Positions 1 through 64,000 of a stretch of 64,000 nt of DNA are shown here, piece by piece (within the stretch, counting starts at the first letter, position 1; each line of letters begins with the position of its first letter). A model generated the notes under the pieces. That model searched no databases. It was given only the letters and a program-made list of their open reading frames with translations, and was not told the origin of the DNA. Source of the stretch: Psococerastis gibbosa (taxonomy: Eukaryota > Arthropoda > Insecta > Psocodea > Psocidae); assembly GCA_963971405.1 (NCBI GenBank), contig OZ020490.1, forward strand, positions 12,820,874-12,884,873, written 5' to 3'. The position numbers were made by a program, and so were the translations under genes.

Positions 1-164
1 GCAATGTGTTGCTGCGTGGTGCACTTAGGGTGCGTCCGTATTACCAACAGATAAGCGATTGCAAGAGGGGTTAGCCATCGGCATAAATTAGGAAAACACA
101 GAGCTTCTAGTAATCTCTGACTTCAGTAACTCTCAAAGTGAACACTGCCCACTTTGTTCATGAA

Positions 165-325
165 CGGATCCAACGCATTTCGGGGGTAGTTGTGGGTCAA
201 AATAGAACAGACATACGACGTACAGTAGTACCGATAAAATTGAGTAAATTAACTTACAAAATATTTACTAAACTTGGGGGGGGGGGCAGCTACCCCCCTC
301 ACCCCTGCATCCGTCCATTACCTTG
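165..325. mobile_element. hAT-type MITE copy, boundaries uncertain
   Basis: Carries the same interior and ends (CGGATCCAACGC... and ...CCTGCATCCGTCC) as 23206-23380. No clean target duplication found. Confidence 0.6.
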
Positions 326-674
326 TTTCTGCTGCTGCTGCTGCTGCTACTGTGTTTCTGGTCTCAATGACCGTATCCACGGTAGAGACTCCCAAGGAAC
401 TTGTCAGAATGTGCAAACAGCCGTAAGTGATAGGTGTTAGCGATGATGTTTGCGAGGATGAATGATACGACTATAGTGATGCCAAAACAGGTGTTGGTCC
501 AGGGGCTAACACAGCAGCTAGGAGGGGAGTTTATATGCCATACGTGTTCCCCCCTCCATACTCTGCACCCACATTAGGATCTCTTATCTATATATAGGGT
601 TCAAAGTCACCTCTCCAGGGTAAAATCCTATTTCCGATTTTTGCGCTATTGGTTCCTCGCTGGTGTTTTTTTCA

Positions 675-1010
675 ACGACTGCTTTCAGCACTTCTGTTTT
701 AAGCAACCCTATCAGTGGGGTAAGTGAGTCTGTTTCTGAACTTAAGGCAGACTCCTTCACCTCAGGAAGAAGAGATGTTGACTGACCTCCCATTTTTGGA
801 CAACCCATTCAATGCGAGTCTCCCTGGACACGCGAAGTAAGTACCTCCTGATTGTAGTGGATTCCGAGCCACTTGCGGAACATAGTAAAGTCACACGATT
901 AATTTGGAGGTGACCAGCACTTGACACGCATTTAGACTGAATGGCAGTCTCAACGCGCTATAATGCCCCACTGATGGCCAACGCTGTCACTAGCGAATCC
1001 AGCTATGCCC
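675..1010 (-). mobile_element. SINE family 1, long form, degraded
   Basis: Contains TGCTTTCAGCACTTCTG, AGTGAGTCTGTTT, GTGGATTCCGAGCCACTTG and CAACGCTGTCAC in the order of the family's reverse complement. Confidence 0.65.
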
Positions 1011-1031
1011 CTCCTACTTCTCTAACCTAAC

Positions 1032-1769
1032 TCACAGTAGATAAAACGTCCTTTCAAATTTTTTCAAAGATCTTTTCGCGCATCCTACGGCTGCCATGCA
1101 TTGGGCTAGGAGCAGAGCGTTTGAATGGCCTACTGTCGCTACACCTTCGTAAACGTTCAGAAAGGCGCTTCTATAGGTCCAACGTCCCTCCCGCCAGAAG
1201 CACGGGCAGTGGCACAGAATGTGTTCCACAGTTTCTTCTCCTAGTTCGCAGAACCGGCATATTGAGCTTTGCAGATCCAATTCAACACTGTCTCTGTTTT
1301 TCTGCATGTAAATTAAGTTCTTCTCTCTTCAAGTTACAGCCGGATGATGGCTGGTTGGCAGGAACATAATGCAGCGATGTCTCCAGTCTCCGCGATTTTG
1401 GCTTGTCCTCTTCAGCTCCACATAGGACGTTATCCCCTAATCATGTTTAACTTGCTGGAGATATTCGTTTCGTGGCCGTCCCCGTCGATTTACGCCTTGC
1501 ATGGTCCCCTCAATGACGCAGCTGACTAAGTTATCATGCCGAAGCAGGTGTCCGATCCAGCGTGCCCTCCAAGTGGATATGGATGCAGTAAGGGTCCTTT
1601 TTTCACTTATTTGGGTTAGGACTTCCTCATTCGTTTCATGGTCTTGCCAAGGTATTCTCAAAATGCGGCGATAACACCACATTTCGAATGCTTCTATTTT
1701 CTTGACATTTTTTTCGCTTAGGCACCATGTTTCACATCCATATAGTAGAATGCTCCACACAAGAGACAT
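1032..1769 (-). mobile_element. Remnant of non-LTR retrotransposon reverse transcriptase, C-terminal part
   Basis: On the - strand, 1769-1437 encodes LLYGCETWCLS, FEMWCYRRILRIPWQDH, RWIGHLLRH and RGRPR, the hallmark C-terminal tail of insect endonuclease/reverse-transcriptase ORFs. The following 1307-1032 segment encodes CRFCELGEETVEHILCHC, a Cys/His tail typical of such elements. Stops and a frame change separate them, so the copy is dead. They may derive from two elements. Confidence 0.8.
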
Positions 1770-2475
1770 TCTTTTCCTGAGTCTGACATTTATATTGTTA
1801 GACTGAAAAAAATTAAGTACGGTATATAATATAACAATTTAATTTAGCCTAAAATGAACATTTATCAGACTTAATTCGAAGTTGTTGAAGTATTCCAGTT
1901 GCCCGTACTGACAATGCATCGTATTCACCAAATCTTGGAACAAAAGAGACCCGGGCGATTATTGACACAACAATGACAAATTTGAGGTAGGCGGTGTCAC
2001 GCCTCTATGTCGTCCATCAAAATATTTAACAAGCACATTTCTCAATGAGGTTAACCAAATTAAGGGCAACGTGGCGCTGAGTACCTCCTGTACCTGTCAC
2101 CCATTCACAGACACCTGCTACCTGTACTACGCCCTCTCGTGCTGCTACAATAAAAGAATGACTCCTTTCCATTGTTAATACCTCTTTGGCTTTTATATAT
2201 ACACTACCTAGGTATACACAGTAATATATTTAAATTAATGGAGTCGTTATTAGGGCTGGCTTTGAAAAAAACCGATTTGGTCTTGTAGCTTTTGTTGTCG
2301 CTTGACAAGACCATATTATAGGCCGCAATGTTTGTGATCAACGTGTCCTAGGCCCGTAGGCTACACGTTACGTATGTAAGTATTTAATGGAATTACTTTA
2401 ACGGACAGATTCAGAATTAGTATTGCATATTGAGTGCAAATCGGAGTACCTCCACTTTGCGTTTTTTGTACAACA

Positions 2476-2883
2476 TCAATTTTCCCAGGAGATATCGATC
2501 GTATAGAGCCACCAATACTTCTCCTTGGCGCTACGGCCTGAGAAGGGTCTTGGCCTGCTCTGCCATATCGAGCCAACCTGCGCTCTCCTTCGCCAGTCAT
2601 CGACGCCAGGGGTCACCAGATCCACCTCGGGCGTCGTCCAGCCATCGCATCCGTGGCTGTCCCACTCGTCTTCTCCCTTGGGGCACCTTGTGTAAGGCTG
2701 CTCCTGTTGTCGTATTGTCTGGCATTCGTTCCACTTGATCCACCTGATGCGGGTTCTCTTGATTTCAGGGGCTATCGTAGGTTCCTGGTATAATGCGTAG
2801 AACTCATGGTTTCTACCTTCTACGGATACGCCACCCTCTTCCTCTCTGTCCCTCCCACACTCCCTAATTTTGCACTGGTTCAT
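2476..2883 (-). mobile_element. Decayed reverse-transcriptase tail fragment
   Basis: The - strand reading shows the pattern ELY...EP...IK..RIRWI.W followed by a Trp-x-x-Arg-Arg-Ala-Gln motif (DDWRRRAQ), matching the C-terminal tail of insect non-LTR retrotransposons. The GRPR portion is degraded. No intact catalytic domain is present. Confidence 0.6.
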
Positions 2884-3415
2884 ATATGGGAGATTCCCTT
2901 CCCACCAAATTTATTTTTTAATTCCAGGGACCATCAGTCACGTCTCCTATAACAATCCATTGAAAACACGTGACAGGTTGGACCAGAAATTTTTACCGGC
3001 CCTTTTCAGTATTTTAATCTTTCAAATTTCCATTGAAATAATTACATCACAAGTCGTACCTACAGGCTCGAACCTAACCTATTGTAATATAATAAAATAT
3101 ATTAGCAGGCGTAATACCCAAAATAGAAACTTGACCCGGAAGTGGGTAATAAGCATGTCAACCTGGTACAGGTATGCATCTGCAACATGTAGGCCCCTGG
3201 TGAGTCAGAGTAAAGGTGTCGGGGAGCAGCTTTTGAGTTGGACACGGCCAAAAGTAGAGCCTACCTGGACAGATTACATAATTACCTATATAATCCGTTG
3301 GTAAAAGTTAATGGCAATGGTGTAATAGTATTTAACAAACGGCTAGTTGGACTTACATTGCCTGCTGTGTATATAGTCATATGCGACCCATGCCTATTAT
3401 GCCTATTAACACAGC

Positions 3416-3785
3416 AGCCAATGTTGTTGGTTTCCAAAGCCTGTTTTCAGCATTTCTGCTTTAAGCTGTCAGCTTGGCGGGGGGAGTGAGTCTGTTTATT
3501 AACTTGAGGCACTCTTTCTCACTCTTTCACCTCGGGAGGAGGGGAGTTGACGGACAGGGTGGACCTCTTGATTATAGCCGATTCCGAACCACTTGGGGAA
3601 CATCATAAAGTCACAAGATTAAATCGTAAATGACCAGGACTCGCCACGCACTTAGATTGACTGGTATAGTCTCAGCGCGAAATCATGTCCCACCATGTTC
3701 CCCTGGCAACGCTGTGCACACTACCAGGTTTGCCGCAGTTTGAAACATGCTCTGCTCTCATGGAGTCAACATGATAAGGCCGTTG
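3416..3785 (-). mobile_element. SINE family 1, long form
   Basis: The - strand copy carries the shared blocks GGTTCGGAATC, CCTCCGA-like, TGCTCTCATGG and AAAGCAGAAATGCTGAAA. It belongs to a family with at least nine copies here. Confidence 0.75.
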
Positions 3786-4034
3786 GTATATAAGCCCAAC
3801 TAACCTTTTGTTAAATACTATATAATCAGGACGACTACAAGGATTGGCTACTGAGAAAAACGCTAAGCAGTCGTTTAACAAAAGAATGTATCTATAGCGA
3901 CTATTCACGGTCCGGAATTGAGTCTTACAAGCAATCGTTCTTCACTCATAATTATATGCCTACTGTCACTATCTTCAAAGTAGCTGAGCTTTTGGGTAAG
4001 GCCTTTCCTGAATTTACAGACTCGTGAGTAATTT

Positions 4035-4840
4035 CATGTTAAAAAATAATTTTCTTATAGTTCAATTTCGGGCATTTCGGGGGGGGGGGGGGGGGTTGCC
4101 CACCTGACGTCACTGGAGGTCAGGTAAATTCTAGATAGGTCAGACCAACAAATTACCACACAGCAATAATGGCAGGGCACGCAATGCATTTGACCGTGAA
4201 TTTTCTATCATTTTTTCAAAAACATTTTTTTTGCACAAAACCAAATACTTTTTTTGGGAAAGCAACCTGTCCGGTTTCGTTACTCAATTTAACACCTAAA
4301 ACATGCCTGAAGGTAGAAATCATCGATAGAAAGGTTTCGCAGAAAAATTATTTTTTAATCATTTTTCACGAAAATTGAGTTATTTTTATTTTTTTTACCC
4401 CAGAAGCAAACTATCAAGGGGCAAGCGACCCCCTGCATTTTGTTAACATTAATAACGACTACAATATACATGTATGTGAATTTATAATAAATCGTTGGAG
4501 CCGTTTTTGAGAAATAATTTTTTTAGACGTTTTTTGGAGTTTTTGGAGAATAAAACCCCCCCAAATTGAGTTAGCCCAAAATAAAAAATTGTCTCGAGGT
4601 ATGATTTTTGTGAACCTACATGCGGAATTTCATCAAAATCGACCGAGTAGTTTGCCCGGAAATCGACGCACAGACAGACAGACAGACAGACAGACAGAGC
4701 GACAGACAGACAGAAATTTCGTAAAAACCACTTTTTTGGGTTCTTGGGACCTCAAAACGTGTAAATCCGTTGAAATCTCGGAATGGAAAATTTCAACCAT
4801 CACAAAGATTTCCTTATACTACGTATAAATTGGAAAGCAA
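4035..4840 (-). mobile_element. Inverted-repeat element with (CAGA)n core, - orientation copy
   Basis: Shares most of its length with 11447-12350 in the opposite orientation: the TATAAATTGGAAAGC end, a CTCAAAACGTGTAAAT block, the CAGA microsatellite at 4671-4715 and the TTTGCCCGGAAATCGACG block. No real ORF; the open frames come from the tetranucleotide. Confidence 0.8.
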
Positions 4841-6239
4841 AAAAGACTTTATAGTCTTATTGCTAGCCAATTGTATTGCAAAAAAGTAGTTATTCATTCA
4901 TTCATATATATAATATGTATGTGTGTATATAATGAGTCCGCACGCATGGGGATATATGCAAGTGCCTATAGGTTAATCCACTGTAACTTAGCATTTTTTT
5001 ACTCAACTCAGTATCCTGTTGTAAAATAAACTTTGTCCATAATGACTGCATTAAACTAAGCAGTATATTTTATTATAAACAGGCTACTAGGTTATATTGT
5101 ATAAAAGTTTATAAGCGATAATTTAAATACTTGAAAGTTACATCATCATAGTTGCAAACTTTACTCATAATTATAGAGATACAGTAAATGGCAACCTGCC
5201 ACTTCCTTAAAAGTTCAGTTCCTAGCAAAGCCCATTAACATTCTTTATCAATCGAATGCAGAAAAAATCGCATAATCCAACACACACGAATCAACAGTCC
5301 TACACGTCTAATCCAGTATTACCCGTTTGAGTCATGCTGTAATTTAAATTCAATCCTAGTCCTTAACTGCAATATAAAACTAACCTGACCCTATTCCCCG
5401 CCAACGTGGTCAAGATTAGAATTTCATTAATTAATGCAAATTGCTCCGTAGTCGGTTTTTCCTTAAACATGGCAAAGATGAGCTATGGGCCTGGAACGCA
5501 CAGGGTGTCCTTGCCCTTTTAGCTGTTTAAAAATGGAATAGGATATTGGCTCGTTACTCTTAAAACCCACTGCTGGACTTAATAAGGTGTCATCCCATAC
5601 ATTCTGGTTTAAAGGCCAAATGGATCCCGGATCTTTCTCAAGGCTAGCTGGGATATTTTTTTTTTTTTTTTTTTTATGTATCCCGTATCGTTAAAATTCG
5701 GAATGCTTTGCTTTATGGGACGGGATTTTGAGGATGGTCTTATAGTTTATAGCCGTCATAACCTGAAGAGATTCTCTTCAAGAGAGTAGGTATGGTAATT
5801 GGGTTGGGCATTTTTTGGATAAAGTCGCGTTTTAAACTTTTAACGCAGGACCCTGATGGACCTTTTTAATTTCGTTATTTCGAAGGACTTTAACGGACAT
5901 GGGCCAGGCATAATTTGTAAAGGACTTTTTACGGACCTAGGCCTACAGCGAATGGGTCCAATGGCAACGACCCCATGGATTTCGGGCATTATTTGTATTG
6001 TTTCTGTATGCATTTTTGGCCATTGGCAAACTGATATAAGTTCTCGATGTCAACCTACACCGGCTACAAGCAATAATGGACAAGCTTACCATTGACGCCA
6101 TGAAACAGGCGAAAGCATGGCATTACTAGAGTTTCTAGAGTTCTGTGTGGGCGTGAAGGGACATCTGTTTCCCGCCAAATATATAATTAAATTTCTGGGT
6201 CCACTTCCCACGCCTCCTATTATGATACAGTTTCATTAG

Positions 6240-6965
6240 AAATGACTTAAATTGCCAGTAACCTGTCAGACTTGCCTCGCTTGCTGATTTGGTATTGTGC
6301 TATATATGAATTGGGTATCCCTTGAACCCCCCCCCCCGGGGGGGGGGGGGTACTAACAAGGTAGATGAAGAAGCAGAAGAAGAAGAAGAAGTGTTTTGCA
6401 AATGGGAATGTGTTACCCGCCTCTACGAACAACAAGTCAATTGGTTTGACGGGGTTTCCACCGACCTCTCATTGCTGAATCCAAACACATTGACGTGGTA
6501 GCAGACATTCCAAACTTAGGCGGGTATTCCACCGACCACTCATTGCAGAATGCAAATGACATTGACGGAAATTTGAATTTTTCTTTTTATAGAAATCTAT
6601 TAAAATGTTTGTACTTAACATATCCCATGACGCCATTTTTTAATTTTAGTTTGTTTGTTTGTGATTTTTCTCTATGATCATTGATCAATTTTAACTATGG
6701 CATAGAGTAAAACAAAAATTTCCGTCAATGTCATTAGCATTCTGCAATGAGAGGTCGATGGAAACCCCCCCCCCTCTATTAATGATATCTGCTACCACGT
6801 CAACGTATGTGCATTCTGCAATGGGAGGTCGGTGGAAACCCCGCCTAAATATGAATTGGGAGTCCTTTGAAACCCCGGGGGAGGTACTAACAAGGTAGAT
6901 GAAGAAGCAGAAGAAGAAGAGTTTTGCAAATGGGAATGCGTTACACGCCTCTACGAACAACAAGT
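6240..6965. mobile_element. Composite fold-back region with duplicated GAAGAAGCAGAAG blocks
   Basis: TAGATGAAGAAGCAGAAG...GCAAATGGGAATG...CGCCTCTACGAACAACAAGTC occurs at about 6361-6440 and again at 6895-6966. Between them an inverted pair is built on GCAGAATGCAAATGACATTGACGG. The element shares TGGTAGCAGACAT with several others. There is a C12-G13 run at 6328-6350. Confidence 0.65.
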
Positions 6966-7013
6966 CGATTGGTTTTGAGAGTATACTGCCCGAGAAAATA
7001 TTATCTACAGCAA

Positions 7014-7142
7014 GAGATGGAGGTTGTAGGGGTCAATACATGCGTGGAGCTGAAGAGGGCGTGCCATGATCGAGGGGAGTGGAGGCATCGATGGCACATG
7101 TTGCTACCAATCAGTCAGCTGGCTGCTGTAGTTGTAAACTAG
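7014..7142 (+). mobile_element. Retrotransposon ORF tail fragment
   Basis: Encodes VELKRACHDRGEWRHRWHMLLP and a stop, the same tail seen (degraded) after RGRPR at about 1430-1340 on the - strand. Immediately followed by a hAT-type MITE. Confidence 0.6.
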
Positions 7143-7155
7143 GTAATGGTGAGGC

Positions 7156-7440
7156 CAGGGGCGTCGGGAGCACGGTCTATCTTGCCCCCCCCCCCCCCCC
7201 CCAGCCACGAGCATTGTTAGACGTGGTTCATGGAGACCCCCGGGCCCCTTTGCAGCAATAAGAATATAAGCATTCCTTTGTTAGCTTTGTAAAATCTAGA
7301 GCTATACTTTTCTACTATTAAAATGCGTAAAACCCTACTATTTTGCATTTATGTTTTCAATTTTTCCTTATCCTGCCTGATGGCGTCATAAGGTCTACTT
7401 AGTTTTGCCCCCGCCATCAATCTAAACCTTTACGTCCCTG
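7156..7440. mobile_element. hAT-type MITE, 285 bp
   Basis: Ends CAGGGGCGT... and ...TTACGTCCCTG are inverted and imperfect. The perfect 8-bp target duplication GGTGAGGC flanks it (7148-7155 and 7441-7448). Same family as 30962-31248. Confidence 0.85.
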
Positions 7441-7890
7441 GGTGAGGCAATAGACTATTTCGTATTTCTTGATATAACTAATGAAGACTCAATCAATCTA
7501 TAGCTAACAGCGTAGCTAACAATTTCTTAGGAAAATCAAAGAACCAGGCAATTATTACCAAACTCTTCGGCTCATTAAAAACAGTGAGGGACGAAAATAC
7601 TTTTTTACATCAAGCCTTTTCTCAATCGGCCATAACAAAAGAAAGTTTGTGCAACAAAGTGAACGTACATGATACGAACCTATCCCTCACTTCCTTCTCT
7701 TTATAATTACTTGAAAGTGATCTTCTGATGCTGTGCTGCTATGCGGGCCGCTGGGCGTGGTATGTTGTCTAACCGGTGAGGTGACCACTATATATCACAG
7801 CACTGCTATTGTCTTCCAGAGCAATGAAAGTATAATGCGAGGTTTTGTTGTATTTTGTACAAAGACAGTTACATTTATAAGTATAAGAGA

Positions 7891-8655
7891 GATAATAAAT
7901 AGAGCAAGGTTTATATTATTCAGGAGTTTCACGATCCATATTTATTTATACTTCTGCTTCTTCTTCTTCTTCGTCTGTTTTTTGCATCGCTATACTCCAG
8001 GTATCATTGTTCCTTTTTGTCTGCCGACTCTACAGCATTTGATGGGGTTTCGCCTGCGGAGTGCTCAACACTCCTCGACAACTCCGAACTTGCGATAACA
8101 AATAGAGCAAGGCGTATATTATTCTGGAGTTTCACTATCCATATTTATTTACTCTTCACCTTCTACTCCTGCTCTTTTTACTTCCTCTTCTTCTTCTTCG
8201 TCTGCTTTTACATCGCTATAATCCAGGCATCACTCGTCTTCGTCATCTTCCGGCTCTACAACCCTCAGTGCTCAACAACACTCCTTGACTCATCTAGGAA
8301 CTCCCAACTGGCAATAAGAAATAGAGCTAGGCGAATATTATTCAGGAGCTTCACAAACCATATTTATTTATTCTTCAGCTTTCCTCCTCATTCTTCTTCT
8401 TCTTCTTCTTCTTCTTCTTCGTTTGTTTTGCATCGCTATAATCCGGGTATCATTCTTCTTCTTCTTCGTCTGCCAGCTCTACAGCCCTTGACAGCTTTTG
8501 GCCAGCTGAGTGCTCAACAACACTCCTCGACTCATCTAGGAACTCCCAACTGGCGATAATAAATAGAGCAAGGCGAATATTATTCAGTTTCACCATCCAT
8601 ATTTATTTATTCTTCAGCCTTTCCTCCTCTTTCTTATTCTTCTTCTTCGCTATAA
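7891..8655 (-). repeat. Tandem array of 3.4 units (~203-240 bp) with TTC-rich cores
   Basis: Units start at 7891, 8094, 8314 and 8554 with AATAGAGCAAGG, continue through CATCCATATTTATTTA, a (TTC)n tract and CATCGCTATA-TCC, and end in CTCCTCGAC...AACT. Reverse-strand reading matches the 3' tail of the retrotransposon at 13760-13890. It is a tandemly amplified retrotransposon 3' end. Confidence 0.8.
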
Positions 8656-9037
8656 TCGAAGCAAAAAAGAAATTATGGGAAGACGAGGGGTTGGAGACTG
8701 AGATGATTAAAAAGACGAAAAAGGAGAAGTTAATGGAGAATATGACGATAAAGAAGGGGAGAAAGTAGCTGGGGAAGTTGAATACAATTTATTACAATAG
8801 TAAGATACCTAAAGGGTGCGCTGACTGTTTGGAACCTTCAGGTTCCCAGGTGTGGTAGCCTATAAGTCGCAGCGTGGCTTCATCCATCTTGTCAAGTGCA
8901 GGTTGGCATATGTGGTCGCCTACCTTGGGTTCAATGCCGAATTCAATCGCAATTAGAGCTGCACTCGCCTCATAACTCGTCCACTGACTGCCATATGACT
9001 TACATCTTTGGCTATGCCTATTTTCGTATGGTATATC

Positions 9038-9110
9038 AATGGGCAATTGGTTAAGGACGGATTCATTAGGTCGGTGTCTTTGTAATCAGGTTGCGGCTTC
9101 GAATCCCGCT
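9038..9110 (+). mobile_element. tRNA-like SINE head
   Basis: GGGCAATTGGTTAAGG is box A-like and GGCTTCGAATCCCGC is a box B/T-arm-like sequence. A hAT MITE begins 13 bp downstream. No convincing acceptor stem. Confidence 0.45.
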
Positions 9111-9122
9111 TTATGCTACGCT

Positions 9123-9317
9123 CAAGGGCGGATTTTGCCTCCAATTTAGAGGGGGGGGGGGTCAGCGGGCAGTTTCAGTGGATTATAACATTAAAAAACA
9201 TCATTATTTTTAATTCCCACTGTAAACCCATATTATCTAGTGTAAGCTCATTTAATTTTTTTTTTTTTTTTGGGGGGGGGGGTCCAGACCCCCTGACCCC
9301 CCTTAAATCCGCCCTTG
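9123..9317. mobile_element. hAT-type MITE, ~195 bp
   Basis: Inverted ends CAAGGGCGGATTT and AAATCCGCCCTTG match perfectly over 13 bp. Flanking octamers GCTACGCT and GGTGCGCT agree at 6 of 8 positions, as expected for an aged target duplication. Confidence 0.75.
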
Positions 9318-10965
9318 GGTGCGCTTTACTTTCCTATGGATAGCCCTATAATTTACTATGGTGAATTCACTACGAGTTTGGGAAATTTTTGATTTGCGTT
9401 GAAATACAAGATGCAAGTCAGATGCAAAGTATAATACATTGTAATATGAATGCATCTTCTAAAACTCTATGCAAAACTCGTCACAAATTTGCTCAAGACC
9501 TGGTCGCACCTGTTACAGTGTCAATGGTGAGTATGTCTGAGCTCGTCCATTGTAACTTGAAGTCGGTGTGAGTTGACATCGAGGAAGTGGAGAAGTTTGC
9601 CAATGACCATAGATTCACGTGGAAATAGTACCAATAGGAGCCAAGGGACAGAGAAACACTGGATAGAATGGAGTTTTTGAGGTTAACTAACCTCCGGTGA
9701 CGTCAGATGGACCCCCCTCTCCCCCCCCGGAAAACATTTCTGGCTACGGCCTTGCCAATAACTTCCGAAAAACCAATGTCTTCTTTGGCAGGTCAAGGTT
9801 CAATGTGCCACTTAAAGTACGTCCATTGAAAACAATAATTTAATACAATAAATGCTCAATTTTCTAGTGTAGTGTTTTTATGTAAACTAAATCTACAACC
9901 CCTGGACAGTCCAGGATTCTGTCAGCCGTGGGCGTAAACATAGTCCTGCTGAACCAGAGAGACATTTGGGTACCTCTGCCGTACCAAGACTTCATGCAAC
10001 TCTCGCTGGGACTTGGGAGGGGGTTGTGGCGTAAAATGAAAAACATGCATGTGCAAGAGATCTGTCATTGGAGCCACGACAAATTCGCTGGAGGAGAATG
10101 TGTGTTTAGTACGTCCAATCTAGCAGCAGTACTTTTGCAGTTGATCTGCCTTTGTGGCTTGTGCCTCGGAACCTAGGACCTCTATTAAAATCAGCCAACA
10201 CAGTGCGAAAGTACACTTGTAATACGTAATAGGACATAAAATAAATAAAAGAACGCACTCTAAGGAATATTTTCGCAAGATGAAGAGCGTTTTGAGCAGT
10301 GACGAATCTGACCGGTCACGTACATACTGCGACATAAAAGCTGGCACCGGTCACGTAGGTAACGTGACATAAAAGCTGACGCCGTCACGCCATTCGAAAG
10401 GTAACGAAATCGTGACTCATTCCTCATCCCATATCCAGACACCATCGGCAACACGCCGGTCGGTTCTGAACCGGTTGCGGTACACATCTACTGTTACCAC
10501 ACCGGAAGGCCCGAGAAAATGCGTTTCTTCGTCCATAGTGAATAAGGTTTCGGTCACTAGGTTCGCTGACGACAATAAGATATCCATATTATTCAAAATG
10601 GCCGCCGTTTGCATGTGAAAACTAAGTTCTTAGCATCTAATTAATTCTTTTAATATTTTTTACAATATGTTTACTATGCCTGGACCTTATTGCGCTGCAT
10701 ATTATTTAATATATATATATATATATATTCTCCATGATTTATAGAAAAATATCACTTTAAAATAATACATAAATAAAATAATTTTAAAATATCATTGAGG
10801 CTTACGAAAAAATCAACGCTTTGATATCATAGCAACTGGTGTTGCCATCTACAAAATGACCTCACAAATGAACCTTATAAAAGAAGTGGTACGAGAGAAC
10901 ATGCTCTCATATTTATTTATCAATTAGTATTGGCAAAAATTATGGTGGATAACATTTACTTTATC

Positions 10966-11285
10966 TTTGTCCGCCAACCGTCACTCCAAGTTTAATCCAC
11001 CAGAACAGAGCCAGTTCAAAACTGTAAGCAAACTTGGTAGTGTGCACCTGCGCGTTGGCAGGGAACGACGGTCGGACATGAAAAAGCGCTGAGACTACAA
11101 GTCTGTCTAAGTGCGTGTCGAGTTTTGGTCACCTCCGAATTAATCATGTGACTTAACTAGCCGATGTTCCCCAAGTGGTCCCTCAAGTTCAGAAAGTGAA
11201 TCATCTCCCCCCCCCCCCCCAGGCTGAAAAGGTTGATTAAAGCGGAAATACTGACAGCTGACATTGGAAAACAAACAAAAAAACT
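10966..11285 (+). mobile_element. SINE family 1, long form
   Basis: Runs from CCGTCACTCCAAGTTTAATCC through CAAACTTGGTAGTGTGCACC and GGTCACCTCCGAA to AAAGCGGAAATACTGACAGC and an A/C-rich tail. Confidence 0.7.
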
Positions 11286-11446
11286 TTATCGTGTCCAAGG
11301 TAGAGAATTATAGTTTCTGGGCCTAGTATCCTGCCACTATGATGCCATTGTCGGTACATTCCCAAAGGTCGTTTAGTGTGCAAGTAGTGTACGGGGTAGT
11401 GTACAGGGTAGGGTACAGGGAAGGAACCTCCCCCGAATATAGCTTT

Positions 11447-12350
11447 TTGCTTTCCAATTTATACGTAGTATAAGGAAAGCTTTGTGATGGTCGACATTTT
11501 CGATTCCGAGATTTCAACAGATTTACACGTTTTGAGGTCTCAGGAACCCAAAAAAGTGGTTTTTACGAAATGTCTGTCTGTCTGCCGTTCTGTCTGTCGT
11601 TCTGTCTGTCTGTCTGTCTGTCTGCCGTTCTGTCTGTCTGTCTGTCTGTCTGTCGCTCTGTCGTTCCGTCTGTCTGTGCGTCGATTTCCGGGCAAACTAC
11701 TCGGTCGATTTTGATGAAATTCGGCATGAAGGTTCACAAAAATCATGCCTCGGAACAATTTATTTTATTTTGGGTTAACTTAATTTGGGGGGTTTTATTC
11801 TCAAAAAACTCCAAAAAATCGTCTAAAAAAAATATTTCTCAAAAACGGCTCCAACGATTTCTTTAAAATTCACATATATTGTAGTCGTTATTAATGTTAA
11901 CGAAATGCGGGGGTCTCTTGCCCCTTGATAGGTTGCTTCTGGGGGTAAAAAAATAAAAATAACTAATTTTTAATGAAAAATGACTAAAAAATAATTTTTC
12001 TGCGAAACCTTTCTATCGATGATTTCTACCTTCAGGCATGTTTTAGGTGTTAAATTGAGTAACGAAACCGGACAGGTTGCTTTCCCAAAAAACTATTGGG
12101 TTTTGTGCAAAAAAATGTTTTTTTGAAAAAATGATAGAAAATTCAGGCTCAAATACATTGCGTGCCCTGCCATTATTGCTGTGTGATAATGTAATGTAAT
12201 GTCTGACCTATCTAGAATTTACCTCACCTCCAGTGACGTTAGATGGACACCACCCCCCCCCCCAGATGCCCGAAATTTAACAACTATAGGAAAATTATTT
12301 ACCATGAAATTACTCATTTTCTCTAGCTACTACTTGATAAATTGGAAAGC
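11447..12350 (+). mobile_element. Inverted-repeat element with (TCTG)n core, ~904 bp
   Basis: Begins TTGCTTTCCAATTTATACG and ends ATAAATTGGAAAGC. A (TCTG)n tract spans 11570-11680. Non-coding. Other copies lie at 4035-4840, 57011-57428, 31577-31720 (truncated) and a diverged one near 51690-52690. Confidence 0.82.
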
Positions 12351-13759
12351 ATGTTCGAGTAAACTCGGACCGGTTCTTATACATTATGGTGGACATAGAA
12401 CTGGTTGAGGGTATCCTGGGCAACGCTAAGTGGAAACTCCTAGCTGCTAGCCCTTTGACCACAGTGGCCTGAGACTTTCTGTGGTTAGCAATGAAGAGAC
12501 TCAGGCCGATATATCTATTGACAGGTTGCAATAAAAGATGTAAATAGCTTCCGTGTCTTGGCAATAAGATAACACAAGATGGAAAATCATGCCAAGAAAT
12601 CTCGAACAGGCCTCCTTCTAGCCCGATTAGCCTCTATCTCCTCCTATTATTTTATGTTACTCTGCCACAAAAAAAGGATCACAGTTTAGATTTCAAGAGT
12701 CCTCAAGTTTCACTTCAAGAAACCGTTGCCGGTTTTTGAGAGTAGTTCAGCCCAAATTGCTAATGTTCTAATGGCTCACTAAAACACCAGACGAGCAATA
12801 ATGCATAGTACCACATTATAAACTGATAGTGAGTTGACATGAATAGGTCGACCATCAAGTGTTTTTATTGTGACCTATAGAATTTCTGATGTTTCAGGGC
12901 TTACCAGAAAATAGGTATACAAACAGAACTATTACTATTTAGTTAAATATTGTAATCGTGCACTCTGTGGCAACTCTACGAGTTTACCGACAGCTAATCT
13001 GGAATTGCTAAATGACTGCAAGACAACGAAACTGTTGTTGACCATCCGAAATTTAGTGTAATAATCCGACTTTGAAGTCAAGTGGGTGTCAAGTAAATGT
13101 CAGGTGGAGGTGAAATGTTTGCGGTCTTTAGAGCCAATGGCGACTCGTTCCCATACTTGGTTCAGTCGAGCTGACGTCTGTTACAATGCCAATGAGAAGC
13201 GTGTCTGAGCTTTCCCATTGGTACTTATGGTCGGTGTGGGTTGACATCGAGAAATGAACTCCTAGCATTGAACAATACCAATACTGTCCTAAAACTGAGT
13301 TGTTCAAGAAAAATCACACTTCAAGTAGGCTTACGTATACATAAAAAGCCCATAATTTATAATAATAGGGCTAACTTGGCAAATAATTTGGGGGGGGGGG
13401 GGGTTGGACGTTAAACCAGGGTTGTCAAGGCGCCCTTGCTCAAAAACCATAATAATAATTACCCTTCATAGGACAGACGTTTTCGAAACAAAAAATATAA
13501 AAGAATCGGGAAGAAAGAGAACAGAAAAACTAATTGAAAGTCTATCTTACAAAAAATGATACATGCGAAGCGAGTTTCTGATGTGTCAGACTGTCATATA
13601 GTTCAACTCAGCGTAGTTTACCTATAACAGTGTTGCCATTTCATTTTTATTGTGTTCTATCTGTAAATGCATAATATAATTACAATAATATAATATAATT
13701 AAAATTACGCACTGTCCAGATATAAAAGTTGTGTGTCTTATTAAATATTAATAGTATAG

Positions 13760-13890
13760 AACAGGGGTCCTTCGCGAGTTGGCGGTTCGTAGAAGGTGGA
13801 GCGTTTTACAAAACCGAGATGACTGGAGGAGTGTTTTCAGACCAAAGTCCATCGTAAGGGCTGTAGAGCCAGAAGAAGGAGAAGAAGAAG
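13760..13890 (+). mobile_element. Retrotransposon 3' end with (GAA)n tail
   Basis: Contains the motif TTCGCGAGTTGGC...CCGAGATGACTGGAGG...GAGCCAGAAGAAGGAG, which recurs at 29163-29280, 25110-25195 and 62800-62945 and, reversed and tandemly repeated, at 7891-8655. Each copy ends in a GAA-rich tail, as expected of 3'-end retrotransposed fragments. Confidence 0.55.
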
Positions 13891-14244
13891 ATAGAACAGG
13901 GGTCGAGAACCCCAGGCTGGTGTGGCTCCACTCAGCTAAGGTTGGATGCCTACTCTTCCACAGAAAATAAATAATAATTACTGATTCATAAACAAATAAA
14001 ATTATACTTACTGGGCCCTATTAGTGCACATCCACGTAGGTTGTGTGCTTTAAAATGTTAAACTGTTTACTCTGCTTCATTTTATTTCAATATACACGAT
14101 GTATGTGTGTCGCTAGAACCATGAAAAGTGGCTTCATGCAAAAAAAAAAAAAAGATTTCCGACCCCTGTTATAAAACACATCTAACGAATTTTTCTTCGG
14201 CAAACATTCAGATTTTTTTGGTTTTTTGTTTAAAAAAAAAAAAA

Positions 14245-14340
14245 AAAAGTTAATCGCATGGAAACAATTCAACAAATACATCCGGTTTACCTCTTCAGTC
14301 GCCTCTATAGGTTAGTACCCGTGTTGAGCTACGACAGATT
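14245..14340 (-). mobile_element. tRNA-like SINE family 3, truncated
   Basis: Only the 3' part (CTACAGAGG-like, GGATG, ATGCGATTAAC) is recognisable against 55065-55222. Confidence 0.55.
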
Positions 14341-15099
14341 CAGATTTAATGTTCCCTTTGTTAATTCAAAGGTCTAGTTTACACACTAAAGCGTGGCAGC
14401 CGTACCTAACAACAACCGCGCGGTATTATTATTATGGAATATGTTGCATAAAATAAATAAACAAATGTATATGTAGACAGCTGTCAGCGGGGCTATCAGG
14501 TATACCAGCCCGCATTGAAGAAAGTTGCCCCGATTCTGGCGTAACAGACACTCCAGCCTGGAAAAAATTGGAACGGTGCGGCCGTTGCGTGTTAATTTTA
14601 TGCAAGGACGAGAGACAGTAGAGTGATGGCATGATACCATAAATCAGCGCATTCTTTTAATTACTACAACGTACTTTACAATATTGCCCTATTTCTTCGC
14701 CTATATCTATGTTTCCACCCCCTTCTTTCAAATAGGCTACAATATTTGAGGAGCATCAAAAAGGCGATTTGTCACAGTAAATAATTTTTGAGTTGGTGGA
14801 GGGTGGTATCACTGGAATTTTCCCACTAACTGCTACAAAAATTGTAATTAAAATAATATTACATTAAGTATTTATTAATTAATATTTAAAAAATGTAATT
14901 ATTCTTACATTCTTAACTGTTATAAATTAATAGGGGGCTCCGGCAAGGGTTAAGCCTTTGTGGTCCCCCCGGCCCTCACCACCATTTATTGTAATATGTT
15001 GTTGACCTGTTGTATGCTGTAAATTATTATAAATTATAAAACTATATTATATTTAAATCTGCTGTTGACATCTAGACAACTAAAATTGTACTCCGGAGC

Positions 15100-15215
15100 T
15101 AAGGTCGTGCCCAAGTTTTTGATTCCGGGGGGGGGGGTCCCAAAAATTGTTTACGTCATTTATTAATGAACTAATGGACCCTTGGACCGCCCCCTGGCCC
15201 CTGGGCACGGCCCTG
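15100..15215. mobile_element. Short hAT-type MITE just upstream of the first chitinase-like exon
   Basis: Ends read TAAGGTCGTGCCC and GGGCACGGCCCTG, inverted. Flanking octamers TCCGGAGC (15092-15099) and TCCGGAAC (15216-15223) match at 7 of 8. It ends 65 bp before the exon's acceptor. Confidence 0.65.
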
Positions 15216-15280
15216 TCCGGAACCCAGAGGTTTCAGATAGTAAAGTACATTAATTACAATATTGATTTCTATTGTTGCAG

Positions 15281-15346
15281 TGTGAAGTTTAGACCATGAG
15301 AGATTTCAAGTGATGCACAGGATTTGCTGACGAAAGGTGGCGTAAA
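15281..15346 (+). promoter_or_regulatory. 5' leader of the chitinase-like gene with two overlapping uORFs
   Basis: A good 3' splice acceptor (pyrimidine-rich, ending TTGCAG at 15280) precedes the first coding exon, so an upstream non-coding exon is likely but not located. The 66-nt leader carries two short upstream ORFs: ATG 15296 to TGA 15313 (five codons, CC before ATG and A at -3) and ATG 15313 to TGA 15330 (five codons). They overlap as TGATG. The main ATG at 15347 follows 16 nt later, so initiation would need reinitiation or leaky scanning. If the acceptor is not used, the leader would extend further upstream. Confidence 0.5.
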
Positions 15347-16150
15347 ATGGCCACCAAATCGCCCAACAACATGGCGTCTATCACCATTTTCTCCATCTTT
15401 TTCGCCCTGCTCTCGGGCTCCTACGGTAAGTGACTTATGTATTTTATCAACAAACATACAAAATTTAAATCATATGTCTATGGCAGACATTGCTGAACGA
15501 AAATAGTTTGCCTACATACCAACATAATTAGGGCACAGAGGAACTGAAGAAGGAAGGAGGACGCAGGAGCTCAAACGTACCAAGAGCTGAAGAGGAAGTC
15601 GCAGGACTGAGAGAACTGGAGGATGATAGGCAGGGAGTTGCTGCCAACCAATTGTTGAGATTGTGACATCCAAAGAAGAGGTGCCAACATTTATCTGTGC
15701 AAACGGTAACGATGCGATACGTACAATATTTTATTTCCGTACTTGCATAGTAGTACTACTACCTAACGCAATAGTATTGAAACATAGAAACTCTTTGGTT
15801 TGATTGGCCTGTCAATAGTTACATGTCTCCAGTAAAAAAGAAAAATTGGGTTAGACATAAGAGAGAGAAGGGCCGAAAATTAAACCAATAGGGAAATAAA
15901 CAGAATTTTCTTTAAATAATTTATCTATTACACGAGTATAACAAATAAAATTGTCTCCTTTTTAACTTTGTAATATTTTCAATACATATTTGTAAATAAA
16001 TTATTCCTATCATAGTACCGTAAAATATATAAAACCTTAAATTAAAAAACACGAAAAGGTCGAAACCGCTCGTATTTTTAGTGTTTTATGTAATATTTAC
16101 AAAGTTATATTGTAATGTATTTAAATATATATAGGCCTACGAGTATACTG

Positions 16151-16228
<78 letters not shown>

Positions 16229-19200
16229 GTCGTTATTGAAGAAAAAAATGTAGATACAGCGATATTAGGGCTATGTCATATATATACAATACATATAAAA
16301 ACAACAGTAATGACATAACTAAAGTTTCAAGTTTCCCATTTTTAAACGAAAGAAGAAAGTACCTACTGTAGTAGTATTATTTTGAAAAAATGCTTTTTGT
16401 TACGACCTGTTGCAGATTAATGAACAAATAAGCATATACAGTATTGTTAAATTACATTGACGCTGTATTCTATATTTTATTTGTCACATTTCAACTGGTC
16501 CCACTGTTTAGTGGCAGCAACATGGCGCGATCGCGCGAAAACACAAATAGAGTTCTAACACGTTTAATGCGACATTTTCTTTAAAATTTTTTTTTTTTTT
16601 TTTTTTTCAGGCGCCAAATGTCCAGAAGTGGCCGAACCTTTAAAACACATCGTGTGCTACTATGAGGGTACAACCGCCATAGAAAATGTTAACTTATGCA
16701 ACTGCACACATCTAATTTTTAGCAACCTCACAACCATTTCCGAAGACTTCAGACTAACAGAACAACAAGGTAAGTTTTTTTTTTATGGTTTAAAAAGTCT
16801 TTAAAAATTATCGAGCGCTAAGCAAAATTGTTAATAGCTCAATATGGGTTAGAAATGTTTGGGAAATAATTATCATCCCCTACTCTCTGAACCTTTCAGT
16901 ACATTTTATTTATTTTAAAATTACGCTTTTCAGTTTATTTGTGCTCCACGACCAGGTTATGCGTACTTGTATGGATAGTCTAAGACTCGTATTTGTACTT
17001 GGTTAAGTCATGTTTTTGCGTCAATAGTGAGCTTGTCTCGACTTGTCCATTATCGCTTATAGCCGGTGTAGATTGGCATCGAGAACGTCTACCAGTTTGC
17101 CGATGGTAAAAAATCCACACGGAAACAATGCAAAATGTCCAAATTCCATGGGGTCGTTGGCATTAGACAAGAGACCAATTGGCTGCTATAAGGTTCAGGA
17201 AAAGCTATTTAAAAAGAAAAATACTACAATAGGTGGATAGCCAATACACTAATAGAGACACTAAAAAAGAACATTGAAAAATATAACTCTAACAATAAAC
17301 CTATTTAAGCCTTATTATTAAAACTCAGAATTATGTCTAGAGACAAAATTCGTAGAGCTACGATCGAGATTTCAGGTAAAATTTAATTTTGTACACGCGT
17401 GAGGGGGTTTTCTCCACGGTTAATTCTTACACAGTAGCTTCATCGTTACACCCGGTCTGGTTATATCGTTAAAGTATATTAACTAAATCACAAATCAGTT
17501 CTACAAGCATTACCATAATGATTGGACAGGTCTCAAAAATGATTGGCACTTGGTAGGTACAGGTGCAACCGCCGAAGGCGCCCATTCCACATATGAACAA
17601 CGTCAATGAACATTATGAAATTGAAGGACATTTCAATTTTACTCTATGCCATTGTTAAAATTGATCAATTATCAATTGATCATAGAGTAAACTCACAAAC
17701 AATCTAAAATTAAGAAATGGCGTCATGGGATATGACAAGTACAACTATTTTAATTGATTTCTCTAAAAAGAAAGCATTTCTGTATAAAAATTATAATAAG
17801 GTTTAAATAATAACAAACAAACAAATACAATTTCAAGAAACAAATGCAAACAAATTTTAAAAATTTGGCGCATACGCTTCAATTAAAAATTGTCAATTTT
17901 TGAAAAAAACATATGGAATGGCCCCCCTCAATGAGAAATTGAAATGTCCTTCAATTTCATAATTTTCATTGACGTTGTACGTATGTGGAATGGGCGCCGA
18001 AGTTGTAGCGCCTTAGTTAATGAACCTTAATAGACGGTACTATTTCGCAAGACCTGATAGATGAGATATGTATCTTCTAAACCGAAATTAGGTCTGCAAC
18101 CGGTCAAACGCCTTGAAAATTATATGTTGCTGATACTACAGGTTCAACTGACCCTGGCCATGGAGAATGTTAATTTATTGTATGTCAATGAACGCAAACT
18201 GATCATAGTTTCTTATCTAACTTTAATCATAAAACATCATTATCATATCCTACAATGTTCATATGCCAACAATATGCACCAAGCGGATCCACAGGGGTAA
18301 ATTCATATGTTAGCAATTTTTTTTTAAATTGAATAAAACTCAAATCATCAGCAAAAATAATTACCTTTTAACTTAGATGCAACTTGTGACCCCCCCCCCC
18401 CCCTAAATTTTCCGCTGGATCCGTCTTTGGCGGGGTTTCCACATACGTTAATGGTCAATGACAAATGTGGTATTGACGTTTTAGCAGACATTAGAGACAT
18501 ACTAAAAATGTCTGCTACCACGTCAAAACTATATTTACCATTTACCATTGACGAATGTGGAAACCACGCCTTTACTATGCACACTACCAAGTTTACTGAA
18601 GTTTATATTAGTTTGGCATTCTGCTTCTTCATCATCAACATCATCTGACTATGGCTGTGTACCGGTACTTATATGTACTTATGTATAACCATTAAACTTA
18701 ATAATAATAATTTCTTTTTTTTCTGAATTAATACACATTTTTTCCTTAAATAGGGCATCCCCAAGCCTAAGGGCGCGTGGGGAAACACCCAATGCCCTAC
18801 CTAATTTGGCCTACGCATATAAAAAAAAATGCACAAACAAAGAATCTAGGCCTAGTTATGGGAGTCTAGTTGGTATTTTATAAAATCAGTAACAAAATTT
18901 CCTATTGATTTTTTTTATCTAGTTTCAAGAGGGACACGTTTGCACTCATTGTAGAATTAAATAGCTTCATTTTTTCATAGCTCTTTGGCGGCGTTTCCAC
19001 ATACGTCAATGGTCAATGGTAAATATGGTTTTGACGTGGTAGCAGACATTTTTAGTATGTCTTTTTAGCCGGCCGCCATACCAAGTTGAATCCAGCGGAC
19101 CAGAGCAGGTTCAAAAAGCTGCAGATAAATTGGTCACCTCCGAACTAATCGTGTGACTTCACTGAGTTTCCCAAGTGGTTCGGAATCCACTATAATCAGG

Positions 19201-22200
19201 AGGTCCACTGGAGTCCTATGGGCCCACACCGTGGCCTGGGACTGTGTCAAACCACTACTACTACTACTAGTATGTCTTTAATGTCTGCTAAAACGTCAAT
19301 ACCACATTTACCATAGACGTATGTGGAAACCCCGCCTTTGCAACTTTGAAATAAGAGATACCGTAACTGAAATTGCAACCCTCACGCTTACACCTAGACC
19401 TATTGAAAAAGTGACCTTAAAAAAAGATCAACTCGCAGCCTTAAGCCTGTTTTTCACACAACGCAACGCCAACACGAAAACAAACGATCATAACAAGAAG
19501 AACATCGGCCTCAAGTCATTCTGCCGGCCCTTGGGGCACTCCTGCGCTCAAACATATTATTACTTACTCATCTCCGCCAACCTTCTTCTTCAGCTATTTG
19601 GATCACACTCCTTGGGCAAGGTTATGGCTTAACATTGTCGGCTTATTCATGGTCGTAGCCAGCCTTTCTCCAAACCCGTAGTGACTCATCAGAAAAAGCT
19701 TGTCCATACACTATAGAATAATCTAAAAATGGCCATAGGCTACCCACTGAAGGCTGGGATCGCATTGTAACCATTCATGTATAGTATCGGGTTAGCATTG
19801 TATTGCGGTTTCGTAAATTATGACTCGAGGGTGTTTTCTGTGAAAGGCACTGTCCTTTGCGGGCTCCTTTAGAGCTTGTTGTGCTAGCTTAAGGTTTTAT
19901 TTTATTATAAAGTAAGGGTAACTTAGGTTATATTTTATATGAAATACACAGCGTTTTTAATGGCGTCTAAAATCCTCTTTTCTTCTTCTTTAAATGCCTC
20001 TTTTCTCGAATAAAGACTTTTTGTTCTATTACTAAGCCAACCTAGCGGAGTTAGGGCTATAAAGCCCTCTCTTACACTCAACTAGGAAGGCCCGGGACCG
20101 CCTGCTTTACATGCCCTCCGAATCATGGCCAGAAAATGTAGCAAATGGCAATCATCATGGCAATTTGCACCGTAGAGACTTCTCCTTTGAAAACGGAAGT
20201 CGGGCTCTTCTTCTGGCGGGTGCCCTCTGTCCTTCTATCTTCCCTTATTACATGGCCGAAGTAGGTTAGTTTCCATTTCTTAACCGTCAGAGTCTAATAC
20301 CGATGCACTAAATCCGTCCTTCCCCAGCAAATCAGCCCCTATCAAAGCAATAGGGGCATAGGGTCTTGGACTGTAGTAGAGAGAGATCAATCTAAGAAGA
20401 AGAAGATGAGAAGGTGCTTATCAGCAGTTAAACTGTAATATGTCGTTCGCATTTCATAGACTACGGCACCCAAATTATAACCAGATAGTGATGTAAATAC
20501 GATAATCGGTAAGGCAGGCAACGGAACCTTTGGAGGGACGAACTGGAGAGTGAATTGGGAAAGATGCCGTGTCATGTGGTGGCTTGACATCGAAACACAA
20601 AAGAATTGGGCTGTCTGGAGAGACGTGATGTAAAGCTAGGTTGGCTTAGTAATGGAAACAATAAAAAGTCCTTATTTATTTATTTATTTATTTATTTAAA
20701 GCTCATCCCAAGTAACGCCAGTAACGCCAAAGTAATAGAAGAAGAAGAAGAAGTGGCGTAAAAATTCACAGCTAGGTTATCCCAGAGTTCTAAATATGCC
20801 AACGCAAGGCCGTAGCCAAGGGGGGGTTCATGGGGGTTCAACACCCCCCCCCCCATCCCGAAATGAAATGGCTTGATACTATTTTGAGAGGAAAAATAAA
20901 AACCACTATGTAATATCCAATAAAATTTCTAAACCCCCCCCCCCCCCCCCGAAAAAAAATCATGGCTACGGCCTTGTGCCAACGGCCTTACCATGTTGAA
21001 TCCATGAGAGCAGAGCATGTTTCAAACTGCGGCAAACTTGGTAGTGTGCACAGCGTTGGCATTGGAACATGGTGGGACGTATGATAACGCGCTGAGACTA
21101 TACCAGTCAGTCTACGTGCGCATTGAGTCCCGGTCACCTCCGATTTAATCGTGATGTGATTTTACCTTGTTCCCCCAAGTGGTTCGGAATCCACTATAAT
21201 CAGGAGGTCCACCCTGTCAGTCAGCTCACCTTTCCCCCGAGGTAAAAGAGTCTGCCCGTAGGGTGCCTCAATTTAAAAAACAGACTCACTCCCCCCCCCC
21301 CCCCCCCGCCAGGCTGACAGGCTTGCTTAAAGCAGAAATGCTGAAAGCAGGCCTTGGAAACAACAACAACAACCGTTCTAAATAGGTTAGACGGGAGATT
21401 CGGTTCCCGCCAAAACTTATTTTTTTAATTTCCTAGCCACCCGCCATGTCTCCTGTGACCAGTCATTGAAACGACGTGGCAAGTGGCTTCAGGATTCATA
21501 ACACTTTGGGCGGGCTGGAAAGTCCCATCTATCCTATGTAGAACTCTATAGTTTGGTTGTCCCCGAGGATACACACAATGATGATGAACCAGTAGAATCC
21601 AGGCTGATGGGCCGTGATTGATATGGAAGTAAACTTCCAAACATTTCGTCAACAGCTGCGGTCATCAGTCTACGCAGTGCCACTGGAGATGTCGACGGCA
21701 GCTGTTGACGAAACGCTTGGAAGTTCACTTTCATATCGATCGCGGTCCATTAGCCCGCATTCTACTGGTTCTTCAGCTGAATCCGGCCGTGAAAACCTTT
21801 GCAGTTGTTACAATCCACACAATCTTCTATAAATAGACCCGTTGAAACCAATAGCTGCAAACCGGGTTGAAGCATAAATAACCCAGGCCTAATTATTTTC
21901 CCTCATTAAATTGGCAATCGAAATTAGCATAGGTATGCTAGGTGGTGCCCATTGTTATATACTGACGCCACAACAATGGATGCATGATTGTAATGAAATT
22001 AATGCACAAGCTATTCATTTATTGGTAGGTGCTATGTCAATTAGACAGGTTGGCACTATCCTAGTGATTGTTTAAGACCGGGTGTACCTTTCTTGCATCC
22101 TACAGGTACATAAATCATATGGAATATTATCTTCGGGGCATATGAATCAGGCATTGGCATCATATATGTCGTGGCTTTATTTGAGGTCAATCCATTGATA

Positions 22201-22917
22201 TTCCTTTTTAATCGCTAGATCTTGCTAGTATAAATAAATAAATATTGACTTTATTTGTTCTATTACTAAGCCAACCTAGCGGAGTTAGGGCTATAAAGCC
22301 CTCTCTTATAGGAAGACCCGGAACCGCCTGCTTTACATGCCCTCCAAAGCAGGGTCAGAAAATGCAGCAAGTGTGGGACTCGAACCAACAATCTTTCGGG
22401 TGAAAGTCGGAGTCTGTACCACTACGGTACATGTCCCGACTAGTAATGGGTAATGAGGTAAAAGAATTTGGGTCTAATTGGATTTTGAACTGTGGACGTC
22501 TCTTACTGCACCTGATTTCCTCAGTGGGTTAAGCTGCGAGTATTGGTAGACTACTTATTGTCTCCATGCTTGTTATTGCGTAGAAAATACCATGTTGCCA
22601 AGATTTTTCAATTTTTAAACCCCTCCGAGGCAGCCTACTCTCTCGTAGAGATTTCAAAAATTTGTAAACAAGAAATGGCTATGAATTTTGACAAAACTAA
22701 TTAATATCTCGTTCCACAGCCGCAAAGTTATGAAAATGGTCAGATGAATAATTCATAAAAAATGTAAGCCTTCGAACGAAATTTACATTTTCTCACGTGA
22801 AATATTATTTATCCTGAAACCCCCGTAATTGAACAATAAACCGGTATAATATATAGTACTTTTTTATTTTATAGGTCAGAAGTGGTTGGACCTTGTAGTT
22901 GGAAATGGTTGTATACC

Positions 22918-22963
<46 letters not shown>

Positions 22964-25900
22964 TAGAATAGTATTACGCCAGTCGAGGAAACATACTTCT
23001 GTTTGAAAAAAGCTTGATTTGAGGTCCGGGTCTTCCCCCCCCCTGAAAAAAAAATTCTGGCTACGGCACGGTCTGGTTTCTAAACTTCCACAAACCTATT
23101 CGTGCACCAGTTAAAAAAAAAAACGTGGGAAGTGTGTGGAATCCTAAGAATCCTCTCCCTTCACCACTGACCACCACACAAGTCAATGAATACTTTGCTG
23201 ACAAGTAGGGACGGATCCAGCCCATTTTTTTGGGGGGGGGCGGGTAGTTGGGGGTCAAGATAGGAAAGACATATGTAGGATCGATTAAATCGGAGCGTGA
23301 TACATTGAATTACAATAGATTTACTAAATTTGGAAGGGCAGCTACCTCCCCCCTGCCTCTCATCCCTGCATCCGTCCATGCTGACAAGTTTAGTGAGATG
23401 TAATAGAAAGACAAGCTTAAGTCATCGCGTGGTAAAGCAGTGTATTTGCCAATATAGAGATATGAATCCCAGTGGACATCATGATGATATATTTTCACCA
23501 AGGCGATCTAAAACAAATATAACAACGCCCTATTACACGATTTATATGCAAATTCAGAACGCATTGTCCTGCTAGCCCACGCTTGTAATAAATCTTTTCT
23601 ATAAAGAAAACAATAAATGAGTTAGCACGCATGATAAATGAGTCCGACCTGATTTAATTTTCTGTAGGTACAATATCAACTACACGTAGATTGACCTAGG
23701 TTAAAATAATGCAAATGGGTTAGCCCAAATGTGTATTTTCAGGAAAGCGGCTATTCCACTGGTCAATATTCTTTCAATAATTGATGAGATTTTTTCTTTT
23801 AGGCAGCAATTACACCGACGTCAATAATGATAGTAATGGTGATATTGACGTGGTAGCAGACATTTTTAGACTGCCTTTAATGTCTGCTACCACGTCAATC
23901 ACGTCAATATCACCATTACTAACACTATTGACGTCGGTGTGATTGGCTCATAACCTATGTAATCTCATCAATTATTGATGCACAAATGATGGAATATTGA
24001 CCAGTGGAATACACGCCTAATGGGAATCGCCATTTAGACTACGTTGTATTAGCAACAATTCTTCTTCTCCTTTAAATGCAGCTCTTTTAACGAAGTTGAC
24101 GACCATCATAGCAATTTGTACCTTGGAGACTGCTGCCCTAAAAAGGACACTTGCCAAGCCACTAACTCAGTTTTTTCAACCAGGATGTTCTTCTTCTGCC
24201 GGGAGCTCTCTATATTCCCTTGGATTATATCTTCCGTAGGACACGCAGAAAGCGATATTCTTCCTCATCATATGACCAAAATATGTTAGTTTCCTTTTTA
24301 AAACAGTCAGCAGTAACTCGGCTACTGTATCCATTCGCCTCAAGACCTCAGCATTAGGGACAATATATATATATAAGATATGCAGAGCATTCGTCTGTAC
24401 ATTCATATATCCCATTCATTTCGTTTATCCCTAATTTCACCCAACCCATAACTGGCCGGTCTTATGCCAAAGTGAACCAAGCGCCAAATAGTGAAATTTT
24501 TAACTAAATGCATTCTGGTAGAGAAAAATATACTGAACGTTCTGCCAGAGTGCTCAAAGTCGTAGGTTGCAGGTTTTTATTAAGGATTTATACTACTAGG
24601 AGATAAAGGGTCAACTACAGAGAGCCTCAGACTTCTTCAAAGTTGAATTTTTCAAAATCACATCATTGCCGCTTGGTTCACTGTGGCATAAGACCGGCCA
24701 ACTATGCTATTTAGCTCCCTACATTCCAATATAATCTGTGGCCTACCTATAATAATGTTTGGCCTATAACTTAATATGATACACACAGATGCGCATTATT
24801 CTCTTACGCAACTCTAGATCTGGAGCATTGGTCGAATGTGGTCAGCATACCCGTTTAGCGAGATGAAACCCCACCGGACCGCATCTGTCGGTATAGCCTG
24901 GAGGTGGCCAAGCCTTAAACACTCTCTTTATACCTGGGTTACATCATGTTAAGGCTGTCTGGTCTAGGCATAGCGCCGTGACCAAAAACAATTAAAAGTC
25001 GCCCCAATTATCTCTGATGTATTGTGGTTGAGTTAGACTCCCAATTCGAATCATGAAACCCCTAAAAGGACTCGAAAGATGGAATAGAAACTGAATGAGT
25101 TCGAAGTCTGTGTAGGTATATGGCAGAGCGTCGTTCAAAACCGATTTTAAAGAGTGTTGTCGAGTCAAGGGTTGTAGAGCCAGATGAAGAAGAATAAAAA
25201 GATGATGCATTCGAGGGAATAAATACAAGATTAGTATAATCGATTAAAATGTAAAAAAAAGAATAAAATCATTACGATCAACCGGTGAAGGATGATCCTA
25301 CAACTTTTCAAGAAGGCTACTCTAGTAATTACGTTATACAGCATCTGCTAATCTGTTTGGAGGAAGTGGAAGATCTACTACAGGGATCACTAGAGGGAAC
25401 AAGATCAGGTGCAAAAAGAGGGTGAAAGGAGAGACATTAAGTTGGGAGGATAAAACAGGGGTTGGGGATAAAGGTTGGGGGTAAAATAGTACTTGAATAA
25501 ATGAGACTCAGAAAGGTTGGTTGGCGTTAACAGGGCAATAGGACAAGCTGAATGACGACTATGATGGTGATGAATGTCCCCACGAAGAAAATTCGATAAA
25601 TCGTCCTAAATCTACTAAATACTACTAGTACTAAAGTACTTATGAGAGGAGTGTCTCATGAGTTTAGGAGTAGCATTGGTACCAATTCCGCTGTATGGAC
25701 CACAAAACGACTACTTTATAAGACAAATGGTAAGAATAGTCTTATTACCTTTCGTCTGACAAAACCAGACCTACTATTACAATGCTTTAAGCTTTGAGAC
25801 AAGGAAAAATAGGGCAGTAGAAATTAAATCTTTTATTTGATGAGTAGCGAGGTGATAATGAATGAAATTGTACTGGTATCAATGGATACTGACAAATAGG

Positions 25901-28900
25901 AATCTACTATTCACTAATTTAATGGTATTACACGATTCTGGAATCAACCTGACTGAAATTGGGTGTCCCTATAGTATAGGTAGTAGGTTAGGCCATCTCA
26001 TTTCAAGTCTTTCGCTTCACATACTGTACATACTCGGTTACTGGTACATGTATCATAGAGTAAATTTTTGTTGAAACATGAAATCAAAACCAAACAATCA
26101 AAACAAAAATAAAAAAATCGAAATCATACATAGATTACTCCAGAGTGTGCATGGTTACAATAATTAAGGCAGTTGAAGTGTAGGATTGTTCTTCTTGTTA
26201 ATTTTTAATTAGCCTTCAAAATTATGCAACCATAATCTCTCGTTGTAATAGTGCGATATAATGCTGAACGGTTTATTGGAGCATTATGTAGTAGGTGGAC
26301 CGGTCCCATAAAGGGAATAAGGTCAATATATCCGGGGGACAGTAAAAAATTCACATTTCCAGTCAAATCTTATTGCCATTATTGACGATGTGTTGTGCAA
26401 TTTTATAATCTTAACTGGATTAGATACCCATTAGCCTTGGCACATCACATCAACTGTCTAATTCAGTATCATACGATACTTAATAGATGTTCTTCTTCTA
26501 CCCAGCATCCCGTAGCTTAGAGGTTGTTTTGAATAAGTAAATTCTACATCCGTAGTAAGAAATATAATAATAATCTACAAAGCTTGAAAAATTATAATAA
26601 ATGAAAGAAAGAAAGAAAATTGTCTTTATTTTCCATGTGGGCGAATTTTGGGCCTTTCTGCCCACTCTTACAATTAACCCACAGATGAGACAGTGAATAT
26701 TGTACTAAATGTTAGTTTTGAACAGGACACTCCAAGTTCAATCTGTCTATCGTATTTCCTCAAAGAGAGGTTCGATAAAAACAAATAGTTTTCCCATAAA
26801 AGCCTTTCAATGACAAAGCTAAACTGATTTTTTTTTCAATTTTCTCCCGTTTTTGTTGTCATAGTTTCATCCATACACGAATCATAGTTCGACTCCTGTT
26901 TCTATTTTGAAGCCTTTAAACCTTTTTTTAAATGAAAACCCATGTTAAAAATTTAAATTTGTGAATCCTTCACTTCTTATTTCAAATCACTAACTATATT
27001 TTAAAATCCCTGAATATATTGTATTATCCGTGACTATTCCCGGACAAATATCGTCCCCAGACATTTTTCGGGACAGAGCTTGAAATCTCTGATTGTCCGC
27101 AGAGAACCGTAACCCTACCCAAGGAGAATGAAAGGGAAATTGAGCTGCGCTATGAAATATTTGAGCAAATACCTTGGGGTGGATGTGAGGACATCAATAC
27201 GCTGCAATACTATCTGCTACGTTCAATCTCAGCCAACAAATTGTCTTACAATGAAAGACATTATCGTACGCCTCTTTTCAATCATCTAATAAAGCCGTGT
27301 AATACCTGCCATTAGCAATGTTGCGATAGTGGCCACTCTATACTTAAATCCTTTTATGCCCTCAAACTACTACTGCAAAAGGCAGAGTTAGGTACTTAGC
27401 ATGGAAATTGTGAACTCTTCAATAAATTCGATTTCGACCAATCAGCGATGAGCATAACCTTTGGGTCCGGTCGAAATATTATAGTTATTCCTCAAAAATC
27501 TTTATAAATACTGGTTTTTCTAAGCCTACTGTAAAGTTACTAATTTTGTTAACATTGCAAAAAGCATTTTTATCAATATATTATATGGGGTTCTGGTCCG
27601 AGAAATTAATTAATTAACTCTCACCCCATGTAGTTTAAAAAAAAATTGGTACGTTTCCCATGAAAAAAGTTGTTTTCTAAGGCGATCCCAATTCTCAATA
27701 TGGTTTCGTAGCAATATAATAAAAGAGGTGCGGTCAGACATGGTCGTAAAGTGTTGTAATCATTTAAAGGTTTGTCGCTAAAATGTGGTACAATTTTACT
27801 GACAAGTAGTGGGCTGGCCGAGCCGTTCAAATGGGTCGTGATACGCGACAAAGGATCGATATTAATATTATGTCTTGTCACTAGACAGGTACAAGCACAG
27901 AACTATACTTTTAGTTTAGTAGGATAGCCCTGAAAATTATACAACACAACACATATTAGCTTAAGCTTAAGTTTGGACTGGTTGGCAGATAGCTGGATAG
28001 GTGAACTTTTCGAGCATCACAACGCTTTCTTTATACTAACGTATAAATAAGAAAGCAAAAGTTACTCTGTACATTAATTTGTCTATTGTACACATAGCTA
28101 CAGGAGTCCTCTATGCGGCTATGAGGCAAAGACAGCCGAGACAGGCATCATAAGTAGTATGCAGCTTAATTAATGAGGTGAGGAGAATGAAAAGAAGGGA
28201 TGGAGGTGCGGAGCCAAGTAAACAGAACGGTCATTGACCCGAATCCCCGCTCAGACACCTCAGTCCCTACCTACTCTGTGTCCTCGGACCTCACTGCTAT
28301 CACGGCCATATAATATTGTATTTAAATGCAATACACATCTATTTTTTCATTGATCTAGCCTAGCGTTAGCCTATATTTGTCTTGCCTTAAACATCTATTC
28401 AAGGGTGTCACCAGCTCTCGGACTAGGGGACAAGTGTATATCTCGGGGTAAGCCATTATCATTTGTAATCTTAGCTGACATACGGACCTAAGTAGAGATT
28501 TTTAATGCGTGTATAAAATCGCGGAATACTCATGAAAAAATGAAAACCAACAACGTTACTGAGCCTACTTCTTCTAAACATTTCTGGCATCTGTAGGATT
28601 TACTGGGAAAAACAATGGCCCTTGGCATTAACGGGGAAATCCCCTAGCCTCTGCAATTGATGTTGTTTCTAAAACTTAAATTTATTTATTTTTTCAGATG
28701 TCGAACTTTTGAAGAAATCAGCCCTAGACTCAAAGAATCTGAACTTACTGCTTTCACTGAACCTGAAAGCTAAGCAGAGTGCTTTGCTGCTGAAGTCTGA
28801 CTCAAAGAAAACCAATTTGCTCAACAGCGTCAGCTCGTTTCTTCAAACTTTTGGGTTCTCAGGTGTGGAATTGAATTTTGAATTCCAGCCTGAAGATTCC

Positions 28901-31900
28901 GTGAGGAAGGAGAAAGTTGTTTCTTTTGTGAAGGTAAGGGCAACTGAAAGCGTCAATTGAGAATATACAAGTTTAGGAATACATCTGGCAGCAGCCATAG
29001 CACAAACGCTAAAGAATAACTTAACTGCAAATAAGTGATAATTATCCAAAACCAACCCCAATGCATGTAAATTGGCTATTAAAGTGGAATAAGAATGAAT
29101 TTGCATATGCTAGATATCGGCGGGATGTCCTCAAAAACGTTGAAACTATGAGCTAGAAACTGACCTTCGCGAGTTGGGAGTCCGTACATGGTGGATCGTT
29201 GTAAAAAACCGAGATGACTGGAGAAATGTTGTCGAGCTCATCAAGGGCTGCAGAGCCAGAAGAAGAAAAAGAAGAAGAAGATATAGGCGGAACACTTTTT
29301 TGGGGTTCTTTCTATTAGGCCTAACATGACAAAACCGTTTGCTTTTGAGTGGGTTAGTTTTAATCCCGGACATAAACGGATTAAATAATTGAGATGTTCT
29401 TTTCCGTTGGTGCTACGCCTGCTGCTGATAAAAAGCAACAACTAGAGGAGTATGCTTTCACTGCTCATCGGTCCCAGTTGTATTTCTGTACTGGGATATT
29501 AAAATTGATTGATTGAAGGGGTTATTTTGAATCAGCTACATTAGATTCCCAAGTAAATTAAGTATAAATTAAATGGCTAACACTACGGACCACTTTTCCA
29601 AATGATGACAATTGTAGTGATGTGTAACTAATCTTCGGCGTGAGCAAGTCTCAGATTGTGGATGAGGTGTAAATGTGATAGCAGACTTCCGTAATTGATG
29701 GTATAGGTGTTTTTTAACGAACAAAAATTAATGTTCATTTTTTCAGGATTTGGGACAAGCTCTTGACCATCATCGAAGCAAACGCGATGGGTACAGCGTC
29801 AATGAAGAACAAACAGATGATATAACGACGGGGCGGTATACCACAGAGAAATTAGAAAAGACAAAGAAGCGTTTGATTAAAAAGAAAAAATCAAGAATTT
29901 CCCGAGAAGACAAGAATGTGGATTTCTACGACGAGGAGGAACCATTGTCGGTTGTTGAGGAATATCTGGACGGAGAGCCTACTCTGAAAAGGACGAAGAG
30001 GAGAGAGTTAGCTGAGGAAGAGGACAAAGAAACTGGGAAGAATTTGATCCTGCTGAGGTTGTCAATCATTCCAGAGATCCTAGTCAAGAAGTATGACTTG
30101 AAGGCCCTGTCTAAGTAAGTTTCAGAACAATAATGATAGCGCTGCTGGTGATTCATTAATTACAGAAGGTAGTTTCAGGTCTCAAATCTGTGTTTAATCT
30201 GAGGCTGAAGAAGTCCATAAGTAAAATAAGGGTGATACGTTATATCATGTTTTTTTTTTCTCGAAAATTCCGTCCGACAAACAGTTATAATTCAAATAAT
30301 AGCTGAAAGTATGGCTAAAAATAATACAAAAGAGACTTAGTAAAGTTATTAAGATTATTTATTGCTATTGTAATTAGAAGAGGTTATTAGGTAGATAAGT
30401 AAGGAGTATATTATTAAGTTTCAAGTTACTAAGAAGAGGTATTGTAGTTAAAAGAGGTTATTAGGAATCGTTCATTGAATTGTATGCATGCGATTAACCT
30501 TTAAATATCGTATTTTCCTCCTTCTTTATTTATAATGTATTATCCTCTTATTTTTAGGTACATTGACTACTTCACTGTGCCAACTCATTTGATCACGGAT
30601 CAATCTGAAGATCACTTAACTTTCCATCCAAGTCGCCTTATGGGATTGTCTGATATTCTGAATACTGTAAGTTCTAGTGAAATTAAAAGGTTTCACGTTA
30701 TTTTGTTAACGCATGCTCACAGCATATTTCATTCTCAATTCTGCTTTTAGGCGACAATTCCACCGGCGAATTTACTTCATTTGTGATTTGAGATATTTTG
30801 TTTGTTTTGTTTTAAGAAGACTATTATGTAGATACTTAACTTATCTCAGTCTCTGCCATATTATAACTTAATTTATAGTAGATAAGTTAAGTATCTACAT
30901 AATAGTCTTCACAAATGAAGTAAATTCGCGGTGGAATTGCCGCCTTAACGACTATTGCATTCAGGGGCGTAAAGTTAGGGGGGGGGGGCACGGTCCAACT
31001 TGCCCCCCCCCCCCCCCCCGCCTCAACCAGTGTCAGACGTGGTTCATACTTCATGGTCCCCTTTGCAGCAATATGGATATAGGCATTCCTTTTTTAGCTT
31101 TGTAAAATCTACAGCTATACTTTACTACTATTAAAATGCGTAAAACTATTTTGCTCTTATATTTTCAATTTTTCCTTATCCTGTCTGATGACGTCATAAG
31201 GTCTACTTAGTTTTGCCTCCGCCATCATTCTAAAACTTTACGCCTCTGATTGCATTATTAAGGATTTTATGCAGAATATATTCACTTATCGGATCAAATT
31301 TCAGGACTCAATTTTAGACCTGCTGACTGGACTGGGCGCGCCGAAATCAAGAATCATAATATCTATGCCCGGAATGGTTTTAAAATACCAACTGAAAGAC
31401 CCTAGTAAAAACACCGCTAGATCCCGGACTGTTGGTGAGCCACAAATGATCACCCAATCAAAGGCAAGTATATACCGTATTGTACCCTGCATACATTGGA
31501 AAGGAATAAAGTAGGCAGGCTGCAAATAATTGTGTACAATGTAAGAGGTAATAATGAAGCCTAACGTTCTATTTTCGCTTTCCAATTTGTGTAAGCATAA
31601 GGAAAGCTTCGTGATGGTCTAAATTTTCAATTCCAAGATTTCAAAGGGTTTACACGTTTTGAGGTCCCAGGAACCAAAAAAGGTGTTTTTATGAAATTTC
31701 TGTCTGTCTGTCTGTTCATATTATTTTATTGTACACAGACTCATACCCAGGATTTCTTTATGGTCACTCTTTTCAGGTATATTCTAGGTCTGTGTACATT
31801 TTCACAGGATTGTATTACTTTTCTAATAAATAATCACGATTTTTTCTGTGCTTTCATGTACCTAATACTAATTCATTATTTCAGTAACTTATTTTATTAT

Positions 31901-34900
31901 ACTGTAGGAAATATTTCATGATATTTCACATAATTTTTTCTCAAATTTGGGGGATTCATGGGTCCCTTGGCTCCCCCTGGATTGTACATAATGCTATTCA
32001 GTACAGACTTCAACAACTTAAATATGTAGCAATAGGTTCTATTCAAACGCGTAGCTTAAGACATTTATTATTGCAGATGTGTTCTCTTTTAAAAGAAGGA
32101 GGCTGGACTGTCGAAAGGGACGAAGATCTCACCGCACCATACGCCTTTTCCAAATCTACTTGGCTTGCATTTGAAGATGAAATTAGTGCGAATATTAAGG
32201 TAAATATATATTAGAATAGTTATGGTATAGGTCAACATTAGTAACCAGTAGTCGTTTAATTGCCACGTGTGAGGGTCAAGGCATGGCATTTAAAAAAAGA
32301 TCACGATCATTGCTATTATAGTTATTACGAAGTTATCCACAGGTGAAGTCCAGTTGGTCTATGCGAAGGAAAGTCAAGGTTCAGAGTCAGAATTAGAAGA
32401 ATGTATATTGATCAGTAGAAAGACAAAGGCCCTTTCGGCTTTGGCCGATCAGGTGTAGGGAGATTCCGCAGGCCCTGCTTTTTCTCTACGATACCTACGC
32501 TATGCACATATGCAATAAAAAATAAAAAATACTTCATTATTTTCCCGACCACAACATCAACACACAAAACACTCTTGTGTATCAATCAATGACGACTATG
32601 AACTTTTACTTATGAAATTATTTTAAATTTGACTGGACGTCATCTTGAAATCGTTGATTTATTGTCGTAAAAAGTGTCGATCACCATTATTGCAGATAAT
32701 AATACGGACTTTCAGTCAAATTTTAATTCATTCCTCTGAGACCAATATTAACTGAGATATGAGTTAAATAAGGTTTCAATTGGTCGCCATCTTGTAACTC
32801 AATAGTGAATCTAGATGGTTCATGAACTCGATCAAGACATTTGTGTGATCAATTTTTGTGCCAAGTTTCATCAAAATTAGATAATATTTACGGAAGTTAG
32901 AGTGTTTCCTAAAATCGATGTGAAGAAATTTTCGTAAAGTCGAACATTGGTCGCCATCTCAATAGGTAGACGAATCTCCGTAATACCAACATACGATCCA
33001 GGTTCGTTCGAGATAAAAGGCGTACTTTTCTGCCACCCGACCTCATTGAGGTGGTACCTGAAAGTGGTACGCATTTTGCAGACCACGGCATCGCAAATAA
33101 TTATAGCAATGGTCAAGAGAGAAAATCCTCTACCAATTCTCAGCTCTAAACTCTCAATAGATTGTCGTACTTCGCCATTTTTTCGTTCCTCTATACATTA
33201 CGTTTGATAAATTACAAATGAAAATTTCAGGGCAAATACGTAATTCTTCGGGAGTTGGCTGGTGCTGCCATCTTCCCCATTGACTCTGACACTTCAAACG
33301 AAGCCTGTGCTCACCCTCAGGGCGGCCGCCTTGCTGGAGCTCTTCAGGCAAACTTTGGTGGATTGGCCAGAAAACCAAGACAGGTTGTCCTCCAAAGCCT
33401 TCAGGAACAGATACATGACACAGCCTTTTACAACCAAGAAGGTAGGGGTTAACATGCATGGCACAAAATTATCCATAGATTAATTTATGGTGAAATTTAC
33501 AAAATATTTGTTACATATATATTAACAAATGGCAACCGCGTCTTTTTGATTAACCGAAATTAGAGGATATGGAAAAAACTGGGCTTGGCGGGATTCGAAC
33601 CCACGATCTACGCCTAACCGGGGCGTCGTCTTAACCGCTGGCCCACAAGCCCCGACAAGTTCAGTATATACCAAATCTTCCACTTATTCTCTAATTGACA
33701 TGATTCGTGTTGCTAGACAGGTTAACTCAACTACACAACTATCTAACCGAACAGGTCTGTGAGCTTACTTAATTGCATATAGGTAATGCTTTATTCAATA
33801 TATTGTAGTATTACATGGTATATATATAACACTGTCATTAAATTAACTTTGGTTGAAGAGGTAACCTCCTCGTTATAACCAAAATTAGGGGATATGGAAA
33901 AAACTGGGCTTGTCGCGATTTGAACCCACGATCTACGCCTAACCGGGGCGTCGTCTTAACCGCCCCGACAGTTTTTTTCCATATCCTCTAATTTCGGTTA
34001 TAACGAGGAGGTTACCTCTACAACCAAAGTTAATTTAATGACAGTGTTATATATACCATATAATACTACAATATATCTTTTTGATTAATTAATTTCTCGG
34101 TCTAAACCCCAGCCGGCAGCCGCAAAGGTAGAAAAGAAGTAGTAGTAGGTAGTATGATTGGACACAGTCCCAGGCCACGGTGTGGGCCCATAGGACAGGG
34201 GACCTCCTGATTATAGTGGATTCCGAACCACTTGGGAAACACAGCGAAGTCACACGATTAGTTCGGAGGTGGCCAGGACAAGCCCTACCATGTTTCCCTA
34301 CCGGCAATGTGCACACTACCAAGTTATCTGCATCTTTGAACCTGCTCTGGTCCGCTAGATTCAACTTGGTAAGGCGGCCGGCTTAGAAAAGAAGTAAAAA
34401 TCATAAAAAATATATGCTTACTCAATACGCAGACTATTCAGCCAACTTGATAGCCATATAGCCTACCTCAAAATCTGAAACCGAAAATGATTTTGCAAGG
34501 CCAAAAAAAAAACTCCGTGAAGAAAAGAAGTTTAATTATAGGCCTGACGTTTAATTGCAGCTGGAGTTCATCTGTCCGAGTATCGAATTGTCCGCGTGGT
34601 CGATCATTCTGGAGCCGTCCATGTCATCCGTAAGAACACAAAAACCGAATTTGAGTGTTCTCGTCAAGGCTACTTCAGCCATCCCTTAGGATGCAACAAG
34701 TAAGTCAAAACCCCATACCTAACTCTCTTCCATATAATTCTCCCTTTTGGCACCTTCCATTATTGCTTTGAATCACTAGTACCACTGGGATTGGCCTCGC
34801 GACAGTGGAGAGATAGTTTCCCTCTCAGCACTCTGCCTACGTTGGGGTTATCTGTTAGGGCCCTCCCTTAGCCTTTGGGTCAATACCCTTCCCTCAAGGC

Positions 34901-37900
34901 AGAGGGGTGGCTGGCCTCTTGCTCATCTGCCTCCCCCGCCGTTGTGTTTTTAGTCACCATCTCCCGCCGTTGGATTCATTGGCATTCGGCTTGCACTTAT
35001 TTAAAGACGGTGCTGATGGTCTTGTTCCGGTAGCTTTTTCGCCGTTTCGTGTTTTTATTTATTTATTTTTAAAAAAATAATACTTAGGTTCCGGCCACCA
35101 CCTCCACTACCGCCTCATCCTTTCTCAAACGGGCTTGGGACCGTCTTCGGCGGAGTTCCCTTTTGACATTTGCCATACAAATGGATGTGCATGTGGCCCC
35201 ATGTCCTCATTAATTTATAAAGAATCACTGTAAGTCTTATAGCGGATATGCTCCTCATAACGTAATTGATTATTTTATATACCCAATCGGCGACTTTTTT
35301 CACTATAACAAATACCCGATTCAAAAACTGCCGCATAAGCTCCCATGGACTATAGCACATTTTGAATTTAATTTTTCACTATTTGTACCAAATTTTTGGT
35401 GTTTCTTACTCAAAACTGTTATTTTTTTTAATTTTGATGATATTGAATGGGATTCCTAGCACATTTTTGATATCATCTCTTTAATCTTTAAGTAAATATT
35501 TTTATTCAACTTTATATAGATAGATATAGATAGTGACTATATGGAAGTTGAATCAGGCGGGTTCGACAATTAATGGTGAACTATATTGGGGAAAGAGAAC
35601 ATAATATGGTGAGCTGCATGAAGTACTTTATCAGTCGTATTGTGTATAGTAACCGCCCTTAACATGTTTCCAGATTTTACCGGTGCGTCAAGTTCAATCA
35701 ATATACCGACGACTATACTGTCTTCGAATATGATTGCCCAGCTGGGTTAGCTTTTGACGAAAGATGGGAAGTCTGCGTATGGCCTGGTTCCCTGCCCCAT
35801 GGAGCCCCTTGCACCGGATCCTCGGAAATCGCACCTGTACCTAGGGCGCATTACGCGTGTCCTAATGTCGAAGGTAAGTTATACCTACTCATGCAAAATG
35901 GTTCAGGTCCTAATAAAATTAAGAATGTGGAACTTAATATATTTCGTACCTTTTCTTCACAGGATATTACGCTGATCCAGAAAACTGCCGCTGGTTTTTT
36001 GCCTGTCTCGATCATGCCCGCGATGGTGTCACTCCTTTGACTGCCTACGAGTTCCGCTGCCCATTTGGGCTCGTCTTCGACGAAAGCTCACTTTCCTGTG
36101 AATGGCCATGGAAGGTTGGAGGCTGTGGGGCCCGAGGAGCTGCAGGCTATGTCGTCGCAAAAGCTGGAGGGTCATCCACATACTTGGGCACTGCTTCCGT
36201 CGCAACCGGTGGAGCTTCTTATGCAACCGTACCTGATTATGTAATATCAGGAGGTAGAATTGCAAACAAAGGCAGTGGCGTTATTCTGAACCAAAATGTA
36301 GTCGGTGTGCCTGGTATTGCTACCGTAGAGAAGCCTGCATTAGTGGGATCATTGGGATCCAACGGGGGAATCGCTAATGGATTCGGCGCTATAGGGCTTG
36401 GTTCACTAACTCCTTCCTCATTAGTAGTTGAGGATCAGGGTTCAAAGCACAGAGCAGAAGGTGGTGCATTCTTTTCATCCACGCCAACATCTTTCATTGT
36501 GGACAATGGTGGATCGCACCATAGGGCAGAAGGCGCTTCTTTGTATTCGTCAGCTCCTTCTTCATTTTTAGTTGAAGACGGAGGTTCAAAACATAGGGCT
36601 GAAGGCGCCGCTCTCTATTCTTCGAATCCTTCCTCTATCTTAGTAGAAAATGGCGGTGCTCAACACAGAGGAGAAGGGGGCGCTTTTTACGCATCTACTC
36701 CATCTTCATTCATAGTTGGTGATGGCGGTTCCAAGCATAGAGCAGAAGGTGCCGCTTTCTATTCATCCACGCCTTCCTCTATTCTAGTCGAAAATGGCGG
36801 TAACCAACACAGAGGAGAAGGGGGCGCTTTTTACGCATCTACTCCATCTTCATTCATAGTTGATGATGGCGGTTCCAAGCATAGAGCAGAAGGTGCCGCT
36901 TTCTATTCATCCACGCCTTCCTCTATTCTAGTCGAAAATGGCGGTAACCAACATAGAGGAGAAGGGGGTGCATTCTACTCTTCTACTCCTTCATCATTCT
37001 TGGTTGAGGACGGTGGTTCTAAGCATAGAGGGGAGGGTGCCGCTTTCTATTCTTCAACCCCATCAACTTACTTGGTTGAAGACGGTGGGTCCAAATATAG
37101 AGGAGAAGGTGCTGCCTTCCATTATTCCACTCCATCATCTATCTTGGCTCAAGACGGTGGTGCAAGCCATAGAGGATCAGGAGCTGTTTTCGTCTCATCC
37201 ACTCCGTCAACGTTGCTAGTAGGAGAGGGTGGGCTCCATAATGTTGAAGGAAGTTCAGTTAATTTAGCCGGTGGATTAAGATCCCCAGGATATTATGCTG
37301 CATCTGCTCCTTCCTTGGCAGTGGGAAATGGTGGTGTTTCAAAATACAAAACAGTTTACCAACAGTCGGCTCCTTCGATCCCTACTGGCTTCAATGGTAT
37401 CAGTTATGGGCAACAATCGTTGGGTCAAGTGAACGGAAATCTTCAAGGATTTTCTGTGAACTCAAATCCGTACCTGGAGGCTCTAAGAGGTCGATATGGG
37501 GAAAAATCCGGTGTTGCTTCGTCCGTATCTGTCACGGGTATTGGGGGCTACGCTTACGATAAACCTGCTGTTCAGTTGCAGCTCCCCAAGCAAAACCTAT
37601 ATGGTCAAAAATTAGCGGCAGTGTCTACTTATAACTCAGGAGAGGGATATACTTACAACAAACCCTCTGTTCAATTACAACTTCCAACCCAATCAGTGAA
37701 TGAGCATATTGGTTACACCTATGAGAAACCTCTTGTGGCATTTGAAACGCCAGCTTTTGCAACCACACGAAACAAGGCTACTTATGAACAAAACGTTCAA
37801 CCAGCTATTTCTCTTCAGCCAGTTGCGCAATTGGTTCAGCCTGTTTCATACCAGCAAAATATTGCGGTTACAACAGCAAAACCAATTGAATTGGTCAAAC

Positions 37901-40900
37901 CTGTAGTCTATCAACGACCTGCTATCTCTTTAAAACCTACATTTTATCAGCAAGAAATTGTCACTCCTCGCCCGGTTGTTATTCAAAAACAATATGTAAC
38001 CCCAAAACCAATTATAATTCAACAAGCAGTTGTTACACCTAAGCCTATTGTATACCAACAAGAAATTTCTCCTGTTGTACAAGACAAGACGGTGATCTAT
38101 CAACGACCTGCAGTGTCTTTTAGGCCGACATTTTATCAGAAAGAAATTGTTACTCCACGCCCTGTCATACTACAACAGCAATATGTTACTCCGAAACCAT
38201 TCATTGTGCAACAAGAAGTTTTGGCACCAAAACCCATTGTTTATCAACAAGAAATTTCCCCCATAGTTACACCGAAACCAGTGGTTTTTGCTCAAACCGT
38301 CGTCACTCAGCGTCCTCTTGTGGCCCAACCTGTCCTCTATCAGCCTAAAATAGCGTCACCTAAGCCAGTGATTTATGAACAGCGCCAGCAAATTGTTACA
38401 CCTCGACCTGTAGCATATGAGCAAAAAGAAATTGTTTACAATCAGAATGTAGTATCACCTTCACCTATACCGATCCAACAAGTATTCCAGTATCCGACGG
38501 TCCACCAACAAAAAATTGTGCAAACCGTAACACCGCAACCATTTATAGTCCAGAAAGAAATTGCACAGCCGATAGTTACACCAAGACCTGCCGTATATAA
38601 ACAAAGTGTAGTAACAGCTCGACCTGTTGTGTACCAACAGCAATATTTACAACCTATTGTATCGCAAAAGACCGCTGAAGTTGTCCAACCTATTGTAACG
38701 CCTGAGCCTGTTGTGTATGAACAGAGATACCAATTACCAACAGTAACAACAAAACCAATTGCCTATCAACAAGAAATCGTACAACCAATTGTAACACCTC
38801 GGCCTGTTGTGTACCAACAGCACCATTTGCAACCTATTGTATCCCAAAAGACCGCTGAAGTTGTCCAACCTATTGTAACGCCTAAGCCTGTTGTGTATGA
38901 ACAGAGATACCAATTGCCAACAGTAACAACAAAACCAATTGCCTACCAACAAGAAATTGTGCAACCAATTGTAACACCTCGGCCTGTTGTGTACCAACAG
39001 CAGCATAAGTCAGCCGTAGTTACAGCTCAGCCGGTTGTATATCAACAGCAATATTTGCAACCTATTGTATCCCAAAAGACCGCTGAAATTGTTCAACCTA
39101 CCGTAACGCCTAAGCATGTTGTGTATGAACAGAGATACCAATTACCAACAGTAACAACAAAACCAATCATCTACCAACAAGAAATCGTGCAATCAATTGT
39201 AACACCTCGGCCTAAGCATAAGTCAGCCGTAGTTACAGCTCAGCCGGTTGTATATCAACAGCAATATTTGCAACCTACTGTATCCCAAAAGACCGCTGAA
39301 ATTGTTCAACCTATCGTAACGCCTAAGCCAATTGTGTATGAACAGAAATACCAATTGCCAACAGTCACTGCAAAACCAATCGTATACCAACAAGAAATCG
39401 TGCAACCAATTGTAACACCAAAGCCTGTTGTGTACCAACAGCAGTATAGGCCAACAGTAGTTACAGCTGGCCAAGTTGAATACCAGCAGCAACTTGTGCA
39501 GCCAATTGTTACGGAAAAAACAGTTGAAATTGTTCAACCGGTAGTGACTTCCAAGCCAGTAGTATACAAACAGCAATTCGTACAGCAGCAGTCAACAATT
39601 TATAAACAGACGCCAGTTGTGGCTCCTAAGCGTGTTGTTTACCAACAGCAATATCTTAAGGAAACACCAGTTGTTTATAAGCAACAAGCTGTCACACCAC
39701 AACCTGTCGTAGTGCAGCAATACGTAACACCCCAACCAGCAATATATCAACAAGAAATAGTGACGCCTAGACCAGTCGTTTATAGCCAAGAAGTAACGCC
39801 CAAAATCGCAATTTACGAAAGACGGCCTCCATCAACTCCAAAAGCTGTTCAGTATCAAGAAGTGTTTGGAATTAAAACTGTCCAACCCATAACTCCAATC
39901 ATCAAATATGAACAACCACAGTTTACTGTCACTCAGAGGCCTACAGCCAAAACATATGTAACGCCCTCACCAATTGCAGTTCAAGAGCAAACAAGTGGCT
40001 ACGTTTATGAAAAACCTCAGCAAATATTTCAGGAAGTAGTAACACCAAAACCCATCATTTACCAGCAGGAAATAATTCCACCTAAGCAACAAACAGTCAT
40101 TTACCAGAAGCAGCAAGAATTCATTGAAGTTCCCAAGCAACCAATTGTTTACGCTCAAAAAATAAAGAAAGTGCAACCAGTGAGTTACCCCAAACCAGTT
40201 TTCTATCAACAACAAACTTACGTAACTCCTAAACCAATTATAGTTCAACAAACTACACCCGCAACAGTCTTGTACCAACAAGAATATGTTCAGCCTCAAA
40301 TTACTTTGAAACGACAACGCACTAAAACAGTTAGACCCCTGATTTATCAACAAGAAACTCCTCGACCTTCTATAGTTGTTGAACCAGTTGCCCCTTATGT
40401 GCAGGAAACTTACAAACTGCAACCTGAAGTACAATACCAGACAAATGAGTACTTGCCACCAGTGGTACAAAAATCAAAACTTAAACTTAGAGGGAAAATA
40501 GAAACCACACCAAGGACTGTTTATGCTGAAAGCTACGAAGCTAATCCCGGTATTGCCGTCCTCCAGAAGGAGATCATTCAGCCTTTGGGCATTGTCACCA
40601 CTCAAGTCCCTATAGTTACTCAGTATAGGCAACAGTACAAACCAACCCCAATCGTCACATCGGAAGCGCCCATTTTCGTACAAGAGAATAGACAGACAGA
40701 CGGATATCATGCGATAAATTATAACGTACCGGTAACAGAAGGAAGCATATCCACACTAGCCAACCTTGAAATTCAGAGAGTTAAGCAATTTGACGTAACT
40801 ACAGCACGACCTGCTCAGCAATTCTATACCACAGGGCAGTTACAAGGAACCAATTATGAGCTTAATAATAACATCAATATTCCACCACCCTCTGATGAAT

Positions 40901-42864
40901 ACATTCTAAAAATACAATCTTCAACAGCAGAGCCAGTAACATCCACTAGATATACGGTCAAACCAAGAACAAGAGTCCGGGTAAGGCCAGTAACCACGAC
41001 TGAAGCCAGTAGAGAATACCTTCCACCATCGGAAGTGTCTGTGGCAGTATCGAAACCCTGCGAAGGAGACAAGAGCACTGGTAAAGCGACAATAGTATCT
41101 ATTGGTCAAGTTGATAAGGATGAAGTAGATGAGAAAAACTTAGATGTCATTCTAGACAAATATTCTGGGAAATACGGAGAACTCTCTGAAGATGATCAGA
41201 ACAAATTTGTCACTAAAGTAATTAAAGGGAATGGCCGTGGAACTATTAATGTTGGAAAAGAGCCAGAAGTTTCAACCGTTGGATACGAAATAACATCATC
41301 GAGGGCTAGATCACGAGGTCGTGCTGGTTCCAGAAAATTTGCTTCTACAACGACCAGCACTGATGGATATGAGACAGGAATTTCCTCAACAACTGAACAA
41401 TCTGAGGACGACAACACAGATACAGCAGATATTTCTTTGGCAACATTAGATTTGAAGAATTTGAAGGTGAAAAAGAATAAAAAGACAATTATTGTTGTAT
41501 CTCAAGTGAGCGATGCAAATCCCATACTTATTGGAAAACTTGCAGGACAGTGCAGTTGTGAATCGAACAAGGTAAGTCTAAGGAAGGGCAGTGGTCGCCG
41601 AGGCAATGCGAGACGTCTTCCAGAAAAAGGAAACGACAGTGGGGGAGACGATGACCAAGGCGGTAATCTTGACAATCCTGACAACAGTTATGACAATGGA
41701 AAAGGAAATCCAAGAGGACGGGGAAGCAAGAACAGGCGTCCTAATGACGATGAAGACAATGACGGTTATGAAGATGACTTTGGCAACGGCGGCAGCAATA
41801 GTGACACAAATTCCAATGAAAAACCAAGAGCACGAGATGGGTCCCAAGGTCGGGGATATGCTAATGGTACGGGTGGAAAGGGTCGGCGTCCCAATAACAG
41901 TGATAATGAGAACGGAATTGGAGCTTCAAGGTCTAACGCGAAACTTCCCAGCAATAGGCGCCAACGACCAGGTGCTAAATCACGTCCTGAAGACTCACAA
42001 ACCGGGGATGATGATGGCAACAACGGAGATGCTTTATATGCTCCTGAGATCAACGCTGCTTTAGGTTACAATGAAGACAGACCATTATTTGAACCTGCGT
42101 TGCAAAACATTGTAGGCAATGAAGCCACAACTCCGAACAACGACTTACCTGTCTACATTGGTTCGTATGGTGGTAGGAAATTCTCCAATAGGAAACAGCC
42201 GGCATATTTGGATAACATAGCCATTGAAGCTGGACCCGGAAGTCCTGGACAAATAAATGTGCAGATTTATGATGATAACGGCGTCCCTGTATCTGTGACA
42301 AGCAGTACAACAATCATTCCTGAAGTAACTCCTTCCATTTTGTTACCAATTGTGCCATCTAGCAATAGAAAAATCATCAGTGATATCCCTGATCAACTTC
42401 CTATTCGTCCTTCGGGTCGTCGTATCCCCAGTAGAAGCAAGGCAAGAAAACCATTCGTTGATGACACCAATCCCTTATTCTCTCCCATTCCTGCCGACGA
42501 GATAGCAAGCACTATTGATTATTCCAACGTTCGTCCACGGGACGGAGCAAACGACATCCCTAACGAATCCTCTGGTGAACCTTCTAGAAAGATCGCGGGC
42601 GCTGCTTTTGATAGATACGGCCCTGGTGGCTGGAGAAGCGCGGACGAAACGCTTCAAGGTAGCGTTGACTGTAAGAGACCCGGTCTTTTCCGTCATCCAA
42701 AATACTGCAATAAATTCTATGCTTGTAACTATGATTCTTGGAAGAAGAGGTACACCCTTCATGTTTTCAACTGTCCCGTTCACTTAGCATATGATAGTAA
42801 TATAGGTGCTTGTAACTGGCCTTCTAAGGGCCCTGCTTGTGCAGATGATAACTTACTGGTGTGA
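15347..42864 (+). CDS. Giant secreted chitinase-like (GH18, degraded active site) / CBM14 / repetitive matrix protein, 11 coding exons
   Basis: Coding exons: 15347-15425, 16611-16769, 28698-28933, 29747-30114, 30558-30666, 31305-31463, 32077-32199, 33231-33441, 34561-34699, 35674-35873, 35963-42864. Joined they give 8,685 nt, an exact multiple of three, about 2,894 residues, with compatible phases at every junction. Residues 1-27 form a hydrophobic signal peptide (start ATG has A at -3 and G at +4). Residues ~28-440 match GH18 chitinase blocks: an HIVCYYEG strand, a CTHLIF strand, FSGVELNFEF where active enzymes have the FDGxDxDWE motif, YIDYFTVPTH in place of MTYD, and GAAIFPIDSD near the end. 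Two catalytic Asp positions read Glu and Asn, so it is probably not a chitinase; chitin or glycan binding is more likely. CBM14 domains with six cysteines lie at ~514-574, ~590-649 and ~2831-2887. Between them lie 24-residue repeats (~740-1020), VTPKP/VYQQ repeats (~1203-2100) and an Arg/Gly/Asp-rich stretch (~2464-2613). Intron 6 uses a GC donor. Likely an extracellular matrix protein; I do not recognise a named orthologue. Confidence 0.88.
16153..16227 (+). repeat. (AAT)n microsatellite in intron 1
   Basis: About 25 uninterrupted AAT/ATA units. The poly-Asn reading frame across it is an artefact. Confidence 0.95.
17571..18002. mobile_element. Fold-back MITE, ~430 bp, in intron 2
   Basis: Ends are inverted (CGGCGCCCATTCCACATA-type), followed by inverted AAATTGAAGGACATTTCAA blocks. 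The interior matches part of 6590-6715 (CATAGAGTAAA, GGCGTCATGGGATAT). Confidence 0.75.
18425..18573. mobile_element. Fold-back MITE, ~149 bp
   Basis: Arms TTTGGCGGGGTTTCCACATACG and its inverse GTGGAAACCACGCC, with GTAGCAGACAT-type inner repeats. Family member of 18981-19340 and 23742-24019. Confidence 0.8.
18981..19340. mobile_element. Fold-back MITE interrupted by a SINE
   Basis: Arms begin TCTTTGGCGGCGTTTCCACA and end GTGGAAACCCCGCCTTTG. The SINE 19065-19267 sits in the loop between AGCAGACATT and AATGTCTGCT. Confidence 0.85.
19065..19267 (+). mobile_element. SINE family 1, short form, with 12-bp target duplication
   Basis: Starts TTAGCCGGCCGCCATACCAAG and ends in (ACT)n. It is bounded by the perfect 12-bp direct repeat TAGTATGTCTTT (19053-19064, 19268-19279), which shows insertion by retrotransposition. 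The target is the loop of a fold-back element. Confidence 0.9.
19978..20280 (-). mobile_element. Reverse-transcriptase tail fragment interrupted by a tRNA-type SINE piece
   Basis: The flanks match the 24061-24415 and 50062-50300 tails on the - strand. The middle (about 20005-20145) instead matches the SINE body also present at 22225-22445 (CCAACCTAGCGGAGTTAGGG, then CTTTACATGCCCTCC). The SINE therefore landed in an older retrotransposon copy. Confidence 0.55.
20806..20976. mobile_element. hAT-type MITE, 171 bp, in intron 2
   Basis: Inverted ends CAAGGCCGTAGCCA and TGGCTACGGCCTTG are perfect over 14 bp, with perfect octamer TGCCAACG at 20798-20805 and 20977-20984. Related right ends occur near 9753, 23062, 56861 and 62187. 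Confidence 0.92.
20985..21375 (+). mobile_element. SINE family 1, long form, in intron 2
   Basis: Starts GCCTTACCATGTTGAATCC and continues through GGTTCGGAATCCACTATAATC to AAAGCAGAAATGCTGAAAG and a CAA-repeat tail at 21360-21372. It abuts the hAT MITE ending at 20976-20984. Confidence 0.8.
21585..21773. repeat. Inverted duplication, ~75-bp arms
   Basis: CCAGTAGAATCC...TTCCAAACATTTCGTCAACAGC is mirrored by GCTGTTGACGAAACGCTTGGAA...ATTCTACTGG. One-arm relatives lie at 46480-46580 and 55700-55760. Confidence 0.75.
22225..22445 (-). mobile_element. tRNA-derived SINE (family 2), in intron 2
   Basis: The - strand begins GTCGGGACATGTACCGTAGTGG and includes GGTTCGAGTCC, a polymerase III box B match, then the body GGAGGGCATGTAAAGCAGGC and a (AATA)n-like tail at 22228-22245. 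Related copies: the head at 46266-46340, the body at 20005-20145 and 45300-45345, and a longer version at 55935-56185. Confidence 0.7.
22921..22961 (+). repeat. Poly-A tract, about 41 bp, in intron 2
   Basis: An uninterrupted A run. No clear retrotransposon is attached on its 5' side. Confidence 0.9.
23206..23380. mobile_element. hAT-type MITE, 175 bp, in intron 2
   Basis: Starts TAGGGACGGATCC and ends CATCCGTCCATG. The perfect octamer CTGACAAG flanks it (23198-23205, 23381-23388). The interior has a G run after the left end and a C run before the right end. Same family as 48113-48289, 57497-57657 and a copy at about 165-320. Confidence 0.9.
23742..24019. mobile_element. Nested palindromes, ~278 bp, in intron 2
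   Basis: The outer arms carry TATTCCACTGGTCAATATTC and its inverse at 23991-24012. The inner arms (about 23803-23940) are a near-perfect hairpin through ACACCGACGTCAATA and GACGTGGTAGCAGACAT. One fold-back element appears to sit within another. Confidence 0.8.
24061..24415 (-). mobile_element. Reverse-transcriptase tail fragment, in intron 2
   Basis: The - strand encodes NAEVLRRMDTVAELLLTVLKR, then KLTYFGHMMR, then the decayed GRRRTSWL...RAAVSKV block. Frame changes show it is dead. Confidence 0.75.
24450..24702. mobile_element. MITE with TA target sites, 253 bp
   Basis: Inverted ends ACTGGCCGGTCTTATGCCA and TGGCATAAGACCGGCCAAC, extended by GTGAACCAAGCG. TA flanks lie at 24448-24449 and 24703-24704, as for Tc1/mariner-like elements. 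Confidence 0.8.
29163..29282 (+). mobile_element. Retrotransposon 3' end with (GAA)n tail, in intron 3
   Basis: Second clear copy of the family seen at 13760-13890, 0.5 kb before exon 4 of the chitinase-like gene. It ends in AGAAGAAGAAGAT. Confidence 0.55.
29747..30114 (+). other. Exon 4: highly charged insertion within the GH18 domain
   Basis: This exon continues from the degraded catalytic strand and returns to a GH18-like strand near its end (NLILLRLSII). In between lies about 95 residues rich in Lys, Arg, Glu and Asp, with several di- and multibasic clusters (SKRD, LIKKKKS, KRTKRRE). In ordinary GH18 enzymes this interval is a compact loop region. The basic clusters resemble furin-type cleavage sites, so the GH18 part could be clipped in the secretory pathway; that is inference. 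Confidence 0.6.
30749..30946. mobile_element. Fold-back MITE, ~198 bp, in intron 5
   Basis: Arms AGGCGACAATTCCACC...AAATGAAGTAAATTCGC and inner GATAAGTTAAGTATCTAC are perfectly or nearly perfectly inverted. It begins 82 bp after exon 5. Confidence 0.8.
30962..31248. mobile_element. hAT-type MITE, 287 bp, in intron 5
   Basis: Begins CAGGGGCGTAAAG and ends CTTTACGCCTCTG. The perfect 8-bp duplication ATTGCATT lies at 30954-30961 and 31249-31256. It contains a long G then C run near its left end and no ORF. Its right end is 56 bp from exon 6. Confidence 0.9.
31305..32199 (+). other. Exons 6 and 7 with a GC-AG intron (31464-32076)
   Basis: Exon 6 ends AAG at 31461-31463 followed by GCAAGT, the typical strong context of a GC donor. 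Exon 7 begins after TTGCAG at 32077. The join is phase 0 and keeps the GH18-like reading frame open. The nearest alternative GT (in TACCGTATT, 31475-31483) would put exon 7 in another frame that reaches a stop before the exon ends. The GC donor is therefore the only reading I find that keeps the chain intact. Confidence 0.75.
31577..31720 (+). mobile_element. Truncated (TCTG)n-element copy in intron 6
   Basis: Has the left arm (CTTTCCAATTTG...AAGGAAAGCTTCGTGATGGTC) through the first TCTG repeats, then unrelated sequence. Confidence 0.7.
33581..33652 (-). tRNA. tRNA-like 72-nt sequence, probable SINE head or tRNA pseudogene
   Basis: On the - strand the ends GGGCTTG and CAAGCCC form a perfect 7-bp acceptor stem. 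ACGCC/GGCGT gives a 5-bp anticodon stem with loop CCGGTTA (anticodon would be GGT, Thr), and GTGGG TTCGAAT CCCGC forms the T arm. The D arm does not pair and the universal U33 is C. A partial second copy sits in the palindrome at 33797-34078. It lies in intron 8 of the chitinase-like gene. A functional tRNA is unlikely. Confidence 0.45.
33797..34078. repeat. Long palindrome (~108-bp arms) with a tRNA-like tip
   Basis: The left arm, about 33797-33905, and the right arm, about 33969-34078, are inverted copies with few mismatches (key blocks AACACTGTCATTAAATTAAC and GAGGTAACCTCCTCGTTATAACC). The 63-bp spacer is the 3' half of the tRNA-like unit at 33581-33652. It would fold into a long hairpin in the gene's pre-mRNA. 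Confidence 0.85.
34142..34383 (-). mobile_element. SINE family 1, short form, with 13-bp target duplication, in intron 8
   Basis: The - strand starts CCGGCCGCCTTACCAAG and ends in (ACT)n. It is flanked by the perfect direct repeat TAGAAAAGAAGTA (34129-34141 and 34384-34396). Confidence 0.9.
34561..36130 (+). other. Tandem CBM14 (peritrophin-A) chitin-binding domains across exons 9-11
   Basis: Two six-cysteine domains follow the GH18 region. The first spaces its cysteines 11, 5, 16, 12 and 11 residues apart, the second 12, 5, 17, 12 and 8. Both contain the aromatic positions and CPxGLxFD motif of CBM14 modules that bind chitin in peritrophic matrix and cuticle proteins. An intron interrupts each domain after its second cysteine or just past its first. 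The second finishes in exon 11 at the CEWPW motif, about 36097-36127, before the repeats begin. Confidence 0.9.
36400..37235 (+). repeat. Twelve tandem 72-bp (24-residue) coding repeats
   Basis: Each unit reads approximately STPSSFLVEDGGSKHRAEGA plus an aromatic pair. Units alternate between an EDGGSKHRAEGAAFY type and an ENGGNQHRGEGGAFY type, giving a 48-residue higher-order unit. The copies starting at 36691 and 36835 (144 bp apart) are nearly identical in DNA, which points to recent duplication or gene conversion. The last units lose the His-Arg-x-Glu-Gly core. Confidence 0.95.
37790..40480 (+). repeat. Val-Thr-Pro-Lys-Pro / Tyr-Gln-Gln low-complexity coding repeats
   Basis: About 900 residues made of roughly 10-12-residue units of the form IVTPKPVVYQQ, rich in Gln, Val, Pro, Thr and Tyr and almost free of Cys and Trp. 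Within 38640-39460 a longer unit (start marked by CAACCTATTGTATCCCAAAAG-like sequence at 38650, 38830, 39058 and 39271) is repeated with spacings of 180, 228 and 213 bp. The composition suggests an extended, cross-linkable (Tyr/Gln) or O-glycosylated polymer; the role is inferred. Confidence 0.93.
41571..42060 (+). other. Arg/Gly/Asp/Asn-rich charged segment of the giant protein
   Basis: After a short Cys motif (CSCESNK) the protein changes to about 150 residues dominated by Arg-Gly, Asp-Asp, Asn-Asp and Gly, with both signs of charge mixed. It differs sharply from the Gln/Tyr repeats before it. A sequence identical to a strong 5' splice site (AAG then GTAAGT) sits at its start, 41569-41577. 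The ORF stays open through it, so it is called coding. Confidence 0.7.
42664..42840 (+). other. C-terminal CBM14 chitin-binding domain
   Basis: Six cysteines spaced 11, 5, 15, 12 and 8 residues apart, with FRHPKYCNKFYAC and CNWPSKGPAC matching the CBM14 pattern. It ends seven residues before the stop codon TGA at 42862-42864. With the two N-terminal CBM14 domains it gives the long repetitive region chitin anchors at both ends. Confidence 0.92.
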
Positions 42865-43009
42865 TATTAATAATAATATTTATGCACCCCTTTAGGGTGA
42901 ATGTGCAGACTGAAAAATTCGTGCCTTACCTTGTAAAATCAATTAAATACTACAAAAGTACGGTACTCCACTTTATAAGTTGATTTAAAATTGGACAATT
43001 TCGGTTTCT

Positions 43010-43015
43010 AATAAA
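43010..43015 (+). terminator. Polyadenylation signal AATAAA for the chitinase-like gene
   Basis: A canonical AATAAA lies 146 nt after the stop codon. It is the first exact AATAAA on this strand after the coding region. Confidence 0.55.
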
Positions 43016-44895
43016 TTGTAAGCGTAAGTTAATTAGAAAACGTACTGTTTGTGATTTTGTGATAATGTGGCATATAATCTTGCACATTCTCCCTATCCCA
43101 AATTATGAAACTCTCTGGCAGCAAATAGTTTTTTTTTTTTTTTTTTAGATTTTAACCAAGTTACCATTGCCCATGTTTATTCGTGATAGGAAGAAAAACG
43201 TTGTATATTCTAGTCAGAAACCCTTCATTCCAACGTGCATGCACATAGCTATATACTATACAATATTGTAATCTTACAAAATTTGAATTTCTTACAGAAT
43301 ATTTTTTTATTGCTTTATTTTTTTACGGACAAAAAATGAGTGATAAGTTATAAGTAATACTCGTATATTCACCCTACCGGCTGTAATGTGGAATTCTCCG
43401 AGACCGAGTCACATCCATTTTTGTTGAAGAATTCCCCAAAATATTGAAATAAATAGGTAGTAAATGCTACTTGCTCATATGCATCCAATAAATCAATCAG
43501 CAAAATTCATAATAATAAGTACTAACTTCGTGAGTAAAAGGTAGACGTAACAGGTATGACCATGTGCTCTTTTTCATCTTTAAAGCCAAATACTTTCACT
43601 TATTAGCAAAATGAGCAAAAGTTGACGCTTATGTCACTTACACCTCATGGCCTCTAGACGCTTAAATTATACTAGATGTATAAGCGAAGTGAGACCTCAC
43701 TGTTGATAAATAAGGCGGCAGTGTCACATTTTGATCACATTTGGCTAGTGGTTTTAATATTTTGATCGTCATGTTCCTGAAAGTCCTAAAACTAACTGAA
43801 TAATAACATTCAAACCAAGTCATCATCCACTAACTCTTCCTATCACGAATTCTATATATTGTATTCTGTAGACAATTAAGTCGTACTTATTCTAATTTTC
43901 TTATTGTGTCGCTAGGCTAACTTACTTACAACTGAAAGAGCTATTAAATCTAAAATCTAAAGCAATTTACTACTTGGAAGTCCAAAGAAGAACTTCACGT
44001 AAAAACTCTTCTGAGTTTTGGACTTATATTCGGTGAGCCCCAATTTCTGTATATGCCTCAACCAGTTTTGACCTACATGAAATCGGTGGGAATATCCCCT
44101 TTCTTGTTTCAAAGACAAGTTTTGTACGGTTTGAACTTGTATATTAACTACCTAAGTACAGTAGTTGGGACTCAACAAGGCCGTAGCCAGAGAGGGTCCA
44201 GGGGGGTCCGTGACAAGGTAACCCAATGAGGATCTAAGTATCTGATAGAGGACCCCCTCTTTTCACCACTGCTTCATTTGGTATGTTGTGGTCAGCAACA
44301 CGTCCGGCAGCCACGTTGTTTCCTCTGTCGATGAAGGTACCCATTAGTGTTGGCCAGGCGGAAATAGTTGCCTATTATATTGACTTTTCTTTTTATAGTC
44401 TCTACCTAATTGCCTACTCATGATCTTAAAAACTAAAAGGGTTAGCCTAAGAAGTACGACTCTTCTCTTGTGATAGACTGTTACTAATAATCTAAAATTG
44501 CTGTCACGGTTTGCTCAAAATTACTACAAAATTAATTAAATATTCCCTAGTTACCAGAGATGAATTCTGTTGGCTGAAAATACTCTTAATGACAATTCTG
44601 TTCATATAATCGTATATTTTATCATATTGCCATTAGCCATCATTTTCATTCCATTATACCATGTAGCTTAAGTAGATTTAGTTAGGAATAATACAATTTA
44701 CATGTAATTTATTTTTAATTTACCATATCGTCTGAATTTTGTGTTTAAATATAAGAATTCAACTTATTATGCTTTGTTTCGCAAAATACAGCCTACATTG
44801 AAATTAGATTTAAGTACCATTAAGTTAAATTAAAATGGTAATTTATGTAAAATAAGAAATTGCGACAAGAGTTTGTCATATTCTGCAAATATGTA

Positions 44896-45238
44896 TAGTC
44901 CACGCCAAATGAGAAAAGTATGGACATGGAATGTTTTGATCCTGTGCAACACTGTAAAAATATTCTTTGCACAATTTTTGTTATGCATTGCATCCAATGC
45001 AAAAAGGTAACCCAAAATGGTGCAAGGAATATTTTTATAGTCCACGCAAAATGAGAAAAGTATGGACATGGAATGTTTTGATCCTGTGCAACACTGTAAA
45101 AATATTCTTTGCACAATTTTTGTTATGCATTGCATCCAAAGCAAAAAGGTAACCCAAAATGGTGCAAGGAATATTTTTACAGTGTTGGACAGGATCAAAA
45201 CGTTCCATGTCCATACTTTTCTCATTTCGCGTTGACTA
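44896..45238. mobile_element. Fold-back element with 142-bp direct duplication
   Basis: The unit TAGTCCACGCAAAATGAG...ATTTTTA occurs at 44896 and 45038 (142 bp apart). The end is an inverted copy of the first ~60 bp (CTCATTTCGCGTTGACTA). Confidence 0.8.
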
Positions 45239-46265
45239 CACATGAGAGCACAAACAAAGGGGTTCACGCGTACGGTTGTAATACATTTTCATTTTCAGGC
45301 CATGCACGGGAGGTTATGTAAAGCAGGCGGTCCCGGGACTTCCTTTTGGCCGTAAATTCACTATTTCGGTTCAGTAATAGACCAAAAACACCATTATTTA
45401 ATTTATTTATGACAATTTCATTACATTCAGCCATGTTTTTGCAGAATTTGACAGCTGTAGTCGCCATTATGAAATGCTCAAAGAAGTGTATAGGGAAATA
45501 ACCAATAATGTCTTCCCCAATCTTTTTTTTTTTTCAATTTTCATGAACATTTGAAAAAAAACTAAGATTCCAGCAATTCACTTTAAAAAAAAAAGCACAT
45601 TAGGCCCAAATAGAATTTCATGTTTCAATTACTATTTCGCACGGATTCCAATCCGGTTAATTTGTGCCTTTAGTATTACGAGAACAGTTAGCTCACAAAT
45701 GAATTAACCAACACCCAATAGAATAGAAATATCTCTAAATATTAAGTTGATATTCTTATCTGTACTGATATTATACTGAACATCGTTAGGTGCTGCGCCA
45801 TGCGTGTATTATTGTTTTATAGTTCGCTGTTTAAAATGTAGGTGTCTTAAAGTAGGCTATTTTTCTCATTAAACCATCCATCTTTCAGAAAATAAAGCTG
45901 TACATTTATTCACCCTATGGCCTTTTCTCTAAAAGTTACAATATTAAGGTCGACATCGACATCACATATCGACATTAAGGAAGATTAAGGAAGAATAAAA
46001 TACCACTATCATATGAGGAGCTTGGTTAAATACGTGGCCAACTCCGTTTCTTCACAAAATGGGGTTTTGATCCGACCTTGCAGAAAATTTTAATGTCCAA
46101 TTGCACATTGTAATATAAAGTGAGAAAAGCAGCCAGATTTCGCAAAAAAGCGCTGAAAAGTCTAGGGTTAGTTATAAACTAAATACGAAATTTTCAACAG
46201 AAAATCCGCTCTCCTGAAAAATTCTACAACTTGGCATTTGTAAACAGCCTCCTCATATACTGTAT

Positions 46266-46340
46266 GTCGGGACATGTAGAGTTGTGGTACGGACTCTGAC
46301 TTTCACCCGAAAGGTTGCTGGTTCAAGTCCCACACTGGCT
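46266..46340 (+). mobile_element. tRNA-like head of SINE family 2
   Basis: GTCGGGACATGTAGAGTTG contains a box A-like part and GGTTCAAGTCC is a box B match, spaced as in a tRNA. No paired acceptor stem is convincing, so it is SINE rather than a tRNA gene. Confidence 0.6.
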
Positions 46341-46599
46341 ACATCTTCTAGCCAGAATGTGTGGAGACGAGTCAGAAACTAAAACACACATCCTGACCGC
46401 ATGCACAGCTTTCTGGTGGGAAAGGATGGAGTGTTTTGAACAGGCGTTTCCCGATAGCGCCACAATAAAGAACAGCAAGTAACGAAGCAGTAGAATCCGG
46501 TATGATAGGCCGTGGCCGTTCTGAAAGCGTCCTTCCAAACGTTTCGTCATCATCTGCGGTCAACATCATCAGTGGAACAATGGACAGATATGAACTAAT

Positions 46600-46945
46600 A
46601 TTGCAGTGCTGATGTACTAATAAACGGAATAGACGAATGTCAATACGGTGCTCAAAGGGTCTATTGTGAAATATGTCAGCTGATTAATTATAAATAAATA
46701 ATAAATAAATAGGTAAGAAAGTGGCCACGAAAGCTGCGAATGTTGTAGTGTCTGTCTTGTACAGTACTCCTTACTCTGCCGTCCTCTTGAGTTTGTGCCT
46801 TCAACCATAACTTACCCCCAGTGATCTTCTTGAGGAGCCCTTCGTGTCTCAGAATATGCCCCACCCATTTGCCTCTCCTTGTTGAAATGAAATAGCTCTC
46901 ATTTGGTTATTCTGTGGAGCACTTCTTCGTTGGAAAATTAACCTA
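46600..46945 (-). mobile_element. Decayed reverse-transcriptase tail fragment
   Basis: The - strand encodes a degraded KWVGHILRHEGLLKKIT segment followed by SRGRQSKEY, corresponding to the GHxLRHxxL...GRPRxEY tail of insect non-LTR elements, with stops between. Confidence 0.6.
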
Positions 46946-47363
46946 CTAAGGCTAAATTTGCATTACACGGTACGTACCATTATAAATTGCGTGACCTTAA
47001 AGAAGATTCTAGAAATGCAAGCCAATTAATTTATTGAAGGCTTTCCGTCTATCGTACATGTGGAAAATAGATTGGTTCATTTGACGTTATCCTAGGGCAC
47101 TTCATCCCATTACATACAAATTAGAATAGTTATGGAAGAGTACGTAGCTACTAATTTTATACGAAGTCAATGTTAACTGTTTCCGCAATCAGTAGATAAT
47201 TGTTTATATACCTATTATTAGTTAGAAGGTTAGAGATGCGCTAATGATCATAACTAAGTAATAATTAACAATGGCGTAGCCAGAATTTTTTTTTGTGGTC
47301 CAGTTTTCATGCAACATCAATGCATAAAGTTTACCTGCTTCCGATAGGTTTTCGAATGGGGTG

Positions 47364-47944
47364 CATTGGCGTAAATTCCCAAAATTTCTGGGGGGAGGGG
47401 CTTTAGGACCCCGAGACTTTGATCCCCAGAGAAAAAATTGATAAATGGGCCCAAATTAGTGAGGTTTTGCTCATGTTATACCCTGGAGGTCTCCCCCGGA
47501 GAAAAAAAAATGATAAATAGGCTCAAATTAGTGAGGTTTTACGGATATTATACCCTGGAGAATTGGGGGGCCTGGGGGTCTCCTTCGGAGAAAAAAATTG
47601 ATAAATAGGTCCAAATTAGTGATGTTTTACGCATTTTGCAAGCAGTACAGTTGAGATTTTGCCGATGAATAAACCTACCGCTGAGGGGGGCCCGTGGGCC
47701 TCGCCCGAAGAAAAAGTTGAAAAAAAATTTAGGTCAGAAATATTGGGGTTTTAAGCGTTTTGAGAATATATATTTTGTGATAGTACTTTTTTTATGATGC
47801 CTTTCATTTAAAATAATAAATACATATAAAATATGCCTTTCACCACCATAATGTCTTTGTCACAAGAAATCTTGGGGGGGGGGGGGCTACGGGTGCCCTT
47901 GAGGGGGGCTAAGCCCCCCCCAGAACCCCCTATTCACGCCAATG
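47364..47944. mobile_element. hAT-like element nested in the outer element
   Basis: Inverted ends CATTGGCGTAAA and TTCACGCCAATG, with perfect octamer ATGGGGTG at 47356-47363 and 47945-47952. The interior holds about three degenerate ~90-110-bp tandem units (GGTCTCC...GGAGAAAAAAA..TTGATAAATAGG..CAAATTAGTGAGGTTTTA). Confidence 0.88.
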
Positions 47945-48048
47945 ATGGGGTGGTGTTTCATTTGGCGCTCCCCCCGTATTTGCGTAAAATAGTATAAAAA
48001 GAGGAAAGCCTCTCCCCTAGACGTACGCATCTTCTAATTAGGGGCATG

Positions 48049-49221
48049 CAGCGGCGGAGCGTGGGGTGATTGCAAGTGTAATGCTTGAAGAACAATTTTA
48101 TTATATACCAAGCAAGGACAGATACAGCGGAGGGGTGGAGGTAGCTGCCCCCCCCCCCCAAAAATTTGGTAAATCTATTGTAAATTAATTTATTACGCTC
48201 TGATTTAATCGATCCTACATACGTTTTTCCTATTTTGACCCACAACTACCCCCCCCCCCCAAAAAAAAAATGGGCTGGATCCGTACCTGATACCAAGTAC
48301 AGTAGGTATTTTTTTTACGGCATCGACGTTTCTCCTCATATGTACAAGCGCAGAGAAAGATTTCTGCTTAATTCGTCAATTAGACATTCACGCATGGTCA
48401 CTTGGAACCGTGAACAATTGCTCAATCACACGCAAAGAAAAACTAAAAACAAAACAACAATTAATTAATAATAAGTAACACCGGCTGAAAACGCACACGC
48501 GGTCAAAGAAGGAAGTGAATTCCGGGGAAATGGGAATAAAGCATTTAGAGTTTAGGGGAGGAGAGTACAACGCTACCCTCGAAGCCTATTGAAAATTGAA
48601 ATTCCCCGGAATTGGGAGAGTTTACAGGAAAATGGCAGCCCCGGTTTGATGTTTCCCACTATTTATGTCGTTGAAGTTAAAGAAGTAGGAAACATGCATC
48701 GTTTTATATAGCATGTTGGATCTTCTTAAAACGTTAAAATTTGAAAACAAAAAAGAAAACATTTGAATTACAACGTGGCGAGATTCTTAATTTTCTTAGA
48801 CTGCGTTGACAACATCATGCTCACACAATCTTATTTGAACGTGAGTTCCTATGGATTTCAACTAAACTCTAAATACATTCTAAGGGTTTGTTGCCACGTA
48901 GCTATACATTTTGAAAACTGCAATCCGAGTTTTTAGCGTGTACTTAGCTTACCTATTTTTTTCCCTATGTTAAGGCCCCATATAGTTTATTAACACACAA
49001 ATACTAGTGCCTCACAGAAATGACTACGCCTGCCGGGTGGCCTGCTGCCTTCCCAGTTCTCTAATCTTATATCGCTACATAACGTCAGGCTGATGAGTCA
49101 TGTTCCAAACTTTTTTGTGCATAATCGTATAGTTTTATTATTTTACTCAAAGACATTTTCCCTTCATCGATTTTTTAGGGTAATGCGGCATTACCCGCCT
49201 TACATGTACGCTCCACCACTG
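48049..49221. mobile_element. Second hAT-like element nested in the outer element
   Basis: Inverted ends CAGCGGCGGAGCGT and ACGCTCCACCACTG, with perfect octamer GGGGCATG at 48041-48048 and 49222-49229. It has no recognisable ORF and itself carries the insert at 48113-48289. Confidence 0.88.
48113..48289. mobile_element. Innermost hAT-type MITE of the nest, 177 bp
   Basis: Starts CAAGGACAGATAC and ends GGATCCGTACCTG. Perfect octamer ATACCAAG lies at 48105-48112 and 48290-48297. Same family as 23206-23380 in reverse orientation. Confidence 0.92.
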
Positions 49222-50061
49222 GGGGCATGATGTTAATTTCCCCACGCGACGGGCCAGGAGGCCGAAGAGGGGCCCGGGGGCCTCCCCCGGGAAGGTTTGT
49301 GAAAAAAATTGGCCTGCAATTGTGGAGTTTTACACATTTTGATGTATCTTATAATTTTTAGGTTTTACAGCCAATATTAGACCTAATGCAAGAAAGGGGC
49401 GCACGGGGGGTCTCCCTCAGGGGAATTATTTTGAAAAATAATAGGCCTGAAATAGTGGAATTTATGCACTTTGAAAGCAGTTATGTTTATATTTTACATG
49501 TGAAGAATATAACAGCTAACAAGGGAGGCCCGGGGGCTACCTCGGGGAATGTTTTTTAAAAGATAGGCCCTAAATAGTTTGTCAGCAAAAATATTTTGAT
49601 CTTGCAGACGATAAATTTATTATTAAAACTGAAAACAGGGGGACCGGGGTCTCCCCGGAGAATTTTTTAAATAAATATCTGAACAAATTTCTGTTTTTCT
49701 AAAAAAAAAATTTGGGGGGGGGGTCCGGACCCCATGGCTACGCCACTGATAATTAATAATGGGTTTACCAAATTGCTTAGAGCCAAAATTTGTACGTACT
49801 GTGTAATTTATTGTACATGATTTGAAGGACTTTTAGTCATTTATACCTACTTGTGGTATTGAACCATGTCCAGTACAAGCCTACAACACTATTGATTTTT
49901 CGCCTATAATTTTCGCCTATAACTTTCGCCTATAATTGGTGTTGTCTTCACATGAGAAAATGTTACATTACTACATTTCCTCGTTGTCAACCCAAAACGG
50001 CAACAAGCGACAATACCAATTGTTTCCGCATTGTCGTAGGTGGTAGTTAATATACTATATA

Positions 50062-50300
50062 TCTTCTTCTTTCAATGCCTTTTCTGTCGAAGATCGGCGA
50101 TTTGTACCTTGGAGACTGCTGCTCTGGAAAGGGAAGTCGTGCTGCTGCCAAACCACTGCCTCAGGTTTTTCAACCAGGATGTTCTTCTTCTGCCTGGAGC
50201 CCTCTGTCCTTCTATCTTCCCTTGAATTATTACATGCAGAAGGCGATACTTTTTACTCCTTATCGCATGACAGAAGACAGATAGTCTGATTTTCACAAAG
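50062..50300 (-). mobile_element. Reverse-transcriptase tail fragment
   Basis: The - strand encodes GKIEGQRAPGRRRTSWLKN then LRQWFGSSTTSLSRAAVSKV, a very well-known C-terminal signature of insect endonuclease/reverse transcriptases. About 75 codons are open. Related copies occur at 24061-24415 and 19978-20280. Confidence 0.8.
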
Positions 50301-50778
50301 TGTGCTCAATCCAAGGGCTCTGCAAAGCCTCTGTTGGCCGCTGGGGCTACGCAAGAATACTAGTAATCATTTTACTCAGGCCCCCGCGCCCTAGTAGCAC
50401 CCGCACTTGACCTAGCGTTGTTATGTCTATTAAGAAATTAATACATCTATTATTTTGCGCCTAATCATTCAAAAATGTATCCCCTGTTAAGAGTTTTATT
50501 AATAAGTCTTCGTCTGTAAAATTTTAAATATTTTGTTATAAAAGCCCCAATATCTTTTACAATTTTACCCCCTGTATGGAGCAATTACAATAAATATTGG
50601 TCTGCTAAATCTAAAAGTAGCAGTTATCAAAACTCATACACCCGGATATTTCGGACCTATTTTTTTTTTTTTTTTTTCATAAATGTGGGACCGGAACCCC
50701 TTGTTGTATTAATATATGAACATAAACTATTTTTAAATTTTATTTTTTATACTAGAGCTCCTATTTCTACATGGGTTA

Positions 50779-51020
50779 GTTAGTAGTATGGTTGGACACA
50801 GTCCCAGGCCACGGTGTGGGCCCATAGGGCAGGGGACCTCCTGATTATAGTGGATTCCGAACCACTTGGGAAATACAGTGAAGTCACACGATTAGTTCGG
50901 AGGTGACCAGGACAAGTCCTACCATGTTTCCCTACCGGCACTGTGCACACGACCAAGTTTTCTGCATCTTTGAACCTGCTCTGGTCCGCTGGATTCAACT
51001 TGGTAAGGCGGCCGGCTTCA
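50779..51020 (-). mobile_element. SINE family 1, short form, with 10-bp target duplication
   Basis: Very similar to 34142-34383. Direct repeat ACATGGGTTA at 50769-50778 and 51021-51030. It lies about 310 bp upstream of the candidate promoter of the repetitive secreted protein gene. Confidence 0.88.
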
Positions 51021-51332
51021 ACATGGGTTACGGCACCAATAAAATGGGAGAACCGCTGACCTAAATCAAACCCACGTAAAGCTTGCCCTTGGAATATGGG
51101 TTAGTAGTAATAGTGGGCCCAAAGGGGATATAAAGACAATTTTCTTCATTTCTTTCTTTCTTCTTCTTGGAAATAGAACTGTAATGGACTTAGCCTATTT
51201 AGGTCGAAATATTTCCATTGATTCTATAATTGATTAAGTAGTTGTAATTAAGTAGCCTTTTACGAGCACACATTCAGTAAATGTATAGTGCTCTTGTCCA
51301 CATGTCATTAGCATCGGAGGTTAAATGAAGTG

Positions 51333-51369
51333 CATAAAATAAATCGCGGATTGTAAGGGATCAACATTT
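51333..51369 (+). promoter_or_regulatory. Candidate TATA/initiator promoter of the repetitive secreted protein gene
   Basis: CATAAAATAAA at 51333-51343 lies about 29 bp before a TCA initiator-like trinucleotide whose A is 51363. This is the standard arthropod TATA-Inr spacing. It would give a 46-nt leader before the ATG at 51409. No direct evidence of a transcription start. Confidence 0.4.
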
Positions 51370-51408
51370 AACTGTTAACAGGGAAACCGGAAGGAGTTAT
51401 CTTCACGT

Positions 51409-54110
51409 ATGCAGGTAAGTCCTTGTTAATCCTACTACAGTGTACAACAGGGGTATTCACAATAGTGTGGTAAAATGGGAAAGTTCAGTAAGCATATAGA
51501 AATTATAACTTATATACTGTATGTAAGTAATAGCACCTATATTAATTATTTTGTTAGCTATACCAAGTTGAATTCACCAGAAGAAAGCCTGTTAAAAGCT
51601 GCAGTTTTTTTTTTTTTTTTTTAACTTGGTAGTGGTCACAGCGTTGGTAGGGGAACATGGAGGGACATAATAACACACTGCCTGTCTGTCTCTAACTCGA
51701 TTTGGGGGCCATACGAATCAATAGAGTTTGACGAAATTCAGAATCACCAAAATGTTGTCAAGTACCTTTTTCTTCCATTTTTTTCATGACTTAATTTTGG
51801 GGTTGGTAAACCCCCAAAAAAAACCACAAAAATGCTTCAAGTGATTTCTTTTAAATTAATTTATATTGTAGTAATTATTAATGTTAATAAACCCCACTAG
51901 GTCACATCCCCATATATAGTTTGGTCAGGGCGTTAAAAAAATTAAGGGGATTTGCTACGTAGAAAATGGGCACCCCAAAATTAAATACTCATCATTTTTT
52001 ATTTCATTAATTCAGCAAGTTATTAAAAATTTGACATTATATAATCGGGTATTTTTACTTTTTGGTTTTGTGTATTTTAATTCCAAAAATCCCAGATTAC
52101 GCGAAATTTTAGTCCCCACTGGTGTCTAAGAAAGAACTAAAGTACCAAAAATATAGTAGTTTCTATTATATGATGCATGAAGTTGTCTTCTACAACTTAC
52201 ATGAGCCAAATCTTTAATAACTTGCTTTGGTAATTAAATAAAAAGTCAATAAAAACAACTAATTTTGAGGTGCTAATTTTCTACGAAGCATGATGTCCTC
52301 TTAATGAAAAATGAATCAATAATAATTTTTCTTAGGGACCATTCTGTAGATGCTTTCTAATTTCAGGTATGCATTAGGTGCTAAGTAGAGTAACAAACTA
52401 CAAAGAACAGGCTGTTTTCCAAAGCAAGGTTTTGTTATGAAGATTTTTGGAGACATCGCATTATGGACAATCCAAGCTCCATTTTGCATACGATAAATTT
52501 ACCATTATTATTGTGTGGTATTACATTATTGGCCTGCCCATTCTATACTATGGAATTTTCCCGTCGATCAATCCAGTGCTTAAAGATAGGGAAAATCTAT
52601 AAGAAGCCGATATTATATATAACCACGGGACAATTATTTACCATAGAACTATTACGGTACCTAAACTAATTGATAAATAGGAAAGCATGTACTAGTTCAA
52701 TCGCAACGGTTCTTTATTTAGCTGACTAATTGTATTCTCTTACAGATCATATCCATTTTTCTTGCGATTGTGGCAAGCGCCCAATCGGTACGTAACGACA
52801 GAGCATCAGGAGCATATAACACAACCATAAAGTATGGACGCCCTGACGAGAAAGCCACCTTCGACATCCGCTCTTCCAATGATGACCAAGACCTCGCTTT
52901 CAGTGACTCTTTTTCCACGAATGACATCACACTAAACAAAATCACCACAGCTCCAAAAACAGAAATCTACAAAACCACCACTTCTGGATCAACTCCTAAA
53001 GACCGGCCGACGACACTTAATTCTTCTCCATTAGAATTCTCTCCCGCCTCTTTCAGCACCAGCCCAACGAACTACCAGAACTTACCTTCCTCAACTGCTT
53101 CAAGCTCAGGTGCTAATCCAACGACTAACAATGGATATCTAACTGGCTTATTCACTCATTCAACTATTCTTGAAAATTACCCAACAAGTTACAGCAGCTA
53201 TCCTCTTGAAACAACACCTGCTACAACTATACCTAATACTAACCCAACAAATTACAATAGTTATCCAGTAGAATTATCCTCAGCATCACCCTTTTCCAGT
53301 CCAAACCCGAGAAATTACAACAACTTTCCAACAGGATTCTCCCCAGCAGCACCTACTGTCAACCCAACAAATTACAACAATTTTGAAGCTCCTACAACAA
53401 ACCCAACAAGTTACAACAGCTTTCCTGTAGGATTCTCTCCTGCGAGACCTACTGCAAACCCATCAAACTACAACCACTTTCCAGTAGGATTCTCTCCTGC
53501 AACGCCTACTGCAAACCCAACAAACTACAACTTTCCTGTAGAATACTCTCCTGCAACTACCAACCCCAACAATTGCAACAACTTTCAAATAGGATTACCC
53601 TCAGCAACGCCTAACCCCAACCTAACAAATCGCAACAACTTTCCTATAGGAGTATCTTCTGCAGCGCCTATTTCTGGTAGTAACGCAGGAAATTACAACC
53701 CGTACTTCCAACAAGCGAACCCATCTGCTACAACCGTCTCTAGTGCGAGTCCGACCAATTACTATAACTTCCCTACAGGATTCTCGCAAAATACACCTGT
53801 CTCTTACCCAACGAGCAACAATTTTCCGGCTGGAATCCCTCCAAATTATCAAAATGTTCCTACAGGATTTACCCCAGCCTCTTCAACTTATCCAACAAAT
53901 TACAATAACTTTGTTAATGGAAATAACCCTCCAGTTGGTTATAATAACCCTCCAGTTTCTTCTTACTATCCAAATTACCCCGCGCAAGTTACATCCCCAG
54001 TTGCCCAGTATCCAACTCTTGTAGGAGTATCTTCTTACCCCGCAACTTCCCGGAACAGCAATTCACCTACTATCAAATCAAAAACTAGAATCGCTCCCAG
54101 CACGAATTAA
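51409..54110 (+). CDS. Secreted Asn/Pro/Thr/Ser-rich repetitive protein, two coding exons
   Basis: Exon 1 coding part is only ATG CAG (51409-51414), followed directly by GTAAGT. Exon 2 runs 52746-54110 after a TTACAG acceptor, phase 0. Joined they start MQIISIFLAIVASAQS, a textbook signal peptide, and give 456 residues. After about 80 ordinary residues (including KYGRPDEKATFDIRSSN) the chain becomes degenerate repeats of about 17-19 residues built on NPTNYNNFPVGFSPATPT, then a Tyr/Pro-rich tail. No cysteine-based domain, chitin-binding motif or membrane segment is visible. It resembles low-complexity cuticle, eggshell or silk-like proteins in composition only. I do not recognise the family. 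It lies 8.5 kb downstream of the chitinase-like gene on the same strand. Confidence 0.82.
51550..51680 (+). mobile_element. SINE family 1 fragment
   Basis: Only the 5' part is present (CTATACCAAGTTGAATTCACC to GGGGAACATGGAGGGAC), with a poly-T insert at 51606-51622. Confidence 0.65.
51690..52690 (+). mobile_element. Diverged long copy of the (TCTG)n element, in the intron of the repetitive secreted protein gene
   Basis: Blocks such as GACGAAATTCAGAATCACC, a CTCAAG-TGATTTCTTT stretch, TTTCAGGTATGCATTAGGTG and GATAAATAGGAAAGCATG align in order with 11447-12350, with heavy divergence. It fills most of the 1.3 kb intron. Confidence 0.6.
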
Positions 54111-54434
54111 CCTTGGTAATACTGTACTATTTTATTGTGATATCGTAACGTCGAGTTTATCTTGAACGACGTTACAGGAAATTGTTTCAATTAACTCTAT
54201 CCATGCCTTTTAAATTGTGAGTTCGATACTATACAGGCTATATATACTATTATTTTAACATTGGGATTTGAGCGCGAAAAAATTTCTAATGGTAGCGCAG
54301 CATAGGGGGTTATAAAGAAAATTCCCCTTATTGACTAGGCAGTTAAAAATAGGTTAAATCCATTTTAATGAGTTTCAGAACGGTTCATGAAAAACCATAC
54401 ACTAATCACAACGCTTTCTTTTTGCCTAAATTGA

Positions 54435-54440
54435 AATAAA
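54435..54440 (+). terminator. Possible AATAAA polyadenylation signal of the repetitive secreted protein gene
   Basis: AATAAA, 325 nt after the stop codon at 54108-54110. Nearer A/T-rich variants exist, so the assignment is tentative. Confidence 0.35.
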
Positions 54441-55064
54441 TATCTATTGTCACCAGCTAAAATGTATTTCAATTTAGACTAGAAGCATTTTCCTTGGTTT
54501 CAAGTTTTTTTTTACCAACCTTCTTCAACCTTACAACAATATATTTATCTTGTTTTTGGTGGACTAGGCATTATGATGCTCCCAGGGGAATTTTTTTATG
54601 GCGTCCTGGGCTTTACTTTATTTTTCTTTCTTAATAGGCATACCCCAATCTTAAAATTTAAATTAAATGCTCGATTGTTTGGTCGGTAACTAATTAGTTT
54701 AGAATAATTCCATTCATCCATTTTTTTATTTATTAGGCCTATACAGGCAGTGTAAATTTTTAATTCTCACTAATTCGATTGTGTTTTTGACATTCTATTG
54801 TAAGATAAAAAAATACAAAAAACAATTCACGCTCGCGAGCATTACAAATATGTTATTTTTTTTAGATAATGTAATCAATCAAATAATAATGTGTCTCTTT
54901 AATGACTTGTTCCCAATTGTAAGGAACCGTGTGTCATTGAACACGGAAGGTAGCCTAATTCTAAGTGTAGTAGTGGGTGTTAGCCTCAACTCCACTAGGT
55001 TTGTCAATCGATCGAACAAAATGCGTGTTTTATATTTTATTTTTTTTTATCTTTCATAAAAGGT

Positions 55065-55222
55065 TAATCGCCTAAAAAAATTGTATGAATGTATCCGATT
55101 GACCTCATCAGTCGACTCTGTAGGTTATTACCCGTGTTGAGTTACGACAAGTCTCCGATCGCATGGCGTGTATAGACTCGCACAAGTGCAAGCACGTTAC
55201 CACCAGGCCATCGAAGTCGTGA
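55065..55222 (-). mobile_element. tRNA-like SINE family 3 copy
   Basis: The reverse complement reads GATGGCCTGGTGGTAACGTG then GGTAATAACCTACAGAG, collinear with 59158-59310. Confidence 0.65.
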
Positions 55223-55934
55223 GTTTCATCAGAACAGTAACAAGACATAATCTGGGCTACAAGACAAAAGTCGATCTGAAAATAGACTGCTAAGTTTTAG
55301 CAGGTGCTTACAGCTTACGTGCTGCCGCGGCTTGATGGTAAGTGTATTAACTACCTTTCTGGGGTATATGGAAGATCGTGGTAAAATAAATTCGCATGTG
55401 CAATTCATAGAGTAGAAAGACAAAATTGTGTCAACAAATTTTCGTACCACCACTCTTTTGGTATACATCAGTGCAATGACTACATTCTAAAACAAAAATA
55501 TAATGCAGGCAGATACGACCTTCTTAAAACCTTAGGAACAGACACAAACTACCAAGGATGAAGTTAAATCTTCAAATTATATTCCAGAAAAATATTTCAA
55601 ACCCGCTTTTCGTGAAACCAGCAGTCTTAAATATTTTTTTCAATACCACGTCAACTTGCTTCCGACAGGTAATATTCGAATAAGAATATAGTAATGCAAC
55701 TGAAGATGTTGACCGCAGCTGTTGATGAAACGTCACTTTCAGTACTCCTCGGATTCTGTTGATGCACTATTTGCAAGCATTTTCAGTTACAAAGTTCCAA
55801 TACCGTACCTAACTTTTTTTTGAGTCATGAGTAAAATATCACTTTCGATAGGTAGGTACCCAAAGCCTAAACGTATCAGGGTTGCTATCATTATAGTAGA
55901 GCTATAAAATTTAAATTATGTCCAGTAAAGTAAA

Positions 55935-56190
55935 GTAAATTCGTGTCGGGGTGGTACTACCCGTGGTACAGGAGTTTTCAGGTTGCATCAACAGCCTCCT
56001 GTTTAACCTATCGACAGTCAGGGAAGACTGCCGGGACCGCCGGCTTTACATGCCCTCCGAAGCATGGTAGTCAGAAGATAAATAATTGTACCACTAGAAA
56101 ATTTTGGCATTCGGGTGGGACTCGAACCAGTCACCTTCTGGATGATAGTCCGAGTCGTTACCTCTACGCCATTCTGACTACTGTCCAGTA
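55935..56190 (-). mobile_element. tRNA-derived SINE (family 2 relative)
   Basis: The - strand starts GTAGTCAGAATGGCGTAGAGG (box A-like), has GGTTCGAGTCC (box B) and then GGAGGGCATGTAAAGCCGGC. It ends near the GTAAAGTAAAGTAAA-like repeat at 55925-55938. Confidence 0.7.
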
Positions 56191-56494
56191 CAAAAGGCAG
56201 CATGCACGCGGACAGAACAATGACCCCTTGGCTTAAGCAACAAGAGGTTATCAGTAACGACGGGAAAATCCTTTTAGGAGAATCTCTTTTGGACTAATCC
56301 ACGGAATTATAGTTAAATAATAATATATTATGATCAATCAATCAATCAATTAACCTTTGTCCATGACCCACCAAGGTGGGATAGACGGCGTCCAATAATA
56401 ATAATAATACATAATAAGCCTAGAAATAGCCTAGACAAAAGTTTTGGATAAAATATAAATGAATGGTTGCAATAGTTTACTGAAATGAACAGGA

Positions 56495-56560
56495 ATAGCC
56501 CAGTCGGAAGAGAGTTAGACTATGAAACGGAAGACCGAGGTTCGAGACCCGACATAAATG
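56495..56560 (+). mobile_element. tRNA-like SINE head
   Basis: TAGCCCAGTCGGAAGAGAG (box A-like) and GGTTCGAGACC (box B-like) at tRNA spacing. No full cloverleaf is evident. Confidence 0.5.
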
Positions 56561-57010
56561 GAAAATTTGGGTCCTCCCGACCCTAATGGGCACCTTACAT
56601 TCATCAGTAGGGGAAAACCGCTACTTCCGGGCTTGTTGCTGACCACCAACATACCAATGGAGCTGTGATCAAGAGAGAGGATGATCTACCAGTCCTCAGG
56701 CACAAACTGTCATTGAGTTCAAGAAATATGATGAATGAAATAATGAAATGGCTAGATATAGATCGGATTTTCAGAGGAAAAATAAAAACCACTATGTAAT
56801 ATCCAATGAAATTTCTAAAACCACCCTCCCCCCCCCCCCGACAAATTCTTGGCTACGGCCTTGATTGAGTTGTCGTGCCACAGCCTTTTTTCAGTACTCA
56901 ACCGAACTTCACACCGTAACTACCCCAAATATAGACCCCAATGAAAGAAACTAGTAACCTGTACCGGCTGTACCTGATCACAGTTCTATATAGTATAATG
57001 ATTGTTGCTT

Positions 57011-57428
57011 ATTGCTTTCCAATTTATACGTAATAAAAGTCGAAATTTTCGATTCCGAGATTTCAACGGTTTTACACGTTTTCAGGTACCAGGAACCAAA
57101 AAAAGTGGTTTTTAAGAAATGTTTTTTTGGAGGTTTTTGAAAATAAAACCCCCCAAATTGAGTTAGCCCAAAAAAAAAAAAATGGTCCCGAGGTATGATT
57201 TTTGTGAACCTACATGCCAAATTTCACTCAAATCCACTGAGTAGTTTGCCCGGAAATCGACGAACAGACAGACCGACCGACAGACCGACCGACAGACAGA
57301 CATTTTGTAAAAACCACTTTTTTGGGTTCCTGGGACCTCAAAACGTGTAAATCCGTTGAAATCTCAGAATCTAAAATTTCGACCATCACAAAGCTTTCCT
57401 TATACTATGTATAAATTGGAAAGCAATA
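57011..57428. mobile_element. Compact fold-back copy of the (TCTG)n element family
   Basis: Left and right ~110-bp arms are inverted copies of each other (TATTGCTTTCCAATTTATAC ... CTCAAAACGTGTAAATC ... TGTATAAATTGGAAAGCAATA). The core has CAGA/CCGA repeats at 57266-57302. Confidence 0.82.
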
Positions 57429-57496
57429 ATCAAGTCAATCTATGTGGTAGGAATGATAGAATTTCCGATCTTCTCTTGTATATCTTTGAATGTAAG

Positions 57497-57657
57497 CAGG
57501 GACGGATTCAGCCCATTTTTTGGGGTGGGGGTAGTTGGGGGTTAAAATAGGAAGAACATGTGTAGGATCGATTAAATTAGAGCGTAATAAATTAATTTAC
57601 AATAGATTTACCAAATTTAGGGGGGGCAGCTCCCCCTCCCCCCTGTATCCGTCTTTG
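57497..57657. mobile_element. hAT-type MITE, 161 bp
   Basis: Starts CAGGGACGGATTC and ends ATCCGTCTTTG, flanked by AATGTAAG and CATGTAAG (7 of 8). Same family as 23206-23380. Confidence 0.85.
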
Positions 57658-58972
57658 CATGTAAGGTAGTAACTAGTGTAAGGATATTTTTGCATAATGT
57701 ATAATAATTTTCAATCGACATAAACGTATAACTAGGACATGCGCTAAAAGTTGCTTCGAAATTGGTCGCGCCTACGTAGCATGTTCATAGATCAACATAT
57801 CAAATTAAACTTAAGCTTTCATTGACATTCGATTTTTGGTTGCTTGCTGGATGACCCTGCATTTATGCAGACATTATGTGAGTATAATATATACTATATA
57901 ATTATTATAGATATTCCTTTCTCGTACATCATTTGTGTACAACGACATATATATTGTACTGTATATACATGACAGAATGAAATAAGCTTTGTGCATACAA
58001 AACAGGACAGTAAAGGAGTAGAATTAGCAATGCCACAATTACAGTATTTACTTACTTATTTCTTATAACAAAAACACACCGTATTGGGTGTTCTACTTCT
58101 ATAAGGGTGTATGACCTTGTCACAGCAACCAAGTTCACATATGTAATATAATAAGTAAAACACTCGTAGACCGTAGTTGCATAATTACGAATATCTAGCC
58201 TATTCCAGTAAGTAAGTAAGTAAGCTTGTATTGACACATAGACCAATTACTATACAATAATTGTAAGGAGGTCGCCCTAGGTAGACTTAAGGTATAACGA
58301 TTTGTCAAATAAATAAATAATTAAACACACAATTATTACAACTAAACTTAAATATTAATAACAACTAACAAGTCAAATAATACCCTATATACCCTATGCA
58401 CATCAGATTTGATTCGACAATGAGTAGTATGAATAACATATCTGCATAGCCAGATGTTTGTAGGCAAATTGATTCTAAGGATATATTTTTTCATTCAAAA
58501 CATTTTAATCGTCAAGAACTTTCAAATTTACTTCAATAAAAATACCCGTTCACAGTCAATACACCCATTGCAAGTTAAAGAACGTTTGACTCTGAATTGG
58601 TATTTGCTTTAGAACAATAAATATATGCGATTTACTTTTGTGCAGTACTTAAAAAAAAAAACACTGAGAAAGGGTGCAGACCTGCAATGCCCCTGATTTA
58701 GATCTGAAAGTGCCTAATCACTTATATTATAAAATACTTCTATTCTAACTACAGTACTTACTGTACCTCCTTAAAGAAATTACACAATGGTATAGCCCGA
58801 ACTTTGCAGGAGTTGCCACGGATAGCCTAAAGGCACTGGGTCAATCGGAAGTTGCAAGTAAGCTAATTAGCAGGTTCAAAGCTGCGACGCCCAATGACAA
58901 CAATTAAAAATTTCTCTCATTTATCTAACTCATTTATTCAGTCCAAGATCCGAATTTTCTTCTTTCTTTATA

Positions 58973-59481
58973 CAGTTGTCCCTCGATAATCCGACACTTT
59001 GAAATCCGGCGCACGTCGTAGTCCTACGCGCCACCAGCTGGCTTTTCACAGCATTTTACGTCTTAAGCCAACATTGTACAGTAGACGCGACTTACATTAA
59101 TTAAATATTTGCAACTGTTTACAGTACTGTAGTGTGTTTTAACATCGTCCTAGCTATTCGATGGCTAGGTGGTAACGTGCTTGCACTTGTGCCAGTCTTT
59201 ACACGCCATGCAATCGGAGACGTGTCGTACTCATCATGGGTAATAACCTACAGAGGCGACTGAAAAGGTCAACCGGATACATTCATTAAATTATTTGTAT
59301 GCGATTTATCCTTTTTTTAAAAAAATATAAAAAAAATGATTATTAATACTGTATAAAAAATTACGATTATCGAATATATCGATCCAACGCATTACGGAGA
59401 AGCGTTTTTCGATAATCCGACATTTTCGCTAATCCAACACCACGTTGGTCCCGTACCTGATTATCGAGGGATAACTTGCTG
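58973..59481. mobile_element. Tigger/pogo-type MITE, 509 bp, carrying a tRNA-like SINE
   Basis: Ends CAGTTGTCCCTCGATAATCC and GATTATCGAGGGATAACTTGCTG are imperfect inverted repeats of the Tigger/pogo type. TA dinucleotides flank both ends (58971-58972 and 59482-59483). It ends 36 bp before the LRR coding exon. Confidence 0.85.
59158..59310 (+). mobile_element. tRNA-like SINE family 3, inside the Tigger-type MITE
   Basis: GATGGCTAGGTGGTAACGTG contains a strong box A match (TGGCTAGGTGG). Reverse-oriented copies with the same order lie at 55065-55222 and, truncated, at 14245-14340. Confidence 0.65.
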
Positions 59482-59518
59482 TAGTCGAAAATTCACAATG
59501 TACTTTTATTGTTGCAGG

Positions 59519-60322
59519 ATGCTGCTGACATCCCTCTTTCTATTCGGTCTTGCCATAATCAGCAACGCAGAAGGCGATAAATGCCGAGTTATTCGCGGTA
59601 CAATGATGTCCTGTATAGGAGCCAAAGAAGAAGATCTGCCAAAGACTCCTAACCCCAAGCTAGAGTGGCTAACACTATCCAAATCCACATTTCCCACCAT
59701 TAAACAAAGCTTCATGAAAAACTTCAAGCAAATTTCAGATTTCCACGCGGAGAATGCCAATATTGAGAAAATTGACAATGACGCATTCAAAGGTCTTGCA
59801 GCTCTGTCATGGCTTGACTTGTCAGAAAATAAAATCACCTCTATTAGCCCTGATTTGTTATCAGACGCTAAAGCCGTTGATCATTTCAATATTAGCAGCA
59901 ACACAGACATAGCAATTCCAAAGAATAAGCCATTCTTAAATTCGCAATCTTTGAAGTGGATCGATTTGTCTAATTGCGGGGTAAGGGAGTTGTATGTGGA
60001 AACTTTTGCGAATATGCCAGCTTTGCGCGATATTTCGTTGGCCAACAATCTGTTACGAACTCTTCCTGAGGGTATTTTCCACAAGAACCCCGGTGTTTTG
60101 TCTCTAGACTTGACTAACAATAAGATTGCTTATCTTTCGAATAAGATTTTCTTGAATCCGCGCACGATGGTGTTGAGATTTGAGGATAATCCCTGGAATT
60201 GCGATTGTAAATTGACCCCACTGATGTTATGGGCTAGAAGAAATGTTTTAAAAGGGGATGTTCGTTGTGAAAAGCCAAATAATAAGAAGTGGAAGGATGC
60301 AAACCCTCAACTGTGCGCGTAA
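59519..60322 (+). CDS. Secreted leucine-rich-repeat protein
   Basis: The coding exon follows an acceptor (TTTTATTGTTGCAG ending 59517), and the ATG at 59519 begins MLLTSLFLFGLAIISNAEG, a clear signal peptide, so the product is 267 residues. An in-frame ATG 21 nt upstream lies before the acceptor and is rejected. A short Cys-containing N-terminal cap is followed by about seven LRRs with LxxLxLxxNxI cores (for example LSWLDLSENKITSI and VLSLDLTNNKIAYL), then a C-terminal cap NPWNCDCKLTPLMLWARR with partner cysteines in RCEKP and QLCA. There is no transmembrane segment or anchor signal. LRR proteins of this size usually bind protein ligands outside the cell; the ligand is unknown. The 5' non-coding exon is not found. 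Confidence 0.85.
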   Translation: MLLTSLFLFGLAIISNAEGDKCRVIRGTMMSCIGAKEEDLPKTPNPKLEWLTLSKSTFPTIKQSFMKNFKQISDFHAENANIEKIDNDAFKGLAALSWLDLSENKITSISPDLLSDAKAVDHFNISSNTDIAIPKNKPFLNSQSLKWIDLSNCGVRELYVETFANMPALRDISLANNLLRTLPEGIFHKNPGVLSLDLTNNKIAYLSNKIFLNPRTMVLRFEDNPWNCDCKLTPLMLWARRNVLKGDVRCEKPNNKKWKDANPQLCA

Positions 60323-60384
60323 ATGTAACCGTATTATTTTGTAATATAAAAAATAATTTTAATTTTGTTGTCTATTATTTTTAA

Positions 60385-60575
60385 GGTTGTTGTTGTTGTT
60401 GTTTCCAACGCCTGCTTTCAGCATTTCTGCTTTAAGCAACCCTCCCAGCCTGGCGGGGGAAGTTAGTCTGTTTATTAACTTGAGGCACTCTAAGGGCAGA
60501 CTCTTTCACCTCGGGGGAAAAGGGAGTTAGCTGACAGGGTGGACCTCTTGATTATAGTGGATTCCGAACCGAGAC
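60385..60575 (-). mobile_element. SINE family 1, long form, truncated
   Basis: The (GTT)n tail at 60386-60403 is followed by TGCTTTCAGCATTTCTGC and the rest up to GTGGATTCCGAACC, where similarity stops. It lies about 60 bp after the LRR gene stop. Confidence 0.8.
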
Positions 60576-62112
60576 TGTAGGCTCCAATTCACATACCATT
60601 GTACAATACATCAAATTACCACAGACATATAACTACGTATAGTTCCTTTCTATGCGATATTACTAATATGATATATGAAACTGGGCGGACCGCACCTATT
60701 CTGTCAGCCGAATTCACTATGAAGTAACCGAGTAAAGGTGTCCACCCGCGCAGTTTTACGGAAACCAACCTACGCGATAAAAACATTAATTTTTTATATA
60801 GGTGGCAGGGCCAAGGACTCCGGCCTCAGACAAAGGGGGGAGTTCATTATAGAAATACCTATTAGGTATTGCCACCTTCACAGGGAAGTGCCTATTACAA
60901 TAGTGTAGGCCTACAATATATAGCCTATCTGGCAGATTTTTGGCGAACGCCCAGACTACTAATTACAATATGGATCAGCAACCATTGTTAGTGGCAAAAA
61001 TAAAAATAAAAACTATGATCACCTACTTCACGTGTAGTAATTAATCTCAAGGGTTTTGTCTTCAAATTAGCTGAGTTTCGGCGTAATGCCTTATGGTCTC
61101 AGAGGCAAAGACTCGAAACCCCCTAATCTGTACCCCTTCGTGGTGAAGAAATGGCACGTAATGGCGACTGAAAATATATATATTAGAAAGTTTTAAAAGC
61201 TTAAGGGTGCTTGTCACGACCATTTTATGGATATGTATGGTGTATAAATGGTGTATGTGAAAATGGTCTTTTAGTTTGAATATTTTCATTTTTTTCTCAG
61301 TTAAATTGTAATTTAATTTAATTTCTTATAATTGTATTAATTATTATGGGTTAAGTAAGAGTGGGCTAAGAGAAGCCCAAAATTGGCCCAAATGGTAAGA
61401 CAATTTTCTTTCTGTCCCTCTTACTAATTATACGAGTAATGACAATAGATTTTAAATGTTGAAGGAATCCAATGCGTGATTGATCTTTGTGAAATGAATC
61501 GTCGAATATAATGTAAAGTCCGTGAAAGTTAAGACGTGTATTGTAGTTTTGTTCTTTTCAATTTATGATCAATATAGGCTATTTAGCTAATCGTGACTTA
61601 TTCCATTTAGACTGCTTATGTAGGTTTCGTTGCTCGTGATCCTTCAGATATAAAAACACAGAGATTTCCCAATCATAATAGCTTGGCTTTTTATCGGCAT
61701 CTAATATTTTAATTTCCAATTGCAATCTATGAATATTTTAAATAGTACATAATATTCTTATTCGAAAAAGTTAAAGATCTACAAAACCGTTATAGGACCA
61801 GTTGCAACAAGCATTCACAAGTCTGGAACCTTACCGCCAAAGCGATGAGGCCAAAATCTCGTGGAATTGGAAAGGAAGATAATAAGGATAGCTGAAAACG
61901 GAATGAATGAATGAATGAATGAAATGGAAAACGTCTTTATATTAGGCGAGCTTTAGCCCTGAAGGGGTACACTACCAGCTAACGGAGACTAGCGTATTAG
62001 AAAATAAGCCGAAGTAAAAGCAATACTCCATGAGGAAGATGCAATCAGTTTGGCTTATAAAAGCACTACGAGGGACCCATTACGGGAAAATCCTCAAAGG
62101 GCCTACTATGGA

Positions 62113-62187
62113 CAAGGAGGGTTTCAGGGGGTTCAAATGAAATTTCTAAACCCCCCCCCCCCGAAAAAAATCCTGGCTACGGCCTTG
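62113..62187. mobile_element. Internally deleted hAT-type MITE copy, 75 bp
   Basis: Same family as 20806-20976: left CAAGG, right TGGCTACGGCCTTG. Flanking octamers ACTATGGA and ACTATGGC differ at one position. Confidence 0.7.
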
Positions 62188-62287
62188 ACTATGGCTAGTA
62201 ACAACTAATTCCTGGGGTTAAAAATTTCAACAGAACAATTGTCAGCAACACTTTCCAATGTAAAATTATCTTCTTTACATTTTTATT

Positions 62288-62562
62288 CCAGCAGCCTGAT
62301 CGAGGCGATTATAATACCGGTATTTATTTAATCCCCTGGTATTAAAAATGTAAACAAGATAATTTTATAATGGAAAGTGCTATTCAAAATTTGTTTGTTT
62401 ATAGTTATAATCCTAGGGTATTTATTTAATCCCCTGTTATTAAAAATGTAAACAAGATAATTTTATAATGGAAAGTGCTATTCAAAATTTGTTTGTTTAC
62501 AGTTATAATCCTAGGGTATTTATTTAACCCCGGTATTATAATCGCCTCGATCAGGCTGCTGG
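62288..62562. repeat. 33-bp perfect inverted repeats enclosing a 98-bp tandem duplication
   Basis: Arms 62288-62320 and 62530-62562 are exact inverted copies (CCAGCAGCCTGATCGAGG...). Between them a 98-bp unit starts at 62321 and 62419, with a 16-bp partial third copy at 62517. Confidence 0.92.
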
Positions 62563-62644
62563 TTATGATTAAAAATAATCGTCATAGTAGGCCCACTTAC
62601 CCACCAACAATTGTAAACTTTTTCATGTAAGAACTTTACTTTAC

Positions 62645-62948
62645 TTTACGTCTAAGATGGCTGGGACAGGTTGTAAGAATATTAAAATACCGTATGCCAA
62701 ACATAATGTACAAATCTAGCATGACATTTGACGGGAACTTGGGACGATGACTGCAGGAACGTCCACAAAACAACTGGAAGGATTAGGAAGAATCGGAAAG
62801 TCCTGTCGTCCAAAACCCAGATGACTGCAGGAGTGTTGTCTAGCAGGCCGAACCCGATTAGGAGTTGCTGAGCCGGTAGAAGAAGAAGACGAAGAAGAAG
62901 AACCTGAAGATGAAGAAGAAGAAAAAGAACCTGAGGATGAAGAAGAAA
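62645..62948 (+). mobile_element. Non-LTR retrotransposon reverse-transcriptase tail with (GAA)n end
   Basis: The + strand reads LRLRWLGQVVRI and further tail-like sequence, then an in-frame stop and a GAA/GAT-rich end. It matches the C-terminal tail and 3' end of the same retrotransposon group. The long acidic or serine-rich ORFs it produces are by-products of the microsatellite. Confidence 0.55.
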
Positions 62949-63965
62949 ACATAATATTCTAATAGTTGCCTCTTCTCATGATCCAGCGGAATTAACTAAT
63001 AAGTCAGTGATAGATAATCTTTTCCGATATATACCATGCTTTGAAATAGGGTAACACGTGGCAGCAGAGGAATTTGTCTATCTGATTCGGCTTTAACCGT
63101 CAGACATTGTAGTTGACCCAAGTTGCAACATCAAACCTATAGATCGTCCGGCCTTGCTAAGTTTCAACAGAAATTTCGCTGTTCAGGTAACATCTCAACT
63201 TAAACCGAAGATCCCTCCACAATACAATAATGAGGCGTATCGTATTATGACGGATCATTGTCCGGGTATAGATATAGATTTTCATTGTTTACGTTACAGG
63301 AGGCAGGTAGGTGACAGAATACGCATTGTTTTGTGCACACGCCTACTTTTATGCACGGCTTACTACCATGGCGAAGGCCAGTACCTGATTAATAGACTCT
63401 ATGGCCGCAGGCGCACTTCTGGTGCCTTTCTACAGAATGCAAGAAAAATAGGTACTTAAAAGTTAGGTCATATTAAAACTGCTCTAGGCAGTGTACGCGC
63501 CCTATACCCTAGAACTTGGGTAATTTTATTCTACCGATACTGTACGTTTTATTCTAATGGTTAGAAACAGTGCATATTTCGCGAATTTAAAGTTATTTCC
63601 GTCAAGGTCACTATCCAGAACAACTATGCTATGCTATGCATCGAATCGCGAATCATACTGACAGAATAATACAATAGTTTACTATAATAACTCTTTATTT
63701 AATTATTTTATTAATTCGAATTTTAGCTTTAAAAAAAATTATTAATTGGGACAGGGGGCATCCACACTCGCCTTATATTTATCACAAAATATGCTCTGCT
63801 GAAATTCTTGGTGAGATAATTGTTTTTAATGCTCCCACATCATGACCAAAAGGCCTAGAGTGTAGTTGACTTTTACTTATAAAGTATTAGGAAAGTATGT
63901 TTTCGTCACTGGAAGCGTAGTATCTGGTCGACTTATTGAATTTGTTTCCAATGTGACATCTGTTT

Positions 63966-64000
63966 GTTATGTTTTCAATATCTACTTTCAGCGTTTCTGC
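63966..64000 (-). mobile_element. SINE family 1, cut by the window end
   Basis: TACTTTCAGCGTTTCTGC matches the start of the reversed long form; the rest lies outside the window. Confidence 0.5.

Follow-up and report, generated by a model that had tools for sequence, protein, structure and literature searches.

The window, i.e. the whole stretch of 64,000 nucleotides that was analysed from the genome of the insect Psococerastis gibbosa (contig OZ020490.1), harbours on its forward strand a large gene at 15347-42864. Its 11 exons splice in frame into 8,685 nt and encode 2,894 amino acids (predicted mass about 319 kDa), with one stop codon at the end. All ten exon junctions are phase-compatible; nine of the introns are of the GT-AG type and one, with the donor after 31463, is of the GC-AG type. 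The original prediction had proposed such an 11-exon, 8,685-nt in-frame model, and re-joining the exons reproduced it exactly. Its two CBM14 domains plus a terminal one were all recovered by a Pfam search, and its 6.9-kb exon holding the repeat and charged blocks together with the final CBM14 turned out to measure 6,902 nt.

Exon 1 (15347-15425) provides the start codon, a signal-peptide-like hydrophobic stretch and a GT donor. The GH18 domain begins in exon 2 (16611-16769; HIVCYYEG..CTHLIF) and ends in exon 8 (33231-33441), which contains region IV of the domain. Between them, exon 3 (28698-28933) encodes regions I and II in degraded form, exon 4 (29747-30114) leads from a GH18 helix through a charged insert to the strand LILLRLS, exon 5 (30558-30666) covers the place of region III, and exons 6 (31305-31463, with the GC donor) and 7 (32077-32199) contribute further parts of the domain. 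The 5' junctions of exons 4, 6 and 7 correspond to Cht6 intron positions and have the same phase (see below). Exon 9 (34561-34699) comprises a linker and the beginning of CBM14 number 1, whose cysteines start at 34656. Exon 10 (35674-35873) completes this domain (last Cys to 35812) and opens CBM14 number 2, which has its first Cys at 35858. Exon 11 (35963-42864) contributes the remainder of CBM14 number 2, the repeat blocks, the charged block, CBM14 number 3 and the stop codon; it stays open for 2,308 codons, while 200 mononucleotide shuffles gave open runs of 200 codons at most.

Eight of the ten junctions are crossed by homology, six inside GH18 (2/3 to 7/8) and two inside CBM14 domains (9/10 and 10/11). 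Across the six GH18-internal ones, the alignment with Ym1, which consists of two stretches, is continuous. Junction 1/2 is supported by the signal-peptide-like stretch, the mean hydropathy of which reaches 2.71 over 11 residues.

A few other elements of the window deserve mention. On the reverse strand of intron 8, ARAGORN and the Rfam tRNA model detect a tRNA-Thr (GGT) at 33580-33652. By eye, the surrounding stretch (about 33540-34090) resembles an inverted repeat and includes another tRNA-like copy; it is perhaps a tRNA-derived mobile element and not a tRNA gene. Downstream of the large gene, a 462-codon open reading frame (52722-54110, forward strand) is rich in Thr, Asn and Pro, displays repeats of the type PTNYNNFPVGFSPATP and, by eye, a signal-like start. 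It yielded no match in Pfam and may be called a mucin-like neighbour. Further on, at 59357-60322 (forward strand), a leucine-rich repeat protein is encoded (LRR_8, E 2.1e-24), again with a signal-like start by eye.

The identity of the N-terminal domain is best seen in the joined protein. Residues 28-482 match the Pfam family Glyco_hydro_18 in a profile search with 118.1 bits (cut-off 29.6) and an E of 8.4e-34; it was a GH18 score of the joined N-terminal protein by which the original prediction wished to be checked. In a genome-wide exon-by-exon scan for GH18, the window yielded no row at E 0.001 or better. Exons 6 and 8, the two GH18 exons that were searched singly, matched no Pfam family. 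Evidently, GH18 emerges upon joining the exons in the proposed way. Among solved structures, the best match is Ym1 (CHI3L3), with an E of 6.9e-19.

As reference for the active site we took the four conserved GH18 regions as given in PMC8002649. Region I lacks its GGW. Region II reads FSGVELNFEFQ instead of FDGxDLDWEYP and keeps 4 of 10 defined positions, the proton-donor Glu among them; the degraded motif SGVELNFEF in place of DGxDxDWE, to which the original prediction had drawn attention, is present as quoted in the spliced translation. Reduced to its catalytic motif, the region is SxxExNxE instead of DxxDxDxE, the Asp two residues ahead of the Glu being replaced by Asn. According to the alignment with Ym1, region III is PTHLITD instead of MxYDxxG and has lost its Tyr-Asp. 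Region IV, GAAIFPIDSD instead of GxxxWxxDxD, keeps three of its four defined residues. Neither FDGxDLDWEYP nor MxYDxxG, the regions of active chitinases, is thus intact in the protein. GH18 catalysis needs the last Asp of DxxDxDxE and the Tyr-Asp of region III, and their loss should abolish cleavage. Judging from the lost motifs, the GH18 domain is probably unable to cut chitin.

The charged insert of exon 4 (29768-30028, forward strand; aa 166-252) lies within GH18 and comprises 87 residues, compared with about ten at this place in Ym1. Near its two ends lie two furin-like motifs (R-X-K/R-R), RSKR at aa 168-171 and RTKR at aa 240-243, which are the only ones in the entire protein. When the insert was shuffled 20,000 times, two or more such motifs appeared in 1.3% of the shuffles, and 0.015% had a motif close to each of the ends, the limits of the insert and the end windows having been picked after the motifs were seen.

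The three CBM14 domains contain six cysteines each, with Cys spans of aa 514-574, 590-649 and 2831-2887. The first two are closely spaced behind GH18, and each is interrupted by an intron. The third (42670-42840, forward strand) ends seven residues before the C-terminus of the 2,894-residue protein. Elsewhere in this genome, a 1,447-codon open reading frame at C2:50462626-50466882 shows 20 CBM14 matches of similar score at a spacing of 216 bases and appears to encode a giant chitin-binding repeat protein.

The CBM14 pair and the last CBM14 are separated by about 2,170 spacer residues (aa 656-2825). Four N-glycosylation sequons occur in this spacer and Ser+Thr make up 15.3% of it, which is unlike a mucin, as far as composition can tell. 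Repeat block A (36409-37209, forward strand) is Gly/Ser-rich and built from about 11 copies of a 72-nt (24-aa) unit, DGGSKHRAEGAAFYSSTPSSILVE. Repeat block B (37780-40479, forward strand; limits by eye) consists of Gln/Val/Pro-rich repeats of the VTPKPVVYQQ type, with repeat rows at 37907-38258 and 38611-39539; aa 1061-2210, which include the block, contain 15.7% Gln, 15.0% Val and 12.2% Pro. The charged block (41566-42039, forward strand; limits by eye) is rich in Arg, Gly, Asp and Asn and belongs to a wider segment, aa 2211-2825. Repeats common to other genes were considered and discarded: searched against the rest of the genome, block A had no match at E <= 0.1 and block B none at E <= 0.01.

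Single-sequence AlphaFold2 models block A as regular beta strands (pTM 0.63, pLDDT 65.6), but leaves a 281-aa part of block B without structure (pTM 0.12, pLDDT 34.5). The program thus did not fold both repeats, which still is no proof of a fold of block A. AlphaFold2 is described as prone to false beta-solenoids on repeat sequences, and the block A model matched no fold in the PDB at E <= 0.001. The predicted strands are therefore weak evidence.

Which chitinase group does the gene belong to? The layout of group X (Cht3) is described in PMC8002649 and PMC9933517, which attribute the description to Tetreau et al. 2015: a signal peptide is followed by a single GH18, by two chitin-binding domains (CBDs) close to each other, by a very long stretch and, near the end, by a third CBD. 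The gene of the window displays the same features, a single N-terminal GH18 behind a signal peptide (the latter judged by hydropathy only), a CBM14 pair, a long region and a terminal CBM14. It thereby shares its domain layout with BtCht3 of the whitefly, Cht3 of the psyllid, NlCht3 of the planthopper and ApCht8 of the aphid. In BtCht3, according to PMC8002649, all four GH18 regions are poorly conserved, which also holds for the protein discussed here, although its region IV keeps three of four residues. PMC9933517 calls the group X structure unique and highly conserved, restricts the group to arthropods, considers it seemingly lost in flies and lists one group X gene per genome in the species table. 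Other publications fit in: a midge paper likewise reports flies without group X and a moth paper places a Cht3 in this group, whereas a crustacean review considers group X unique to insects and not to arthropods at large. The architecture, considered unusual in the original prediction, had accordingly been described before, as PMC8002649 and PMC9933517 document.

There may be differences, too. According to PMC9933517, the intervening region of group X offers many potential sites for glycosylation, while the spacer here has four sequons and 15.3% Ser+Thr. Also the Gly/Ser and Gln/Val/Pro repeats and the charged GH18 insert may set the gene apart from the group as described. The spacer with few sequons, the 24-aa block beside a Gln/Val/Pro block and the charged insert with its furin sites are possibly particulars of this gene. 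It is nevertheless largely ordinary in kind, not a new system but a probable member of a family already described.

A genome search that used 633 aa from the joined protein as query yielded 45 rows. The first 11 were the gene's own exons, the eleventh being the terminal CBM14; the other 34 were weak, with a best E of 7.5e-6. At this sensitivity, the gene is thus single copy, and a recent origin by copying from another chitinase of this genome was rejected for the same reason. Among the remaining chitinases of the genome, two apparently intron-free, full-length GH18 domains (C3:4087967-4089043 and C3:4222589-4223665; 330.8 and 327.7 bits) lie on opposite strands at a distance of about 134 kb. 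They were possibly acquired horizontally or retro-copied; the single-exon Cht8 and Cht9 of the whitefly in PMC8002649 may be compared.

Taken together, we consider the gene to be the single-copy group X gene of its host, coding for a secreted, non-catalytic chitin tether in the cuticle. We assign a probability of about 0.79 to this reading, the membership being deduced from the domain layout.

Other groups have to be considered. Group V IDGFs, Ym1/CHI3L3 and CHI3L1 resemble the protein in having a GH18 fold with an altered active site. The mammalian chitinase-like lectins are not known to carry chitin-binding modules or repeat spacers. The IDGFs are characterized by one GH18 without a chitin-binding domain, whereas the protein discussed here contains three CBM14. 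More demanding is the case of Cht6 (group VI). A Cht6-like gene at C19:18766000-18786000 has intact KTMLAIGGW and FDGLDLDWEY motifs and one CBM14. Also present are Thr/Ser-rich open frames and another CBM14, which presumably belongs to the same gene as the GH18. This layout is that given for hemipteran Cht6 in PMC9933517. The gene of the window differs from it by its degraded catalytic motifs, by two CBM14 instead of the one CBD that group VI has between GH18 and a Ser/Thr-rich stretch, and by the lack of Ser/Thr-rich exons; its spacer contains 15% Ser+Thr versus about 25% reported for psyllid Cht6 in PMC9933517. It hence does not appear to be the Cht6 of this genome, though it may be a distant relative.

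That it arose as a diverged duplicate of Cht6, which gained a second N-terminal CBM14, lost its activity and came to resemble group X by convergence, is unlikely, yet there are arguments for it. Three of the four best matches outside the gene are exons of the C19 gene, with E values from 7.5e-6 to 6.1e-5, and the chitinase exon that follows them stands at 1.5e-3. In an alignment for which only the GH18 exons of the C19 gene were spliced, junctions 3/4, 5/6 and 6/7 coincide in column and phase (phase 0) with three of its four GH18 introns, if the charged insert is omitted; with the insert included, the shared positions are 5/6 and 6/7 only. These best matches and coinciding introns add slightly to the weight of a Cht6 duplicate and take some from group X. 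However, the common introns may be a general feature of insect GH18 genes, the two GH18 domains are only 26% identical over 224 columns, and the first CBM14 of the C19 gene lies in one open frame, whereas both members of the pair in the window are intron-interrupted. Moreover, the tandem CBM14 pair is the mark of group X and not of group VI, as published in PMC8002649 and PMC9933517. Hardly credible is a division into two adjacent genes, with exons 1-8 coding for a short pseudo-chitinase and exons 9-11 for a large repeat protein with CBM14, although no homology was found across junction 8/9, which links GH18 to the CBM14 pair, and the 1.1-kb intron 8 contains a tRNA-like element. Against it, upstream of exon 9 are only five open codons without an in-frame ATG, and a simple scan of intron 8 revealed no signal-like first exon. 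Reading exon 8 past its donor leads to a stop after three residues. All this lends indirect support to the junction, and the joined layout equals that of single group X proteins in PMC8002649 and PMC9933517. A low-activity chitinase, finally, held in the matrix by CBM14 and spacer, would be conceivable because the motif DxxDxDxE still has its proton-donor Glu and three of the four defined residues persist in region IV. Against it stands that the Asp two residues before this Glu has become Asn and that the Tyr-Asp of region III is gone, both of which GH18 catalysis needs. We regard this possibility as quite improbable.

If the gene is the group X gene, how might its product work? It would be secreted, and its GH18 domain would be at most a lectin for chitin oligomers. 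Chitin could be gripped at both ends of the spacer, by the CBM14 pair towards the N-terminus on one side and by the lone C-terminal CBM14 on the other. Most likely, the protein would tie chitin fibres or laminae together, or keep them apart, in newly made cuticle. A secreted protein with grips at both ends of some 2,170 residues and with an inactive chitinase fold suggests a passive tether of the chitin matrix. Of the role originally predicted, the chitin-network linker therefore stays the most likely part; for a sensor, nothing was found in support.

The cuticle is preferred for reasons of expression in another species. According to the RNA-seq data of Table 5 in PMC9933517, psyllid Cht3 reaches a mean of 85 TPM in six nymph rows, and 0.02, 0.03, 0.35 and 1.46 TPM in the four gut or midgut rows (four out of four). 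Over 33 rows of these data, Cht3 tracks Cht6 and Cht7 with log correlations of 0.94 and 0.93 (Spearman 0.75 and 0.79); for Cht5 the corresponding values are 0.84 and 0.76. High in nymphs, low in gut and coupled to Cht6, Cht7 and Cht5, psyllid Cht3 makes the cuticle a likelier site than the gut lining, and the cuticle appears the better guess also for the protein of P. gibbosa. An essential role is not indicated, since in the RNAi work cited in PMC9933517 only Cht5, Cht7 and two Cht10 genes affected molting of psyllids, not Cht3.

A more elaborate version of the tether can be imagined, but is rather improbable. A convertase might cut at RSKR and RTKR and excise most of the insert to leave a two-chain lectin; block A might form a stiff beta-solenoid rod and block B a disordered Gln/Val/Pro spring, with a chitin grip at each end. 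If this were true, a retired chitinase would set the spacing and the elasticity of cuticle laminae. Be that as it may, group X looks little studied. The complete gene model, the degraded active site and the putative grips at both ends of the protein would support a view of group X chitinases as structural chitin tethers and not as enzymes.
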